64,000 nt of DNA from Pedobacter aquae (GTDB lineage: Bacteria > Bacteroidota > Bacteroidia > Sphingobacteriales > Sphingobacteriaceae), in the NCBI RefSeq assembly GCF_008195825.1, contig NZ_CP043329.1, positions 1,488,001 through 1,552,000 of the forward strand. The letters run 5' to 3'. A program made the position numbers and the translations under genes. Of the stretch, positions 1-64,000 are shown piece after piece. The notes beneath the pieces were generated by a model. The model was not told where the DNA came from. It made no database searches and saw only the letters and a list, made by a program, of their open reading frames with translations. Each line of letters opens with the position of its first letter. Position 1 is the first letter of the stretch.

Positions 1-1031
1 ACACCGTAATAACCTGCGTATTCTACTTTTAAAGGAGAATTTTTCTTTCCTTGTTTAGTAGTAATGATAACAACCCCGTTTGCTGCTCTTGAACCATAAA
101 CAGCACCGGCAGAAGCATCTTTTAATACTTGAACGCTTTCTATATCATTAGGGTTAAAATCTCTAGGTACACCATTGATTGGTACTCCGTCTATAACATA
201 TAGTGGGTCTGAGTTTCCAAAAGTGCCAATACCCCTTATTCTTACTTGCGGGAAGGCTCCAGGCTGCCCATCGCTGTTTACAGCAACACCAGAAACACGA
301 CCTTGTAAAAGTTGCCCAACATCATTTGATGAAACTTGAAGCATATCATTCGTATTCACAATAGCTACAGAACCTGTGATATCGGCTTTTTTCTGCGAAC
401 CGTAACCCACAACAACAACTTCGTTTAAGGTTTTAGAGTCATCTATAAGTGTTATATCTACACTTTTTTGATTGTTTACAACAATTTCTTGGCTAGTAAA
501 ACCAATAAAACTAAATACCAATACAGTACCGGTATTGGGTATATTGATAGCGTACTTACCATTAATATCGGTTGTAGTACCTGTTGTTGAACCCTTTATG
601 CGTACACTTACGCCTGGTAAGGGCATTCCAGCGGCATCAACAACTTTCCCTGTAATAGCAATATCTGCTAAATTTTTCTTGTTTTTGTAAATGATGTACT
701 GGCTTTCTTTTACCTTCTCATAATTAAGATCAAACGGACTTAATAATTGTAATAAAACTTGCTCTAGAGGGTTGCTTTCTTTGACAATACCTACTTTAAC
801 AAGTTTATCTTTTAATAATTTGCTATCGTAGTTGAAACGAACTTTATATTGTTCTTCCAAATATTTTAGCATGGTTGATAATTGCTGCCCCTGCTCCCCA
901 ACAGGTTTAGTTGAATCTACTCTGGTACTACTGCTTGCATAAGCGTAGGTTTTAGAATAGGCAATGGGTTGTGAATAGCCATTCTCTGCTATCTGCAACA
1001 CCGCAAAAATTCCTAGTATAAAACTTCTCAT
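1..1031 (-). CDS. SusC-type TonB-dependent receptor with N-terminal STN domain, 5' part only
   Basis: This is the N-terminal 343 residues of an outer-membrane glycan importer; the gene continues past the left edge. Translating back from the ATG at 1031 gives, in order, a signal peptide, an STN (secretin/TonB N-terminal) domain at about residues 40-110, a CarboxypepD_reg beta-sandwich (about 120-200, with the motif AGMPLPGVSVRIKG), a TonB-box-like EVVVVGYG, and the start of the plug with the SusC signature YVIDGVPING followed by VLKDASAGAVYGSRAANGVV. The STN extension is the part that signals to a FecR anti-sigma factor in FecA-type receptors, and fecR and sigma genes lie directly upstream, with 24 bases between fecR and this gene. 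It is therefore probably the sensor of a trans-envelope signalling system. No SusD partner is visible because the downstream side is outside the window. Confidence 0.93.
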   Translation of the reverse strand, partial: MRSFILGIFAVLQIAENGYSQPIAYSKTYAYASSSTRVDSTKPVGEQGQQLSTMLKYLEEQYKVRFNYDSKLLKDKLVKVGIVKESNPLEQVLLQLLSPFDLNYEKVKESQYIIYKNKKNLADIAITGKVVDAAGMPLPGVSVRIKGSTTGTTTDINGKYAINIPNTGTVLVFSFIGFTSQEIVVNNQKSVDITLIDDSKTLNEVVVVGYGSQKKADITGSVAIVNTNDMLQVSSNDVGQLLQGRVSGVAVNSDGQPGAFPQVRIRGIGTFGNSDPLYVIDGVPINGVPRDFNPNDIESVQVLKDASAGAVYGSRAANGVVIITTKQGKKNSPLKVEYAGYYG

Positions 1032-1055
1032 TTTTTAGATTTATTGGTTATTGGA

Positions 1056-2072
1056 TTAGTTATTTATAATTAAGTTATTCTCTTGTTTTTGTATACTGAT
1101 ATTGAACGTTTTTTGAAGTATGGTAAATAATAAATTGATGTTTTCTGTATTTGCAGTACCTGTGAAAGTAAGGTTGGCTAATTCTTTATTAACAAATTTC
1201 ACTTTGTAACCATAATTATCTTCTAATAGCTGGGCAATCTCTTCCAGACTTGTATCTTCAAAAACCAGTTCTTTATTTACCCAAGCGCTAAATACTTTTG
1301 TTTTAACTGCTTTTTTAACAAAAGCTTTGTTGTTAGATGAGAAATCTACCAACTCACCCGGTTTCATATCAACTTCTTGATTTTTTTCTTGACGTAAGAA
1401 TAGCTTAACCTTACCCGAGTTTAGGACTACTCTGGTTTTGCTAACTCTGGCATTTACATTGAATTTGGTGCCTAAAACTTGTACATCTAAATCATTGGTA
1501 TGAACTATAAATTTTTGATGATTGGCTGTATGTGTAACCGAGAAAAAGGCCTCGCCTTCTAACCAAACTTCTCTTGGTGATTGCTCGTCCCAATCATCAG
1601 CAAAAGAAACGGAAGAGTTAGCATTTAAAACCACGAAAGAGCCATCTGGCAATTGTATTTTTTGATTTTCTGCGTATTGTGTAGAAATACTAACCTTCTG
1701 ATTAAGCAGAAAAAACAGGAGAGACACTACTATACCAAAGCCTACAAACACAGCAGCAGCTTTTTGCCATGTTTTAATTAAGCTTAATTTATGACCTACC
1801 GCATTTTGTCTAGCTTTTTCTTGATCAAAAGCATCATTGCTAGCTTCTATCCTTCTCCATAAATCATTTAACTCATCTTGTATAGGTTCATCAACATCCT
1901 TAACTAATTCTAAAATAATAGCTTTAGCTTGCTCTAGCACCAGTTGGTTTTCTTCACTTTTTGCAGCCCAGTTTACCCAAAAATTTCCATCTACAGTATC
2001 AGGGTCTTTAACCCACGAAATAAATTTGGCATCTAGTATTAAATCTTCTAAAGTGATGTATGGAGCATTCAT
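1056..2072 (-). CDS. FecR-family anti-sigma factor
   Basis: A 338-residue inner-membrane anti-sigma factor. The first 100 residues are a cytoplasmic region expected to hold the sigma factor. A single transmembrane helix follows at about residues 106-126 (VFVGFGIVVSLLFFLLN). The periplasmic FecR domain covers roughly 130-230 (IQLPDGSFVVLNANSSV, VWLEGEAFFSVTH, FIVHTNDLDVQVLGTKFNV). The C-terminal DUF4974-type domain, which resembles an STN fold, spans about 255-335 (LVFEDTSLEEIAQLLEDNYG). In known systems the periplasmic part senses the substrate-loaded STN receptor. It lies between the ECF sigma gene and the STN-type SusC gene, the standard order of such a cassette. The 109-base gap to the sigma gene is unusually long and contains an A/T hairpin. 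Confidence 0.93.
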   Translation of the reverse strand: MNAPYITLEDLILDAKFISWVKDPDTVDGNFWVNWAAKSEENQLVLEQAKAIILELVKDVDEPIQDELNDLWRRIEASNDAFDQEKARQNAVGHKLSLIKTWQKAAAVFVGFGIVVSLLFFLLNQKVSISTQYAENQKIQLPDGSFVVLNANSSVSFADDWDEQSPREVWLEGEAFFSVTHTANHQKFIVHTNDLDVQVLGTKFNVNARVSKTRVVLNSGKVKLFLRQEKNQEVDMKPGELVDFSSNNKAFVKKAVKTKVFSAWVNKELVFEDTSLEEIAQLLEDNYGYKVKFVNKELANLTFTGTANTENINLLFTILQKTFNISIQKQENNLIINN

Positions 2073-2136
2073 GTTCTAATAATTGGCTAATGGCTTTGTT
2101 ACTATTAGACATGAAGAATGATTTTTTACCAAAGAA

Positions 2137-2165
2137 TTTTCAATTTTTTTAAAAAAAATTGAAAA
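2137..2165 (-). other. A/T-only hairpin between sigma factor and fecR
   Basis: A near-perfect inverted repeat lies between the sigma gene and fecR: a 14-base arm TTTTCAATTTTTTT faces AAAAAAAATTGAAAA with one unpaired A. The transcript would form a long, weak A-U stem about 65 bases before the fecR start. It could lower read-through or stability of the fecR part relative to the sigma part. No function is proven. Confidence 0.4.
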
Positions 2166-2181
2166 GCCTTTTAAATGCTAT

Positions 2182-2787
2182 TTAAGGCAGGTAAAAAATC
2201 ATAAGAATGGCAGCGCCAGCCATTTGATTTTTTAAAATTTGGATGGCATTAAAAGTAGTATTATAAATGGTACGTATAGAAACCGACATGATTGCAGCTA
2301 CTTCTGCCGGACTTAAGTTATTATAATAAAGTAAAAAGATAACTTCTTTTTGTTTATGACTTAGACTTTTTAAAGCATCAAGAAGTTTCTTCTTATTTTC
2401 TGTATCTAGTTCTTTTAAAACTAAAACATCTTCATTAGAAGGCGCTAAACCAAAATCTAGCTCACTTAAGCTTTCTTCTTGTATAAACTTTGCAGTCTTA
2501 CTATGCTCTCTTAAAATTTTGTTTCTTAAAGATTTTACCAAATAGTTTTTAACAGAAGCAGGAACAGATAGATTCTCTTTATTTTTCCAGATGGATGTGA
2601 ATAAATCATGAATGGCATCTTTAACCAATTCTTTATCGGTACTGATTTTACAGCCATATCTAAATAAGAGTGCCGAGTATGTTTTATAGAAATGCGCATA
2701 AGCTAATTTATCTCCTTCCTTGAATTTAATCCAAAGAACAAGTTCATTATCTACCTCTACAAATTTAAATCTTCCTTCTACCTTCAT
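2182..2787 (-). CDS. ECF sigma-70 factor (FecI-like)
   Basis: A 201-residue extracytoplasmic-function sigma factor. Region 2 is recognisable at about residues 20-90 (AYAHFYKTYSALLFRYG, then DAIHDLFTSIWKNKENL). Region 4 is at about 133-185 (LDALKSLSHKQKEVIFLLYYNNLSPAEVA, then SVSIRTIYNTTFNAI), with the usual helix-turn-helix. The protein ends in a hydrophobic tail (GAAILMIFYLP), seen in many Bacteroidota FecI-type sigmas. It is followed by fecR and an STN-SusC, so it most likely responds to the substrate of that receptor. A composite promoter of the locus-wide type (3002-3046) sits 215 bases upstream, suggesting that the sigma gene belongs to the same regulon as the pectin operons. Confidence 0.93.
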   Translation of the reverse strand: MKVEGRFKFVEVDNELVLWIKFKEGDKLAYAHFYKTYSALLFRYGCKISTDKELVKDAIHDLFTSIWKNKENLSVPASVKNYLVKSLRNKILREHSKTAKFIQEESLSELDFGLAPSNEDVLVLKELDTENKKKLLDALKSLSHKQKEVIFLLYYNNLSPAEVAAIMSVSIRTIYNTTFNAIQILKNQMAGAAILMIFYLP

Positions 2788-3001
2788 CTAGTAAACCGAA
2801 AAAACAAATACTTTATATAAAAAGACTGAAAATAAAATACGAATGGTACGTTTCAGTTATAATTGGTTACTCAATAATAAGTAAAATATTTTAAAATGTT
2901 AAATACACACTTATTTATTTTTTTATTTTCTTCTCTTGATGATACATAAGTATAAGATATTAAGCTTAGGTGTTTCGGTTTGTGGTTTAATAAAGGCTTT
3001 T

Positions 3002-3046
3002 CTAAAGTAAAAACTACATTTATGAAGCGTATCCTGCCCCATCATG
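3002..3046 (-). promoter_or_regulatory. CAGG-repeat composite promoter, unit a (sigma/fecR/susC)
   Basis: Read along the minus strand, the site CATGATGGGGCAGGATAC has two half-sites 10 bases apart (CATG, CAGG). Counting 27 bases from the first base of the second half-site gives TACTTTAG, matching the -7 pattern TAnnTTnG seen at the other sites. It lies just past the GntR gene and points to the ECF sigma gene, leaving a leader of about 200 bases. The first half-site has one mismatch, but the exact spacing to the -7 box makes chance unlikely. Confidence 0.65.
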
Positions 3047-3057
3047 ATGAAAAAAAA

Positions 3058-4089
3058 CTATAAAGAAGGTCTTAGTGTAACATAAAAAGGAACAGCATGG
3101 TGCTCTTGATTATTGGTTTTAATCATTTCGGCGGTTAAATTCCCCATCAATTTAAAATCTGTAGAAATGGTGGTAATACCGTTTAATAAAAGTTTTTTAA
3201 GTGGTGTTTCATTGTAGGATATTAAACCTACATCTTTACCTAATACTAAATCCAAGGAGATGATTTTTTCTATCAAGGTTACCAAATCATCCTCCATTAA
3301 ATTGATATAAACTTCGCCAGCGCTAATAGGTTCTAACTTAATATCGCTTACGATAACATGATTAAAAGCATATTGCTGGCAAAATCTAATAAAACCGTGA
3401 ACTATTTCTTTTGGGAAATAACTCTTCTTAGGAAACAGTAATTTTAGGGTATTGTATTTACTTAACTGCTCATTTAACTCGGTTAAAGCATTATAAATAT
3501 CCTTCTCGAAATTCTCATAAACTGCCCCATAAGAACCTTCTACACCATTTACCTTTTTATCTATGAGTATCAATTTTTCTTTGGGTAACTGATTGATGAT
3601 TTCATAAGCATTCTCGCCACCTTCTAAAAAATGGGGAGCTATTACGAAATGAGAATAATCTGTTCTTCTGTTTAGGATGAGCTTTTTAAAGATGGTAAAA
3701 TCGTTATTATAGATATAAAAATCTACAGCAGCATCTGGACCTAAAGCGGCTACAAATGCATCGTAAATCATTTTTTTATGTACCGATAACTTATTAAAGA
3801 GTAAGAATACCTTTATTTTCTTTTTAAAGTTTGCATTACCAACATAATAACCTCTACCCGGTACGGATACAATAACGCCTAGCTTCTTTAGGTATTTGTA
3901 ACCTCTTTCTGTGGTGTCTCTTGATATTTCTAAAACATAGCTTAACTCGTTAATAGAGGGCAAAACATCATCTTTCTTTAAATGATTATTTTCTATAGCA
4001 GAGATAATAGCATTACTCAGCTGCAAATATTTCGGCGTAGCAGAGTATTCATCTACCTGAAGAAATTTATATAAGTCGGTTGGTTTCAT
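3058..4089 (-). CDS. GntR-family regulator with periplasmic-binding-protein-like sensor domain
   Basis: A 343-residue transcription factor. Residues 20-82 form a GntR winged helix-turn-helix (KYLQLSNAIISAI, LPSINELSYVLEISRDTTERGY, GVIVSVPGRGYYVG). From about residue 91 onward it resembles the LacI/GalR-type sugar-binding fold (KIKVFLLFNKLSVHKKMIYDAFVAAL, HFVIAPHFL, VGLISYNETPLKKLL). This layout is that of Bacillus AraR and of Bacteroides FucR-type regulators, which sense sugars in the cytoplasm. It is the last gene of the GH105-GH31-rhaM-GH43 operon, starting 2 bases after the preceding stop codon. Given the L-rhamnose mutarotase two genes upstream, a rhamnose-related or unsaturated-uronate ligand is a reasonable guess. 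It is a candidate for binding the CAGG repeats, but nothing in the sequence proves this. Confidence 0.88.
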   Translation of the reverse strand: MKPTDLYKFLQVDEYSATPKYLQLSNAIISAIENNHLKKDDVLPSINELSYVLEISRDTTERGYKYLKKLGVIVSVPGRGYYVGNANFKKKIKVFLLFNKLSVHKKMIYDAFVAALGPDAAVDFYIYNNDFTIFKKLILNRRTDYSHFVIAPHFLEGGENAYEIINQLPKEKLILIDKKVNGVEGSYGAVYENFEKDIYNALTELNEQLSKYNTLKLLFPKKSYFPKEIVHGFIRFCQQYAFNHVIVSDIKLEPISAGEVYINLMEDDLVTLIEKIISLDLVLGKDVGLISYNETPLKKLLLNGITTISTDFKLMGNLTAEMIKTNNQEHHAVPFYVTLRPSL

Positions 4090-4091
4090 AT

Positions 4092-5033
4092 TTATTCTAC
4101 CATTTTAACATGTATCAACTTTTGCAATTCTTCTTCGGTGATGTTTAAAATGGAGCCATGTCTAATCCCTTTAGGCAGGCTTATTTTAGCAGATATATCT
4201 TCCCAGTTTTCTAAATCTCTAGAGCTTAAAGCTCCGTATTGTTTTAAGGTATATTTATCAAAATAAACTATCCAATTACCTTGGTGTTTAAAAGCGGTTG
4301 GCCCTTCTGCCCAATAATTGCCTGTAAAAGGTTTACTGGCTGCACTGTAAGGACCGTTTATTTTCTTGCTGTAAGCTATTTTTAAATTCTTTTGAACAGG
4401 CTCTCGTGTTTCATCTTTTAGAAACATGACATAACGCTTTCCATCTTTTACAATAGAAGCATCAATAACATTAAAACCGGGCTCGTATAATAAACGTGTT
4501 GGGCTAAAAGTTTTAAAGTCTTTAGTTAAGGTGTAGTACATGCGGTGATTATAACCACTTTCTTTTTCTGATGCTGTTTCTAAAAACTTACCTTTTATGG
4601 TTGTTGCCCAATAAATCATGTATTGCTTTTTCTTAGCATCGTATGTAATTTCTGGTGCCCAACAGTTTCTAGCGCCTTCTTCATGTGCCATAACCGGAAT
4701 AGCTATTTGCGGAGACCAATAAATTAAATCTGTTGATGATGCATAACCGATAGTTTTATCTGTCCAACTAACTGTCCAAACCATATGAAACTTACCATCT
4801 GCCCCTCTGATGATGCATGGATCACGCATCAATTTATCTTTAGAGACTTCTGGTTTTAGAAAAGATTCATCGTTTTTTAAGGCTTGCCAAGTTAAACCAT
4901 CTCGGCTGTAAGCCAAATGCAAACCATCTTGTCCGTTGTTTTTAAAGTAGGAGAATAAATAAACCGTATTCTTTTCTTGCGCTTGAATAGCCAATGAAAG
5001 AAGAAGCATCGATAAAATAAGAATCCTTTTCAT
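4092..5033 (-). CDS. GH43-like five-bladed propeller glycosidase
   Basis: A predicted secreted glycosidase of 313 residues. The ATG at 5033 gives a clean signal peptide (MKRILILSMLLLSLAIQAQ); the upstream in-frame TTG at 5045 would overlap the previous gene and is less likely. The three acidic residues of clan GH-F appear in the expected order and sequence context: Asp in MRDPCII (general base), Asp in NVIDASIV (pKa modulator) and Glu in WAEGPTAF (general acid). Repeated blade motifs such as GYASSTDLIYWSPQ support the propeller fold. The family includes arabinofuranosidases, xylosidases and galactosidases, and the exact substrate cannot be read from sequence. Its neighbours (rhaM, GH31, GH105) suggest action on rhamnogalacturonan side chains. 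Confidence 0.8.
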   Translation of the reverse strand: MKRILILSMLLLSLAIQAQEKNTVYLFSYFKNNGQDGLHLAYSRDGLTWQALKNDESFLKPEVSKDKLMRDPCIIRGADGKFHMVWTVSWTDKTIGYASSTDLIYWSPQIAIPVMAHEEGARNCWAPEITYDAKKKQYMIYWATTIKGKFLETASEKESGYNHRMYYTLTKDFKTFSPTRLLYEPGFNVIDASIVKDGKRYVMFLKDETREPVQKNLKIAYSKKINGPYSAASKPFTGNYWAEGPTAFKHQGNWIVYFDKYTLKQYGALSSRDLENWEDISAKISLPKGIRHGSILNITEEELQKLIHVKMVE

Positions 5034-5037
5034 ATGC

Positions 5038-5346
5038 TTAATCAAGATGAAAAACCTGTTTTAAAGGAATACTTACCGGAGAATTATCCGGATTGGTTTC
5101 CATAATATCTGCCATGTAAGCCCACCATTTTTGTACTATTGCAGTTGAGCCTAAATCTTGCGATGATGAACCCGATTGTTGTTGTACAGCAAATAGCGTA
5201 TTAGTGGCTTCTTCTAAAAATATCGAGTAATCACTTATCCCGTTATCTTTTAAAAGCTGGGCTAATTCTGGCCAAATCTCATCATGTCTTTTCTTATACT
5301 CGGCTTCGCAGCCAGGTTTTAATTTCATTGCAAATGCTATTTTCAT
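5038..5346 (-). CDS. rhaM: L-rhamnose mutarotase
   Basis: A 102-residue cytoplasmic enzyme that interconverts the alpha and beta anomers of L-rhamnose before isomerisation. The sequence fits the RhaM/RhaU family in length and motifs: [23 protein letters not shown] at the start (the conserved His of the active site), [19 protein letters not shown], and the aromatic pair in [12 protein letters not shown], which forms the sugar pocket. It lies 22 bases after the GH31 gene and 4 bases before the GH43-like gene. It is the only intracellular sugar-metabolism enzyme in the degradation part of the window and is the best clue that rhamnose is released from the target. Confidence 0.92.
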
Positions 5347-5368
5347 ATGATTTAGCTAAGCTTAATTT

Positions 5369-7776
5369 TTATTGAATAACTACCTCAAAAGCGCCACTGG
5401 CTTCTAGCATAACATAGTTTTTGCTGTTATCGTACTTCCAGCTGCTTAGTGGTAATTCTTGATTATTGACTTTAACTGATGTTGGTTTTTGTTTAAAACC
5501 ATAAACCTGTAATTGAAATTGCTGAGCTATTGGCTGATAATCGCCTACAGGCTTAGCTACAATAATTTTTACAGCATCTTTTAACTCTTCTGAAGTGATT
5601 TTGGTTGTAGCAAATTTTCCTTTTTGATAGTCTAAAGTTTTACCATCATCCTCATACAAATTAAATTCTGATTTCCCTGAGGGATAAACCGCTAGCGTGA
5701 TATTTTTAACAGCTTGCTCATCGGTATATTTCATATCTTGTTGCATAGGGATAATACCTCCACCTCTTACAAAAAGCGGGATGGTATCTAAAGGAGCAAC
5801 TACATGTATGTACTGAGAACCAGAAATTTTCTTACCTGTCCAGTAGTTATACCAATTGCCTTTCGGCAGATATAAAGAGCGTGTTTTGGCAGCTTTAACA
5901 GTTACCGGGCAAACCATTAAATTATCCCCAAGAAGATATTGGTCATCTATGTTATAAGTATTTACATCATCCTGATGGTTTAATACCAAAGCTCTCATCA
6001 TAGGAATACCCGTTTGATGATTTTGATACATACTTGCATACAGATACGGCAATAAACGATAACGTAACTTATCGTAATTTCTAAAATTACGAAGTGCGTC
6101 TTCGCCATAGTTCCAAGGTTCTTTATAACCCGGATGATCCATACCAAAAACTAAAGCAACCGGACTTAACATCCCAAATTGTACCCATCTGATATACAAT
6201 TCTGGATCTGCAGGGTGCTCAAAACCACCCATGCAATGTGCCCAATTACTCACTCCGGATAAACCGATATTTAAACCTGCTTTAATAACCGGAGCAAAAT
6301 ATTGCCACTCGCTAGGCCAATCTCCAGCAAAAATAAATGGATAGCGCTGTATGCCTGCATAACCTTCGCGGGTTTGGTTTAAACCTCTTATTTTGTTTAG
6401 CTCTTGAAACTTCTCGTAAGGTGCTTTTGCATAAGCTATTGGAAAAATATTATGTAAGCGTTCTGCTTCTTGCCCTGTTGGGCCAACTTTATCACTTTCG
6501 TTTGCTTTATGACCAAAGGCACTTCCTTCGTCTGTTTTAAGAAACATGGCACCTTGTTTTGCTACACGCATCACGCCGTTTTCCCACCACCAGTCGACAG
6601 CTTTTTCATCAAAAAAGTTTACAAATTCGCCGGGCTTACCATCTTCTGGATAGGTAAAACCTTTTTTACGGGCTTGGTCTAAAAGGTTTAGTTTTTTAGC
6701 ATTATCAAAACGCGGACGAAGGTGTAAACCCACCATTTTATAATCCATCGCATAAATACTATCAAACATAGCTTTAGGATTCTTGAAGGTCTCTCTCCAC
6801 TCGAAAGTAGTAGCACCTTTACCCCCATTTTCGCCAAATAAACGCCAAGTAGAATCTAGCCAAATGATATCAGCAGGAATATTTTGCTGACGAAGTTTTT
6901 GCGCCAAAGCAATTACATACTGGGTGCTGGTCATTTCTTCATGCCCCAAGTACCACCGCTATAAGTACCTACATGTAAGCCCAAAGCAAATTTAGGCATC
7001 AATGGTGCTTTACCTGTTATGTTGGTATAATCTTGAATTAAAGAAGGGAAACTAGGGCCATAGATAAAATAATAATCTAACTCGCCATTTTCTGGGGCAA
7101 AGCTGTATTGGTTTGGATTGCTAGTGCCCATATCCCAATTAGAAGCATAGGAAGTATGCAAATAAATACCATAACCTTTGGTACTCATGAAAAAAGTAAC
7201 CGGGCAGTAATTGGCTTCTAAGACATTATAAGCGCCAACTTCATGCGGTAAGCCTTCGCCTCTACCCACATTTAACCTTAGCTTTTTACCCTTTCGGTCT
7301 AAAAAATCCATTCTTTCGCCAAAACCAAAAAAATGCTCGTTGGCTTGCATGGTTTTGGTTATGGTTTTTGCTTCGCCTTTTATTTGGGCAGGTAAAGCAT
7401 CTTCATTAATAAGTAAACCTTTATGGTTATAAACTTTGATTAAAAATGGAGTTTTCTGAATTTCTAGCTTTAAACTATCAGAATTGATGGTGATTTTGTT
7501 TTGATTTTCTACATGGTTAAGCTGTACTGCAGACCAATTGTAATTATTAACCATGTAATTTTCTTGAGCCACAAAAGTGCCATTAGCACTGTATCTTACT
7601 CTAAAAACTTTAGGTGAACAAAACTCTATTTTAATAGTAGTGCCGTTTTGTTGAAAGGTAAACTCGTTTCCCTTTTTTATAATAGTTTCTATTGCTCTCT
7701 CCTGAGACAGTACCGAAGTACTGCCCAGAAAGAAAACACTTAGAAAAATGATTAGAAAATTCTTTTTAATCAGCAT
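5369..7776 (-). pseudogene. GH31 alpha-glycosidase, split by a one-base frameshift
   Basis: Two frames together make one GH31 enzyme of about 800 residues. The first part (7776 to 6931) has a signal peptide, the N-terminal beta-sandwich and the start of the TIM barrel, and ends in SGGTWGMKK-stop. The second part (about 6943 down to 5369) resumes with HEEMTSTQYVIALAQ. The catalytic nucleophile is the Asp in FLKTDEG and the acid/base the Asp in FIFAGDW; barrel exit and C-terminal beta-sandwiches follow. Restoring one G in the four-base run at 6944-6947 gives TWGHE and reads straight through, so either the gene is newly broken or the base is a sequencing error. GH31 members act on alpha-linked xylose, glucose or galactose. 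The start codon overlaps the GH105 stop (TAATG), indicating translational coupling. Confidence 0.9.
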
Positions 7777-8918
7777 TATTTACCTCCAAGTTTATACATC
7801 TCGGCACCAGCTAAAAGAAAACATCCTAAGCCATAATCTTCAAAATCTGGCATGCTGGTATAGGTTACCGGCTGTCCGTCTTTAGGCTCTTTGCCTGTAC
7901 CTTGTACGTATCCTAAAAATCCGTTTGGATGTACTGCTTTAGTTACCATAGCATTCCATGCTTTATTGATAACCGGTAAATAAGTTGCTTTGTCTAACAA
8001 ACCGTTATTGATACCAAAAGCCATTCCGTAAACAAAAAGAGCAGTTCCGGTGGTTTCTGGGCCACCAAAATTGTTGGGATCATTTAAACTAACATTCCAG
8101 AAACCATCTTCTCTTTGTAAAGGCACTAAGGCTTTCATCATTTCTAAATAGGTTTTTATATATTCTTCACGATGAGGGCCATCTTTAGGCATAATATCTA
8201 AAACCCTAACCAAGGCTGCTACTACCCATCCGTTACCACGACTCCAGTAGCAATCATCGCCATTAGGCTCTTTATAAGGCGGTACAAAATCTTTATCTCT
8301 CCACCATAAGCCTTCTTTAGCGTTGTATAAACCACCACCTTCTACTTCTTTGGTATGCATATACATTTTATACATATACTCAAAGTAGGCTGGGTTTTTC
8401 TCTAAAACACCTAATTGCGCAAACACAGGCATTGCCATTTGGATAGCATCAATCCATGTCCAATCGTTTACTTTACCAGATGCCATCATTAAATCCATAG
8501 ATGCTTTAATATCTTTGATACGTTCTGGTTTTTTATCGATATAATACAAATCAATATAAGTTTGACCGCAAGCTTGATCATCACCATTACGGGTTTTAAT
8601 ACCGTTTCTTAATCCCCATTTATGTTTCTCGCCCCATTCTACGGCATAATCATAATATTTTGGATTTTTATCTATTTGATAAAGCGCCATTAAACCTTCA
8701 TAATAAACCGCTCTAGTCCAGATATTACTTGGTCTTAAAACATTGGTAAAAATAGGTTTGTATGGGTCTGGCCATTTATTCATAAAATAAGCGTTTGTAG
8801 AACGCATTACTTTTAAGATTTCTTCTTTTTGAGCTTTTCTTTGCTTTTGAGCAGCACAAGAAGAAAACAGCATAACAGCCACGCTTAAGATGAAAATTTT
8901 TGATAGGAATTTTGACAT
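7776..8918 (-). CDS. GH105 unsaturated rhamnogalacturonyl/glucuronyl hydrolase (lipoprotein)
   Basis: A 380-residue (alpha/alpha)6-barrel enzyme that removes the 4,5-unsaturated uronic acid left at the non-reducing end of oligosaccharides by pectin lyases. The family motif with the catalytic Asp is visible as NGDDQACGQTYIDLYYID, and the second signature as CYWSRGNGWVVAALVRVLD. The ATG at 8918 is preferred over the one at 8939 because it places a lipoprotein signal MSKFLSKIFILSVAVMLFSSC directly at the N-terminus, with Cys in the lipobox. It is thus probably membrane-anchored, not cytoplasmic like YteR. It is the first gene of its operon, about 120 bases downstream of promoter b, and is a natural partner of the PL9 and PL11 lyases encoded nearby. 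Confidence 0.92.
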   Translation of the reverse strand: MSKFLSKIFILSVAVMLFSSCAAQKQRKAQKEEILKVMRSTNAYFMNKWPDPYKPIFTNVLRPSNIWTRAVYYEGLMALYQIDKNPKYYDYAVEWGEKHKWGLRNGIKTRNGDDQACGQTYIDLYYIDKKPERIKDIKASMDLMMASGKVNDWTWIDAIQMAMPVFAQLGVLEKNPAYFEYMYKMYMHTKEVEGGGLYNAKEGLWWRDKDFVPPYKEPNGDDCYWSRGNGWVVAALVRVLDIMPKDGPHREEYIKTYLEMMKALVPLQREDGFWNVSLNDPNNFGGPETTGTALFVYGMAFGINNGLLDKATYLPVINKAWNAMVTKAVHPNGFLGYVQGTGKEPKDGQPVTYTSMPDFEDYGLGCFLLAGAEMYKLGGK

Positions 8919-9040
8919 GATAGTATTATTTATAATCATTTAATTTGCTACTTGTACAAAAAATTTCATCAACTTTTACTCTTAGAGAGGTTAAAGGCCA
9001 ATAAAATTTAGCGACAAAATTGTATAACTGGTTTGATTTA

Positions 9041-9085
9041 CGATGTTAAGGAAATATAAAATGGACAGCAACCTGCTGTGTCCTG
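9041..9085 (-). promoter_or_regulatory. CAGG-repeat composite promoter, unit b (GH105-GH31-rhaM-GH43-gntR)
   Basis: The minus-strand site CAGGACACAGCAGGTTGC has both half-sites intact, 10 bases apart. At the conserved distance of 27 bases from the start of the second half-site the -7 position reads TAACATCG, the weakest of the ten -7 boxes. The half-sites are identical to those of unit d apart from the final TTGC/ATAG. It lies downstream of the terminator hairpin of the preceding operon, so it probably starts a new unit. Confidence 0.75.
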
Positions 9086-9115
9086 TTTAAGTGTAAAAAA
9101 CTCATTAGAAACTAT

Positions 9116-9147
9116 AAAAACCTTGACAATTAAATTTCAAGGTTTTT
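9116..9147 (-). terminator. Rho-independent terminator of the PL11-to-sulfatase operon
   Basis: An 11-bp perfect stem (AAAAACCTTGA with TCAAGGTTTTT) encloses a 10-base loop and ends in a U-rich arm on the minus-strand transcript. It lies 195 bases after the sulfatase stop and just before promoter b, which is where the upstream operon should end. By symmetry it could also work on the plus strand. Confidence 0.7.
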
Positions 9148-9341
9148 TTAGCGAGTGTTAAGATTAATTTTTTGAGAGATTACCAATGTCAATATATGAC
9201 AATATCCTACATAAAATAAAGACTATTTGATTTTTGGTTTTAGCTATTACCCATTAGATTCTAAAATCTAAAAAAAACAAGTCTTTACAATAAGCCTAAA
9301 TAAAATAGATTGATTTGGATGAGCAAGTAATTATCAAGAAG

Positions 9342-10940
9342 CTAGGGCTTCTTTTTATCTAACAATTCAAAAGGAATAACACCTGTATGTTGCGCCCATT
9401 CATGATACAAAACAGCCATTTCTTTTACCCTCTCAGGAAATTGTGAAACAAGATTTTGCTGCTCGGCCCGGTCTTTAGATAAATCATACAATTCCCATTG
9501 GTTTGCAGGGTAAGTAGATACTAATTTCCATGAGCCAACTCTAACTGCCCTGTTACCTTCATGCTCAAAAAACAAAGCTTTATGCCCTTCCCATTGCTTT
9601 TTCTGAAAAACAGGAACTAAGCTTTTTCCTATTGTAGGTAGAATTTTATTACCCTGATGGGTTTCAGGATAATTTACTCCGGCTAAAGCCAAACAAGTAC
9701 TCATTATATCTATAATATGTGCTGGCTGATGGTTAATTTGAGGTTTTATCCATTTTGGACCGTAAGCAATAAAAGGTGTTGCTGTACCACCTTCGTATTC
9801 CCAATGTTTAAAAGAACGGAAAGGTGTATTACTCACATTGGCACCCCAAAAATCATAAGCTGTAAATGATGAAGGATTTGATGCTGGCATTTTAGATGCT
9901 TCTATAATTTGAGGCGTAAAACCATTAGCATTGATATTTTCATGACTTGCACCATTATCCGAAAGGAACATAAAAACGGTATTCTCATCTTCCCCAATTG
10001 CTTTTAGCTCGGCTTTAAGCTTACCAATATTTTTATCCATACGGTAGATCATAGCGGCATAAACAGCCATTTTTTCATCCCAATCTTCTTTTTCTTTTTG
10101 CGATAAGCTATTCCAATCTGGTAAATTGGCATCTCTAGGAGATAGTTTTTGGTTAGCCGAGATGATACCTAATTGCTTCTGCTTTTGAAAACGCTGTTCT
10201 CTTAAAACATCCCAACCTTGCATAAACTTACCTTTAAATAAGGCTATGTCTTCTGGTAAAGCATGTAAAGGCCAATGTGGCGCTTGGTAAGCTAAATATA
10301 AAAAGAAGGGCTGTTTTGGGTCTTTTCTTTCTTTGATAAATTTAATGGCAAAATCTGTATAAGCATTGGTAGAATAATAACCATCGGGAGTTTGATATTG
10401 ATCTTCGCCCAAGGCTATAGTTAGCTTTTGATTTGGACGATAAGGTCTGTTCTCAAAATAGCTATTAGCACCATCAATTAAACCAAAATATTTATCGAAC
10501 CCCCTTTTAGTTGGCCAATTATCTTTTACTTGCCCTATATGCCATTTACCCGCCATAAAAGTAGCATAACCATAGGTTTTTAAAGCTTCGGCGATGGTGA
10601 CACAATTTTTATTTAAGTAACCTTGATAAGCTGGCTGAGGTCTGGTATTCACCATATCACCTACACCAGCTTGATGCGGATAGAGCCCTGTCATTAAAGA
10701 AGCCCGTGTTGGACAACAACGAGAAGCATTATAAAAATTAGTCATTTTTAAACCTTCTTTAGCCATTTTGTCTAGAACCGGAGTTTCCATTTCTGAGCCA
10801 AAACTGCCTAAATCTGAAAAACCCATATCATCAGCTAAAATTAAAATGATATTTGGGCGTTTCTGAGCTTTATTTTTTTGGGCAAACACCTCGCTAACAA
10901 CTATGAAGCTTAAAAACAACAGCGACAAAAATCTATTCAT
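9342..10940 (-). CDS. Type I (S1) sulfatase, secreted
   Basis: A 532-residue sulfatase. It begins with a signal peptide (cleavage near VFAQ). The metal-binding Asp pair is at residues 37-38 (LILADDMGFSDLG). The formylglycine motif C-x-P-x-R is Cys75-Cys76-Pro77-Thr78-Arg79 (SRCCPTRASLMTG), so Cys75 would be matured by an anaerobic or FGE-type enzyme encoded elsewhere. Further family blocks are GKWHIGQ, FLYLAYQAPHWPLHALPED, FLSDNGASHEN and FRSFKHWEYEGGTATPFI. It removes sulfate esters from a sugar. It is the last gene of the PL11 operon, 39 bases after the second esterase. A sulfatase is unexpected in a locus otherwise built for land-plant pectin, so its substrate is an open question. Confidence 0.92.
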   Translation of the reverse strand: MNRFLSLLFLSFIVVSEVFAQKNKAQKRPNIILILADDMGFSDLGSFGSEMETPVLDKMAKEGLKMTNFYNASRCCPTRASLMTGLYPHQAGVGDMVNTRPQPAYQGYLNKNCVTIAEALKTYGYATFMAGKWHIGQVKDNWPTKRGFDKYFGLIDGANSYFENRPYRPNQKLTIALGEDQYQTPDGYYSTNAYTDFAIKFIKERKDPKQPFFLYLAYQAPHWPLHALPEDIALFKGKFMQGWDVLREQRFQKQKQLGIISANQKLSPRDANLPDWNSLSQKEKEDWDEKMAVYAAMIYRMDKNIGKLKAELKAIGEDENTVFMFLSDNGASHENINANGFTPQIIEASKMPASNPSSFTAYDFWGANVSNTPFRSFKHWEYEGGTATPFIAYGPKWIKPQINHQPAHIIDIMSTCLALAGVNYPETHQGNKILPTIGKSLVPVFQKKQWEGHKALFFEHEGNRAVRVGSWKLVSTYPANQWELYDLSKDRAEQQNLVSQFPERVKEMAVLYHEWAQHTGVIPFELLDKKKP

Positions 10941-10979
10941 GACAATAAAAGGTTTATGATATGGATGCCCTAATTTAAA

Positions 10980-11765
10980 TTATCTTTTTATGTATTTAGC
11001 TAAATTTAAACCTTTAGTAGCTTTAATACCATCTACTACTTTTTTAGCGTTAAACTTTGCGCCTTCTTCTATGGTGTGGGTATTATCTTTTAGCCCAAAA
11101 TATACTTGATTGACTTTTTCTGTACCTAAGGCATCATATTCATCAGCGATAAGCTTATTTAAATCAATAAAAAAAGCATTTTCTTGTTCTGCTGCAGCTT
11201 TTGCCCAAAGCGCATACTCTGCCCGGTTTACTCTAGCGTCTTTCCATGCGTTTCTGGGTACTAAAGAACAAACAATAGGAATAGCACCTTTTGCTTTTGT
11301 TTCTTTGATAAATTGCCTGATATACCATCCATAAGTATAAACCACCTCTTGTTTTTTTAATATGGGATTATAAATTTCTTTACTTTCATTACCATTCCCA
11401 CGGATGGTTCCTCTGGCTCTAACCGTATCATCTAAAGGGCTGCTATCATTATGCCCAAATTGTATGATGACATAATCTCCAGGTTTTAACTTCAATAAAA
11501 CACTATCCCACAAACCTTTAGACCTAAAAGTTCTAGAACTTGTGCCTCCAAGCGCATGGTTTTCTATATTGATTTTATTGCTATCAAAAAAATCGGGAAG
11601 GAAATGACCCCAACCCCATAAACCACCAGCACCATTATCTCTACCATTTTTTACGGTAGAATCGCCAATGAGAAATAAGGTAGGTTTATCTGCTTTTTTA
11701 AGCGCTAAACATGAAATAGCTAGTACTAAAACAGGAAGTAATAAGATTTTATATTTTTTGAACAT
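10980..11765 (-). CDS. CE12 rhamnogalacturonan acetylesterase (SGNH hydrolase)
   Basis: A 261-residue secreted SGNH hydrolase that removes acetyl groups from galacturonate in rhamnogalacturonan. The family blocks are all present: the serine nucleophile in FLIGDSTVKN, Gly in HALGGTSSRTF, Asn in QFGHNDSSP, and the catalytic Asp/His in KDNTHTIEEGA. An N-terminal hydrophobic segment (LLLPVLVLAISC) suggests a lipoprotein or signal peptide. It starts 7 bases after the stop of a related esterase gene. The two share order of motifs but are clearly diverged, so this is an old duplication, possibly giving different regiospecificity on O-2 and O-3 acetyl groups. Confidence 0.88.
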   Translation of the reverse strand: MFKKYKILLLPVLVLAISCLALKKADKPTLFLIGDSTVKNGRDNGAGGLWGWGHFLPDFFDSNKINIENHALGGTSSRTFRSKGLWDSVLLKLKPGDYVIIQFGHNDSSPLDDTVRARGTIRGNGNESKEIYNPILKKQEVVYTYGWYIRQFIKETKAKGAIPIVCSLVPRNAWKDARVNRAEYALWAKAAAEQENAFFIDLNKLIADEYDALGTEKVNQVYFGLKDNTHTIEEGAKFNAKKVVDGIKATKGLNLAKYIKR

Positions 11766-11772
11766 GCGTCTT

Positions 11773-12543
11773 TTATGATTTGATTAAGAACTTTTTTAAT
11801 CTCTTTTCTGATGATGCTTTAATACCTTCTACAATAGATTGCGCATTAATTCTTGCGCCTTCTTTATTGGTATGGGTATGGTCGCCTGCAAAAAAATCTT
11901 TCACTTTATCTGGTCCTAAGGCGTCATACTTATCAGCCGTTATAGCATTTAAATCAATAAAAGTAACATCTTCTTCTTGTGCTACTGTTTTTGCCCATAA
12001 ACCAAAATCCTTATCTACACGTTTCACTTTTCCATTAGCCCATTGGTTACGTGGTATCATAGATAAAACAATAGGAATAGCACCTTTAGCTTTACTTTCT
12101 TTGATGAACTTTCTGAGGTAATAACCATGCGTATAAACAGTTTCTACAGTTCCGTCTTTCCAGGTAAGGTTAACAGTTTCTTCGCCAGTGCCACGTAAAA
12201 CACCACGATAACCTGCTTTAGAAGTATCGGGTTTACTACCATCATTATGTCCAAATTGCATTAAAACATAATCTCCTGGCTGTAAACTATTTACAACTTT
12301 CTCCCAACGTTGTTCTTTAACAAAAGTACGGGTGCTTCTGCCTGCCATAGCGTGGTTTTTAATAGTTACTTTGGTAGAATCAAAAAAAGTTGGTAAAAGA
12401 CTACCCCAACCCCACTGGGCTTTATCATTATTTCTTACGGTAGAATCGCCAATTAAATAAATGGTTGGCTTATCTTGAGGTTTAAAAGCAATTAAAATGG
12501 CAAAAAAACTGGCTAATAAAAAAGCAAACTTTTTCATCTTCAT
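11773..12543 (-). CDS. CE12 rhamnogalacturonan acetylesterase (SGNH hydrolase)
   Basis: A 256-residue secreted esterase with the SGNH blocks IYLIGDSTVRN, AMAGRSTRTF, MQFGHNDGS and GDHTHTNKEGA, in YesT/RhgT-like order. The signal peptide is MKKFAFLLASFFAILIAF (an ATG at 12537 is equally possible). It sits between the GH43-like gene (3 bases away) and its paralogue. Deacetylation is expected to open the rhamnogalacturonan backbone to the PL11 lyase encoded two genes upstream in the same operon. Confidence 0.88.
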   Translation of the reverse strand: MKMKKFAFLLASFFAILIAFKPQDKPTIYLIGDSTVRNNDKAQWGWGSLLPTFFDSTKVTIKNHAMAGRSTRTFVKEQRWEKVVNSLQPGDYVLMQFGHNDGSKPDTSKAGYRGVLRGTGEETVNLTWKDGTVETVYTHGYYLRKFIKESKAKGAIPIVLSMIPRNQWANGKVKRVDKDFGLWAKTVAQEEDVTFIDLNAITADKYDALGPDKVKDFFAGDHTHTNKEGARINAQSIVEGIKASSEKRLKKFLIKS

Positions 12544-12546
12544 ACG

Positions 12547-13551
12547 TTAAGGTTTATTTAGGTTTAAGTTGAGGTAAACAGGTGCGTTTCTATCACAAGT
12601 GATGATGCCGTTTTCGTATTTTAACTCGGCAACTTGTATGCTGCTTCTTCTTTGTTCATAAGTATCTTTCCCTTTATTTTCTGGGGTTTTGCCTGGGTGA
12701 GTAAAGTAAAAAACATAAGCTTTATCACCTCTTACTACAACATCGGGGTGACCACCTATAACGCCATCATCTACACCTGTACCAGGCTTTTCTAGTATGT
12801 TTTCTTTTTGTTTTTTCCAGGTGATTAAATCTGTTGAAGCGTAAATTCCTAATCCACGCCACATATCTACCACCATCCAATATTTATCTTTCCATTTAAA
12901 AACTTTAGGGCCTTCGCCACGGGTAGCAAGTGCTTTGCCTTTGTCTGTCCAGTTATATAAATCCTTACTATCTGCATAATAAACAGATTTACCATCGTTT
13001 TCATTATTGTACCACATACGCCATCCGCCTTCAGGCAAAGGGAATACACAGGCATCAATAACTTTATCTTTAGCTAGTTGAAGCTTACTTTCAAATTTCC
13101 AATCTAGCAAATTGGCACTGGTAAGGTGAAGGATGTATCTTGGATGCTGCCAATCTTTAAAAATACCGGGAACATAGGTTAAATACATATGGTAAAGCCC
13201 TTCATGCGCTATAACTTCAGGCGCCCAATGGGTATAATCAGCGTCTCTATATTTAATATTTGCGGTATCCAGATAATTCCATTTAGCACCGTTTATAGAT
13301 TCTGCAATACCTATTCTGGTACCATGTACCCAAGTTACTCCGTCTAAATCTGAAGCATTTGCTCTTCTGTTGGTGTAAAACATAAGCCATTTTTGAGTTT
13401 TAGTATTAAAAATCACTACAGGGTCTGCTGCACCATCAAAAATAGGGTCTCTAAAAAGTGGTTTATCTGCCTGTTCTAAGGTGCTTTTTTTTACAAAACA
13501 GGATGAAAAACAAAGAATAATGGCTAAAAAGCATAATCTAAAAAGCATCAT
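12547..13551 (-). CDS. GH43-like five-bladed propeller glycosidase (lipoprotein)
   Basis: A 334-residue predicted surface or periplasmic lipoprotein (signal MMLFRLCFLAIILCFSSC). The clan GH-F catalytic triad appears in order: Asp in GAADPVVIF, Asp in VIDACVFPL and Glu in RGEGPKVF. A metal- or sugar-contacting His is likely in VIGGHPDVVV. It is distinct from the other GH43-like enzyme at 4092-5033. It lies in the PL11-CE12-sulfatase operon, with 3-base gaps on both sides, so it probably removes side-chain arabinose, galactose or xylose before or after backbone cleavage. The precise subfamily cannot be decided by eye. Confidence 0.8.
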   Translation of the reverse strand: MMLFRLCFLAIILCFSSCFVKKSTLEQADKPLFRDPIFDGAADPVVIFNTKTQKWLMFYTNRRANASDLDGVTWVHGTRIGIAESINGAKWNYLDTANIKYRDADYTHWAPEVIAHEGLYHMYLTYVPGIFKDWQHPRYILHLTSANLLDWKFESKLQLAKDKVIDACVFPLPEGGWRMWYNNENDGKSVYYADSKDLYNWTDKGKALATRGEGPKVFKWKDKYWMVVDMWRGLGIYASTDLITWKKQKENILEKPGTGVDDGVIGGHPDVVVRGDKAYVFYFTHPGKTPENKGKDTYEQRRSSIQVAELKYENGIITCDRNAPVYLNLNLNKP

Positions 13552-13554
13552 AAA

Positions 13555-15432
13555 TTAAGGGTGACGGTAGTTTACTATGTTAATAAAAGGTTTAGGTGCT
13601 GGTTTCATCCCTTTACCCATATAAAAGCCGGTGTGTGGTGGCTGGTTATAGCCAACATTTTGCCAAGCAATACTTAAACGATAATGCGGGTCATGCATTA
13701 AGGTATATTGTCTTATGGTGGTAGGGATGGTTGTGGTATAGATACGCAATTCCTTATTATCAGCACTGCGGAGGATGAGTTCTTCTCGCCAATCGCCTAA
13801 AATATCAGCAGATAATGCGGGTGTAGATTTTGTGCCGTTGTTAGAAACAGCACCATCAGCAGTAAAAATTCTGCCTTTTCCATACTTCTCAATATAGTTT
13901 CCGTTTAAAAGTTCTCTACTTAAATCGCCATCCCAATAAATTAAAAAATTAGTTGAGCGAGGTGCCAAACCTATTTTTTCTCCTTTTATCGTATATAAAT
14001 CTGGAGAACCAGCCCACCACATTTGAGCGCCTACTCTTGTGGTATCAATATTTGCAGCTACGCCTCTTCCAATATCCTCGTTATCGGCAGCTTTAAATAA
14101 AATCTTACCCGTAGCAGCTTCATAAAGGGCAACACCAGGACCTGTAGTACCTTCCTCTATTTCATGTACACCAAATACCTCTAAGCCGGGATGATCAGGG
14201 TCTAAATCGCTTACATGAAGGGCATCGCCATGTCTTAAGCCTGTTGAGTATAAACCTTTACCATTATCATCAACCACCATAGCGCCAAAAACAATTTCGT
14301 CTTTTCCGTCTTGGTCGACATCGGCAACAGATAAATTATGATTTCCCATCCCTGAAAAAGGATTTTTACCATCTTTAGAATCAAACACCCACCTAGAGCT
14401 TAGTTTTCCTTCTCTAAAATCAAAAGCGGCTAAAACAGTTCTACCATAATAGCCTCTGCCCATCACCAAACTTGGGCGTTTACCATCTAAATAAGCAATG
14501 CAAGCGGTATATCTGTCTACTCTATTTCCTGTCTTATCATTACCACCATTACCACCAACCCCGCCCCAAGTACCAATATCTCCTCTTGAAGGAATATAAT
14601 CAACTGTAGCTAAGGCTTCTCCCGTTTTACCACTAAATATGGTCAAATACTCCGGCCCTGATAAAATTTTACCATAAGTAGGCGCTCTTTTATTTAAGGT
14701 ATCTCGCCAATCTGTCTGGGCATCTCCGATAATTTTTCCTTTACCGTCTGTAGTACCATCTGCTGTTTTGCAAGCAAATTCGGCTATGCCATCACCATCT
14801 AAATCATACACCATAAACTGGGTATAATGGGCGCCTTCTCTGATGTTTTTTCCGAGATTAATTTCCCAGAGAAATGTACCATCAGACTTATAAGCTTGAA
14901 AAATGGGTGGGTCTGTTAAACCTGCTGAGCTATTATCTCTGCCCCTACCAGATTGATGTAGAATAAAATCATATTGACCATCGCCATCTAAATCTCCTAC
15001 AGATAAATCATTAGGAACGTAACCCGTGATGTTTTTTAAAGGGATAGACAAATAAGGTTTTTCTTCGGCGTTAGCAGCAATGGTAAATTCGCCTTTTTCT
15101 GTTTGTTCTTTTTTGTTAATAATGCTTTTAACAAACCATGTATTTACTTTGGTTTCTTTAGCTGTTGAATCTATAATACAAGTAGCACCTGTTATAGGTC
15201 TAGCATTTATTTTAACGGGCTGTTCATCACCAGATTTTCTGTAAACATTAAAAGCTACATCAGGCGCATCGGTACCTAAAACACGCCAACTCACATAATA
15301 ATGATGATTGCCCTTATAAATAGCAACCACGCCACGGTCTAGCGCCTCCATTTGCTTTTGCGCAAACAAGAAATTTATGGTAGCAAAAAGAAATACGAGT
15401 AGTAAACCAGATTTTTTTAGACTTATAGTCAT
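13555..15432 (-). CDS. PL11 rhamnogalacturonan lyase (YesW/YesX type)
   Basis: A 625-residue secreted lyase that cleaves the Rha-(1,4)-GalA bond of the rhamnogalacturonan I backbone by beta-elimination. The sequence has the PL11 eight-bladed propeller with Ca-binding loops (DLSVGDLDGDGQYDF, MVYDLDGDGIAEFACKTADGT, DVDQDGKDEIVFGAM), preceded by an N-terminal beta-sandwich (ALDRGVVAIYKGNHHYYVSWRVLG). The family motifs LSGPEYLTIFSGKTGE and LGDWREELILR near the C-terminus are also clear. The ATG at 15432 is chosen because it gives a good signal peptide and leaves the promoter outside the gene; the frame open to 15513 would run through the promoter. It is the first gene of an operon ending at the sulfatase. 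Confidence 0.94.
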   Translation of the reverse strand: MTISLKKSGLLLVFLFATINFLFAQKQMEALDRGVVAIYKGNHHYYVSWRVLGTDAPDVAFNVYRKSGDEQPVKINARPITGATCIIDSTAKETKVNTWFVKSIINKKEQTEKGEFTIAANAEEKPYLSIPLKNITGYVPNDLSVGDLDGDGQYDFILHQSGRGRDNSSAGLTDPPIFQAYKSDGTFLWEINLGKNIREGAHYTQFMVYDLDGDGIAEFACKTADGTTDGKGKIIGDAQTDWRDTLNKRAPTYGKILSGPEYLTIFSGKTGEALATVDYIPSRGDIGTWGGVGGNGGNDKTGNRVDRYTACIAYLDGKRPSLVMGRGYYGRTVLAAFDFREGKLSSRWVFDSKDGKNPFSGMGNHNLSVADVDQDGKDEIVFGAMVVDDNGKGLYSTGLRHGDALHVSDLDPDHPGLEVFGVHEIEEGTTGPGVALYEAATGKILFKAADNEDIGRGVAANIDTTRVGAQMWWAGSPDLYTIKGEKIGLAPRSTNFLIYWDGDLSRELLNGNYIEKYGKGRIFTADGAVSNNGTKSTPALSADILGDWREELILRSADNKELRIYTTTIPTTIRQYTLMHDPHYRLSIAWQNVGYNQPPHTGFYMGKGMKPAPKPFINIVNYRHP

Positions 15433-15460
15433 GTAGTTTAAATAATTATAATTGGTAGCT

Positions 15461-15505
15461 CCAAAATATGAAATTCTATTTATGCAGGCATCATGTACCA
15501 TCCTG
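15461..15505 (-). promoter_or_regulatory. CAGG-repeat composite promoter, unit c-minus (PL11 operon)
   Basis: On the minus strand the site CAGGATGGTACATGATGC has one perfect and one degenerate half-site (CATG). TATTTTGG lies at exactly 27 bases from the start of the second half-site. It is back to back with a plus-strand copy at 15533-15576, forming a divergent control region. The ATG of PL11 at 15432 lies about 29 bases after the -7 box. Confidence 0.78.
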
Positions 15506-15532
15506 AAAAGCAAACATCAATCATTTATTTAT

Positions 15533-15576
15533 CAGGATGAAACAGGATGATTAATCATTTGATTATTTACAATTTG
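15533..15576 (+). promoter_or_regulatory. CAGG-repeat composite promoter, unit c-plus (PL9 gene)
   Basis: The plus-strand site CAGGATGAAACAGGATGA has two intact half-sites. TACAATTTG follows, with its TTTG one base closer than at the other sites. The -7 box ends 24 bases before the ATG at 15601. This supports that ATG over the in-frame one at 15547, which would lie inside the operator. Confidence 0.75.
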
Positions 15577-15600
15577 CTTCAACCAATTATTAAATTTCTC

Positions 15601-17229
15601 ATGTTTATAAAAACACCAAAATACTCCCTCATTCTAGTATTGAGTTTATTTTATGCACAAAGCTTTGCAGCAAAATATTACGTTGCGCCCAATGGTAGCG
15701 ATAGCAATACGGGAACGATAAGCTCTCCTTTTTTAAGTATCCAAAGATCTCAAGATGCTGTAAGTGCTGGCGATACCGTGTATATACGAGGTGGAACTTA
15801 CATGATGACAGAAAGCCAAATTGCTTTAAAATCAAGCATTTTTGCTTATGTAACATATCTGAATAAAAGTGGAACCGCAGGGAAAATGATTAAATATTGG
15901 GCCTACCCAGGAGAGAAACCTGTATTTAACTATAGCAATGTTAAACCTGCAGATTACAGGGTACATGCCTTTGAAGTTGTGGGTTCATATATCCATTTAA
16001 AAGGTTTAGAAGTTGTGGGTGTACAGGTTACTATTCTTACCCATACACAATCTATTTGTTTTGAAAACCAAGGGAATAACAATATTTATGAACAGCTAAG
16101 TATGCATGACGGACAAGCTATTGGCTTTTACTTAACCAAAGGCGCTAATAACTTAATTTTAAACTGCGATGCTTATAATAATCATGATAATACATCGGGC
16201 AATAAACTAGGAGGTAATACGGATGGGTTTGGTAATCATCCATCATCAGCGGCTCATACAAATAATATTTTTAGAGGTTGCCGAGCTTGGTTTAATAGTG
16301 ATGATGGCTATGACTGTATCAGTGCAGATGCCCCTACGGTGTTTGAAAACTGCTGGGCTTTTTATAATGGCTATTCAACAAATTTCACCAGCTTAGGCGA
16401 TGGAAATGGCTTTAAAGTTGGTGGCTATGGTTCTTCTCCACTTAGTAATTTACCAGCGATAATCCCCAGAAACACCACAAAATCTTGTTTAGCTGTTAGA
16501 AATAAAGCTAATGGTTTTTATGCTAACCACCATTTAGCAGGTAATTATTGGTACAACAATACGGCTTACTTAAACGCATCTAATTACAATATGCTCAATA
16601 GAAAAGCGGCTAATAGTACCGATTATTTGACTGATGTACCCGGATACGACCATGTGATGAAAAACAATTTAGGTTTTGCTGCAAGAGGCACAGAGACCAG
16701 TCAAATAGATGCACCAAAATGCGATTTATCTTTCAACTACTTTACTTTGCCTGTTACCGTTAATAGTAGTGATTTTGTAAGTTTAGATTTAGCACAACTT
16801 ACCCAACCGAGAAAAGAAAACGGCGATTTACCCGATATTAATTTTATGAAATTAGTTTCTGGAAGCGATTTAATTGATGTTGGTATTGATATTGGGATTG
16901 CTTTTGAAGGTGCTAAACCAGATTTAGGCTACAGAGAGTTTAAATCTATCACAACCGGAATAGAAAAATACCCTACTTACAAAGGCTTTAAATTATACCC
17001 AAATCCAAGTCAGGATTCTTTAAATATTACCTTACCCAACCATAATGAGGCTGTCATTTTAAAAATTTATAATATGGAAGGGAAATGTGTAAAAGAGGAG
17101 ACTTTATCCATCAAAGAAAATATACGAATAGATATTTCTAAACTAGCTCAGGGTTCTTATATCTTAAACTTAAGTTTAAAAAAGAACTATATAACTTTAG
17201 TTAGTACTAAGTTTATTAAAAGCTTATAA
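15601..17229 (+). CDS. PL9-family pectate/rhamnogalacturonan lyase with T9SS C-terminal tail
   Basis: A 542-residue secreted parallel beta-helix lyase. After a signal peptide (SLILVLSLFYAQSFA) comes the PL9 opening KYYVAPNGSDSNTGT, then helix coils. The calcium-binding loop is WFNSDDGYDCISAD and the likely catalytic Lys is in GDGNGFKVGGYG. Residues from about 455 form a type A Por secretion tail (FKLYPNPSQDSLNI, then KIYNMEGKCV and LAQGSYILNL), marking it for the type IX secretion system. It is thus probably released or attached at the cell surface, unlike most PUL enzymes here, which are exported to the periplasm or as lipoproteins. It is transcribed alone from promoter c-plus and converges on the operon ending at 17250. 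Confidence 0.9.
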   Translation: MFIKTPKYSLILVLSLFYAQSFAAKYYVAPNGSDSNTGTISSPFLSIQRSQDAVSAGDTVYIRGGTYMMTESQIALKSSIFAYVTYLNKSGTAGKMIKYWAYPGEKPVFNYSNVKPADYRVHAFEVVGSYIHLKGLEVVGVQVTILTHTQSICFENQGNNNIYEQLSMHDGQAIGFYLTKGANNLILNCDAYNNHDNTSGNKLGGNTDGFGNHPSSAAHTNNIFRGCRAWFNSDDGYDCISADAPTVFENCWAFYNGYSTNFTSLGDGNGFKVGGYGSSPLSNLPAIIPRNTTKSCLAVRNKANGFYANHHLAGNYWYNNTAYLNASNYNMLNRKAANSTDYLTDVPGYDHVMKNNLGFAARGTETSQIDAPKCDLSFNYFTLPVTVNSSDFVSLDLAQLTQPRKENGDLPDINFMKLVSGSDLIDVGIDIGIAFEGAKPDLGYREFKSITTGIEKYPTYKGFKLYPNPSQDSLNITLPNHNEAVILKIYNMEGKCVKEETLSIKENIRIDISKLAQGSYILNLSLKKNYITLVSTKFIKSL

Positions 17230-17249
17230 TTTTAATAGTGAAGGTTATA

Positions 17250-19373
17250 TTAAAACATCTTCTTAAAACCCTCGCTCCTTACTTTCCAAGTGCCATCTTT
17301 GGGAAAACCTATGTTTGGCGTTTCTTGTCCATCCCAACCTGCACACATTAAAGCTACTGCTGTTAATAAGCCTCCGTTTCCGGGAAGGTAAATCCTTAAT
17401 CTATCATCTTGATAATTATGGCCATTTACTAAATAAGTATTGGTTTTTATGGGCATCAATAAAGCATCTATAGCTATATTTGGCATGTTTAAACGGGCTG
17501 CTGTCATGGCGGTCATCGGGAAATCCCAGCCCCAAGTATCATTCCAACTCCAATCTTTTAGGATAAGCTCAAAAGTATTTTTCATGATGGTTGTATCTAC
17601 CATACCTGTTTGGGGTAGCATCCCAAAAGCACCTAAAACAGAAGGATGATCGGTTTTATATTCTGGATTGGTATAAGAATCTGTTGCACTTTCTGTAGCT
17701 AAATAAACATGGTTTTGAACGGGTAGCGGCGCTAAATTATTCATCACCATATTCCACTTTTCATTTTCGGGTAAGCCTAAGCGTTTCCTCCAAGTTTGAG
17801 CAGTTTGTAAAGCCCATTTCCAGTAACAAAGCTCATAAGTAGGATTAAAAGTTTCCTCGGCTTTAAAACGTTCTTGTGCAGGTATCAAAACCGGGCCTAA
17901 ATCGTACTTTTTTGTTTTAGGATTAAGGTGCGCAAAAGAAGCCATAAAATCTGCAGTAGCAAAAACTAAATCTTTATAGCGATGTAAAATGCTATCACTA
18001 GGTTGATCTCTGTACAATAACTCGGTAAAAGTAATGGGGTGTGGCTGTTGCCAAATTAACATAGCACCAACGCTTGAAGGGACTTCTGCACCTTCATTAT
18101 CTGTCATTTTTTGCCACCTCACACCATCAAAACCTTGCCTTTGGGCGATAGCTTTTGCGCCTTCTTTTACGTTGAAATACCAATCGGTACTTTTTCTTAA
18201 AATATCTGCTCTTCCCCATAAAGCAAAATGTACCGCATGCCACCAATGCATTTCTAAATGGGGTTTTCCAAACCAGCTATTGTAAGTTAAGCCCGTTTCT
18301 TGTGGCGGGTAATTACCAGCACATTGTATTTTGGTAAGGTATTGTGATAAAATAATTCTTCTTTCCAACTCTTTAGCTCTGGTATCTGTACTGCCAGAAA
18401 AATCTACGGCAGCACCACTTTGCCAAAAGTCTTCCCAAGCGTTTAAGTTGTTTTCCTTTAGCTCTTGAAAAGCTATGGATTGAAAATCATTTGTTTGAGA
18501 AAATCTTACAGAAAACTCAAATGAAGCCATTGATACAGCCGGACTCAGCACAAACTCATGCTTATTTTGCTCTTTCAATTGTGCTTTACCACTCCAATCT
18601 AAACTTGTGAAATAGCTACTTCCTTGTAATTGATGCTTAATAGATGAAGTAGAAATGGTTTTCTTAATGATTTGGGTTTGATGTTTCTCTGCCTCCCCGT
18701 AATAGTTACCCACATCTGCCCACTGCCCGTTTGGATATGGAAATTTCAACCTTACTTTTAAACGCCCTTTAGCAATTAAAGCAGATTGAACGCTAACCAA
18801 AACGCCATCTTCATTTTGGTTAGCTATGGTTTTAACCTGTACTTTTTCACCGTCAACTTCATATAAAGAGCTAATGATTCCTGTATACATGTTTAATTCT
18901 TGATGGATACTTTTGATAGCAGAAATACCAAGCTCTTTACCTTCTTTATCATAAAATAAGAAGCCTAAATTACCTAGTTGCAAACGGTGTTTATTTTGTC
19001 TAAACCAATTTGAAGCTTCTTTGGCTTTCGCCGATGTATTGTTTTGAACAGCATAAGTAACCGCTCTACCATATTGCTGATAAGCTTTAAAACTGTTTTC
19101 TAATTGATGACCAGCTGTATTTTTAAAGCTATCCCATGCCCATTCTGCCTGTGTACCAAGTGGCACACCTTCAGCATAAAAATCCGGAAAAGTTTGTAAG
19201 CCGGTAACATCAACCGTCATAGCAAATTTGCCATTACCAACCGTTAAAGACGCTAAAGCATCTGCATGTTCTATTTTTACAGTATGGCGCTCTACCAAAG
19301 CTTTACGATCTATTTTTTGTGCAAAAGATGAAGAGACACAGAACAAAATCGCTACAATGCTAAAGAACTTCAT
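17250..19373 (-). CDS. Secreted (alpha/alpha)6-barrel glycosidase-like protein, family not assigned
   Basis: A 707-residue protein with a signal peptide (cleavage near SSFAQ). It starts like GH65/GH95-type enzymes with an N-terminal super-beta-sandwich (ADALASLTVGNGKFAMTVDVTG) and continues as a six-hairpin barrel (LQTAQTWRKRL, WNDTWGWDFPMTAMTAARL). Candidate active-site stretches are GLTYNSWFGKPHLEMHWWH, LIPAQERFKAEETFNPTYE and GHNYQDDRLRIYLPGNG. I do not recognise a named CAZy family; it is closest in layout to clan GH-L and GH95 proteins. Its ATG overlaps the GH28 stop codon (TAATG), and it is the last gene of the GH106-GH2-GH28 operon, so a role in rhamnogalacturonan side-chain or terminal-sugar removal is inferred. 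Confidence 0.7.
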   Translation of the reverse strand: MKFFSIVAILFCVSSSFAQKIDRKALVERHTVKIEHADALASLTVGNGKFAMTVDVTGLQTFPDFYAEGVPLGTQAEWAWDSFKNTAGHQLENSFKAYQQYGRAVTYAVQNNTSAKAKEASNWFRQNKHRLQLGNLGFLFYDKEGKELGISAIKSIHQELNMYTGIISSLYEVDGEKVQVKTIANQNEDGVLVSVQSALIAKGRLKVRLKFPYPNGQWADVGNYYGEAEKHQTQIIKKTISTSSIKHQLQGSSYFTSLDWSGKAQLKEQNKHEFVLSPAVSMASFEFSVRFSQTNDFQSIAFQELKENNLNAWEDFWQSGAAVDFSGSTDTRAKELERRIILSQYLTKIQCAGNYPPQETGLTYNSWFGKPHLEMHWWHAVHFALWGRADILRKSTDWYFNVKEGAKAIAQRQGFDGVRWQKMTDNEGAEVPSSVGAMLIWQQPHPITFTELLYRDQPSDSILHRYKDLVFATADFMASFAHLNPKTKKYDLGPVLIPAQERFKAEETFNPTYELCYWKWALQTAQTWRKRLGLPENEKWNMVMNNLAPLPVQNHVYLATESATDSYTNPEYKTDHPSVLGAFGMLPQTGMVDTTIMKNTFELILKDWSWNDTWGWDFPMTAMTAARLNMPNIAIDALLMPIKTNTYLVNGHNYQDDRLRIYLPGNGGLLTAVALMCAGWDGQETPNIGFPKDGTWKVRSEGFKKMF

Positions 19374-20800
19374 TACTTAAAATTTACTTCGTTAGATTTT
19401 TCAACTTTTACTTTTGAATTGTCTTTAGCTTTAATAATGATATTTTTAAGTGTCCAGTCTTTGGCATAAGTTATAGTACCAGCCATTTCAACCTCCAAAT
19501 TAACATTGGTAAAAGTAAAATTCTCTACCGGCGAGCCTTCTAAACCCGCAACATTAAACGCTCTTTTAACACCTACACCTTGTACATTGCTGATATGTAT
19601 ATTCCTAAAAACCGGGATACCTTTTTCCGCAGGCTCTACCCTATTTAGCATTTTTTGCCAATGTACAGGCACTTCATCATATTTATACTCTTTGGGTAAA
19701 GTAGAATAGCTGTAAGTAGGATTCCAATTTTTACCAATTTGGAAGGCAACTGTTACGCTATCCATTTTTAGATTTTTGAGGTAGATATTTTCTACACCAC
19801 CGCCACGCGTTAAGGCCGATTTGATATTTACTCCATTTGAAGTACCTAAGCCAGTTAAATTTTTGGCTAAGATGTTTCTAATCATCCCTGATGTTTCACT
19901 ACCAAAAGTGATTAAGCCTGCACCACGCCTTGCAATATTATTTTGGATAACCACATATTCTGTTGGGCGATTTACCCTTAAACCATCCCAATCTCTACCG
20001 GCTTTTAAGCAAAAATTATCATCATTACAGTCGATATCACAATTTTGTACCAATACCCACGATGAAGAATCAATATCAACACCATCTGTACTTGGGCCTT
20101 TACCTTTGGTATTATTTCTAATGATTAAACCATCAACCGTTACATAAGTACTGTATAAAACTTGTACGCTCCAAAAGCCGGCTTCACGAATGTTAAAGCC
20201 TTTCAATTCTATATTTTGGCTGCTTTGTACCAATATGGTTCTTGGTCTTTTAGCATCGTAATCTACAATCCAGCGTAAACCTTTGGGCTCATAAGCTTTA
20301 CGCATAGTCCAATATAAATCCCAAAAAACTTTTCCTCTTCCGTTAATAATACCGCTACCTGTAATAGCAGCATTTTTTTGCTCTATAATATTTACCAAAG
20401 CTGCTGGCCATTTCATCTCCATACCTGCAACACGAGTATCAATCAAAGGATAATCTTCTATATTTTGGCTACCCATAAGTTCTACATCGGCATCAATCAT
20501 CAATTTAACACCGCTTTTAACAAATAGAGAACCTGTAAGGTATTTACCAGGCAATAATTTAACCACGCCGCCACCTGCTTTTTCACAAGCATCTATAGCT
20601 TGTTGTATAGCTTTGGTGCTTAAAAAAGTTGTATCGGCCTTAGCGCCATAGCTATTGGCTACGAACTCTTGTTTCTTAAATTTAAGTTTAGGAGAACCTA
20701 CTTTTTTTGCCCAAGATGGGTCTTTTTCTCCGGCGAAAGTCGAAAAACTTAAAGATAAAAAAGCAAGTAATGTATATATTTTGATGGTATTAATTTTCAT
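19373..20800 (-). CDS. GH28 polygalacturonase-family hydrolase
   Basis: A 475-residue secreted right-handed beta-helix enzyme. The catalytic Asp cluster appears as STDGVDIDSS and CNDDNFCLKAGRD. The GHG motif of classical polygalacturonases is replaced by GLITFGSETSG and the RIK motif by GVNIKSALTRGGG, as in exo-acting or rhamnogalacturonan-directed members. Expected substrates are galacturonides from homogalacturonan or the RG-I backbone. It begins with a signal peptide (LLAFLSLSFSTFAGE). It lies 23 bases after the GH2 stop and is translationally coupled to the following gene. Confidence 0.88.
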   Translation of the reverse strand: MKINTIKIYTLLAFLSLSFSTFAGEKDPSWAKKVGSPKLKFKKQEFVANSYGAKADTTFLSTKAIQQAIDACEKAGGGVVKLLPGKYLTGSLFVKSGVKLMIDADVELMGSQNIEDYPLIDTRVAGMEMKWPAALVNIIEQKNAAITGSGIINGRGKVFWDLYWTMRKAYEPKGLRWIVDYDAKRPRTILVQSSQNIELKGFNIREAGFWSVQVLYSTYVTVDGLIIRNNTKGKGPSTDGVDIDSSSWVLVQNCDIDCNDDNFCLKAGRDWDGLRVNRPTEYVVIQNNIARRGAGLITFGSETSGMIRNILAKNLTGLGTSNGVNIKSALTRGGGVENIYLKNLKMDSVTVAFQIGKNWNPTYSYSTLPKEYKYDEVPVHWQKMLNRVEPAEKGIPVFRNIHISNVQGVGVKRAFNVAGLEGSPVENFTFTNVNLEVEMAGTITYAKDWTLKNIIIKAKDNSKVKVEKSNEVNFK

Positions 20801-20823
20801 TATTAAAGTTTTAAATTCTGCTA

Positions 20824-23670
20824 TTAATCTGTTAAGATATTCACTTTAGGCATCACAAAATTGTTTGGCTTGTCTGATGGTTCTAAACCAAAAAAGAAGT
20901 ATAAAGTACGTTTTTGCTCGCCTGTAAATTCATTCATTTCTCCGGCTGGGCCGTACATCTGCGGACGAGGTGTAATTCTTAAACCCAATTTACTTCCCAC
21001 GGCTGGTATACCTTCCAGAAAAGAAATATCACCAACGGGCAAAGCTGGATGTGGCTGCATGCCAGATAAACCATAAAAATCAAACAATCTCACAAATAAA
21101 TCTTCTTGTGGTGTAGCAATGGTAAATTTCCCTTCTACGGTATTCATTTGCAACCAAGTGATGTTTGAATAATAACCCTTAAATTCTGGAAAAACCCACG
21201 GAGCAGAACCTGTTTGGGTATTATTATTAAAATTCTCCCATGTATTATAGGTAACACCTTGTAAACGGTTTTTCCAAACTCTAAATGGTCCTTTACCTAA
21301 AAATTTAGCCCCTAAAACATAATTTTCCGGATAATTGAAGCTGATACCTGCAAAAGGATACTTTCCGTTTAAAGCAAAGCTATAATCCATTTGTAGCCAA
21401 CCGCTTGGGTACATGGTGTATGTAACAGTTTTCATATCGCCCGTGTATTGTACCTCTACTATGGCTTTATCACCTTCTTCGCGGTAAGCTATTTTAGAAA
21501 AAGCAGCATTACCACTTACCAAAACTGGTCCGTCTCTAAAAGATATAGCTGCGCTTTTATCATTAGCTAAAGCAGACAATCTACCTGTGTTTTTACTAAA
21601 GCTTACGCTGATTTCGCCACCTTTTAAAGTAATTAAGCTATCTTTTTCTGTAACTGTTGCTTTTGCACTTAACTTACTTTTTAACAGCGGGTTAATGAGG
21701 TTTTCATTGGTTTGGATTTTCCATACCCAACGGTAAATTTCCTCGCCATGTTGGTCTTTTGCGGTAAGGGCTAAAGCCTGATAGCTTTTCCAATCGGCCG
21801 CTAGAGGGATCTGAAAGCTACCTTTTTCAAAAGGTTCTAGGTTTGGCGCTATGGCAGTGCCACTTTTTAAAACTTTATAACCTGCTGTTTTATCTTCCGG
21901 AAGGTTAAAATTTAAAAGTTCCCAGCTTAATTTACAGGTATTTAAGTTGGTGAAATTGTATCGGTTTTCTACCTCAATTTTACCATCAAAATTGTCAGGC
22001 AGCTTTTGAAGCACTATTTTAAAAGGCGAGTATATTTCTTTAATAGCATTGTAGCTACCCTCTTTTTCGCGGTGTGGGCCCAATAAACCATCCGGAGCGT
22101 TAACGCCATTGGCATCTAACATCCCATTTCTATCGGTACGTACAATGGCTTCATCGGCGAAAGCCCAAATAAAACCGCCAGCACCTTTTTTGGCATTCCA
22201 ATGCAAATCCCACATATCAGACAAACCAGCTGCACCAGCGCCATCATCTTGAGCATGCATAAATTCTGTTGGCATGTAAATATTGGTATCGGCAAGTATT
22301 TTTTGAGTACTGTTATAATCTTCGTAGTGATTGCAATCTATACCGTTAATGGCATTACCTGGTCTGTGGTGACCATGAATAACCGTACGTTTTGATAAAT
22401 CATACTTAGCGTAATCATCAATTAAACTAAAGTTATGGCCGCCTTCATTTCCATTGCTCCAAAATAAAATAGATGGATGATTAGCGTCTCTTATCACCAT
22501 TTCTTTTACCAAAGGCTCGCCTGCTTTTGTACTGTAAGCTTTTTGCCAACCCGCTAATTCATCTAAAACATATAAACCTAAAGAATCGCAATAGTTTAAG
22601 AAGGCTTTATCTGGCGGATAGTGCGAGCACCTTACTGCGTTCATATTCATACCTTTGATTAGTTTTACATCTTGTAAATCTAATCTAGCATTTACGCTTC
22701 TACCTGTTTCTGGCCACCAAACATGCCTATTAACACCTTTTAACTTGATTTTCTTACCATTCACATAAATACCATCTTGCTTTCTTACCTCAATGGTTCT
22801 GAAACCAAACCTATCTTGTGTTTGATGAATGTTTTTTCCTGCTTGGCTTATATAGGTTTTCACCTGATAAAGATGTGGTGTTTCTGCTGTCCATAAAGCC
22901 GGATTTTTAACTGTTGTTTTTAGAGTAACAACAGAATCTGCTTGACTATTGATTTGCTTTGTAGTAGCTACCAGATTGCCTTTTAAATCGCTAATTTCTG
23001 CAATTATTTCTGCACCTTTTAAGGGGTTCTTAAGGTTCACATTCATGGAAAAACTACCATCCGCTTTAGCGTCTATAGCTGTCCAATCTATATGCTGTTT
23101 TGGCGATGCAGCTAAGTAAACCGGACGGTAAATACCACCAAAAATCCAGTAATCTGCTAAACGCTCTGCATTATTTACAGAGTTATCGGCAGACATTTTA
23201 CTTACTGTAACTTCTAATAAATTAGCTTGACCATATTTTAGCTTATCGCTGATGTTATACTTAAATCTATAAAAAGAACCTTGATGAATTGCCCCGGCAG
23301 ATTTGCCGTTAACTTTCACTTCGGTATCTGTCATAGAGCCTTCAAAAACGATGTAAACATCTTTTCCCTTCCAAGCTGCTGGTACGGTAAACTGATGTTT
23401 ATACAAGCCTTTTTCATCGGCAAAACGAAAGTTTTTACCGTAAGTAACATAATCTCTTCCGTAATTATATTCGCCAAAACCTTGTTGCTCCCAATGTCCA
23501 GGAACGTTAATTTTTGTCCAAAAACCTGCTTTTCTACCTCCAGTACACCAAAAATCCCAAGCTACGGTTTGTTCATTATCTTTACCAGATAGGTATTGGA
23601 TTTGCGTTTGGGTTTGCGCAAAGCTTTGCAAGGCGCAAAAGGTTAAAAAGCATAAAAATAAGTTCTTCAT
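20824..23670 (-). CDS. GH2 beta-galactosidase-like glycosidase
   Basis: A 948-residue secreted enzyme. Order: signal peptide, sugar-binding domain (WTKINVPGHWEQQGFGEYNYG), Ig-like domain, TIM barrel (VNRHVWWPETGRSV, MNAVRCSHYPPDKAFLNYCD) and long C-terminal sandwich domains. The acid/base Glu is in LFWSNGNEGGHN and the nucleophile is probably the Glu in YMPTEFMHAQDDG. Family 2 covers beta-galactosidases, beta-glucuronidases and others, and several members act on RG-I or RG-II side chains. It follows GH106 by 12 bases, so release of a beta-linked sugar exposed by, or exposing, rhamnose is plausible. Confidence 0.88.
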   Translation of the reverse strand: MKNLFLCFLTFCALQSFAQTQTQIQYLSGKDNEQTVAWDFWCTGGRKAGFWTKINVPGHWEQQGFGEYNYGRDYVTYGKNFRFADEKGLYKHQFTVPAAWKGKDVYIVFEGSMTDTEVKVNGKSAGAIHQGSFYRFKYNISDKLKYGQANLLEVTVSKMSADNSVNNAERLADYWIFGGIYRPVYLAASPKQHIDWTAIDAKADGSFSMNVNLKNPLKGAEIIAEISDLKGNLVATTKQINSQADSVVTLKTTVKNPALWTAETPHLYQVKTYISQAGKNIHQTQDRFGFRTIEVRKQDGIYVNGKKIKLKGVNRHVWWPETGRSVNARLDLQDVKLIKGMNMNAVRCSHYPPDKAFLNYCDSLGLYVLDELAGWQKAYSTKAGEPLVKEMVIRDANHPSILFWSNGNEGGHNFSLIDDYAKYDLSKRTVIHGHHRPGNAINGIDCNHYEDYNSTQKILADTNIYMPTEFMHAQDDGAGAAGLSDMWDLHWNAKKGAGGFIWAFADEAIVRTDRNGMLDANGVNAPDGLLGPHREKEGSYNAIKEIYSPFKIVLQKLPDNFDGKIEVENRYNFTNLNTCKLSWELLNFNLPEDKTAGYKVLKSGTAIAPNLEPFEKGSFQIPLAADWKSYQALALTAKDQHGEEIYRWVWKIQTNENLINPLLKSKLSAKATVTEKDSLITLKGGEISVSFSKNTGRLSALANDKSAAISFRDGPVLVSGNAAFSKIAYREEGDKAIVEVQYTGDMKTVTYTMYPSGWLQMDYSFALNGKYPFAGISFNYPENYVLGAKFLGKGPFRVWKNRLQGVTYNTWENFNNNTQTGSAPWVFPEFKGYYSNITWLQMNTVEGKFTIATPQEDLFVRLFDFYGLSGMQPHPALPVGDISFLEGIPAVGSKLGLRITPRPQMYGPAGEMNEFTGEQKRTLYFFFGLEPSDKPNNFVMPKVNILTD

Positions 23671-23682
23671 CTTGATGAAATG

Positions 23683-26535
23683 TTAGGGCTTAAAATGCGT
23701 TAACGGTATTAAAGAAACCTGACTGGTTAAGCCAGAAGGTTTAGGCTGCCAATTTTTAGCAGTAAATAAACCATCGGCACCGCGGTTTTCTGGCAACCTT
23801 GATGACATATTGATATTGTAGAATATCTTATAATTCTGGTTGGTTTTATCCATCCATGATGCTCTGTTTGCCATACCGTTAGCCACTTGAATTTCTAAAA
23901 TATTTTTTTTCTGGATTTTAGAAGCAGGAATTTCTAACTTATAATCTGGACCTATTAAAGTAGCCAATAACTCGCCGTTAAGGATAACTTTAGCGCTTTG
24001 TTCTACCTTGCCTAAGTCTAACAAATAAAAATCCGCTTTAGCTTTTGGCTGTTTAAATGAAGTGGTATAAGCGGCTGTTCCTGAGAATTTCTCGTAATCT
24101 GCACCGTTAACTGTCCAAGATTTTAGCTCTTTTAATACCAAAGGTTGAGGCAAAACAGGTCCGCCTTTAATGAACGTTACTTTCCACTCGTTACCTAACG
24201 AAATTGCGTTTCCTGCTGCTTTAGCATAAGGATAGCTAGTTTCATTAATCTCATTATCAAAAGTTTGTAGGATGCAGCTTTCGCCTTTCTTTAACTGCAA
24301 ATAAACCTGTGTGCCTTTAGCATCTTGACGGATAGCGGCATAACCTTTTTCGCCCGTCATAGGGTTAAATAATGCTACGCTATTGGCTTTGGTATTGATA
24401 TTAACCCAAGTATCTACAGCTGCTGCACTTTCATTTAAAATGAAATAATATTTACCACCTTCGTAAGACCTACGTATGGTTGATAAACCTTGTATCTTCA
24501 TGGTTTCTGCTTTTATCTGCGCAGCATCCATTAAAGCAGGTATTTCATCGCTTATTATAATGCTTCCTTTACCCACCAAGGCTTTCTTTAATTTACCGTT
24601 TTGCTGAAACTGAAGTAAACCCAAAACATCTTTAAAAGCCTTTTGTCTTTCTGCTAAGTTTGCTAAGCCCGGTACATCTTGAGGTAAGCTTTTATAAAAT
24701 GTGATGTTAGCACCAGCATCGGCAAGTTTTAACAATTGCTGAATGGTTTCTAAAGGCATAAACTCTGCCGCAGGCACTAGAATGGTTTTATAGCTTATAT
24801 CGGCAGTTTTAATTTGGTTGTTGGCTACGCTTGTAGCTAATATTTGCTTATCAGAAATATAATCAAAGGCATAACCGCTTTTGTTTAGGCTAGTAGCAAC
24901 ATGTTCAAAAGGTGTATTTTTAAAGCCATGTTCTATACCGTCATAATGTCTGATGATAGCTTTTTCTCTTTCTGCATAAGAATCTGCCATTGGCAAATAC
25001 AAGAGAATATCATTATCTGCTTTTCCTTTTTGTAAGAAAGATTGAGAACGAGCCACATAGTTGTTTAAGGCCGAAAAATCATCCCAAAAACTATTGTTTG
25101 GCGTAAAATGAACAGCTGCATAAAATATCCACCCTGGCCAAGCAGCATCTTTTGGAGTGTAATTAGCTCCATGATAAAAATTATGGTTGATACCACCTAG
25201 GAGAAATACATCTAAAGCTTTTTTAACATCACTAAGGCTAGACAAGAAATGGTCGTTCTCCCATGTTGCCGCTTCTGATGAGGATAATAATTTACCCGTT
25301 ACATGTGCCGCAGAGGAAGCAAATTTTACTCTTAAAATATCTGTTCCTTCTGCTTCAGGAATATCTGTTGCAGCATATAAATCTAAAATATTAGCTGGCG
25401 AACCATGTGCTTGGTTACGGATAAGTTTACCTTTTCCTTGCGCCCATTTATGCCAAGCTTCGGTATAATTTTCTAGTAAAAGGTCTGATATGGTTTGACG
25501 ATAATCTATCAAAACTCTGGTTGCTTGCAGTTTATCATCTGTAGCGCCAAAAAGAGCTGGAAGAAAATTTCTTAAATCATAGCCTCTTCTGGTTTTAAAC
25601 TCGGTAAGGAAATCTGGTGTCCAACTGGCTTCGCCAAAAGCATCATCAACCTCGTAAGAATCATTAAAAAATGCTCTTAGGTAAGATAAATCATAACCGT
25701 TAAAAGCTTTATCAAAATAGCTTAAATAATTTTCGGTAGCTTTTAAAGAAAAATGATCTATGGCATAACCCTCGCCACCGGGGCCGGCTCTTTCAACCAT
25801 TTTACCATGTAAACCTTGGAAAAGCGCATATAAAGTCCAGTTACCTTTACCTTTTGGAGCCGTCCAATTTAATTGCCCTTGTTGGTCTAGCTTATCGGTT
25901 AAATCTAAAATTTCTCCTTTGGTAGAATAGCCAATTAAGGTTTGAGCTTTAAGTTTTTTAGGATACCTTACCTGATCAAAAGCATGTAATTGCAAATTTT
26001 CATTAGCGGTTATAGGTTCTTTTATTTTATCGATACTGATTTTCTCGCCTACAATTCTTAAAACCGTTTTTTGGTCGTACAATACAGGCGTACTTAACTT
26101 TTCGCCTTCTTTTAAGGTATAGGTTTGAGGAGCAAAATATTTACTAGCATCTTCATCTTTAACCCATGGGCCGCCAAATGGCCAGCCAGATGCTTGTGCC
26201 ATATCTATACCTAAATCTAACTTTTTAGCTGTTTTTAAGGTATAAGTTAGCATATCCATCCATTTAGGTGATGTAAAATTGATAAACTTACTTTCCTGTC
26301 CTTTTACACCATAAATTGGTGTAATTTCTAAACCACCTAAACCAGCTTTTTGGTATTGATTTAACATCCAGGAAAGGTTAGCTGTATCTACAGCACTACC
26401 CTCCCACCACCATCTTGTCCATGGTTTAGTTTGTTGGGTAATTTGTGGCCACGTAGGCTGGTTCTGAGCAAATAATGGTGATAATGCCCCACTAAAAAAT
26501 AAGGCTAAAGCAATTTTCTTGTATGGTTTTTTCAT
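23683..26535 (-). CDS. GH106 alpha-L-rhamnosidase
   Basis: A 950-residue secreted enzyme that removes terminal alpha-L-rhamnose. The start of the mature protein is typical of GH106: TKPWTRWWWEGSAVDTANLSW, then AGLGGLEITPIYGVKG and DMAQASGWPFGGPWV. The barrel continues with AFFNDSYEVDDAFGEASWTPD, whose Glu is a candidate catalytic residue, and SSSEAATWENDHFLSSL. The C-terminal part is a galactose-binding-like beta-sandwich (LDLGKVEQSAKVILNGE). It is the first gene of a four-gene operon under promoter d. Substrates in this context would be RG-I backbone oligosaccharides or rhamnose caps of side chains. Confidence 0.92.
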   Translation of the reverse strand: MKKPYKKIALALFFSGALSPLFAQNQPTWPQITQQTKPWTRWWWEGSAVDTANLSWMLNQYQKAGLGGLEITPIYGVKGQESKFINFTSPKWMDMLTYTLKTAKKLDLGIDMAQASGWPFGGPWVKDEDASKYFAPQTYTLKEGEKLSTPVLYDQKTVLRIVGEKISIDKIKEPITANENLQLHAFDQVRYPKKLKAQTLIGYSTKGEILDLTDKLDQQGQLNWTAPKGKGNWTLYALFQGLHGKMVERAGPGGEGYAIDHFSLKATENYLSYFDKAFNGYDLSYLRAFFNDSYEVDDAFGEASWTPDFLTEFKTRRGYDLRNFLPALFGATDDKLQATRVLIDYRQTISDLLLENYTEAWHKWAQGKGKLIRNQAHGSPANILDLYAATDIPEAEGTDILRVKFASSAAHVTGKLLSSSEAATWENDHFLSSLSDVKKALDVFLLGGINHNFYHGANYTPKDAAWPGWIFYAAVHFTPNNSFWDDFSALNNYVARSQSFLQKGKADNDILLYLPMADSYAEREKAIIRHYDGIEHGFKNTPFEHVATSLNKSGYAFDYISDKQILATSVANNQIKTADISYKTILVPAAEFMPLETIQQLLKLADAGANITFYKSLPQDVPGLANLAERQKAFKDVLGLLQFQQNGKLKKALVGKGSIIISDEIPALMDAAQIKAETMKIQGLSTIRRSYEGGKYYFILNESAAAVDTWVNINTKANSVALFNPMTGEKGYAAIRQDAKGTQVYLQLKKGESCILQTFDNEINETSYPYAKAAGNAISLGNEWKVTFIKGGPVLPQPLVLKELKSWTVNGADYEKFSGTAAYTTSFKQPKAKADFYLLDLGKVEQSAKVILNGELLATLIGPDYKLEIPASKIQKKNILEIQVANGMANRASWMDKTNQNYKIFYNINMSSRLPENRGADGLFTAKNWQPKPSGLTSQVSLIPLTHFKP

Positions 26536-26593
26536 AATCTAGTAATCGAAGCAATTAAAACAGCGATTTAAAACGCTAAAAGGTTTCATCATC

Positions 26594-26611
26594 AAGCTTG
26601 TATACAAGCTT
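26594..26611. repeat. 18-bp perfect palindrome in the GH106 leader
   Basis: AAGCTTGTATACAAGCTT is fully self-complementary and lies between promoter d and the GH106 start, about 58 bases before the ATG. In RNA it would form a short hairpin near the 5' end. A palindrome of the same length stands at a similar distance before the gene at 45023. It could be a protein site or an mRNA-stabilising hairpin. Confidence 0.5.
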
Positions 26612-26647
26612 ATTTAATGCTTTGATAATTGGTTAAAATCTATTCTT

Positions 26648-26692
26648 CTAAAATAGGCTATTTTATATATTCACCTATCCTGCTGTGTCCTG
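26648..26692 (-). promoter_or_regulatory. CAGG-repeat composite promoter, unit d (GH106 operon)
   Basis: The minus-strand site CAGGACACAGCAGGATAG has both half-sites intact, with TATTTTAG exactly 27 bases from the start of the second. The leader to the GH106 ATG is about 105 bases. The operon reads through to the gene ending at 17250. Confidence 0.82.
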
Positions 26693-26716
26693 AGGAAAGA
26701 ATAAAAAGCTATTTAA

Positions 26717-29557
26717 CTATTTAGTTTCCGCTATCAAACCATAAGCTTTTGGATGGTCTTTTAAACTTATTAAAACCCTATCAAACATAATTTCTGGATC
26801 TAAAGCCATAATTTCTAATTGGTGTTTACCGGGCTTTAAATCATCAAAAACGAAAGTTTTAACAGCATTGTTACGCAATACATTTTCTTTCCACTCGGTA
26901 CTTCTTCCTTGTACCACAAAATTTTTAATTTGCCATGTACCACCATCAATTCTAACAGCATATTTTAAACTGTATAAATTGTTTAATGGATGTGTAGGAA
27001 TGGTAAAAACATCAACTTTAGCTTTCGCCGATGTGGTATTTATAAAATGGTAAGACAAAATTATGCTGTCTTGAGCAGAACCTATTTGACGGTTAAAATT
27101 ACTTTTAACAACACTACCTGCATAACCTAAGCCATCAATTTTCTCCCATTTAAAATTTGAGGTTTCTTTTTTAGCCGAATAATTTACCGCATGGATAGAA
27201 ACTATTCCGTTTTGCTCTATAAAAACATCGTCTTCTTTAGGTTGTGGATGATAAACTAATTGAAGCGTTTTTACACCCAAATTGGTTTGCAGCTTTAGAT
27301 AAGCTATTTGCTTTTCTTGCTTTAACTGTGTAACATCGGGCTTAAGCCAAATTCTAATTTCTTTGCTTGCTAGCGATAGATTTCCGCTGTTTTTATATAT
27401 TTTAAGCCATTTTGGAATTTCTAAAAATTGCCATGATAAGGTGACAGCCTGTTTCAAGAAAACATCTACGAAAGTAGAGTCTGATGATTTACCATAAAAA
27501 ATAGGAAAACTGATGGTATCTGCTTGATGTGTTGGTGCTGTACCTTCAACATGAAGCCCCCAGGCTTCTGAACTTGATGTATTAAGTGTTGTGTTGGATT
27601 TTTTTGGCAAATCAAAAACTGGTAAACCACGTGGTTGAGCATGCATCATACCTTTCCATTTACCTGCGCTTAAAGAATCGTTATAAAATTTGGTAAGCTG
27701 GTGGATGTTATTAAAAGCTGTAGCAACAGAATCTTGATAAGATGTTGCGCTTAATCTGCCTTGTTGTTGGTATAAAACTGCTTTATCATGATATAAGAAC
27801 TTCTTATTCATTTCTGAAGCAGCTAAAACCGGATAGGTGATTAATTGGAAATAGGCGTCTTGAAGATGAGTTGGGATAGTTTTTTTAAGCTGCAAAACTT
27901 CATGTTCTAATTGCTGATATTGCTTTATTCTTTTCTGACCTTCATCGCTATAAGCAAAATGATTGTATGCTGTTAGCTTAGTTGGCGTTGTGGGCTCTGT
28001 TTGACTCCAACCCATATATTCTGGCTTACGCTCAAAAGCCAATTGATAATATTTTTGAAGGATAGAATTTAACTTTTGAGCAATATTGGTACTAAAAATT
28101 TGCTGATACCATTGGTTTAAATGCTTCTGTATATAATTTTGCTGATGAAATGGTGTAATATCATAAGCCATATCTAAAAATAATTGCGTTTGATACTCGG
28201 CCGGTTTTATATCTCCAACGTTTAAAATCCATGTATTTTTAGCCTCATTACGGTAAGCTTTAAGCATTTCTTGATGAATTAGAGCGGGTGGCGTAGTACA
28301 TAACCACAGATAATCATGCGGCCTGCCCCAATAAGAAACATGATAATAAACCCCCTCACCACCTTTTCTCTTATTTTCATCAGGATTACCTAATCTTCTG
28401 ATATAACCGTAATTATCATCGGGCCAAACTAGGGTTACATCATCCGGAACAGCTAAACCATCATCATAAATATCTAAAACCTCTTTATAAAGTGTTAAAG
28501 CCTGTGGAATAGCTTTTATATCTTTTTTCAAAGTGTTTTTAAGCATCTGACGCTGGGCAGTAAAAACATCACCTAAAACTTTAATGGCTTCTTTGTTATT
28601 TTTAACGCCCTCCATCCCACTATCATGCACACCTCTTATTCCTAGGCTATAAATAGCATTAATGGAAGTTGTTTCGTTGATTCTTTTTTGCCAATAATCA
28701 TTTATACTAGATGAATTATTAACATAATTAAAAGCGCCCATGGTAGTTTTATCCCATTCGTCTACATTATTTCTGAGCATAGGTTCTGCATGCGAAGAGC
28801 CAATGATGATTTCATATTGCTTGGCAATTTTTAGATTATCTGGGATATTAAAAAAAGCTTTTGTTCCTGGGTGCATAGCAGGCCAAATGGTATTTGCTTT
28901 AAGGCGTAGCAAAAGCTCGAAAATTTTAGCATAAGTATTAGGCCCTATGTTTTGTAGATTTTTATCGATGTTTTGCGCTGCCCAAGGTCTTAAGCCCCAA
29001 TCTTCATCGTTTAAAAAAATACCTCTGTAAGTTACCGATGGGGTTTTAGAAATGGTATCCTTTATAGAAACACTCAGTTGCTTTTTCTTTTGCGGGGTAA
29101 CATCTGCCCAGTAATACCAAGGATGAATACCTATTTTTTCTGAAACATGAAAAACACCATAAGCTAAGCCTCTTGCATCGCTTCCGGTAATGATGAGTAC
29201 ATCTTTAATGTTAGCTGTTGGATTTTTCAACCTTTTGATAGCGAATACCTCAAACTGGTTTTCAATTTCTTGAGCATGATAATTTCTAAATGATTTTGCC
29301 GGAGAGTTTTTAACCTGACCTAATATAATAACATTGCCTTTAGCTTGTTTAAGATTTTGAAAAATTTGGGGTTTGTATCCGCAAACAGCTTCTATATCTT
29401 GAGCTAGTAAATTGGCTACTACAGCATCTAAACCAGAAGACTTAGGATTACTTACTATACTTACTTGATTTTTAACACTATATAAATCAAAATCTTGTGC
29501 TTTGATATGAAAACACAGCATGGTAAGAAGAAGAGATAAGAAATGTTTTTTTGCCAT
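26717..29557 (-). CDS. GH115 alpha-glucuronidase
   Basis: A 946-residue secreted enzyme that removes (4-O-methyl-)glucuronic acid from polysaccharide side chains. The family pattern is clear: YRGIFLNDEDWGLRPWA, LRLKANTIWPAMHPGTKAF, IIGSSHAEPML, LVWPDDNYGYIRRL, GVYYHVSYWGRPHDYLWL and NVGDIKPAEYQTQLFLDMA. A C-terminal beta-sandwich domain follows. The ATG at 29557 (MAKKHFLSLLLTMLCFHIKAQ) is preferred to that at 29578 because it starts the signal peptide. It is transcribed alone. Its leader contains a terminator-like hairpin between promoter e and the start codon, suggesting attenuation. GH115 is common on glucuronoxylan but also on arabinogalactan-type side chains, which fits a pectin locus. 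Confidence 0.92.
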   Translation of the reverse strand: MAKKHFLSLLLTMLCFHIKAQDFDLYSVKNQVSIVSNPKSSGLDAVVANLLAQDIEAVCGYKPQIFQNLKQAKGNVIILGQVKNSPAKSFRNYHAQEIENQFEVFAIKRLKNPTANIKDVLIITGSDARGLAYGVFHVSEKIGIHPWYYWADVTPQKKKQLSVSIKDTISKTPSVTYRGIFLNDEDWGLRPWAAQNIDKNLQNIGPNTYAKIFELLLRLKANTIWPAMHPGTKAFFNIPDNLKIAKQYEIIIGSSHAEPMLRNNVDEWDKTTMGAFNYVNNSSSINDYWQKRINETTSINAIYSLGIRGVHDSGMEGVKNNKEAIKVLGDVFTAQRQMLKNTLKKDIKAIPQALTLYKEVLDIYDDGLAVPDDVTLVWPDDNYGYIRRLGNPDENKRKGGEGVYYHVSYWGRPHDYLWLCTTPPALIHQEMLKAYRNEAKNTWILNVGDIKPAEYQTQLFLDMAYDITPFHQQNYIQKHLNQWYQQIFSTNIAQKLNSILQKYYQLAFERKPEYMGWSQTEPTTPTKLTAYNHFAYSDEGQKRIKQYQQLEHEVLQLKKTIPTHLQDAYFQLITYPVLAASEMNKKFLYHDKAVLYQQQGRLSATSYQDSVATAFNNIHQLTKFYNDSLSAGKWKGMMHAQPRGLPVFDLPKKSNTTLNTSSSEAWGLHVEGTAPTHQADTISFPIFYGKSSDSTFVDVFLKQAVTLSWQFLEIPKWLKIYKNSGNLSLASKEIRIWLKPDVTQLKQEKQIAYLKLQTNLGVKTLQLVYHPQPKEDDVFIEQNGIVSIHAVNYSAKKETSNFKWEKIDGLGYAGSVVKSNFNRQIGSAQDSIILSYHFINTTSAKAKVDVFTIPTHPLNNLYSLKYAVRIDGGTWQIKNFVVQGRSTEWKENVLRNNAVKTFVFDDLKPGKHQLEIMALDPEIMFDRVLISLKDHPKAYGLIAETK

Positions 29558-29584
29558 ATGGAAGTTGTAAATCATCATTAAAAA

Positions 29585-29618
29585 AATAAAGGCCGCTTTT
29601 ACAAAAACGACCTTTATT
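29585..29618 (-). terminator. Terminator hairpin at the end of the susCD operon, in the GH115 leader
   Basis: In the minus-strand RNA AAUAAAGGUCG pairs over 11 positions (one G-U) with CGGCCUUUAUU and is followed directly by a run of U, a typical intrinsic terminator. It lies after the SusD stop at 29744 but also downstream of promoter e, 28 bases before the GH115 ATG. A second, G/C-rich hairpin (GTGGC/GCCAC, 29620-29633) abuts it. The pair may act as an attenuator for GH115 as well as ending the upstream operon. Confidence 0.72.
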
Positions 29619-29691
29619 AGTGGCGGGAGCCACGCTTATTAAACCAATTTTAAATTATGCAAACGAGTTAATATCTTTTGCAAAGGAAGCT

Positions 29692-29736
29692 CAAAACTAG
29701 GTGAATAAAACATGCTCCGCAACCTGTTGTATCCTG
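29692..29736 (-). promoter_or_regulatory. CAGG-repeat composite promoter, unit e (GH115)
   Basis: The minus-strand site CAGGATACAACAGGTTGC is one of the best copies, with TAGTTTTG, a perfect TAnnTTTG, exactly 27 bases from the start of the second half-site. It begins only 8 bases after the SusD stop codon, so the GH115 gene has its own start even though it lies directly behind the susCD operon. Confidence 0.85.
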
Positions 29737-29743
29737 TACAATA

Positions 29744-31504
29744 TTAATCTAACTTAAATGGTAAATACCAATTATTAGGATCTAGTAATTTATTTCTTAC
29801 AGCTGTAGCGTTAGGATTACCTTCTCTTAATAATTTATTATAAATTCTATCAGCAAGGTAAGCTGGTTCACTTCTTCTTCTTGCAATACGCATTAAATCT
29901 CCCCAACGGTTACCTTCAAAAGCGGTTTCTAAACCAGCTTCTGTTATTAAATCGTTTTCTATGGTTAAGGTACTATCGCCAACTACGGTTCTTGCAGGTA
30001 AATTGGCTCTGTTTCTTAAACCATTATGGCGGTGCCAATTTGCTCTAAAGAAAGGAAAATCACCATTTCTAGCGTCAAAATCATAAGGTGCAGCGTCAAA
30101 TGTTTGTTGTATGTTTGAAACATTTCTACCTGACACACCAGGTGTAGGATCGAAAACATTATTGATACCCGTATTTAAAAAGGCACCTGCTAGTTTATGT
30201 CTGTTATCACGGTTTGCTGCTTCCGCAAAACGTAGGTGTAAAGTTGCTGCTCTGTATAAAAACCAATTACCTTCTTTTTCAAATAAAACACGTGGAGTTA
30301 AAGTTCTATCATCTAAATAATAATAAAGATATTTCATTATAATTGGCCTAGATGGATGCTCCTGAATAGAAAGTACTTTACGAGCATCATAAGGGATACC
30401 GTTTCTTTGCGTTTCTGAATTCCAATTGTGTATACCTTGTGCAGATGGTTTTAAAAGATATTTACCACCATTTACAGAAAACAACTCGATAAAAGGATTT
30501 TCTGGCTGAAAGTTTTTACTGAAAGGTAGCGCCCAAATCCATTCTTGGTTCCATAACTCATCTCTACCTCTAGCAAAAATAGATTTCCAGCCTTGCGTAA
30601 TGCTATTGATTAAAGCTGTAGCATCTTGCTCTCTGAAACGGATATAACCCACAGAAATATCATTATTGGTGGCTACTTCGGCAAATCTAACTTTGTAAAT
30701 ATTAAACCTATCGTTATCATTACCTGTATTTTCAAAACTTGTCATAACAGCTTTATAAGCTGTAGCGGCAGCTCTATAATTACCTTTCCAAAGGTTTAAA
30801 TCGCCAATTAAGCATTGTTTATTGATGAAAAATTTTGCTGTTGGGTAACCGTCTACTGTTGTAATTAAAGAAGCGTTATTAGCATAAGTGTTTTTATAAG
30901 GTAAACCTTCAACAAAGGGAACCAAAATATCTAATAACTGATCAAAGTTTACACGTGGAAACTTATTGGTGTCTTTAATATCATTTAAATCTTCTAAAGG
31001 ATCTGTAATGTAAGGGATAGTACCGAAATGGATACCCAACTGTAAGTAAACCCATGATCTGATACAAGCAACATCAGAATAGCGTTGGTTGTATTGGTCT
31101 TGTGTAAACTTATTTTCTCTTAGCATGATATCGAAATTTGCTAAGACATCATTACAGTTTATAATAACTTCATAAAATGGTTTAGGGCTAATGTAAGGGT
31201 TAGCAGCGCTTACTTCATGGTTATTAATTTCACGTAAAAAAGGGTCAGAATTTTCTGTAACCGTCATGTAATCTGCTCTTAATTCGTTTAAGATTACATA
31301 TTGCTTGGCTAAATTCATCATTTTACCATAAACCCCTAGTACGGCAGCATCGGCATCAAATACGTTTCTATAGTATTGCTCTTTTACTAATCTATCTTGT
31401 GGTTCTACTTCTAAAAATTTATTACAAGACACAGTGGTTACTGCTAACATAGCAATTGCCGCATAGCTTAACCATTTTCTTTTATTGATTTTTAATTTCA
31501 TCAT
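29744..31504 (-). CDS. SusD/RagB-family glycan-binding lipoprotein
   Basis: A 586-residue surface lipoprotein, partner of the SusC encoded just upstream (25-base gap). The lipobox is TVSC, followed by NKFLEVEPQDRLVKEQYYRNVFDADAAV, the standard SusD start. TPR-like helices (RSWVYLQLGIHFGTIPYI) and the C-terminal SusD signature FEGNRWGDLMRIARR are present. It caps the SusC barrel and delivers oligosaccharides. It is the last gene of the 15-kb operon that starts at the fasciclin gene at 45023. Confidence 0.93.
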   Translation of the reverse strand: MMKLKINKRKWLSYAAIAMLAVTTVSCNKFLEVEPQDRLVKEQYYRNVFDADAAVLGVYGKMMNLAKQYVILNELRADYMTVTENSDPFLREINNHEVSAANPYISPKPFYEVIINCNDVLANFDIMLRENKFTQDQYNQRYSDVACIRSWVYLQLGIHFGTIPYITDPLEDLNDIKDTNKFPRVNFDQLLDILVPFVEGLPYKNTYANNASLITTVDGYPTAKFFINKQCLIGDLNLWKGNYRAAATAYKAVMTSFENTGNDNDRFNIYKVRFAEVATNNDISVGYIRFREQDATALINSITQGWKSIFARGRDELWNQEWIWALPFSKNFQPENPFIELFSVNGGKYLLKPSAQGIHNWNSETQRNGIPYDARKVLSIQEHPSRPIIMKYLYYYLDDRTLTPRVLFEKEGNWFLYRAATLHLRFAEAANRDNRHKLAGAFLNTGINNVFDPTPGVSGRNVSNIQQTFDAAPYDFDARNGDFPFFRANWHRHNGLRNRANLPARTVVGDSTLTIENDLITEAGLETAFEGNRWGDLMRIARRRSEPAYLADRIYNKLLREGNPNATAVRNKLLDPNNWYLPFKLD

Positions 31505-31529
31505 TTCTATGCTAAAAATTCTACTGTGG

Positions 31530-34500
31530 TTATAGTCCTAATTTGAAACCTAATTGGAAAGTTCTTACTTGTGGTACTAAACCAATATCAACACCTTGGG
31601 CAAATAAAGCCGAGTTAGCGCTAAACTCTGGATCAAAACCTAAATAGTTAGATACAGTAAATAAGTTATTTGCTGTTACATAAACTTTAGCTGCTTTAAA
31701 GATTTTGCTTTTTACAGGCACATCATAAGCTAAAGCTAAAGTTCTTAACCTTAGGTAAGAGCCATCTTCTATCCAACGGTCAGAAAATTGTGCGTTACCC
31801 ATAGGGTCTCCCCAGTTTGCTCTTGGTGTGTTGGTTATTTGTCCATCGGCTCTCCATCTGTTTAAAGCTACTTGAGTTTGATTTTCGAAACCAGACATGC
31901 TCTCTAGCTTATTTCTGGTACCGTTATATAAATCATTACCAATAGAAAAATTAAAGAACGCGTTTAAAGAGAATCTTTTGTATGTTAAAACACTATTGAA
32001 CATACCTACAAAATCTGGATTAGGATTTCCGATAACTTTTCTATCTAAATCGTCAATAATATTATCGTCATTTAAATCAACAAAACGAACATCGCCACCT
32101 TCATAAGGCACTAAAGATGCGTTAGGTAATCTTCTTAATAAACCAGATGCGGTAGCTTCTGCCTGTGTAGCAAAAATCCCGTTGCTGGTTAAACCATAGA
32201 ATAAATTAGCATCCTGACCTTCTTTGGTGATATAAGTAGCCCCACCAAAATTGGTCAAAAACTCGCCAGATGGCAAAGAAGTAATTTGGTTTTTATATCT
32301 AGAAATGCTTAAGCCTAAATCTAATTTTAGTTTAGATTTTCCTATAACTCTGCTGTTTGCGGTAAACTCGAAACCATTGGTTCTCATGGCTGCGTTGTTG
32401 TTGATAGCAAAATCAAAACCGGTGAAAGCGTTTAATCCTTCAAACACAATCATGTTTGTAGTTTGGTTGTTGTAGTAATCAAAAGTAAAGCTTAATTTTT
32501 CTTTTAATACGGCTACATCAAGCCCAATATTAGCTTTTTTAACAGTTTCCCATTGTAAAGCAGAGTTACCAATATTACCTCTTACTAAACCTTGTATACC
32601 AATTAAGTTTTGAGATACATAATAAGATCTTGAAGCGTAATTACCAATATCATCATTACCGGTAATGCCATAAGAAGCTCTTAGTTTTAAGAAATCTATA
32701 AAATTATTATTGGCCATAAAGTCTTCAGAAGAAATTAGCCATGCTGCACCAATAGATGGCATGAAAGCAAATTTGTGCTGACCAATTTTTACAGCGCCAT
32801 TGTCTGCATCTCTTCCAAATCTGCTAGAACCATCTAATGCAAGGTTAAGCGTAAGGAAGTATTTATTCATTAAACCGTAATTGTTAGCCATATAAAGGTT
32901 CATCCAATTCCAGCTTCCTAAGGCTCCTCCTATTTGTCTTAAAGTAGTGCTACCTGCACCTACGCTTAAGAAATCATCAGTTGCAGAGTTAAAACCTAAC
33001 CCTAAATCACTTTCAGAATCATTACTTTGAGTACGTAGACCTAGTCTTGAGCTAAAGCTGTGTTTATTAGCTATAGTTTTTTTATAGTCTAAATAGGTAT
33101 CGTTATAAACACTAAATAATCTAGAAATCTCGCTACCAGACCTGTTTAAAGCAACTGCTGTTCTTAAGGTATCACTAGTTACACCTAACTGTGGTAAAAA
33201 GAAATTTTCTCTGCCTTTATCAAAAGTAATAGCGGCAATAGTAGCTAAATTAAGGTCTTTGCCTATTTTATAGTTAAATTGTAGGTTACCAAAAAATCTA
33301 TAATTTCTATTGATACCAACTGTATTATCAGAAACTAAAACTGCAGGGTTACTTACATTAAAAATATCTGTATTTGCAAAATTTGGAGACTGTGTACCAT
33401 CTGCACCAAAAACATTAGATGCTAAGAAAGGTGCTTTTGTTAAGCCTAAATAAAGCGGACTGGTGGTGTTAAAGTTATTTCCTTGGTCTCTTAAATTTTG
33501 TTGGTTGTAATAGAAAGATAAGTTTGCCTGCATGGTTAATTTAGGCGTTAAGTTTAAATCGCCATTTAACCTCATGTTGTACTTAGAAAAATCGGTGTTT
33601 TCTACTGCACCATCATTATTTACATAACCTAAAGATAATGAGTATTTTGCTATATTATCACCACCTGTTACTTTCATGTAATAGTTTTGATTGTAGCTAT
33701 CTCTTAAAACCCTGTCTTGCCAATTTGTATTGTTATTGTAGGTGTAAAAATTTGCATTTGCTGAATTGTCATTCATAAAAGGCTGAGCTTGAATTTGCGT
33801 TTGACTTAAACCTCTGGTTTGTAAAACCTGAGTTAAGTAAGAACGATATTGGCCAGCATTTAATAAAGGTATATTCTGTGGCTGTTGATTAAAGCCTCCG
33901 TATACCGCAAAATCCATTTTTGTAGTTAACTCTTTAGCATGGCTAGTACTAATTAAAATTACACCATTTGCGCCTTTGGTACCGTATAATGAAGAACCAT
34001 CTTTAATGATGCTGATATCTTCGATATCCTTAACATCAATATTGGCTAGGGCATTATTGAAGTTATTTCCCATCAATTCTGAGCTATAATCTTCCGTATC
34101 GTAAATAGCACCATCAACAATAATTAAGGGTTTATTAGTTGCGTATAAAGAGTTAAAACCTCTTAACCACAAAGTAACATCGCTATTTGAGGTGCCAGAA
34201 CGGCGAACAGCATTAACACCAGCTAACCTACTTTGTAAAAAAGTACCAGGAGTTTCTGATGCTGCTTCCCACTGCGTTTTATCAACATTTAAAGACTTGG
34301 TAGCAAAAGTAACTTGGCTTTCTGGCTTTACCCCAACTGGAGTATTAACTTCTTCATAAAAGGAGGTGTAACCAGATTCATAAAGAACAATATCTACCTC
34401 TTGCCTGCCTTTTAAAGCAACCTCTTTGGTTTGATAACCACTACCACTAATAAGAATAGTAGAGTTTGGATAACGTACGGATAAGGTAAATCTACCTTTA

Positions 34501-34724
34501 TCATCAGTAATATTAGCTGAAAAATTTGGCTGAGAAACGTTTATACCAGCTAAGGGCATCCCTGTAATAGCGTCTTTAACTACACCATTTATTTTAATTG
34601 CTTTGGCTGTTAGAGTTGCGTTTATAGTAACACTATCTTTTTGTTGAGCAATAACGTTAAAGCTTAAGACACTTAAAGTAAATAAGCAGCTATAAGTTAG
34701 TATATGTTTAGGTTTTATTTGCAT
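31530..34724 (-). CDS. SusC-type TonB-dependent receptor, divergent plug entry
   Basis: A 1064-residue outer-membrane importer. The ATG at 34724 (MQIKPKHILTYSCLF) is preferred over a TTG further upstream. A CarboxypepD_reg domain (INGVVKDAITGMPLAGINV) is followed by the plug (GFNSLYATNKPLIIVDGAIYD, IIKDGSSLYGTKGANGVILIST) and a 22-strand barrel ending in RTFQLGFKLGL. The stretch that normally carries the EVVVVGYG motif is instead FYEEVNTPVGVKPES, so the TonB-contact region looks diverged. It pairs with the SusD downstream and is preceded by two fasciclin lipoproteins, 27 bases after the nearer one. Confidence 0.92.
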   Translation of the reverse strand: MQIKPKHILTYSCLFTLSVLSFNVIAQQKDSVTINATLTAKAIKINGVVKDAITGMPLAGINVSQPNFSANITDDKGRFTLSVRYPNSTILISGSGYQTKEVALKGRQEVDIVLYESGYTSFYEEVNTPVGVKPESQVTFATKSLNVDKTQWEAASETPGTFLQSRLAGVNAVRRSGTSNSDVTLWLRGFNSLYATNKPLIIVDGAIYDTEDYSSELMGNNFNNALANIDVKDIEDISIIKDGSSLYGTKGANGVILISTSHAKELTTKMDFAVYGGFNQQPQNIPLLNAGQYRSYLTQVLQTRGLSQTQIQAQPFMNDNSANANFYTYNNNTNWQDRVLRDSYNQNYYMKVTGGDNIAKYSLSLGYVNNDGAVENTDFSKYNMRLNGDLNLTPKLTMQANLSFYYNQQNLRDQGNNFNTTSPLYLGLTKAPFLASNVFGADGTQSPNFANTDIFNVSNPAVLVSDNTVGINRNYRFFGNLQFNYKIGKDLNLATIAAITFDKGRENFFLPQLGVTSDTLRTAVALNRSGSEISRLFSVYNDTYLDYKKTIANKHSFSSRLGLRTQSNDSESDLGLGFNSATDDFLSVGAGSTTLRQIGGALGSWNWMNLYMANNYGLMNKYFLTLNLALDGSSRFGRDADNGAVKIGQHKFAFMPSIGAAWLISSEDFMANNNFIDFLKLRASYGITGNDDIGNYASRSYYVSQNLIGIQGLVRGNIGNSALQWETVKKANIGLDVAVLKEKLSFTFDYYNNQTTNMIVFEGLNAFTGFDFAINNNAAMRTNGFEFTANSRVIGKSKLKLDLGLSISRYKNQITSLPSGEFLTNFGGATYITKEGQDANLFYGLTSNGIFATQAEATASGLLRRLPNASLVPYEGGDVRFVDLNDDNIIDDLDRKVIGNPNPDFVGMFNSVLTYKRFSLNAFFNFSIGNDLYNGTRNKLESMSGFENQTQVALNRWRADGQITNTPRANWGDPMGNAQFSDRWIEDGSYLRLRTLALAYDVPVKSKIFKAAKVYVTANNLFTVSNYLGFDPEFSANSALFAQGVDIGLVPQVRTFQLGFKLGL

Positions 34725-34751
34725 CTTAATAATTCTATATTTTAACAATTA

Positions 34752-36176
34752 TTACTTTATAATTGGAACCAGCCTTAAATAATCAAGCGTTACGGTATTG
34801 TTTCCATTAGTGGTAACTGTAGCGCCAATTAAAGCAAGTGGTATATTTGCTGTATTTGTAAGAGTAAAATCGCCAATGTAAACTTCAGTGTAATCGTTTA
34901 CATTAACATTAAGATAAGGGAAAGTTGTAATGGTATTAACAACTAAACCAGCTGCGTTTCTTACACCACCTACTCTTAATCTCTGTTGGAAAACATTGGT
35001 TTGTATATCGTTTATAGCTCTCCAAAATACCCTGTAAGTTGTACTATACAATAAAGGTGTATTATAGCCTACTTCAAATAATGAAACACCGTGGTTTTGT
35101 ACCATCAAATCATTAAATAAAATACCTTGTGGGTCTCTTTTATTTCTGAAATAAGTATTACCTCTTCTATCTCCTGGAATAAATTGTCTAGGGTTTTCTC
35201 CTTCTATTTTAGTGGTAACTAAACGGTGTCTTAATTCTACGTTCATATTTCTAACGATATGAATAAGACCGTTACTTGTTTTAATAGTTTCTATAATATT
35301 GTTTCTGTTAACAGGAACTTTGACACCAAATTTTGAAATTAAAGTATCTGGAAGGTTACTTGCTTTTAACTCGCCAGGAAAAACTAAATCTCTGATAGCG
35401 TATTGAGTAGCAATGTTTGTATTGGTGTCTATAGATGGTCTTAAAAAGTAAGGTAATAATTTATTTACCTCTATAGTAAGCGCTGCATCTTGCATTAAAA
35501 ACATGGTATATTTTACCTCTTCGTTTCTGATGTTGTAGGTCTCGCGGGTAAACTCATTATCAAATAAAACATTGCCAGTATTGGTTTGGCCATTAGGGTA
35601 TATATTGATGGTGTCTAAAGCAGTAATGAAAGCCGCTTGGCGGTAAGCAGTATTATTACTTCTAAGATATTCCCAAATACTACTTCTAGGAGTTAAAGCA
35701 CCATTAATGATGTGATAAATACCATTAGCTGCAAATTTATTAGCCGTAGTAATTTGAATTTCATCTATCTCGTTTTGTAAAAAAACCAAATTTTTACCGC
35801 TTAACATTTTAAGGTTTAAAGAATCTGAGGCCATATCTGTACGGTAGGCCGATATTGCAATATGGTTTGCAACAAATCTCTTAAGTTGTGCGGTATCATT
35901 TATTAATGATGGACTTAAGGCTGTAATAACATCATTATTAGGCGCAAAAACGGTATAGGTTTTAGATGCGGCTATAACTGTATCATAACCGGTTTTTACC
36001 AGAAGTTTATTAAACTCTGATAATTCGTTATTTTCTGAAAGCTGCTCAAAAAGATTATCATTAACAATCTCATCGGTAACGGCTACATGCTCATCCCATT
36101 TATCATTACATCCGTAAATTGCTAAAGAAAGCAAGGTGGCTGATAGTAGTGTGTTTATATGTTTGCGAATATTCAT
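34752..36176 (-). CDS. Fasciclin-domain lipoprotein with C-terminal jelly-roll-like domain
   Basis: A 474-residue lipoprotein (lipobox IYGC). One FAS1 domain is clear at about residues 40-165 (LSEFNKLLVKTGYDTVIAASKTYTVFAPNN, then ANGIYHIINGALTP), with a second, weaker repeat at 165-310 that ends NGLIHIVRNMNV. The last 140 residues look like a beta-sandwich (TYRVFWRAI, NDYTEVYIGDFTL, VTLDYLRLVPI), as in galactose-binding-like modules. It occupies the place that SusE/SusF-type surface glycan-binding proteins hold in classical PULs. A glycan-binding role is inferred from position and architecture, not known. Confidence 0.82.
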   Translation of the reverse strand: MNIRKHINTLLSATLLSLAIYGCNDKWDEHVAVTDEIVNDNLFEQLSENNELSEFNKLLVKTGYDTVIAASKTYTVFAPNNDVITALSPSLINDTAQLKRFVANHIAISAYRTDMASDSLNLKMLSGKNLVFLQNEIDEIQITTANKFAANGIYHIINGALTPRSSIWEYLRSNNTAYRQAAFITALDTINIYPNGQTNTGNVLFDNEFTRETYNIRNEEVKYTMFLMQDAALTIEVNKLLPYFLRPSIDTNTNIATQYAIRDLVFPGELKASNLPDTLISKFGVKVPVNRNNIIETIKTSNGLIHIVRNMNVELRHRLVTTKIEGENPRQFIPGDRRGNTYFRNKRDPQGILFNDLMVQNHGVSLFEVGYNTPLLYSTTYRVFWRAINDIQTNVFQQRLRVGGVRNAAGLVVNTITTFPYLNVNVNDYTEVYIGDFTLTNTANIPLALIGATVTTNGNNTVTLDYLRLVPIIK

Positions 36177-36200
36177 CCTTTATGGATTATTTATAAAACT

Positions 36201-36240
36201 TAATCATCAGCTATTCTGAAAATACAATAGCCGATGATTA
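36201..36240 (-). other. Strong intercistronic hairpin between two fasciclin genes
   Basis: A 15-base arm (TAATCATCAGCTATT, 36201-36215) faces AATAGCCGATGATTA (36226-36240) across a 10-base loop; the single DNA mismatch becomes a G-U pair in the minus-strand RNA. It is followed by AGTTTTAT rather than a long U-run. It probably marks a processing or stability element that sets different levels of the two halves of the long operon. Confidence 0.6.
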
Positions 36241-36253
36241 TATTTTTGGTTAA

Positions 36254-37966
36254 TTAATAAACTATCTCTCCGTTAGGTCCAAACCTTGGTGTTAACTGGT
36301 TTTGATCTACTGGTATAAAATGTATCATATCAATTGTGGTAGATAGCGCATTACAATTGGTTAACGGATCAAGTCTAAAAATATGTCTATTAGTGGTTTG
36401 AATATCCATAGTACCTAAAAAGCGACAATTCCAATTAAAGCTGTTAAATGTAATAGGATTTTTAAATCCTTGTGCTTCTAACTCTTCTGCAGACGGATCT
36501 GTGGCAACAGAACCTGGATCTGATTTTGTTCTGATTCTGGACTCTCCGAAACTAACTGTTCTTGAGAAAGGCACACCATTTAGAGAAGCATTAGCAATAT
36601 TCTGACAGTTACCACTACCACGTAGTGCTCTAAAAGAAATCCATACTTTGTAGCGCCCTCTAATGATAACTGGTGTTCTAAACTCTATCCATTGCGCAAC
36701 TGCAGTCCTTAAATTAATACTGATATAGTCTGAAAAATATGCCCCTGCAAAATTACCTGTACTATTACAACTATAAGTTAGTGCAGGGTTTAAAAGCCCA
36801 CCCCATTTAATGTCTCTTAAACTATTTAATGGAAAAGCCTGTGATCTACCAGATACTCTAAAAATAGAAGGTAACTGACGAAACTCTGGTTGATCTGCAA
36901 CATCCCAAAAAACAGCTGTTGGTACTCTTTTCTTGATAGAAAAATCTCCATTAACGAAGTGTAATACACCATTTGTGGTAGATACATCACTTAACTGACG
37001 GTTAGCACTTACCCCTTTTTCTAAAACTCCGGCAAAAATATCCTCGTTAAACAACACTGTATCCTTAGATAGCTTAACACTAATAATTTCTAAAGGAGCT
37101 TTGGTTTCATGTGATGGAGCAGTAACAATATCTGCCATGTATTTTAAACCTGGTAAAACTTTATAGGCTATATAAAGATTTAAACTGTCGGTTAAATTTA
37201 AAGGATTATTAGTTGATGAATATTTATTTTTTAAATCAGTAAACGAGTTTATTCCTTCTCTTCTATAAACATCATTGGTTATAGCCAAAACAGCTACATA
37301 ACTTGGTGTACCATTGTTTACTGTTACAGGAGCATTTAATTTAATATCCCAGCCTGTAGCAATTAAAGCTTCGTTAAATATAGAAAGTTCTGGTTTAGAA
37401 GCTATTTCTTGTGCCAATGTCCTTACAGATTTTTGTAAGACACGGTCTAAACAATGTATAATACCATTACCAACTTTTATATTGCTTCTGGTAATACGGG
37501 CTGTTTTATTAATGATGATACTGGTGATACCATCTTCATTGGTTGCACCAGAGGTTAAAAACTGACCTAAAGCTGTAGGTGTTTTAATTTTACCATCAGT
37601 AAATGAAGTTGTTGAAATGGTATCTTGTATGATGTGTAATTTTACAACATCTTTTAAAACATCCAAATCTACTTGCTCTAAACTGGTTTTGCCTTGTTCT
37701 TCTAAAAATAGCTTAAAAGCATTATTATTAGGAGCAAAAACAGTATAGGTGCCATAAGCAGCTAAATAAGAGGCATTGCCTGTTAATTTTAATGCCTTCT
37801 TAAATTCAGAAAATTCAGAAGCCTCCTGTTCAAAAAAACCTGTAATATTTACACTATCATCTGTAGTTTGTGTAAATAATTCTTTTCTACAAGCGGAAAC
37901 ACTTAATATTAATAATAGAATTATTGCTATTATAGGTAAACGGTTGTATTTAAAAAACTTTTCCAT
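36254..37966 (-). CDS. Fasciclin-domain lipoprotein with C-terminal jelly-roll-like domain
   Basis: A 570-residue lipoprotein (lipobox SVSAC). Two FAS1 domains are visible: about residues 40-185 (EFSEFKKALKLTGNASYLAAYGTYTVFAPNN, then VGNGIIHCLDRVL) and about 190-345 (LSIFNEALIATGWDIKL, then TTNGVLHFVNGDF). Residues 350-570 form a beta-rich domain ending in IDMIHFIPVDQNQLTPR, similar in ending to the neighbouring fasciclin protein. The two genes are probably diverged copies. It follows the SusD gene by 17 bases and so belongs to the first SusC/SusD/fasciclin module of the operon. The proposed function is extracellular glycan binding beside the SusCD complex. Confidence 0.82.
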   Translation of the reverse strand: MEKFFKYNRLPIIAIILLLILSVSACRKELFTQTTDDSVNITGFFEQEASEFSEFKKALKLTGNASYLAAYGTYTVFAPNNNAFKLFLEEQGKTSLEQVDLDVLKDVVKLHIIQDTISTTSFTDGKIKTPTALGQFLTSGATNEDGITSIIINKTARITRSNIKVGNGIIHCLDRVLQKSVRTLAQEIASKPELSIFNEALIATGWDIKLNAPVTVNNGTPSYVAVLAITNDVYRREGINSFTDLKNKYSSTNNPLNLTDSLNLYIAYKVLPGLKYMADIVTAPSHETKAPLEIISVKLSKDTVLFNEDIFAGVLEKGVSANRQLSDVSTTNGVLHFVNGDFSIKKRVPTAVFWDVADQPEFRQLPSIFRVSGRSQAFPLNSLRDIKWGGLLNPALTYSCNSTGNFAGAYFSDYISINLRTAVAQWIEFRTPVIIRGRYKVWISFRALRGSGNCQNIANASLNGVPFSRTVSFGESRIRTKSDPGSVATDPSAEELEAQGFKNPITFNSFNWNCRFLGTMDIQTTNRHIFRLDPLTNCNALSTTIDMIHFIPVDQNQLTPRFGPNGEIVY

Positions 37967-37983
37967 ATTCTATTTAATTAGAT

Positions 37984-39489
37984 TTATTTATAAAAAGGAT
38001 TTTGTACCAAAGCTTTATTCGTTCTTAACTCTGTAAAATTTACAGGCAAGTAATGGCTATTAAAGTCTCTATATTTAGAAATAATAGATCGCTGTTTATC
38101 TGGCGGTGCACTAGCGGTAACCATGTCAATAATTAAATCTAAACGCTGGTAATTATTCCTTTTTGCATTTCTTAAGACATCAAACCATCTTTTTCCTTCA
38201 AAAGCAAATTCTCTTGCTCGTTCTTGCAAAATATAATCAGTTACCCCAGGTTTATCAGAATCTGGATCTGCAAAATCTGTACGTGTTTGTGTAAGAGCAT
38301 TTGCTCTTGACCTAATCATTTCTATATATTCAACAGCTTTTTTACCATCTCCAATTTCATTAAGTGCTTCGGCTTTCATTAATAAAACATCTGCATATCT
38401 ATATGCGAACCAGTGGGTAAAAGATTGCTCTAACGTTTTTCTAGTGTTTCTATCCTCACCTAAATATTTATAGATGGTATTATCGCTAGCTATTAAAGAA
38501 GCACCATTTCCTCTAATATCAAATTTTGTTTCATCGGTAAAATCAATTTGATATACTTGTTCCATAACCCTAGTAGAAGCTAAAAATCTTGGACGTTGAA
38601 AAAACATCACATAAAAAGGATTTAGTTGTTGTAAATCAAATTGAAACTCAAAAATACCTTCTGAAGAATTACCATTTGCATAGAGCGTACTAAACCAAGC
38701 GTTATTGCCTGGTACAAGCGAGAATCTACCAGAATCTTCTATTTTCTGACATGCCTCTATACATTTGTTATAATCTTCTAACCAAAGGTAAAGCTCTGCC
38801 TGCATGGCATTAATCGTATGTTTTGTAATACGCCCTTTATCTGCAGCTACACTACCATGTGTAGTTTTAGCTTTAGCTTCTGCCTCTATTAAATCTTTCT
38901 CTATCTGCTGAAAAACCTGTAACTGTGTTGATTGTGGTATTTGGAAATTATCAGCATCACTTTTAGTTGCTGTTAATTTTAAAGGTACATCGCCCCAGGT
39001 TTTAGCAAGAGTTAAATATAAAAATGCTCTTAAACCTAATGCCTCTGCTACATAGCCATTTAATTCTGTTTGTGTTAGTGTTGGATCTCTTTGTAAAACA
39101 GCCGGAGCCAAATCAATAACATTATTGCAATAGTTAATAATTCTATAAAATGTTCTCCAATTAGTAAGGTTACTGGTTTCTAAAACGTTAACTTCAATTA
39201 AATCAATTTCATCAATACTTGCAAAAGGCCCCTGTGTAACCATATCTCCTCTTAACTCGCCATACATAAATAACAATTCTACTAATGGAGCATCTCGGTT
39301 TCCCGGAGGAGAGGTTAACAAAGAACTATAACATCCAATTACAGCGGATTGAACTTGCTCTTTAGTTTGCCAAAACTCACTACCTACGATACCATCTTGT
39401 GGTTTTAGCTCTAACCACTTATTACAAGAAGTAAAACTTCCTAAAAACAGGGTTAATAAAAGCGTAATATAAATTTTTCTAAGTTTCAT
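37984..39489 (-). CDS. SusD/RagB-family glycan-binding lipoprotein
   Basis: A 501-residue lipoprotein. The ATG at 39489 gives the signal MKLRKIYITLLLTLFLGSFTSC with Cys at the lipobox; the frame also opens at a TTG at 39507, which is less likely. The SusD start LELKPQDGIVGSEFWQTKEQVQSAV and the C-terminal signature LQERAREFAFEGKRWFDVLR are both clear. It partners the SusC encoded 18 bases upstream. Compared with the other SusD proteins here it is short, close to the common length for the family. Confidence 0.93.
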   Translation of the reverse strand: MKLRKIYITLLLTLFLGSFTSCNKWLELKPQDGIVGSEFWQTKEQVQSAVIGCYSSLLTSPPGNRDAPLVELLFMYGELRGDMVTQGPFASIDEIDLIEVNVLETSNLTNWRTFYRIINYCNNVIDLAPAVLQRDPTLTQTELNGYVAEALGLRAFLYLTLAKTWGDVPLKLTATKSDADNFQIPQSTQLQVFQQIEKDLIEAEAKAKTTHGSVAADKGRITKHTINAMQAELYLWLEDYNKCIEACQKIEDSGRFSLVPGNNAWFSTLYANGNSSEGIFEFQFDLQQLNPFYVMFFQRPRFLASTRVMEQVYQIDFTDETKFDIRGNGASLIASDNTIYKYLGEDRNTRKTLEQSFTHWFAYRYADVLLMKAEALNEIGDGKKAVEYIEMIRSRANALTQTRTDFADPDSDKPGVTDYILQERAREFAFEGKRWFDVLRNAKRNNYQRLDLIIDMVTASAPPDKQRSIISKYRDFNSHYLPVNFTELRTNKALVQNPFYK

Positions 39490-39507
39490 AACTTTAATTC
39501 TTTTCAA

Positions 39508-42500
39508 TTAAAACCTGGTTGATAAGCCGAAAGTAAATCTTTTTGTAGGGGGAGTTCTAGAATTGTCTAGTGCGATTCCGAAAACACCACGCTGCATATT
39601 TACCTCAGGGTCTTGACCTCTATAATTGGTTAATGTGAAGATATTCTCACCAGTTAAAAACACTCTTACATCAGCAAGTTTAAGTTTCTTTAACATATCT
39701 TTTCCTAAGCTATAGCTAAGTGTTGCTGTTCTAAAACGTACAAATGACGCATCCTCTACGTATCTGTCTGAACCTAACCAATTAAATCCTGATGCAAATA
39801 ATGCTCTTGGAATATCCGTTTCATCTCCTGGATTTCTCCACCTTCTTAAAACTGCGGTACTTTGATTATTGAAACCTGTTAAATTAGTGGTTAACATATC
39901 TGTTTGGTTAATAACCTCATAACCAATTCTGTAACTAAAAAACAAAGCTAATCTAATACGATTTTTATAATTGAATGAAGGACCAAAACCACCAGTGAAT
40001 TTAGGATTACTATTACCTAGATATACAATATCTCTAGAGTCTATATTTCCGTCGTTATTGATATCCTCATACATGGCGTCTCCTGCCTGAAAAATGTAAT
40101 CCGTTCTAGGATAGTTAAAACGCATATAAATTGGCTGACCATCTGGACCAAAAATTTGGTTACCATCTGCATCTCTTGCAATGGTTGCATCTTGATCTTT
40201 ATAAACCCCTTTAAATCTGTATCCGTAAAAAGAACCATAAGGATTGTTCATTCTTAAGAAACGCTTATAACTACCGTTTCTATCGGCAAAACCTTCTTCT
40301 GCAGGAAAGAATTCGGAAATTTCACGTATGATATTTACGTTTCTAGCGATGTTGAAACCAAAATCAATCGTTAAATTTTTTGATTTATATGGGGTAGCAT
40401 TAATACCAACTTCCCAACCTTGGTTATCTAATTTACCATAGTTTAAGTCGATATCATTAAAACCAGAAACAGAGGAAACTTGTAAGTTTTCAAATAATAA
40501 ATCGGTAGACCTGTTTCTATATAAGTCAACATCAATTTTTAATTTTCTGTTGAACATTTCTAGGTTAAAACCAAGGTTAGAACCTGCTACGGTTTCCCAT
40601 TTTAAATTGTTAAGCTCTATATTGGCAGGAAAAACTCCTGATAAGCCTAAGTAGTTAGATTGGAAATTATTGTAGAAATTATAGAATAAATAATCTGCTC
40701 TTGGCACCCTTCCAGACTCTCCGTAACTTGCTCTTACGCTCAAGTCATCAATAAATTTGAACTTCTGCATAAATTTCTCTGCAGACATTCTCCAACGTGT
40801 TGATATAGATGGGAAATATCCAAATCTATTATTAGGGCCAAATTTTGAGCTACCATCTGCTCTGATACCAACGTTAACAATATATCTATCATCATATTTA
40901 TATTGTGTACTAATTAAAGTACCAATATTTCTAGACTCACCAATGCTGGTTAATAATCTTAACTCGGTATTTTGAGTTCTTGATGGAACAGATGGATCTG
41001 TTAATAAAGAAGATGCTGTATTTGAAGTTAAAGCTTCATGGAAAACACCTCTATAATCATCTGTTTGGATAGAAAGAATACTTTGCCACTCATGCTTCTC
41101 GCCAACAAAAGGCTTAAAAATAATATTAGCTTTAGATTGAACTCTAAATTGATCTAAATCAGAGTCTCCTGCTCTGTTAACAACGGTTTCTGTATATGGT
41201 CTACCTGTTGCATTTTGAGGTAAGAAATTATTGATTTTGCTATTATTGATATCAAACATTACAGAGAAATCAGAAAAGAGCACATTAGGAATGATATCGT
41301 ATTTTAAGTTAAATATTGGTGTTATCCTCTCTCCTCTTTGTCTGTTTGAGGCAAACTCTGCCATGGCTACAGGATTGTAAGTACCAGGAAAAGCACCCTG
41401 AATATTTCTTGCTGGAGAAAAGAAATTTGGTGTTAAATTTCCAAATTCATCATATTCATAAATGCTCATGTTAGGCATTTTGGTATTGGCAACACTTCTT
41501 AATCCGTCTAGGTTATCACGGTCTCCGTTAACATAATTTCTATCTGTTACAGAGTGGGTATAGGCAATATCAGTTCTAAATCTAATTCTATCAGAAACGG
41601 TATAATCTAAGTTTAAACGAGCAGAAATCCTATCTAAACCAGTCCCTCTGGTTACCCCAATTTGGTCTAAATACCCAACTGAAGTATAGTATTTAGCTTT
41701 CTCTCCACCACCTTGAAGGGATAAGGTATGGTCACCAGATAAACCTGTTTGTGTAATTGCATCTATCCAATCGGTATTATTACTATAGTTTTTATACCAA
41801 TAAACATCACTAGGGTCATACTGAAACTCTTTTACCGTTAAAGTATTTAAAGGTACACCATTTCTATTCATCACCATTTCTGGAATTAACTGCGAATATT
41901 GGTCTCCGTTTAAAAGAGGTATACCTAAAGGCACTGTAGCTAAAGAACCTCTAAAAGAATAATTGATAGTAGGTTTACCAATAGCCCCTCTTTTTGTAGT
42001 AATTAATAAAACTCCGTTAGAAGCTCTTGCACCCCAAACAGCAGTTGCAGCAGCATCTTTTAAGATGGTGATGGTTTCTATATCTGCCGGAGCAATATTT
42101 AATAACTGAGCATAACCATCTTGATCTGCGGTACCGAAGTTAAAATCTGATGGTACAGATGTTTCATAAGGTAAACCATCTACAACAATTAAAGGATCTG
42201 CAACACCACTGATAGAAGATGTACCTCGAATTCTAATGGCCATACCAGAACCTGGGTCTCCAGAGTTTGATGCAATATCAACACCCGCGATTCTGCCTTG
42301 TAAAGCCTCATCTATTGAGGTAGATTGCATCTCTTGCAATGATCTTGCGCTAATAGAAACACTTGAAGTTGTTAAATCTCTTTCATCAATAGTCATTAAA
42401 CCAGTGTTGCCAGATTTTGCTGCACTTACGGTTACTCCCTCTAGTTCATTAAAGTTTGATTCTAAAGAAAAATTAATACTTGTTCTACCATTAACTACTG

Positions 42501-42798
42501 CTACTTGTGATTTATACCCCAAATAAGACACTGAAATGGTATGCTTAGGGTCTTTCATTTTTAAAGCAAAGTTTCCGTTTAAATCTGTAACAACCCCAGT
42601 TACAGTACGCTTATCTTTATCTTGTTCTACAACAGATGCACCAATAATAGGTTGTTTATCTGTTCTATCTATTACCCTTCCTCTTACAATAAACGTAGTA
42701 GAAGCGGCTGGGCTTTGAGCCATAAGCACTTGTGCACTTAATACACAAGCTATTACAGCTAATACCCTTAAAAAATAACTATTTAATATATTTCTCAT
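39508..42798 (-). CDS. SusC-type TonB-dependent receptor
   Basis: A 1096-residue outer-membrane importer. After a signal peptide come a CarboxypepD_reg domain (VRGRVIDRTDKQPIIGASVVEQD), the motif LEGVTVSAAKSGNTG in place of EVVVVGYG, and a plug with PLIVVDGLPYET and ITILKDAAATAVWGARASNGVLLIT. The barrel ends in KRFTFGLSTRF. It starts 2 bases after the stop of the fasciclin gene at 42801, so the two are probably translated together. It forms the first SusCD pair of the long operon. Confidence 0.94.
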   Translation of the reverse strand: MRNILNSYFLRVLAVIACVLSAQVLMAQSPAASTTFIVRGRVIDRTDKQPIIGASVVEQDKDKRTVTGVVTDLNGNFALKMKDPKHTISVSYLGYKSQVAVVNGRTSINFSLESNFNELEGVTVSAAKSGNTGLMTIDERDLTTSSVSISARSLQEMQSTSIDEALQGRIAGVDIASNSGDPGSGMAIRIRGTSSISGVADPLIVVDGLPYETSVPSDFNFGTADQDGYAQLLNIAPADIETITILKDAAATAVWGARASNGVLLITTKRGAIGKPTINYSFRGSLATVPLGIPLLNGDQYSQLIPEMVMNRNGVPLNTLTVKEFQYDPSDVYWYKNYSNNTDWIDAITQTGLSGDHTLSLQGGGEKAKYYTSVGYLDQIGVTRGTGLDRISARLNLDYTVSDRIRFRTDIAYTHSVTDRNYVNGDRDNLDGLRSVANTKMPNMSIYEYDEFGNLTPNFFSPARNIQGAFPGTYNPVAMAEFASNRQRGERITPIFNLKYDIIPNVLFSDFSVMFDINNSKINNFLPQNATGRPYTETVVNRAGDSDLDQFRVQSKANIIFKPFVGEKHEWQSILSIQTDDYRGVFHEALTSNTASSLLTDPSVPSRTQNTELRLLTSIGESRNIGTLISTQYKYDDRYIVNVGIRADGSSKFGPNNRFGYFPSISTRWRMSAEKFMQKFKFIDDLSVRASYGESGRVPRADYLFYNFYNNFQSNYLGLSGVFPANIELNNLKWETVAGSNLGFNLEMFNRKLKIDVDLYRNRSTDLLFENLQVSSVSGFNDIDLNYGKLDNQGWEVGINATPYKSKNLTIDFGFNIARNVNIIREISEFFPAEEGFADRNGSYKRFLRMNNPYGSFYGYRFKGVYKDQDATIARDADGNQIFGPDGQPIYMRFNYPRTDYIFQAGDAMYEDINNDGNIDSRDIVYLGNSNPKFTGGFGPSFNYKNRIRLALFFSYRIGYEVINQTDMLTTNLTGFNNQSTAVLRRWRNPGDETDIPRALFASGFNWLGSDRYVEDASFVRFRTATLSYSLGKDMLKKLKLADVRVFLTGENIFTLTNYRGQDPEVNMQRGVFGIALDNSRTPPTKRFTFGLSTRF

Positions 42799-42800
42799 TT

Positions 42801-45023
42801 CTATCTATAATCAAGATAATTATCAACTAAATGAATTAAAGCTCTGTCTGCAAGGTTATTACTTGGCCCATTGATGACCCTTGCCGTACGGTTGTTGTTC
42901 TGACCAGAAAAAGAAAGATTATTTAACTGATTATTTATTCTCACAGTTACTATTTCATCATTTATATTTCTGAACAGAGTCTCTGTAGAGGTTATATTTT
43001 GATTACCATCTGGCGCTACCGTATTTCTTACCAAAATATGGTATCTGATAAAAGAAGAAACTCTTTCTATATCTAAAGCGTTTGTAGATGTTGCGCTTGC
43101 AGGTAACAGCCCGGCTGTGACAGCGGCCGCTATAGAAGCATTGTTAGGTATTAATAGCGTATATGATGTACCTAATGCTACTCCATTTATAGCGCCAGTT
43201 GTACGATTATAAAGTGGAGAGCTATTTAAATAATCAAAAAATCTTCTAAATTCTGAACCAACTGGTGCTGCTAAAGCTGCTAATTCTAAGCCTATTGATC
43301 TTTCACTAAACTCTAGTATGTTATCTGTATAATAAACCCTACCGTTTCTGGTGTCTTCAAAGCCTGTAATGTTTACAATATTGCCTAAATCTTCATTACC
43401 AGCCGCAAATACAGTATTATTATTCCACTTGATATATTCACCTGGGATATCTCTATCTCCTGTTCTAATAATACCAGAACCTGATAAATTATTTAACTCA
43501 TTATTAGGTGTTGCAACAATATGATTATATAATATTCTTTGTAATCTTAATCTTGCTACTGGACCAGATACTCTTACACCTGTTGCCGGAGATACATAAA
43601 CCCACTCATTTCTAGTTCCGTCAAAATCAAATCCTTTTGCTTTTAGAACTTGATCAGACATCATAAACAAAGTAAATCTTATTCTTAAGTTATTGATGAT
43701 TCTTCTGTACTCTTCGTTAAGGGCCCTTGTCATTAACGTAAAAGCCGGATTTAAATAAGGCGCACTGTAAACAGAATAGAAAGTATTGGCTTCTTGTACT
43801 TTATTAGTACCATAGAAAATACCATTACTTAACATTTTTTTATCTACAATATTGGTATTAGGATTAAATCTGGCTTCTTCTTCTAAAAGATTAATACTTG
43901 CATTAAACTTACTAGGCCACACCGTAGTTTGCCACATATGTGCATTTATCAAATCTGTTAAAATATAGGTTGGTAATGCATCTAAAGAAGGATAATGTTC
44001 TAATATAACGTTATTGATAAAATCTTGAAGAACGGCATTTGTTGGCACAAACATGCTATAACCATCTGCCTGTCCATCATTATCCATAACTTTTAGAAAA
44101 TTTTCATTATTAGGTGAAAATGCCAATGCCGGATGATAAACTTTTATAAAAACATCTTCTGTGCTTCCTGTTAATATTCTATATCTTCTAGTAGCAAGTT
44201 CATTTCTTTGGTAGGTAACTAAATACTTATCTAAAATAGATTTAAACAAACTATATTCTGGCTTGCTAGCTAAATATTGATCTATACTTGGTAAAGGAAC
44301 ATTAACTGAAGTTACTTCGTGAATAACACCATTTTCAGCTAGAATATCTGCTGTTTTAACAGAACCAGCACCCACATTAAAACCAGTGTAAGTTTGGTTA
44401 GGGTAGAAATAATTATAATCAGCAGCGGTTAAACCAGCAGCTGTCATATACTTTTCATGAAAATATGGAATAAACTTATTATTGTTATCCCCATCTACAT
44501 AATAGGGTGTACCTAAACTACTTAAGGAGTTATTTCTATTAGAAGAAAAAACAACACGTTCTTGTCCATTAACTACCTCTTTGTAAAAACCATCGTAATA
44601 AGCGGTTCTTCTTTTATAGGCAACGTTTGGTACCCAACCTAAACTAGACTGATAATCAGAAATTCTATCGGTTTTAAATGCGTTAAATACTAATGCATAT
44701 TTTACAATTTTTTCTGCCAACTCTTTAGAAACAGCATCTGCATTGGTAATACCGTTTTCTTGAAAATAAAGCTGGAAAGCTTCATCATTAGGGGCAAAAA
44801 GTGTCCAGTATCCTGATTTAGATAGAATATCTTTATAGGACGCTTTATCTATGAGTTTAATAAAGCTGGTAAAATTACCTTTTGCAACCAATTGCTGGTA
44901 AATAGGATCGGCTAGAGAGTCTGGCCTTCCATAGTACTCGTCAAATTTATCTTTTTGGCAGCCTAGCAACATAACATTGGCGGCAATAACCAAAAGGATA
45001 ACACGTTTAATTGATGTTAACAT
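42801..45023 (-). CDS. Multi-domain fasciclin lipoprotein, first gene of the susCD operon
   Basis: A 740-residue lipoprotein (lipobox MLLGC). Four FAS1-like repeats can be traced: about residues 45-240 (FTSFIKLIDKASYKDILSKSGYWTLFAPND, with an insertion, then NGVIHEVTSVNV), 250-415 (YSLFKSILDKYLVTYQ), 430-560 (LTRALNEEYRRIINNLRIRFTLFMMSD) and 575-738 (EFRRFFDYLNSSPLY, TSYTLLIPNNASI, ALIHLVDNYLDYR). FAS1 domains mediate adhesion and are found in plant arabinogalactan proteins, but their role in PULs is not established. Its place as first gene under promoter f, ahead of SusC, makes it an obvious candidate for the cell-surface glycan-binding component. Confidence 0.82.
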   Translation of the reverse strand: MLTSIKRVILLVIAANVMLLGCQKDKFDEYYGRPDSLADPIYQQLVAKGNFTSFIKLIDKASYKDILSKSGYWTLFAPNDEAFQLYFQENGITNADAVSKELAEKIVKYALVFNAFKTDRISDYQSSLGWVPNVAYKRRTAYYDGFYKEVVNGQERVVFSSNRNNSLSSLGTPYYVDGDNNNKFIPYFHEKYMTAAGLTAADYNYFYPNQTYTGFNVGAGSVKTADILAENGVIHEVTSVNVPLPSIDQYLASKPEYSLFKSILDKYLVTYQRNELATRRYRILTGSTEDVFIKVYHPALAFSPNNENFLKVMDNDGQADGYSMFVPTNAVLQDFINNVILEHYPSLDALPTYILTDLINAHMWQTTVWPSKFNASINLLEEEARFNPNTNIVDKKMLSNGIFYGTNKVQEANTFYSVYSAPYLNPAFTLMTRALNEEYRRIINNLRIRFTLFMMSDQVLKAKGFDFDGTRNEWVYVSPATGVRVSGPVARLRLQRILYNHIVATPNNELNNLSGSGIIRTGDRDIPGEYIKWNNNTVFAAGNEDLGNIVNITGFEDTRNGRVYYTDNILEFSERSIGLELAALAAPVGSEFRRFFDYLNSSPLYNRTTGAINGVALGTSYTLLIPNNASIAAAVTAGLLPASATSTNALDIERVSSFIRYHILVRNTVAPDGNQNITSTETLFRNINDEIVTVRINNQLNNLSFSGQNNNRTARVINGPSNNLADRALIHLVDNYLDYR

Positions 45024-45077
45024 AATCGGGTATATCTAAAAAAAATATAAAGTGGATTCTTATAAAAAAGAATGATA

Positions 45078-45095
45078 AAAGGTTTATAAACCTTT
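45078..45095. repeat. 18-bp perfect palindrome in the susCD operon leader
   Basis: AAAGGTTTATAAACCTTT is fully self-complementary and would form a hairpin in the leader RNA of the 15-kb operon. Length and distance to the start codon (55 bases) match those of the palindrome before GH106, although the sequence is different. This suggests a shared leader-hairpin role rather than a shared protein site. Confidence 0.5.
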
Positions 45096-45245
45096 ACTTA
45101 GTGTATCATGTACTTAGAACTACTACATCATCTACACTTAAATAAGGCTTACTTTGGTTAAAGTAAAATTTAGTCATGTTTTGGTTTTATTAGGTTACTA
45201 TTTGGTTTTATAACAGCATCATACATTACTGCTATTGGTTATCAT

Positions 45246-45290
45246 CTAAGGTATACCAATTAAAAAATAACCGCAACCTGTAGTATCCTG
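45246..45290 (-). promoter_or_regulatory. CAGG-repeat composite promoter, unit f (15-kb susCD/fasciclin operon)
   Basis: The minus-strand site CAGGATACTACAGGTTGC is nearly identical to unit e, with TACCTTAG exactly 27 bases from the start of the second half-site. It drives the fasciclin-SusC-SusD-fasciclin-fasciclin-SusC-SusD operon ending at 29744. The leader of about 215 bases is one of the two longest in the set. Confidence 0.85.
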
Positions 45291-45341
45291 TAAGGTAGCC
45301 TGATGACCTAAAAAATATCATTATAGAGCTAAAAAACCGGA

Positions 45342-46655
45342 TTAATTCCCATCAGGCTTTACTAAATCGTTTCTTAAACTTAAAGGCCAAATCCAAGTAG
45401 CTGGATCATCTGGCTTAGCAGGATAGTAATTTTTAAAATTCTTGATGTACTTTTTTAAACGTATATCTTGCTGCATGATTTCTTTAACGATTATTTTCGC
45501 AATCTGAAAAGCACCATAAGTACTAAAGTGTGTATTATCTGCAATGGCTTGTGTTTGGCCGGGGTAAGTATTTGCAGCATAGTGTACTAAAGCTTTTTTT
45601 GACTCTTCTTCTCCTAATGCTTCGTACAATATTTTTGTTGCTTTGTTAAGGTCTATTAAAGGAACATTTAATGCTTGTGCTACTTTTCTTGCTGCGTCTG
45701 GAAAATCGCCTAAAGTTTCTACCACTTTACCTTCTTTATTAAAAGACCTTCTGCTGGTAGAAGTAAGAATAATAGGGATGGCATTTTTACTGCGGGCACT
45801 ATTTACAAATAACTTCAAACGCTCTGTATAAGATTTATAAGCACCATCATCTGGGCCTTTATCTTTTTGGTCATTATGTCCAAATTCTATAAACAGATAA
45901 TCGCCGGGTTTTATAACACTTAAAATTTTATCTAAACGTTTTGAGCCTAAAAAACTACCTAGCGTTAAACCAGATTCGGCATGGTTAGCAATAGCAACAC
46001 CGGGTTTAAAAAAGTAAGGTATCATCTGCCCCCAGGCAGCCCAAGGCTCGGTATCTTGATTAACCACCGTTGAATTTCCTGCCAAGTAAACAGTTATTTG
46101 ATCATCAACCGGAGTGATTTCTAAAGCAGCTAAAGAGGTTTTACCGTTAAACTCGATGGTTAATTTATCATCCCAATCTAGTTTAGTAAGCTCTCTTTCT
46201 TTTAAAGCTACTTTCTTGTCTGGCGTTATGTTTCTGTCTTTGATGTTTACAATAAAGCTTTCATACTTATATTTCCCTTTCGGGATTTTAACATCTTTTA
46301 GCATCAGCCTTCTAGACTCTGCTTTTACGGTACTAAGTGCATCACCATGAGGGTTTGCTAAAAGCACTTTTACTTCATAGTTACCTTCTGGTAAATTTAC
46401 CGAGAAATAAAAAACTTTGTCTGATGAAACTACATCATAAGCGCCCTTTTTTACCTCACTAAATGTAGGCTGAGTTTCAAAATCAAAACCAAAAACTGAT
46501 GCTTTGCTGTATTTATCGCCTTGTTTAATATTTTTATATTCAGCGCCTAAATCGGCTTTGCCAAAATCAAATTTATAACTAGGTCTAGCAGCTTGTTGAG
46601 CCTGTAAACTCCCTGAAAAGGTAAAAGCTAAAAGTAAAAAACTTAGTATCCTCAT
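45342..46655 (-). CDS. CE12-type acetylesterase with N-terminal beta-sandwich domain
   Basis: A 437-residue secreted two-domain enzyme. After a signal peptide (LLLAFTFSGSLQAQ) residues 25-185 form a galactose-binding-like beta-sandwich (YKFDFGKADLGAEYKNI, FSVNLPEGNYEVKVLLANP, LAALEITPVDDQ). The SGNH esterase follows from about 190: VYLAGNSTVVNQD (nucleophile Ser), ANHAESGLTLGSFL, FIEFGHNDQKD and the Asp/His in IADNTHFSTYGA. This layout is known from rhamnogalacturonan acetylesterases of gut and soil Bacteroidota. The start codon overlaps the GH95 stop by four bases (ATGA), so it is co-translated with GH95. It is the third CE12 enzyme of the locus and the only one with the extra domain. Confidence 0.87.
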   Translation of the reverse strand: MRILSFLLLAFTFSGSLQAQQAARPSYKFDFGKADLGAEYKNIKQGDKYSKASVFGFDFETQPTFSEVKKGAYDVVSSDKVFYFSVNLPEGNYEVKVLLANPHGDALSTVKAESRRLMLKDVKIPKGKYKYESFIVNIKDRNITPDKKVALKERELTKLDWDDKLTIEFNGKTSLAALEITPVDDQITVYLAGNSTVVNQDTEPWAAWGQMIPYFFKPGVAIANHAESGLTLGSFLGSKRLDKILSVIKPGDYLFIEFGHNDQKDKGPDDGAYKSYTERLKLFVNSARSKNAIPIILTSTSRRSFNKEGKVVETLGDFPDAARKVAQALNVPLIDLNKATKILYEALGEEESKKALVHYAANTYPGQTQAIADNTHFSTYGAFQIAKIIVKEIMQQDIRLKKYIKNFKNYYPAKPDDPATWIWPLSLRNDLVKPDGN

Positions 46656-49087
46656 ATTTTTGTAAGGGTGTGTAATTGGTTGCTTTTGGTTTTAAAATTT
46701 AGTTGATGATAGGTTTTGTTATTGATGGTTATTTGCTTACTCAACTGGCCTGTTTCCTGTATTTTTAAGGGAACCAAACTTAAAATATTGCAATCTTCGC
46801 CTTTACGAGATAATATTTCTGCTTTGGCCAATTGCTGTTGTGCCCAAGACATATTGATAAGGAAATTTCCTCTGGCTACTAGCCCTTTTACCTCGCCCTC
46901 AGGCCAAGCGCTTGGTAAAGCAGGCAATAATTGTACATACTGTAAATGACTTTGTAAAAGCATCTCGGTTATGCCAGCTGTTGCGCCAAAGTTTCCATCT
47001 ATCTGAAATGGCGGATGCGTATCAAATAAATTGTTTAGGGTTGAGTTTTTTAACAGTTCTTGATATAATAGATAAGCATGGTCTCCGTCTAATAACCTTG
47101 CCCAAAAGTTAATTTTCCAAGCTTTGCTCCAACCTGTTCCGCTATCACCTCTCATGTTTAATGTTTGTTTTGCAGCATCGGCATATTTACCTGTTAATAA
47201 TGGAGATATTTGCCTACCGGGATGCAGTCCAAATAAATGCGAAACGTGTCTATGTTGAGGGTCTTCGTCTTCCCAATCGCCGTACCACTCCATTAAATTA
47301 CCTTTTTTGCCAATTTGTAATGGATGTAAAAGAGCTTTCTTTTGTTCGAGCCTTTTTATCAGTTCTTCATCGGTATTTAAAACTTTTGCAGCCTCAATAA
47401 CATTGGTAAATAAATCCCAAATAATTTGCATATCCATGGCTGATGCTATAGTTACCGCACCTTTATAACCTGCCGGATGTAGGTAAACATTTTCTGGTGA
47501 TGTTGAGGGCGCTGTTACTAACTCGCCTTTATGCTCTACCAACCAATCTTCGCAAAAAGCAGCTGCTGTTTTCATTAATGGATAAGCCACATTTTTAAGG
47601 TATTCTTTATCTTTTGTGAACTGATAATGCTCAAATAAATGCTGAGATAACCACGGACTACCTAATGACCAATTTGCCCATTTTGGGTCGCCACCACCTT
47701 CACCTACCGGATTAGTTTGAGCCCATACATCAGAATTATGGTGCACCACCCAGCCTTTCATTTTATAATAGTTTTGTGCTGTGGCTGTTCCGTTTTTAGC
47801 CATTAAAGCGATATGATTTATCAAAGGCTGTGTAAGCTCAGACAGGTTAGTCATTTCTGCAGGCCAATAATTCATTTGTAGATTGATATTTGTGGTATAA
47901 TTACTACGCCATGATGGTCTGAGTAAATGATTCCAAATCCCCTGCAAATTTGCTGGCGGACTGCCTGCTCTAGAACTAGATATTAATAAGTATCTACCAA
48001 ACTGATAATATAAAATCTCTAGTCCTGTATCTTTCTTTCCACTTTTATAAAGCGCTAAGCGTTGTTTGGTATCAAAATCTGGTTGATATTCTCCTTTTAG
48101 CGATAAAGACAACCTATTAAAATAAGATTGATAATCTTGCTGATGTGCTTTTAGCAAAGTTTGGTAGCTTTTTTTAGCCACTCGGTTTATATCATTGGTT
48201 ACAGCCTGTTTTTCATCTTTACCATCTTTATCCGGGCATTTATTTATCCCATTAAAAGAGGTTTGCGCTGCTATGATGAGTACTACTTCTGTAGCATTTT
48301 TAAAGCTGAGCGTACTATCTTTAGAATTGATTATACCATCGTTTTTCAGGATTTTCACTCGCCACTCAAAACGCATTCCTTTACAAGCTTCATCATCGTT
48401 AAAAATAATAGGTTTAATGTTTCTGCGTTCATCACTTTCTATTCTTGCTTTTCCTTGTAACACCAATTCGTTTTGTTTATTAACAAAGCTTTTATGTTGT
48501 AGCAAATGAGAGTTAGAGATACTAAAATTTAGCATTTTAGCTTTATCACTACGTATACGTAAAACCATCACTTGGTCTGGATAAGAAGAAAACATTTCTC
48601 TGGTATAGGTAACGCCATCAAGCTGAAAAGTTGTGGTAGCTAGTGCTTTCTCTATATCTAAAGTTCGTTTATAGTTTTTTACTTCTTTATTTATTTCTTG
48701 GTGGATGAGTATATCGCCCAAAGACTGATACATATTGGTATTTAGACCTTGCATTTTCTTCAATAAAGAAATTGCTTTAGGCACACTATCGGCAAACAAA
48801 GCTGAGCGTACTTGCGCTAAATAAGGAAAAGCGTATGGGTTGGGATTTAAATCTGCCGGACCACCTGTCCAAAGTGTGGCTTCATTTAATTGTATCAATT
48901 CTTTGGATGGATGCCCAAATATCATGGCTCCTAACCTACCATTGCCAATGGGTAAAGCTTCATTCCAATCTTTAGCTGGCTCTTTATACCAAAGTTCTAA
49001 CTTTTCTTTTTGCGTATCCTGAGCTTGACTATCGAAAAAAACAAATAGTAAAGTTGCAGTTAGCAAATAGCATAAAAAGCTTTTCAT
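46652..49087 (-). CDS. GH95 alpha-L-fucosidase/alpha-L-galactosidase
   Basis: An 811-residue secreted inverting glycosidase. The N-terminal super-sandwich has the family start LWYKEPAKDWNEALPIGNGRLGAM and ELIQLNEATLWTGGPAD. The barrel has NLQGIWNHLLRPSWRSNYTTN, the active-site motif VVHHNSDVWAQTNP, the likely general-acid Glu in APSTSPENVY, and RGDSGTGWSKAWK and FQIDGNFGATAGITEML. GH95 members remove terminal alpha-1,2-L-fucose or L-galactose, and the choice cannot be made by eye. The ATG at 49087 (MKSFLCYLLTATLLF) is chosen because the frame open to 49141 would start inside the operator. It is paired with the CE12 gene downstream. Confidence 0.92.
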   Translation of the reverse strand: MKSFLCYLLTATLLFVFFDSQAQDTQKEKLELWYKEPAKDWNEALPIGNGRLGAMIFGHPSKELIQLNEATLWTGGPADLNPNPYAFPYLAQVRSALFADSVPKAISLLKKMQGLNTNMYQSLGDILIHQEINKEVKNYKRTLDIEKALATTTFQLDGVTYTREMFSSYPDQVMVLRIRSDKAKMLNFSISNSHLLQHKSFVNKQNELVLQGKARIESDERRNIKPIIFNDDEACKGMRFEWRVKILKNDGIINSKDSTLSFKNATEVVLIIAAQTSFNGINKCPDKDGKDEKQAVTNDINRVAKKSYQTLLKAHQQDYQSYFNRLSLSLKGEYQPDFDTKQRLALYKSGKKDTGLEILYYQFGRYLLISSSRAGSPPANLQGIWNHLLRPSWRSNYTTNINLQMNYWPAEMTNLSELTQPLINHIALMAKNGTATAQNYYKMKGWVVHHNSDVWAQTNPVGEGGGDPKWANWSLGSPWLSQHLFEHYQFTKDKEYLKNVAYPLMKTAAAFCEDWLVEHKGELVTAPSTSPENVYLHPAGYKGAVTIASAMDMQIIWDLFTNVIEAAKVLNTDEELIKRLEQKKALLHPLQIGKKGNLMEWYGDWEDEDPQHRHVSHLFGLHPGRQISPLLTGKYADAAKQTLNMRGDSGTGWSKAWKINFWARLLDGDHAYLLYQELLKNSTLNNLFDTHPPFQIDGNFGATAGITEMLLQSHLQYVQLLPALPSAWPEGEVKGLVARGNFLINMSWAQQQLAKAEILSRKGEDCNILSLVPLKIQETGQLSKQITINNKTYHQLNFKTKSNQLHTLTKI

Positions 49088-49110
49088 TGTGTTGTTTATA
49101 ATTGGCGTTT

Positions 49111-49155
49111 GAAAGATATAAGATAATATTCCAAAATGCATCCTGTAGCATCTTG
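49111..49155 (-). promoter_or_regulatory. CAGG-repeat composite promoter, unit g-minus (GH95-CE12)
   Basis: On the minus strand the site CAAGATGCTACAGGATGC has a degenerate first (CAAG) and a perfect second half-site, with TATCTTTC exactly 27 bases from the start of the second. It stands back to back with unit g-plus, 14 bases away. The -7 box ends 23 bases before the GH95 ATG at 49087. Confidence 0.75.
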
Positions 49156-49169
49156 TATAAAATAATGTT

Positions 49170-49214
49170 CAGGACACCGCAGGTTGCACTCCTTTATGGG
49201 TATTTATAGTTTAG
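49170..49214 (+). promoter_or_regulatory. CAGG-repeat composite promoter, unit g-plus (third susCD pair)
   Basis: The plus-strand site CAGGACACCGCAGGTTGC has both half-sites intact and TAGTTTAG exactly 27 bases from the start of the second. The predicted leader to the susC ATG at 49353 is about 130 bases and contains inverted repeats. Confidence 0.85.
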
Positions 49215-49221
49215 CAAACAT

Positions 49222-49339
49222 CAATCTTGAAAATATTTTTTAATTATAGCCAATAGTACCTATTTAAACAATTTCTTATATCCGTATTCATTCGGCTTGC
49301 TTTTATTTTTTCAAGATTGGTAACAACCTTTTGTTAACC
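49222..49339 (+). other. Structured 5' leader of the third susC
   Basis: A 12-bp perfect inverted repeat (CAATCTTGAAAA at 49222-49233, TTTTCAAGATTG at 49308-49319) frames a 74-base loop. A smaller hairpin follows (GGTAACAA with TTGTTAACC, 49319-49339, one bulge), ending 13 bases before the start codon. The leader could form alternative structures that control translation or be a target of an antisense RNA, as described for some Bacteroides PULs. No known riboswitch is recognised. Confidence 0.45.
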
Positions 49340-49352
49340 AAATTATTTCACT

Positions 49353-52300
49353 ATGAAAATTAAACTCTATTCGCCTCTTTGCAGGTATTTGCAAGGTGTT
49401 TTCCTACTCTTTATCCTTTGTACTTTAAGCCTCAAAACATTGGCTCAACAAAGTATTAGCGGGCAAGTAAAAGATGATGCCGGTCTAGGTATACCTGGTG
49501 TTTATATTTCTGTTAAAAACGGAAAAAACACAACTTTAACAGATATTGATGGAAATTTTAAGATTACCGCTAACGTAGGTGAGACATTGGTTGTAAAATC
49601 ATTAGGATATACAACCAAAGAAATTTTAGTTACACAAGCAACTAGCAGCTTACAAATTCAGCTAGAAACCAATACCGAAAAATTAACAGAAGTGGTGGTG
49701 GTTGGTTACGGTACAGTAACTAAAAAAGAAGCAACCGGAGCTATTGCCCAAGTATCATCAAAACAAATTGAAGAAGTACCAGTACAAAACGCCATACAAG
49801 CATTACAGGGAAGAGCTGCTGGTGTTGATGTAACTTCTAACGCCCGACCGGGTGAGCTAGGAAGTATAAGAATACGTGGAAATAGATCTTTACTAGCTGG
49901 TAACGACCCCTTATATGTGGTAGATGGCATACCACTTACCGCTGGCGGGATAGACGCTATAAACCCACATGATATTGAAACTATTGATGTTTTAAAAGAT
50001 GCTGCTTCTACCGCCATATTTGGTTCAAGAGGCGCTAACGGTGTAGTGATGATTACCACCAAAAAAGGTAAAAGCGGTACAGCAAAAATCAATTACAACC
50101 TCATTACCAATTTTGATTACATCAATTACTTGGATGAAAATTTTACTGCCGGAGAATATGCAGAATACAGAAGAGATGCTTACCGGGCCTTATCAAACAA
50201 CCCAAGTTCTGGTTACTCTACTCCTTACCCAAACCCAATAGAAGATAAACGTATTTTAGGTAACGACCCTAATGCTTGGGAAAATATTGCAAGAGGTTAT
50301 ACTTGGTTAGACAAAGAAAACCTTATTCCGCAAACAAGGCCAACAACAGCTGCCGAGCAAGCTTTATGGGGTGTAAGTCAAGTTCCTATCTATAATGGAG
50401 ATTTAATACCTACTACCAATTGGACAGATTATGTAAGCAGAACCGGTATTACCCAAGACCATACTTTAAGCTTAAGTATGGGTTCAGAAAAAATGAATGC
50501 TTATGTTTCTGGCGGGTATTTAGACCAAGTTGGCACCAATAATGGACAAGATTATAAAAGATATAACCTTAAAACCAGTTTTGATTTAAAACCTACTACA
50601 TGGTTTAGTTTAGGAGGTTCTATCACAGGAACATGGAGCGTACAAAATTTTGGCTTTATGGGTACTGGTAGCAGAGGTGCAAACGGTATTTATGCTGCTG
50701 CATTAGGCATGTTACCTTTTGCCGTTCCTTACGATGCTAATGGGCAATTTATTTACAACCCAGGGGCAGACATCAACATCGTAAACCCTATACAGGAAGA
50801 TAAATTTGTGATTAATGAGAGAACAAGTTTAAGAGCTTTAGGTAGCTTGTATGCGGAGCTAAATTTCTTAAAAGATTTTAAATACAGAATCAACTTCGGA
50901 CCAGATTTTAGAAATTTCAGAAACGGACAGTTTCAAGACAAGCAATCTCTATTAAGAGGTGGTGGCGCCCCAACATCTACCAATTTTGCAAGATTAAGCC
51001 AAAACCAAGCTTTTGCATGGACATTAGACAATCTTATTTATTATGATAAAACCATCAACAAGCAACATAAAATTGGTTTAACCTTATTACAGAGTTCTAC
51101 TTTTAATCGTAACGATGGTTCTGATATGTCTGCTATAGACTTACCTTATAACAGTCAGTTATGGTATAATTTAGGTTCAACATCACAAGGAAAATTACAA
51201 GGCTGGGGCTCTAATTATAGCAAATACACCTTATCATCCTACATGGCTAGGGTTAATTATTCCTTATCAGATAAATATATCTTAACAGCCTCTGCAAGAT
51301 GGGACGGCTCATCTGTTCTAGCAGAAGGTAATAAATGGGATTTCTTCCCCTCAGCATCAGTTGCATGGCGAATGGAGCAAGAAAATTTCATCAAAAATAT
51401 CAATTGGATATCGCAATTAAAACCTCGTTTAGGTATCGGTGTAACCGGAAACTCTTCTGTTGACCCCTACTCTACAGCAGGAGCCATAATTTTAATGCCT
51501 ATTGTTTTTGGCTCTCAGGTTTCTATGGGATATATCCCATCTGACCCTAAAGCAGCAAACCCTGGCACTTTACCCAATAGAGAGTTAAGCTGGGAAAAAA
51601 CCACATCAGTAAACTTGGGTGTTGATTTTGGATTTTTTAGAGATCGGATATCAGGAAGTATAGATGTTTATAGAACCACTACTAACGATTTACTATTTAA
51701 CCGCCCCGTGAATTTAGTAACGGGCTTTACTTCCATTTTCTTTAATACCGGCCAAACACGTGGTAAAGGTTTAGATTTTAGTGTAAATACTGTAAACGTA
51801 GACAGCAAAGACTTTAGATGGAACACCACCATTAACCTTTCTTTAAATGATGCTGAAGTTGTAGAAACCGCCTTTGGTAAAGTTGATGATGTAGGACAAA
51901 ACCTTTTTATAGGAGAAAATCCATACATTTTTTATGATTACAAAAAGATAGGAATTTGGCAAACTTCTGACACCGATGAGCTTGCAAGATTTAATGCCAA
52001 TGGTTCTAATTTTAAACCCGGTGATATACGTGTAGAGGATGTTAATGGAGATTATAAAATTGATGCGATTAATGACAGACAAATTTTAGGTAACCGCTTT
52101 GGAACTTGGAATGGAGGGATCACCAATACCCTAGCTTACAAAAATTGGACTTTATCTTTCTTTGTTATAGCCCGTGGTGGCTTTCTAATTGAAGGTGGCG
52201 CATCTGATTTACAAGGGCGTTATAACTCTAGAAAAGTTAATTATTGGACACCAGACAACCCAAGTAATGAATACCCTAGAGCCGATTTTGGTAATGGAGG

Positions 52301-52541
52301 ACAACCTCTTTTCTATTCTGCTATGAATTATCAGGATGGTACTTTTGTTAAAGTTCGTAACATATCTTTAGGCTATAATCTTCCTAAAAAAGCTATTCAG
52401 CCTTTAAAAATGAGCAATCTAAACATCTATGCTCAGGTATTAAATCCATTCTTATATACCAAAAATGGGTTTATAGACCCAGATATTTTCAGCTCTATTA
52501 GTTCTAGAACTTTTGTATTAGGCCTTAACGCTTCATTTTAA
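49353..52541 (+). CDS. SusC-type TonB-dependent receptor
   Basis: A 1062-residue outer-membrane importer of classic type. Signal peptide, CarboxypepD_reg domain ([23 protein letters not shown]), TonB-box-like [16 protein letters not shown], and plug ([44 protein letters not shown]) come in order; the barrel ends in [11 protein letters not shown]. It has no STN domain, so control should be through the promoter alone. It is followed after 10 bases by susD and is transcribed divergently from GH95, on the opposite strand to most of the locus. Confidence 0.95.
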
Positions 52542-52551
52542 AAACATCATC

Positions 52552-54432
52552 ATGAAAAAGATAAAAAACTTAATTATAGCAGGGCTGGCAAGTACAGTTT
52601 TAACTATGCCTGCTTGCAAAAAATTTATAGACGAAGAATTGGTTGCTACCTTAACCAATGATTATTATAACACACCAGACGGAATTGAAAAACTTGTTAC
52701 CGGTATGTATGATGGTTTAAGATTTCATTTTAACTATGAATGGGCTTATACTACTACCAATTATGGTGTAGATGAGTTTACCAATGGTGGAGGTTTAGAC
52801 CGAGTTTATATGAACACCTATTCTAGCGTTTTTGACCCCAGGGTAGAAGATATTAATGCTGTTTGGAATAATATGTATGCAAACATCAATACTGCAAATA
52901 CAGGTATCAGTAAAATTCCGCAGGTTTTTCCGCAAGGTGGTACATTAGCTAATACGCGTTTAGGCGAGTGTTATTTCATGAGGGCTTTTGATTATTTTAA
53001 ACTGGTAAAGCAATTTGGTGGTGTACCTTTAAAATTAACACCAACAGAGGGCTTACTTACCGAGTTTTCTAGAGCTAGTGCAGAAGAAGTTTATGCGCAG
53101 ATTATTACAGATTTTAGAAAAGCTATTGATTTATTACCGCCAACAGCTGCACAAACGGGCAGAATTACCAAAGCTGCAGCACAACACTGTTTGGCGAAGA
53201 CTTATTTGTATAGAGCGAGTGAATTAAATGCTGCTTTTAGTAAAACTACAGATTTAGACAGCGCCATATTTTATGGCAAACAGGTTATAGAAGCTTCTAC
53301 CCATCGTTTAGCTACAAATTTTGCAGATATTTTTAGATACACCAAAGTAAATGATGTAAATGAAACTAATCCGGAGATTATTTTAGCTGCCCAATTTGAT
53401 AATAATGATGCCTTAGCCGGTAGGTACGGAAATCAAACACACCTACATTTTTTATCGGTTTACCAAAACCTGCCGGGTATGACAAGAGATTTAATTAATG
53501 GTAGAGAGTTTCAGCGATTAAGACCTACCAATTATGCGTTAGATATTTATGATAGAACCAACGATTCTAGGTTTTACAAAAGTTTTAAAACTTCTTACTT
53601 AGCTAATAATGCTAACACTTTACCAAGCTGGAGTGCCGCAAACGCCCCTACTCCGGCACAAGTTGGCCAAAGAAAGTTCTTAGTTGGCGATACATCTATT
53701 ATTTACATTGTTAATGCAGCAAACGATACTAGGTTTACACTGCAAACCATTAACCGCTCTGCTCCATCTTTATATGTAAGATATTATTTAGATAATGGGG
53801 TAGTAAAAACCAATTGGAGCTTAAGTCAGTACCCAAGTTTATCAAAATATTTAGACCCTTTTAGAACATCAGTTGCTAGCCAATTAGGTACTAGAGATGG
53901 TATTATAGCCAGAATTGCCGAAACCTATTTAATTGTAGCAGAAGCTTATGGCCGAAAAGAAGATTATGCAAATGCTGTCATCTATATCAATAGGGTAAGA
54001 GAAAGAGCCGGCTACGATACTAATGAAACACGTAGCCCTGTTTATTTTAGAGCGCAAAACTTGCCAAATACGGCAACTGGTTCTACCAAAAATGCGATGC
54101 TAATTACAGAAAATGCCTTTGTACCAGGTACTACCGAGGCTGCCAAAGAGCTATATATTTCAGGTGTTAATACCAAGAAAGATGGTTTTGTACATTTCAT
54201 GTTAAATGAAAGATCAAGAGAATTGATGGGCGAATTTCATCGTTGGGAAGATTTATCTAGAACCAGAACATTGGTGAGCAGAGGTAAGGCTTTTAACCCA
54301 GAAGCAGCACCAAACCTAAGCGATAAGTTTTTATTGAGACCAATTCCTCAATCTTTCTTAGATGTTAACGAGAAAGATGGCAGACCCTTAACGCCAGAAG
54401 AAAAACAACAACAACAAAATCCGGGTTGGTAA
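52552..54432 (+). CDS. SusD/RagB-family glycan-binding lipoprotein
   Basis: A 626-residue surface lipoprotein, partner of the SusC just upstream. The lipobox is TMPAC, followed by [30 protein letters not shown]-like segments ([47 protein letters not shown]) and the C-terminal signature [22 protein letters not shown] are present. The mature protein ends in a Gln-rich tail ([11 protein letters not shown]). It closes a two-gene operon ended by the strong hairpin at 54459. Confidence 0.94.
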
Positions 54433-54458
54433 TTATCAAAAACTTAGAAAACAATAAA

Positions 54459-54484
54459 GGGATTCTCCGCTAAAAGAGAATCCC
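54459..54484. terminator. Bidirectional intrinsic terminator between convergent operons
   Basis: A 9-bp perfect G/C-containing stem (GGGATTCTC with GAGAATCCC), an 8-base loop and T-rich flank TTATTTATT on the plus side, A-rich AATAAA on the other. It separates the plus-strand susD (ends 54432) from the minus-strand GH35 gene (ends 54580) and can serve both. Confidence 0.88.
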
Positions 54485-54579
54485 TTATTTATTATAGAAT
54501 GATTCGCAATAATCATCATTATTTACAGCCTAACCGATAGAAACCATCATCAATAAACTAAAAAACACATTCCTCATAC

Positions 54580-56924
54580 TTAAAATTTAAAAGGTTCTTG
54601 TTTAAGAAAAATTCGGTAATCTTTTACCATACCGTTTTGGCTTTTATCAGATCTGGGAAGGTATCTTAGGCTACTAACTTCTACTAATTCTCCTAAATCT
54701 ATTACAATTTGGTGTGGATGTTTGGGTTTTGCGCCAACAGCCTGTGTTTGCCAAAAAGTAGACTCCTGCTGGTCGTAAACTTTATCAGCCGCATGGTTAG
54801 CTGCTGTAATTTCTTCAGAATCGGCATAAATAACCTTCCATTTGAGGGTTGATAGCGTTTGTCCGTCTGTACTGGTAAGTTCTAACTCGGCAATAGAGCT
54901 TAAAACATCTTTTTCTTGTTGCGCATTTAAAGCCTCAAAGCATAAGTATTGGGCTTTTACAGAGGCGTTAAACTTTACTTCTTTCCAGCCTGTACCGGCT
55001 GTAAAACTTCCAACAGCAATAGGTTTTTCTGCTGCTAAATCTAAATTTTGGTTTTTCTTACGATGAAGCAAAGACTCATCGGGGTTTAGTTGGTCTAAAA
55101 TAGCTTCTTTTAAACCAGCCAATTTGGGTTCTTTGGGGCTATCAACATCTAGAACAATAACTTCATTTTTACCCTTTTTAAGCCAAGCACCGGGTATAAA
55201 TAGCGTTTGTTGCGGACCAATTTTCCAGAACCTGCCCATATTGTATCCGTTTACCCAAAGCATGCCCTTACCCCATGTACTTACATCTAAAAAGGTATCT
55301 CCTACTTTATCTATTACAAAATATCCTTTATACCACCCTGGAGTTTGTATTTGTTGGGTTTTAAACTTCGCCTTGGTTTGAAATTCATAATCTACCGGGA
55401 AATTGTAAACCGTCCAATTAGTAAGTATCGTTTTATCATTCCCATGGATGATTTCTACCTTTTCTGTGATACCTTTTCTATCTATAATAGCTTTACCATA
55501 ATTTACCCTTCCGGTAGCTTCAACTAAAATATCTAATCTGGCAGTTTTAGATAAAGCTGGTATTTCTAAGGTATTATCGCCTCTTCTTCTATCTAATCTG
55601 CCAATAGATTTTCCGTCTATAAACACATTAGCCCAGTCATGCAACTCGGTAATTAAAAGTTTTTGCTTTTGCGCTGATGGCTTTAAATAAGTTCTATACA
55701 AGATACGGCCCCAACCTTGGTTAAACATTTCCATAGGTTTAATATCTTTTGAGGGGATGCCTTTAGGGAGATTATCAAAAATAGAAGCTGCTTGGTTTAA
55801 CTTAAATCAGGAATTTCTATAATGGGCATAGCTGGCGGAATTTCGCCTAAAGTCTCGCCTTCCTGAAGGTAATTTTTCAATAAATTTCTTACGGCATAAA
55901 ACTTTTCGGTGGTATTTCCTTGTTCGCCGATAGGCGCATTATAATCGTAAGAAGTTGCCATAGCAGAATAAGGTGGAGCGTTTGCACCTCCCCATTGACC
56001 AAAAGAAGTTCCACCGTGTGCCATATATAAGCTAAAAGATATTTTTCTGTCTAACATATCTTTTAAACTTCCAATAAATGAAGATACTGAGCGTGTTTCA
56101 TGCGGGCGCCCCCAGTGGTCAAACCAACCCGACCAATACTCGCTACACATTAAAGGCGAGTTTGGGTATTTCTCTTGAAAAGTTTTAAACTGTTTATCAA
56201 TATCAGAACCTGCACCAAAATTTAAGGTGGTGGCTACGCCGCCTAACTCGTACTTACTAAAATTTGAAGACCAATCGCATCTAAATAGTTGAACTTTATC
56301 AAAACCTGCTATTCTTAACTCGTCTCTTACAGCTTCCATATAAGGTTGCTCGTTCCCAAAGGCAGCAAATTCATTTTCTACCTGCACCATAATAATGTTT
56401 CCACCATTTTGGATTTGTAAAGGAGCCAACTGCTTAGCTACTTCTTTTAAGTATTTAGCGGTTCTTTGCATAAAGAAAGTATCTTTTGCAGTGCGTACTT
56501 GTATGTCTTGCTTTTTTAAAAGCCACCAAGGTAGGCCACCCATATCCCACTCTGCACAAGCATAAGGGCCTGGCCTAACAATGCAATACATCCCATTATC
56601 TTGAACCAACTTCACAAAAGCAGCAACATCTTTTTGTCCACTAAAATCAAAAACATCTTGCTCTTGCTCATGTAAATTCCAAAACAGGTAAATACAAATG
56701 GTATTCATGCCCATGGCTTTACAAAGCTTAATCCGCTGATCCCAATACTCTCTAGGGATTCTTGGAAAATGCAATTCGCCAGCCCTTATTACATAAGGTT
56801 TTCCGTTAAGCAAGAAACTTTTATCGCCAGCAATAAAGGTTTGGTTTTGAGAAGTTTGAGCAAAACCAGAAAAGGATAAAAAAACTAAATATAAGCCTAT
56901 TAAAACGGCACTTATTTTCTTCAT
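54580..56924 (-). pseudogene. GH35 beta-galactosidase, split by a one-base frameshift
   Basis: Two frames make one GH35 enzyme of about 780 residues. The first (56924-55797) has a signal peptide, the start of the barrel (KPYVIRAGELHFPRIPREYWD), the acid/base Glu in MVQVENEFAAFGN and the nucleophile Glu in MCSEYWSGWFDHWG, and ends in IIEIPDLS-stop. The second continues in another frame from LNQAASIFDNLPKG through the jelly-roll domains (MLWVNGYNMGRFWKIGPQQTLFIPG) to a C-terminal discoidin-like domain (PHQIVIDLGELVEVSSLRYLP). One extra A near 55801-55806 would give PDLKLNQ and restore a single frame. It may be a real inactivation or a base-calling error; the rest of the sequence shows no decay. 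It lies 15 bases after the BNR_4 gene. Confidence 0.88.
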
Positions 56925-56939
56925 GTTCTTGATAAGCTA

Positions 56940-58220
56940 TTATTTTAAATCTACTTGGATAATCTTCACCATTTGAGCTGGCTTATGCTCGGTTTTTTCA
57001 CCATCGCCCTGCCCGGTTTGCTGCACAAATAGCTGAAGTTTATTTTTTCTTTGCCATAAGGAGGTATCATAAGAAGGTTCCCATTGTTCCTGACTTTCGG
57101 CTGAGACATCTTTCACTTGCCATATTCCTTTTTCTATGTCTTTGGTGGTGGCTACAGAAATTTTGCTACCTCTTTCTTCATCTCTAAAAACCAAAGCTAT
57201 TTGTTTTTTATTCACTACAATCTGAGGTCTGGAAATAGGAATTCTTTTAGTACCTACACCGCTTAAAGTAAAAGGTGTTTTCCTTTCTGCTACCTGCTTT
57301 ATCAGCCATTTTTCACCATTGTAATAGATAATTTGGTATTGCGGAATATTAGAATTTGCCGAACGCCAATAGCTGGCGATGTAAGGCATACCGCTTGGAC
57401 TGGTTGTCATAGATGTGGAGTTTATCAACTCACTTTTTTGCGGTATCAACACAATGGGCATGGTGTTTTCTATGTTCATAGGGATAGGATATGCTTTACC
57501 TGTTTCAGAAATCCAGGTTTTACCCTCGTCTAAAGATTTCGCATAGCTCATATCATGATTGGTAGCTACATCACTTTGCTCTCGCCATACCCAACTGATG
57601 TGGAATACACCATTTTTATCTATACATGCTTGCCAATAGGCATTTCTTTTCCCTTGCCCATCAATTAAATTATCATGAATACGTTCCCATTTATTTGTTT
57701 TGGTATAGTATCGGTTTAAAACCAAATTACCTTTTCCAGAAGCGCCTTCGCGGTAAAGAAAAAGTAAATCGCCATTTTTTAAAGCATAAAACTCGGGGTA
57801 AGTAGCTTTTTGCTCGTTCTTAGCAATCATAGCTATTTCTGCCCCTAGCTCTAAAGAACCTGGCGCTATGCTTTTAGCATATCTTAACTTGCTAGCGTGT
57901 TGATCCCAAGAGACATGTAAATATCCATTACCATCAAGGATGATACTGATACTGTTATGTGCATCTTTTATGTTTCCACGATATTGGCTTTGTTTAACTT
58001 CCCATTGGTTAGCATGAAGTTTTCGCTTAGCTAAAACTAGATAACCAGCATCATTATAATAAGAAGTGTATTGCCAGTTTTTATGACTGATAACCGAGTT
58101 TTTTCTGAATACAACGGTATTTACGCTGTTACCTGCCCAGCCTAAACCAACATCAGAAACCTGAGCGGTTGCTACTTGAAAGCAAATGGTAAATAAAATG
58201 ATAAGCCTTTTTAGCTTCAT
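56940..58220 (-). CDS. Secreted BNR_4-type beta-propeller protein, possible rhamnosyl-glucuronate hydrolase or lyase
   Basis: A 426-residue protein with signal peptide (LIILFTICFQVATAQ). It has repeated propeller blades: NIKDAHNSISIILDGNGYLHVSWDQHASKLRYAKS, FHISWVWREQSDVATNHDMSYAKSLDEGKTW and GMPYIASYWRSAN, matching the BNR_4 pattern. That fold is used by ulvan lyases (PL24, PL25), by L-Rha-alpha-1,4-GlcA lyase (PL27) and by the GH145 rhamnosidases that act on arabinogalactan caps. Conserved His and Tyr residues lie in the first blades. The exact activity is unknown. Operon partners (GH35) and the nearby GH115 fit a role on glucuronate- and rhamnose-capped galactan side chains. Confidence 0.75.
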   Translation of the reverse strand: MKLKRLIILFTICFQVATAQVSDVGLGWAGNSVNTVVFRKNSVISHKNWQYTSYYNDAGYLVLAKRKLHANQWEVKQSQYRGNIKDAHNSISIILDGNGYLHVSWDQHASKLRYAKSIAPGSLELGAEIAMIAKNEQKATYPEFYALKNGDLLFLYREGASGKGNLVLNRYYTKTNKWERIHDNLIDGQGKRNAYWQACIDKNGVFHISWVWREQSDVATNHDMSYAKSLDEGKTWISETGKAYPIPMNIENTMPIVLIPQKSELINSTSMTTSPSGMPYIASYWRSANSNIPQYQIIYYNGEKWLIKQVAERKTPFTLSGVGTKRIPISRPQIVVNKKQIALVFRDEERGSKISVATTKDIEKGIWQVKDVSAESQEQWEPSYDTSLWQRKNKLQLFVQQTGQGDGEKTEHKPAQMVKIIQVDLK

Positions 58221-58307
58221 ATAATTTAGAAAATTACCATCAAATGATTAGAAAGCTAATATTTTAGGTAACAAGTTTTAATGGGATGAACAAGTTAATT
58301 GGATGCT

Positions 58308-58352
58308 CTAATTTGAATAAAATTAGTTAAAAAAGCATCCTGCATTGTCCTG
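58308..58352 (-). promoter_or_regulatory. CAGG-repeat composite promoter, unit h (BNR_4-GH35)
   Basis: The minus-strand site CAGGACAATGCAGGATGC has both half-sites intact. At the conserved distance the -7 box is CAAATTAG, with C in place of the first T. It is the rightmost copy in the window and begins 10 bases after the stop of the GH1-RmlD gene, which marks the edge of the regulon. Confidence 0.78.
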
Positions 58353-58361
58353 CTATTAAAA

Positions 58362-60515
58362 TTATACTACTAAATCCTGCCATTTAGTTTCTTCAAAATA
58401 GCGTTTTAAGGCATTATTTAAGGTAGGTAATAAAGAACCGTTTTTACTTGCAAGAACACTATAAAGAGGTCTTTTAGCCTTCAAGTTTATTTCTTGAATA
58501 GGTTTGGTTATAATTAAAGACTCATCTAAACCTTGGTGTTTAGCTATAAGAAGTACAAATTCTGAAAAGCTGAGCGACTCTGTATTGGCAAGATGCCAAA
58601 TTCCGCTTTCGTTATCTATCAATAAATCTAAACTCGTATTAACCAAATCTGGCACATAGGTTGGCGAAACCACAACATCATTTGGGGCAATAAAAGGTAA
58701 ACCCGCTTTCAAACAATTTATAACCTGATGAACATAGTTATACTCATCCCAAGGGCCAAAAAAAGTGCTGCTTCTTATAATTAATCCATTTGGGTGATGT
58801 TTAAGCACCTCTTCTTCTCCCCTAACTTTACTTTTACCGTAAATATTTAGAGGGTTTACCTCATCATCTTCTGTATAGGGATGATTTTTAGCCCCATCAA
58901 AAACCAAATCTGACGAAAATGTTAGCAGCTTTACGCGATACTTCTCGCAGAGGATAGCTAAATTTTTGCATCCGACAGTATTGGTCTTGTAGCAATCTTC
59001 TTGCTGTTCCTCAGCATCATCAACCCTTACAAAACCTGTGGTATTGATAATAGCCCAAGGCTGCTCTTTTATAATAATTTGTTCTATTTGTACTGGGTTA
59101 AGAATATCTACATCGGCCCGGCTTAAAAGCTTAAAATACAAGTCTCTTTTGGTACAAATTTTAGCGAAGGCATTTCCTAAAGTACCCGTTTTACCTAGTA
59201 TCAAAATTGGTTTGCAATCAAAATTACTGGCTAATTCTTCTGGTAATTCACCATACAATACTCGGTAGTGTTTTTCCCACCAACCACCACCACAAAGAAC
59301 CGGGTGAGTAAAATCTTGATTTTTAGCTAAGGCTTTAACCATTGCTGCCAAAGCTGTTTTTCTTAATATTCCAGCTCTTATATCAAACACGCCTGATTCA
59401 TAATTTCCATTTGGCTGTGTTAAAAGTTTATCCCAACCAAATGCGCCCAATAATGCCCAAACGGTTATAGCTTTTAGAGCAATACCTTCATTTTCTAATT
59501 GTTGAGCTTCTTGATGAACGTAATTCAACCAACGCATTTGCTCTTCTCGGGTACAATGTAAATGCACTTCGGTAAGGGCTAATGGAATTTCATATCTGCG
59601 CCAAGCCTCTTTTAACAATTGATAAGGACCTAAAATATTTACTTTTGATGATCTTACAGCTTCAATATCTGCGTATTGATGTTTGCTGTTTCCTCCATGA
59701 GTATGTTTAGGATAAATATCCAAATCTTCATCTATAAAACGTTCTGAAGTGATGTAATAATTAAAACCTAAAACATCAGGTACACAGGTATGCTTTTCAA
59801 AAAAAGCTATTTCTGCTGCTGTAATACCATTTTCTATCAAATAGTTATATAAGGGGTGATGTTGATTAACCTTACCACACAATAAATCTAAACCTAGCCA
59901 CCTACGCTTATTTTCTAAGTCGGCCTGATAGCTTAATAAAGCCGTAGCATGAGTTTTACCCAAATCTTCTGTATGCACCAGCTTAGCATTAGGGTTTACC
60001 GTTCTTATGGCCTGCATAGCCAAAACAGTAGCTTTACACTCTTGAAATAATATCTTTATGAAGCTATAATCGTTGCTTTCATGTGGCCACCATAAACCAT
60101 ATAAACCGCAGAATCTAGCTGTGGTTAAAGGCTCATTTATTGGGGTATAATGGTTTATCCAAGGGAAAGCCTTTGCAACTTCTTTGGCATATTCGGCTAA
60201 GCCGATAGAGAAAGAATCATTTAAAATATCAACATGTACAGGGCCACTTCCGTGATGGACCAAGCCAGCAATAATTTCTATGTTATGCTCTTTTAAATAC
60301 AGAAGTTTTTCACGGGTTTTGCTCCAATCTATAAAAGTATTTTGCTTGGGCTGATGTTTTTCCCACAAAACCGGATAACGGATACTGCTTATACCCAATG
60401 CTGCAATGGCTTCTAAATCAGTTGGTCTATCATCATGCCTGGCATCATCTAGCTGACTAAAATATTGGTTTCCAACCCTATTGATGGTACATTCTAAACC
60501 TCCCCAAATCTCCAT
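58362..60515 (-). CDS. Fusion of a GH1-like domain with an RmlD-like sugar-nucleotide reductase
   Basis: A 717-residue cytoplasmic protein without signal peptide. Residues 1-400 form a GH1-type TIM barrel: YPVLWEKHQPKQ, the acid/base Glu in YTPINEPLTTARFCGLYG, FNYYITSERF and a possible nucleophile Glu in PLALTEVHLH. From about residue 430 a short-chain dehydrogenase of the RmlD/dTDP-4-dehydrorhamnose reductase type follows: nucleotide-binding ILGKTGTLGNAF, WAIINTTGFVRVDDAE, LLTFSSDLVFDGAKNHPY and the YxxxK pair in IYGKSKVRGEE. Such a fusion joins a glycosidase fold with nucleotide-sugar chemistry. It is 1 base downstream of glf and in one operon with a glycosyltransferase, so a role in glycan synthesis is more likely than in degradation. 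Confidence 0.88.
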   Translation of the reverse strand: MEIWGGLECTINRVGNQYFSQLDDARHDDRPTDLEAIAALGISSIRYPVLWEKHQPKQNTFIDWSKTREKLLYLKEHNIEIIAGLVHHGSGPVHVDILNDSFSIGLAEYAKEVAKAFPWINHYTPINEPLTTARFCGLYGLWWPHESNDYSFIKILFQECKATVLAMQAIRTVNPNAKLVHTEDLGKTHATALLSYQADLENKRRWLGLDLLCGKVNQHHPLYNYLIENGITAAEIAFFEKHTCVPDVLGFNYYITSERFIDEDLDIYPKHTHGGNSKHQYADIEAVRSSKVNILGPYQLLKEAWRRYEIPLALTEVHLHCTREEQMRWLNYVHQEAQQLENEGIALKAITVWALLGAFGWDKLLTQPNGNYESGVFDIRAGILRKTALAAMVKALAKNQDFTHPVLCGGGWWEKHYRVLYGELPEELASNFDCKPILILGKTGTLGNAFAKICTKRDLYFKLLSRADVDILNPVQIEQIIIKEQPWAIINTTGFVRVDDAEEQQEDCYKTNTVGCKNLAILCEKYRVKLLTFSSDLVFDGAKNHPYTEDDEVNPLNIYGKSKVRGEEEVLKHHPNGLIIRSSTFFGPWDEYNYVHQVINCLKAGLPFIAPNDVVVSPTYVPDLVNTSLDLLIDNESGIWHLANTESLSFSEFVLLIAKHQGLDESLIITKPIQEINLKAKRPLYSVLASKNGSLLPTLNNALKRYFEETKWQDLVV

Positions 60516-60516
60516 A

Positions 60517-61638
60517 TTATTCTATTAAAGTTTCGGTAACTTCTGCTTCTTTTTTCAGGATATTTTTAAAAGTAGCCAAGGCTTGCGCCACTACCTGATC
60601 CATATTGTAATATTTATAAGTGGCTAAACGCCCTACGAAATAAGTATTCTCTAGTTGCTTAGCTAAAGCTTGATATTTGTCATATAAAGCCGCATTATCT
60701 TCTTTAGGGATAGGATAATAGGGATCTCCTTCTGCCTGCGGAAACTCGTACACTATAGATGTTTTATGATGCTTTTGCCCACTGATATACTTAAACTCAG
60801 AAATTCGAGTAAAAGCATAATCGTTTGGATAGTTTACAGTTCCGGTTTCTTGAAACTTTTCTTGGTCATGCGTTTCAAACTTAAATGCTAAAGAACGGTA
60901 AGGTAATTTACCATAACAATAATCAAAATATTCATCTACCGGGCCTGTAAAAATGAGCTTCTTGTAATTAATCTCACCTATAATCTCCTTATAATCTGTA
61001 TTTAACATGATTTTTATATTCGGATGATTTAACATGTGCTCGAACATTTTGGTATAGCCATGTAGCGGCATAGCCTGATAAGTATCGGTAAAATACCTAT
61101 CGTCTTTATTGGTTCTTGTTGGCACTCTAGCTGTTACAGAAGCATTAAGTTCTGATGGATCCATTGCCCATTGTTTACGGGTATAGCCTCTAAAAAATTT
61201 CTCATAAAGCTCCCTTCCTACTTTGGCAACCACCACATCTTCAGAGGTTTTTACTTGTTTCACATCTTCGGCCCTTGAGGCAAAAAAATCTTCTAACTCA
61301 TCAGAATTAAGGTTTAAACCATACATGTTATTGATGGTTGTAAGGTTTATCGGTATAGGAAGCATCTGCCCGTCTACACTAGCCAAAACGCGGTGTTGGT
61401 AATTACGCCATTCGGTAAACTCAGAAAGGTAATCAAACACATCTTTACTATTGGTATGGAAAATATGAGGCCCATATTTATGAACCAATATACCTGCCTC
61501 ATCATAATGGTCATAAGCATTCCCAGCAATATGATTTCTTTTATCAATCAATAAAACTTTTTTATCAGCTACACGAGCCAAACGCTCGGCCAGTACGCTT
61601 CCTGCGAAACCAGCGCCAACAATTAAATAATCAAACAT
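60517..61638 (-). CDS. glf: UDP-galactopyranose mutase
   Basis: A 373-residue FAD enzyme that converts UDP-galactopyranose into UDP-galactofuranose, the donor for galactofuranose in cell-surface glycans. The FAD motif is FDYLIVGAGFAGSVLAERLA, followed by NHIAGNAYDHYDEAGILVHKYGPHIFHTN. The family signatures FFRGYTRKQWAMDPSELNASV, TNKDDRYFTDTYQAMPLHGYT and GRLATYKYYNMDQVVAQAL are all present, and the length is standard. It lies between the glycosyltransferase (15 bases) and the GH1-RmlD fusion (1 base), which defines an operon separate from the pectin regulon. Confidence 0.96.
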   Translation of the reverse strand: MFDYLIVGAGFAGSVLAERLARVADKKVLLIDKRNHIAGNAYDHYDEAGILVHKYGPHIFHTNSKDVFDYLSEFTEWRNYQHRVLASVDGQMLPIPINLTTINNMYGLNLNSDELEDFFASRAEDVKQVKTSEDVVVAKVGRELYEKFFRGYTRKQWAMDPSELNASVTARVPTRTNKDDRYFTDTYQAMPLHGYTKMFEHMLNHPNIKIMLNTDYKEIIGEINYKKLIFTGPVDEYFDYCYGKLPYRSLAFKFETHDQEKFQETGTVNYPNDYAFTRISEFKYISGQKHHKTSIVYEFPQAEGDPYYPIPKEDNAALYDKYQALAKQLENTYFVGRLATYKYYNMDQVVAQALATFKNILKKEAEVTETLIE

Positions 61639-61653
61639 AGGTTTTCTTTAAAA

Positions 61654-62799
61654 TTAGCTGGCTATAGATATATTTTGTTTACTGTTAAGGGTTTTCAACA
61701 TGAGTTCTTGCATATTTTGGCAAGTATTATCCCAAGAGTTATCTGCTAAAAAAGCGTCTACTTTTGCTAACCATTCTGATTTATCTTTTTGACCAAGTTC
61801 TATTGAAATAGCCTCAATAAATTCGGCATTGTAGTTAGCTATATGTACAAAGTTTTTCACGCCATAAGGTTTAACCACATCTCTTATAGCCGATGATACC
61901 ACAGGTACGCCAGCAGCCAAATATTCAGGGGTTTTAGTTGGGCTGATAAATCTGGTAGACTCGTTTAACATAAAAGGAATTAAAGCTACATCCCATCCAG
62001 AAAGATAAGCTGGTAATTCGGCATAACTTTTTTGCCCTAAATAATGGATGTTTTTGTTTTTTGGTAAAGTTGCAGGGTCTATTTTAACTACTGGGCCTAT
62101 CAAAACAATTTGCCAATCTGGTTTTTCTGTTGCAATGGCTTCAATAAGCTCAATATCAAAACGTTCATCTATTACGCCATAAAAACCAATTTTAGGACCT
62201 ACAATTTGTTGTTGGTCTACCGGGTGTGTTTTTATAGTTCTGGCTTTTTGAAAATGCTCTTTTTCTATGCTGCTTGGGAAAGGATGAATGTTAGCATGTA
62301 AATGCTTTTTAGCCTCGTACAAAGAATGGCCTCCGGTGAAAATAATATCGGCTCTTTCTATCAGTTTTTTCTCTAAAATTTTTAGCTCTTTTGGCGCAAA
62401 TTTAAAAGCTGATAATTCATCCATACAATCGTATATGGTAAGTTTTGGTCTAAATTTATCCGTAAAAGCTAATGCCATTGGGGTATAGTACCAAAAAGCA
62501 AAATCTTCTAAATCTTTTTGCGATAAGAAATTACTTAAAAAGCTTGTTAATAAATTATTGATTTCCTCTTCTTCTAAACCTGCTGGCAAATGTGGTGTGC
62601 AAACCCATAAGCCGGGCAGTTTATTTTCAACAGAGAAATAAGGTTCATCGGCATCAAAAAATGGTTCCTCTATAAAATAGGTTTTCATTTGTTTGGCAAA
62701 CCTGCTTAATAAATGTTGTGGCCTTTGAAATACGAAATCCCATCTTAAATGAGAGAAGCATAGCAAATTTTTCGGTAGTGATTTAGTGATGTTTTTCAT
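61654..62799 (-). CDS. GT-B glycosyltransferase
   Basis: A 381-residue glycosyltransferase of the GT-B fold, with no signal peptide. The N-terminal motif HLRWDFVFQRPQHLLSRFA is characteristic of a group found beside glf genes. The donor-binding C-terminal half has IGFYGVIDERFDIELI, WQIVLIGPVV, IHYLGQKSYAELPAYLSGWDVALIPF and the Glu-containing SPTKTPEYLAAGVPVVSS; a SWDNT motif stands near the end. It is the first gene of the operon with glf and the GH1-RmlD fusion. Transfer of galactofuranose or of the product of the fusion protein is possible, but donor and acceptor are not known. Confidence 0.9.
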   Translation of the reverse strand: MKNITKSLPKNLLCFSHLRWDFVFQRPQHLLSRFAKQMKTYFIEEPFFDADEPYFSVENKLPGLWVCTPHLPAGLEEEEINNLLTSFLSNFLSQKDLEDFAFWYYTPMALAFTDKFRPKLTIYDCMDELSAFKFAPKELKILEKKLIERADIIFTGGHSLYEAKKHLHANIHPFPSSIEKEHFQKARTIKTHPVDQQQIVGPKIGFYGVIDERFDIELIEAIATEKPDWQIVLIGPVVKIDPATLPKNKNIHYLGQKSYAELPAYLSGWDVALIPFMLNESTRFISPTKTPEYLAAGVPVVSSAIRDVVKPYGVKNFVHIANYNAEFIEAISIELGQKDKSEWLAKVDAFLADNSWDNTCQNMQELMLKTLNSKQNISIAS

Positions 62800-62843
62800 A
62801 ATAAATAGCTGTCATAAGAGGTAGATAATGGTATGGTAAGCAT

Positions 62844-62859
62844 AAATACTATAGTATTT
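62844..62859. promoter_or_regulatory. 16-bp perfect palindrome upstream of the glycosyltransferase operon
   Basis: AAATACTATAGTATTT is fully self-complementary and lies 45-60 bases before the start codon at 62799, a suitable place for a dimeric regulator or a leader hairpin. No regulator gene is adjacent. Confidence 0.4.
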
Positions 62860-63013
62860 TATCTTAGCATACAGCCGCCAATTTTTAAACGACTGTATTA
62901 TAAAATTCAAAGTTTGTGCCGTTAGTGAGATATCAAAAACAATATTACATGCGTTATTAGCTTTCAAGAAGAATATTTAACCTATACAAAACCACTCATT
63001 TACAAGACTTTAA

Positions 63014-63054
63014 TTAGACTATTAATTAGCATCTTTTAGACTATAGTTAAGCAT
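63014..63054. repeat. Direct repeat with 22-base period
   Basis: The unit TTAGACTAT-N5-AGCAT occurs twice (63014-63032 and 63036-63054), in register at two helical turns. This is the kind of spacing used by AraC-type regulators. It stands about 215 bases before the glycosyltransferase start. Confidence 0.45.
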
Positions 63055-63205
63055 ATTAACCGTCTAACTACTTAAAAAAATGGCATTTAAACTATAAACC
63101 AAGTATTTAAGCTTTGGTAAAGCATTTTAAAATAGTACAATTTTAACTACAAGGAATAGAACAAATAGAAGCTGTAGCTATACAATTTCCTTTTTAGATG
63201 ATGAT

Positions 63206-64000
63206 TTATAAGTTGTTAGAATTTAACAAACCAGCAGCCACATCTAAAGCACCGGTTTTAAAATCAATAATACCATTCTTCTCGTCTTCAATATTGGTAG
63301 CTTGCGTATAAACATCGCCAGCAATTCCTCTTTTTCTTAATTCGGTTTTAAACTGTTTGATAAAAGTTTCTCGCTGTGCGGCATCTTGAGGTCCACCATA
63401 ATCAGCAAAGCCAAAACCACCCCACTCGCTCACCAATAAAGGCACTTGTTTACGGTAAAAAAACGGATCGCCAACTACCAACGGTAAAACTGCTACGTGG
63501 TCTATCTGACCTGAAATTAAACTATCTAGCATTTCTTTCCACTTCTCTAAATCAGCTGTATATAAATGAGCTGTTAATAAATCGCTTTTTAAGCGGCCTT
63601 GATAAGAAATATGTTGCCAACCATCATTATCAACAACTAAAAACTGAGGGTGTTCTATCTGCATAAAATGATACCTATCCATGATGTAATTACGAGTTTC
63701 TATGTTACTGGCAATATCTTGTGCGCCCCAATCCTCATTATACAAACTCCATATCACAACAGATGGATGCGTTTCTATTAAAGCCAGCATCCGATGCAGT
63801 TCTTCTTGATGATTTATACGACTTTTATGGCTAGAACTATGCGGACTAGGTACTTCTACCCAAAGTAAAAGACCAATTTTATCGGCAATTTTATAGATAC
63901 GAGGGTCTACGCCAGCAATATGAATTCTCACCAAGTTACAACCCAGTTCTTTCATGGCATACATATGCCTTTTTATTTCCTCATAAGTAGCAGTACCGGG
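63206..64000 (-). CDS. GH2-family glycosidase, 3' part
   Basis: The C-terminal 264 residues of a GH2 TIM-barrel enzyme; the frame is open to the right edge, and the first visible residues read PGTATYEEIKRHMYAMKELG. The barrel motifs include CNLVRIHIAGVDPRIYKIAD, the acid/base Glu in WSLYNEDWGAQ and the nucleophile Glu in LLVSEWGGFGFADYGG. The gene ends with a short tail (GLLNSNNL) and has no additional domain. GH2 specificities include beta-galactosidase, beta-glucuronidase and beta-mannosidase and cannot be told here. It lies upstream of the glf operon across a 400-base gap and is not clearly part of either system. Confidence 0.88.
   Translation of the reverse strand, partial: PGTATYEEIKRHMYAMKELGCNLVRIHIAGVDPRIYKIADKIGLLLWVEVPSPHSSSHKSRINHQEELHRMLALIETHPSVVIWSLYNEDWGAQDIASNIETRNYIMDRYHFMQIEHPQFLVVDNDGWQHISYQGRLKSDLLTAHLYTADLEKWKEMLDSLISGQIDHVAVLPLVVGDPFFYRKQVPLLVSEWGGFGFADYGGPQDAAQRETFIKQFKTELRKRGIAGDVYTQATNIEDEKNGIIDFKTGALDVAAGLLNSNNL

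Follow-up and report, generated by a model that had tools for sequence, protein, structure and literature searches.

A direct-repeat operator locked to the -7 promoter box and a candidate GntR-type regulator of rhamnogalacturonan and rhamnose use in Pedobacter aquae and other Bacteroidota

In a 64,000-nucleotide stretch of the Pedobacter aquae genome (the window), ten promoter regions share a direct repeat at a fixed distance from the -7 box. The best overall explanation, which we consider probable, is that a rhamnose-sensing GntR activator governs one rhamnogalacturonan/rhamnose regulon across Bacteroidota. The initial annotation of the window had left the regulator open and had named the GntR protein only for testing; the comparative evidence now points to this protein.

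Operator sites in the window and in the genome

All ten sites reported in the initial annotation were found in the sequence at the same positions and on the same strands (Table 1), and their half-sites start exactly 10 bases apart throughout. The boxes 27 bases from the second half-site also read as described, namely, TAnnTT in seven cases, with different letters at sites 58335 and 9068, and a box that begins two bases early at site 15533. Five sites fit the consensus CAGGAYRnnrCAGGWTGC exactly, whereas one mismatch is present at 15488, 15533, and 49138 and two at 3029 and 26675; the earlier count of three sites with one degenerate half-site was thus a slight understatement. The half-sites of site 3029 are mixed, with one of the rhaT type (CATG) and one of the RG type (CAGG). 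On visual inspection, the 19 bases that separate core from box showed no mutual resemblance among the ten sites. As judged from the gaps between open reading frames (ORFs), all promoter regions driving the 3- to 58-kb locus carry a site, and a weight-matrix scan of the window found none upstream of the glf cluster, the latter in agreement with the annotation.

Table 1. Operator sites and associated genes. Many gene names outside the window and in relatives were assigned by eye from translations unless a Pfam or NCBIfam model is named.
Feature	Position	Strand	Sequence	Context	Matrix score
Operator	3029..3046	-	CATGATGGGGCAGGATAC, box TACTTTAG	Upstream of ECF sigma/FecR unit	26.0
Operator	9068..9085	-	box TAACATCG	Upstream of unit GH88/105, GH31 (split), rhaM, GH43-like, gntR	37.2
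Operator	15488..15505	-	box TATTTTGG	Upstream of PL11 lyase unit (13555-15513 down to 9342)	30.5
Operator	15533..15550	+ (divergent)	CAATTT at 27, TACAATTTG two bases earlier	Upstream of Pel9A-like pectate lyase gene	21.7
Operator	26675..26692	-	box TATTTTAG	Upstream of GH106, GH2-like, GH28, ORF 17250-19373	28.7
Operator	29719..29736	-	box TAGTTTTG	Upstream of GH115	36.8
Operator	45273..45290	-	box TACCTTAG	Upstream of SusC/SusD/fasciclin unit (45023 down to 29744)	38.1
Operator	49138..49155	-	box TATCTTTC	Upstream of GH95 and GDSL esterase	28.1
Operator	49170..49187	+ (divergent)	box TAGTTTAG	Upstream of susC-susD (49353-54432)	38.0
Operator	58335..58352	-	box CAAATTAG	Upstream of BNR_4 protein and split GH35 gene	33.1
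Site outside window	1741157 (G000:C1)	+		Upstream of secreted protein (among the stretches examined outside the window)	27.6
Site outside window	1472217	+		Upstream of PL11 lyase (among the stretches examined outside the window)	23.5
Site outside window	2953785	-	box one base off	Upstream of membrane protein ORF, apparently unrelated (among the stretches examined outside the window)	20.3
gntR	3058..4089	-		GntR winged helix and LacI-like sugar-binding domain; last gene of unit behind site 9068	
rhaM, L-rhamnose mutarotase	5038..5346	-		PF05336, 6.4e-32	
FecR anti-sigma (1056-2072) and ECF sigma (2182-2787)	1056..2787	-		Behind site 3029; candidate target	

The sites were scored with a matrix trained only on other genomes, using 51 noncoding sites selected by the core consensus with at most one mismatch and with the box ignored; some of these sites come from G013, a genome whose locus nearly equals that of the window. 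The ten sites ranked exactly first, with scores from 38.1 to 21.7. The next-best score was 10.8, at position 13761 in coding DNA, and the top score over 8 Markov-1 random windows was 14.0.

The exact core has five matches in the whole genome, all of them inside the window, and none in the reversed controls. At up to one mismatch there were 10 matches, 8 of which lie inside the window, whereas at up to three mismatches 112 matches stood against 44 in the controls, which makes the core by itself a noisy criterion at that threshold. This noise is what speaks for chance similarity or for copies of a mobile repeat. When core and TAnnTT were combined at up to two mismatches, a search that the annotation had called for, the 3.85-Mb genome yielded 11 matches, comprising the ten window sites and G000:C1:1741157+, and the reversed controls yielded none. 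Because low-mismatch scans were nearly free of control matches, and considering the dissimilar stretches between core and box and the conservation and box spacing in relatives described below, we rejected the chance and mobile-repeat readings as extremely improbable.

Two further candidates outside the window were set aside. Site 2953785-, with a score nearly equal to that of the weakest of the ten, was left out of the regulon because its ORF appears unrelated to pectin by eye and its box is one base off, and site 2036001- falls within a gene.

Conservation of the operator and of its spacing to the -7 box

The 251 genomes of the family contained 690 motif matches versus 7 control matches. Sequence comparison identifies the motif as a promoter signal conserved in Bacteroidota. 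TAnnTT was found at an offset of exactly 27 in 24 of the 51 noncoding sites of relatives, versus 0 of 27 coding sites, and at any other offset between 10 and 42 in at most 2 of the 51. At least three of the four box letters were present at offset 27 in 46 of the 51 sites, versus at most 16 at other offsets. When the window's own sites and those of relatives were pooled, the box was present at this offset in 31 of 61. The proposed lock between site and -7 box is thereby supported, and so is a class II-like position, in which the site adjoins or overlaps the -35/-33 region at a fixed distance from the -10/-7 box. The further claim that the second half-site replaces the -33 element was partly right: the half-site does overlap the -33 position, but TTG is kept there in 32 of the 51 sites, with ATG in the other 19.

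The initial annotation had argued against the possibility that repeat and box serve as -35 and -10 elements for an ECF sigma factor; the gene for such a factor, at 2182-2787, itself sits behind site 3029. The distribution of the sigma gene agrees with this argument. Homologues (E <= 1e-25) were found in only 9 of 60 relatives, versus 33 of 60 for the core, and homologues with at least 65% identity in only three genomes (P. aquae itself, G013, and G028). In addition, the box fits TAnnTTTG, the element of the primary sigma factor. The motif does not follow the sigma gene across genomes, and we ruled out this highly improbable reader.

The GntR protein as candidate reader and its regulon

The N-terminal GntR winged helix (PF00392) was recognized in all nine aligned homologues of the window GntR protein, the window copy scoring 29.3 bits at a cutoff of 27. 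Nine of nine homologues also matched Peripla_BP_3 at E <= 1; the best E value was 1.9e-8, and the window copy reached only 0.015. In profile searches, LacI chains matched the C terminus and the AraR DNA-binding domain gave a weak match. In its predicted architecture, the protein is therefore an AraR-type GntR/LacI chimera. The genome encodes a paralogue at G000:C1:2426886-2427866. AraR of Bacillus subtilis also combines a GntR domain with a LacI-like sugar sensor; it is an arabinose repressor acting on palindromes, unlike the operator described here.

Motif abundance followed the presence of GntR. At least three matches were found in 98 of 180 family genomes with GntR versus 0 of 71 without it, and 98 was never reached in 20,000 within-genus shuffles. 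In other families of the class, the corresponding figures were 7 of 24 and 0 of 259 genomes (P = 1.3e-8). Of the 46 genomes for which positions of both gntR and sites were listed, 22 had gntR no more than 50 kb from a site, versus 3.5 expected. We consider it very likely, from these comparative data, that the window GntR protein reads the motif.

This association is shared with rhamnose genes. Among 19 gntR copies viewed, rhaT was adjacent in 9, rhaEW in 1 more, and a rhaM-like ORF in 6 more; no rha gene was recognized in the stretch around the other 3. Since GntR travels with the rha operon, another rha-linked factor would give a similar pattern. RhaEW is present in 188 of the 251 genomes and occurs without GntR in only 9. 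None of these nine has at least three sites (P = 0.0011, unstratified), and four of them belong to genus g44, in which no genome reaches three sites.

An AraC-type protein, either stand-alone or hybrid two-component, or a DeoR-type rhamnose regulator might instead read the operators, in which case GntR would regulate rha alone or have no role here. Short motif-chosen loci contain AraC-type genes and GntR genes equally often (9 of 138 each), the two helix-turn-helix units of an AraC-type protein could touch sites 10 bases apart, and a hybrid two-component gene, named by eye (G000:C1:1583402-1587511), has its closest site at a distance of about 37 kb. DeoR-type RhaR proteins of other phyla are described with direct repeats of a 10- to 11-bp period (PMC3870299). 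However, for the HTCS and the AraC-type rhamnose regulators of Bacteroides, the repeats described lie about 21 bp apart rather than 10 (PMC3870299, PMC3878776). The window does not resemble an HTCS/AraC-type regulon, given its 10-base period and the lack of AraC-type (and DeoR-type) genes among its ORFs as read by eye, and genomes with at least three matches follow GntR without exception, in the family and in other families of the class. We regard such a reader as quite unlikely and retain GntR.

The regulon in relatives appears to include rhamnose transport and catabolism (rhaT, rhaEW) besides rhamnogalacturonan genes. We took the best-scoring upstream position with a core of at least 11/16, a box of at least 3/4, and an offset of 26 to 28. 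Among at least 120 motif loci listed, operator versions at offset 27 were present upstream of rhaT in 17 of 17 scorable cases and upstream of rhaEW in 10 of 12; as rough controls, gntR gave 2 of 9, the match being weak, and rhaA gave 1 of 4. Such versions also occurred in ten other regions upstream of rhaT. The P. aquae rhaT site, CATGATGGTACATGACAG, scores below zero under the RG-type matrix, and a single protein for both operator types is thus an assumption. In G086, an exact site precedes a GH78 rhamnosidase gene, and a search of this genome for a GntR/sensor homologue found none. Sites upstream of ECF sigma/FecR units also occur in G024 and G036, a hint that a possible cascade through the ECF sigma unit recurs. 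The proposal of one regulon for the locus is hence supported by conservation and distribution, except that the regulon is not limited to the locus and reaches other loci.

Proposed mechanism and comparison with known systems

We propose that GntR, with its LacI-like sugar sensor, occupies both half-sites, which are separated by one helical turn. If the -7 box is placed at -12 to -5, following the published assignment for Flavobacterium, the operator would extend from about -49 to about -32, and transcription starts are predicted near 2997, 9036, 15456, 26643, 29687, 45241, 49106, and 58303 on the minus strand and near 15582 and 49219 on the plus strand. Such a constant spacing suggests a polymerase contact by the bound protein, which would touch RNA polymerase carrying the primary sigma factor and offset the weakness of the -33 element, as in class II activation. 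GntR proteins responding to sugars are often repressors, and a GntR repressor over the -33 region, released by rhamnose, would agree with the TTG retained there; for repression, however, no constant distance from the -7 box would be required, and the sites with ATG also argue against this unlikely alternative. GntR would thus be a likely activator. The inducer is reasonably likely to be L-rhamnose or a closely related metabolite liberated from rhamnogalacturonan, which would produce positive feedback on the enzymes, SusC/D uptake, and gntR itself.

We give about even chances to the joint reading, in which a GntR/LacI chimera would act as class II activator from a one-turn direct repeat, pectin control of this type would be widespread outside Bacteroides, whole rhamnogalacturonan loci would be driven by a rhamnose sensor in the cytoplasm and not by a polysaccharide sensor in the periplasm, and the duplicated copy here would also command the ECF sigma unit that precedes an arabinan-type locus. 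For pectin use in Pedobacter, Sphingobacterium, Chryseobacterium, and Flavobacterium, these data supply an operator that can be tested and a candidate regulator. If confirmed, the system would offer a clear example of an activator whose position is locked to the unusual -7 promoter of Bacteroidota and would permit the design of inducible promoters for these genera.

Searches of the open-licence PubMed Central literature yielded descriptions of such regulators from Bacteroides and other groups and none of the present one. GntR proteins usually bind palindromes, with known exceptions, as described in PMC5320631; the operator reported here is a direct repeat with a 10-base period and hence not the usual palindrome of this family. 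According to the same source, the MocR-type regulators GabR, TauR, and PdxR also activate through a GntR DNA-binding domain on direct-repeat operators, but they carry an aminotransferase-like sensor, and the spacing of their repeats is two or three helical turns instead of one (PMC5320631). Bacteroides RhaR (AraC family) and HTCS_Rgu-1/2 are described for the same substrates, rhamnose and rhamnogalacturonan, but belong to other protein families and use repeats of about 21 bp versus 10 here (PMC3870299, PMC3878776). RhaS of Erwinia chrysanthemi is similar in that a rhamnose regulator also controls genes for rhamnogalacturonide use (rhiTN), but it belongs to the AraC family, and regulator and promoters are unrelated to those of Pedobacter (PMC3870299). 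ManR of Bacteroides thetaiotaomicron is likewise a GntR monosaccharide regulator that joins sugar catabolism to a SusC/D locus; as described, it responds to mannose, occurs in 3 of 11 Bacteroides genomes, and had its motif sought as a palindrome (PMC3878776), whereas the system reported here is characterized by a direct repeat, rhamnogalacturonan as substrate, and an occurrence in many Sphingobacteriales and Flavobacteriales.

The repeat and its promoter box

A sequence check recovered, in place and on the right strand, all ten window copies that the initial annotation had reported of the direct repeat CAGGAYRnnrCAGGWTGC, whose half-sites lie 10 bases apart (sites are named by their start). 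The exact core matched five times in the 3.85-Mb genome, each time within the window; with one mismatch it matched ten times, eight of them in the window. The search for motif and box elsewhere in the genome, which had been proposed as a refutation test, favoured the motif: allowing up to two mismatches, the core with the -7 box TAnnTT at the proposed spacing yielded 11 matches genome-wide, namely the ten window sites and one other (see the table), versus none for the reversed control. Furthermore, a weight matrix trained on 51 sites in non-coding DNA of other genomes placed exactly the ten window sites on top (scores 38.1 to 21.7), followed by a match of 10.8; the best score among eight random Markov windows was 14.0.

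The promoter geometry was analyzed in 51 non-coding sites of relatives, chosen irrespective of the box. At offset 27, counted from the start of the second half-site, TAnnTT was present in 24 sites and at least three of the four box letters in 46, whereas other offsets gave at most 2 (offsets 10 to 42) and at most 16, respectively. None of the 27 coding sites of relatives had TAnnTT at this offset, which bears out the claimed locking of site and box; pooling own and relatives' sites gave 31 of 61 non-coding and 0 of 28 coding sites. The box profile, TAnnWTnG, fits the primary-sigma consensus TAnnTTTG (PMC9723704, PMC7366714). Since that box is located at -12 to -5 (PMC9723704), the half-sites fall at about -49 and -39. 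The -33 to -7 spacing of Bacteroides thetaiotaomicron promoters is described as variable (PMC7366714), and the exact lock therefore suggests that a protein bound at the sites acts on polymerase. The -33 position carried TTG in 32 and ATG in 19 of the 51 sites. The GntR protein proposed to read the sites could possibly be a repressor; however, the fixed spacing and the frequent lack of TTG favour a GntR that would activate from the sites.

CCAAT-type words (mostly ACCAATTAT) were observed in the window at the expected mRNA start, 5 to 15 bases past the -7 boxes. Such a word followed the box within 70 bases in 8 of the 10 regulon promoters, in 7 of them at 5-15, as compared to 10 of 48 other genes (100 bases upstream of the ORF).

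Coordinates of individual features (window positions, unless prefixed by G000, the own genome, or by an L number, a region of another genome)
Feature	Coordinates	Remark
ECF sigma gene	2182-2787	behind site 3029
Site 3029	3029-3046	hybrid operator
gntR	3058-4089 (-)	
GH31 gene	5369-7776	split into two ORFs
GH31 relative in G008	L141:1279-3696	single ORF
Regulon ORF, 707 aa	17250-19373	no Pfam match at E ≤ 1e-5
GH35 gene	54580-56924	split into two ORFs
GH1-like + RmlD-like fusion protein	58362-60515	adjoins glf, outside regulon
PL11 lyase gene	G000:C1:1472298-1474441	split into two ORFs
Hybrid two-component regulator (by eye)	G000:C1:1583402-1587511	near sulfatase-like genes; nearest site about 37 kb away
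Core and box match outside the window	G000:C1:1741157	
Site before ECF sigma/FecR/SusC unit, G024	L150 6670	imperfect box
Site before ECF sigma/FecR/SusC unit, G036	L069 7912	imperfect box
Exact site in G086	L374, G086:C11 near 8358	upstream of GH78 rhamnosidase gene

The split GH31, GH35 and PL11 genes may be pseudogenes or sequence errors.

Distribution of the sites in relatives

With up to one mismatch, the core was found in 33 of 60 relatives, several of which had their matches clustered on one contig. Inspection by eye of the fetched regions revealed downstream genes for SusC/D, PL11, GH105, fasciclin lipoproteins, GDSL esterases and glycoside hydrolases. Core and box matched at least once in 161 of 251 family genomes (690 matches in total versus 7 for the control). 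Outside the family the signal was thin, with 72 matches in 39 of 283 genomes and scattered single matches of the reversed control as well, and it was clear only in genomes with several matches.

When each species was represented by a single genome, scanning yielded at least 120 loci; among those listed, 119 came from organisms that we take to be Bacteroidota and the remaining one from 'bacterium A37T11'. The genera listed include Pedobacter, Sphingobacterium, Mucilaginibacter, Chryseobacterium, Flavobacterium, Pricia, Adhaeribacter, Pontibacter and Niabella. Three of the 123 sites in these loci lay within ORFs. When classed by best match to own-genome proteins, the next gene among the sites listed was SusC-like (46), GH28 (12), fasciclin (10), PL11 (8), GH2 (5), GH105 (5), ECF sigma (2), or RhaEW, GH95 or GH115 (1 each); it lacked a match to own-genome proteins in 25 cases and lay past the end of the locus in 7.

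GntR, rhamnose genes and the candidate reader

Pfam GntR and, at E ≤ 1, Peripla_BP_3 domains were detected in all nine aligned homologues, the latter with a best value of 1.9e-8 and only 0.015 for the window copy. A profile search of solved structures related the N-terminus to GntR domains and the C-terminus to LacI proteins. The window gntR is the final gene of the unit behind site 9068 (GH88/105, split GH31, rhaM, GH43-like); a second copy, 70% identical, lies at 2.43 Mb of the own genome ahead of rhaT, rhaEW, rhaA and rhaB, among which RhaT and the bifunctional aldolase/dehydrogenase scored above the NCBIfam cut-offs and the isomerase and kinase below. Nine of the 19 gntR copies viewed adjoin rhaT and one rhaEW; six have a rhaM-like ORF and no rhaT in the viewed stretch, and three have none of the three genes there, nor do any of them accompany four weaker paralogues (50-52%).

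A CATG version of the repeat occupies the gap upstream of rhaT in the own genome and in relatives (ten distinct regions), with the box also at offset 27 (four of four letters in nine, three in the own genome). In the at least 120 loci listed, intermediate versions precede rhaT in all 17 cases that could be scored, a further three being too short, and rhaEW in 10 of 12, always at offset 27. Site 3029 combines one CATG and one CAGG half-site directly behind gntR, the place held by rhaT in relatives such as G008. It is now followed by an ECF sigma/FecR pair and by a SusC/D cluster that includes genes for GH43 and arabinofuranosidase, and we infer that its promoter was relocated by rearrangement. 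The sites ahead of ECF sigma/FecR units in G024 and G036 may reflect a cascade that recurs. As for an ECF sigma factor reading the motif, an alternative already disfavoured in the initial annotation, the window's ECF sigma gene had homologues of at least 65% identity in just three genomes.

GntR homologues (E ≤ 1e-60 in the family, E ≤ 1e-40 in the class sample) were present in 180 of 251 family genomes. Three or more matches were found in 98 of these 180, as opposed to 0 of the 71 genomes lacking GntR, and 98 was never reached in 20,000 trials with labels shuffled within genera. Outside the family the corresponding numbers were 7 of 24 and 0 of 259 (P 1.3e-8); two matches were present in two further genomes with GntR and in three without (G326, G346, G532). 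In 22 of 46 genomes, a gntR was located no more than 50 kb from a site (expected 3.5). In 5 of 8 sites of G024, 4 of 6 of G070 and 5 of 5 of G288, GGATAG replaced the GGWTGC end; in G024 and G288, GntR shares only 42% identity with the window protein, which hints at a possible joint change of site and protein. GntR as reader has weak points. It accompanies the rha operon (RhaEW is present in 188 of 251 family genomes), and only nine genomes, none with three or more sites, have RhaEW without GntR. In short loci chosen by motif, AraC-type genes occur just as often as GntR does; a DeoR-type reader is a further conceivable alternative. An exception to the co-occurrence is G086, where an exact site was present and no GntR/sensor homologue was found.

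Relation to known systems

In searches of the open-licence PubMed Central literature, we met no description of a rhamnogalacturonan system that combines a GntR/LacI-type chimera and a one-turn repeat with primary-sigma promoters of Bacteroidota. The HTCS and the AraC-type rhamnose regulators known from Bacteroides differ, with repeats about 21 bp apart (PMC3870299, PMC3878776). The general logic is known: ManR of B. thetaiotaomicron unites sugar catabolism with a Sus locus (PMC3878776), RhaS of Erwinia unites rha and rhi genes (PMC3870299), and GntR activators of the MocR type have direct-repeat operators (PMC5320631).
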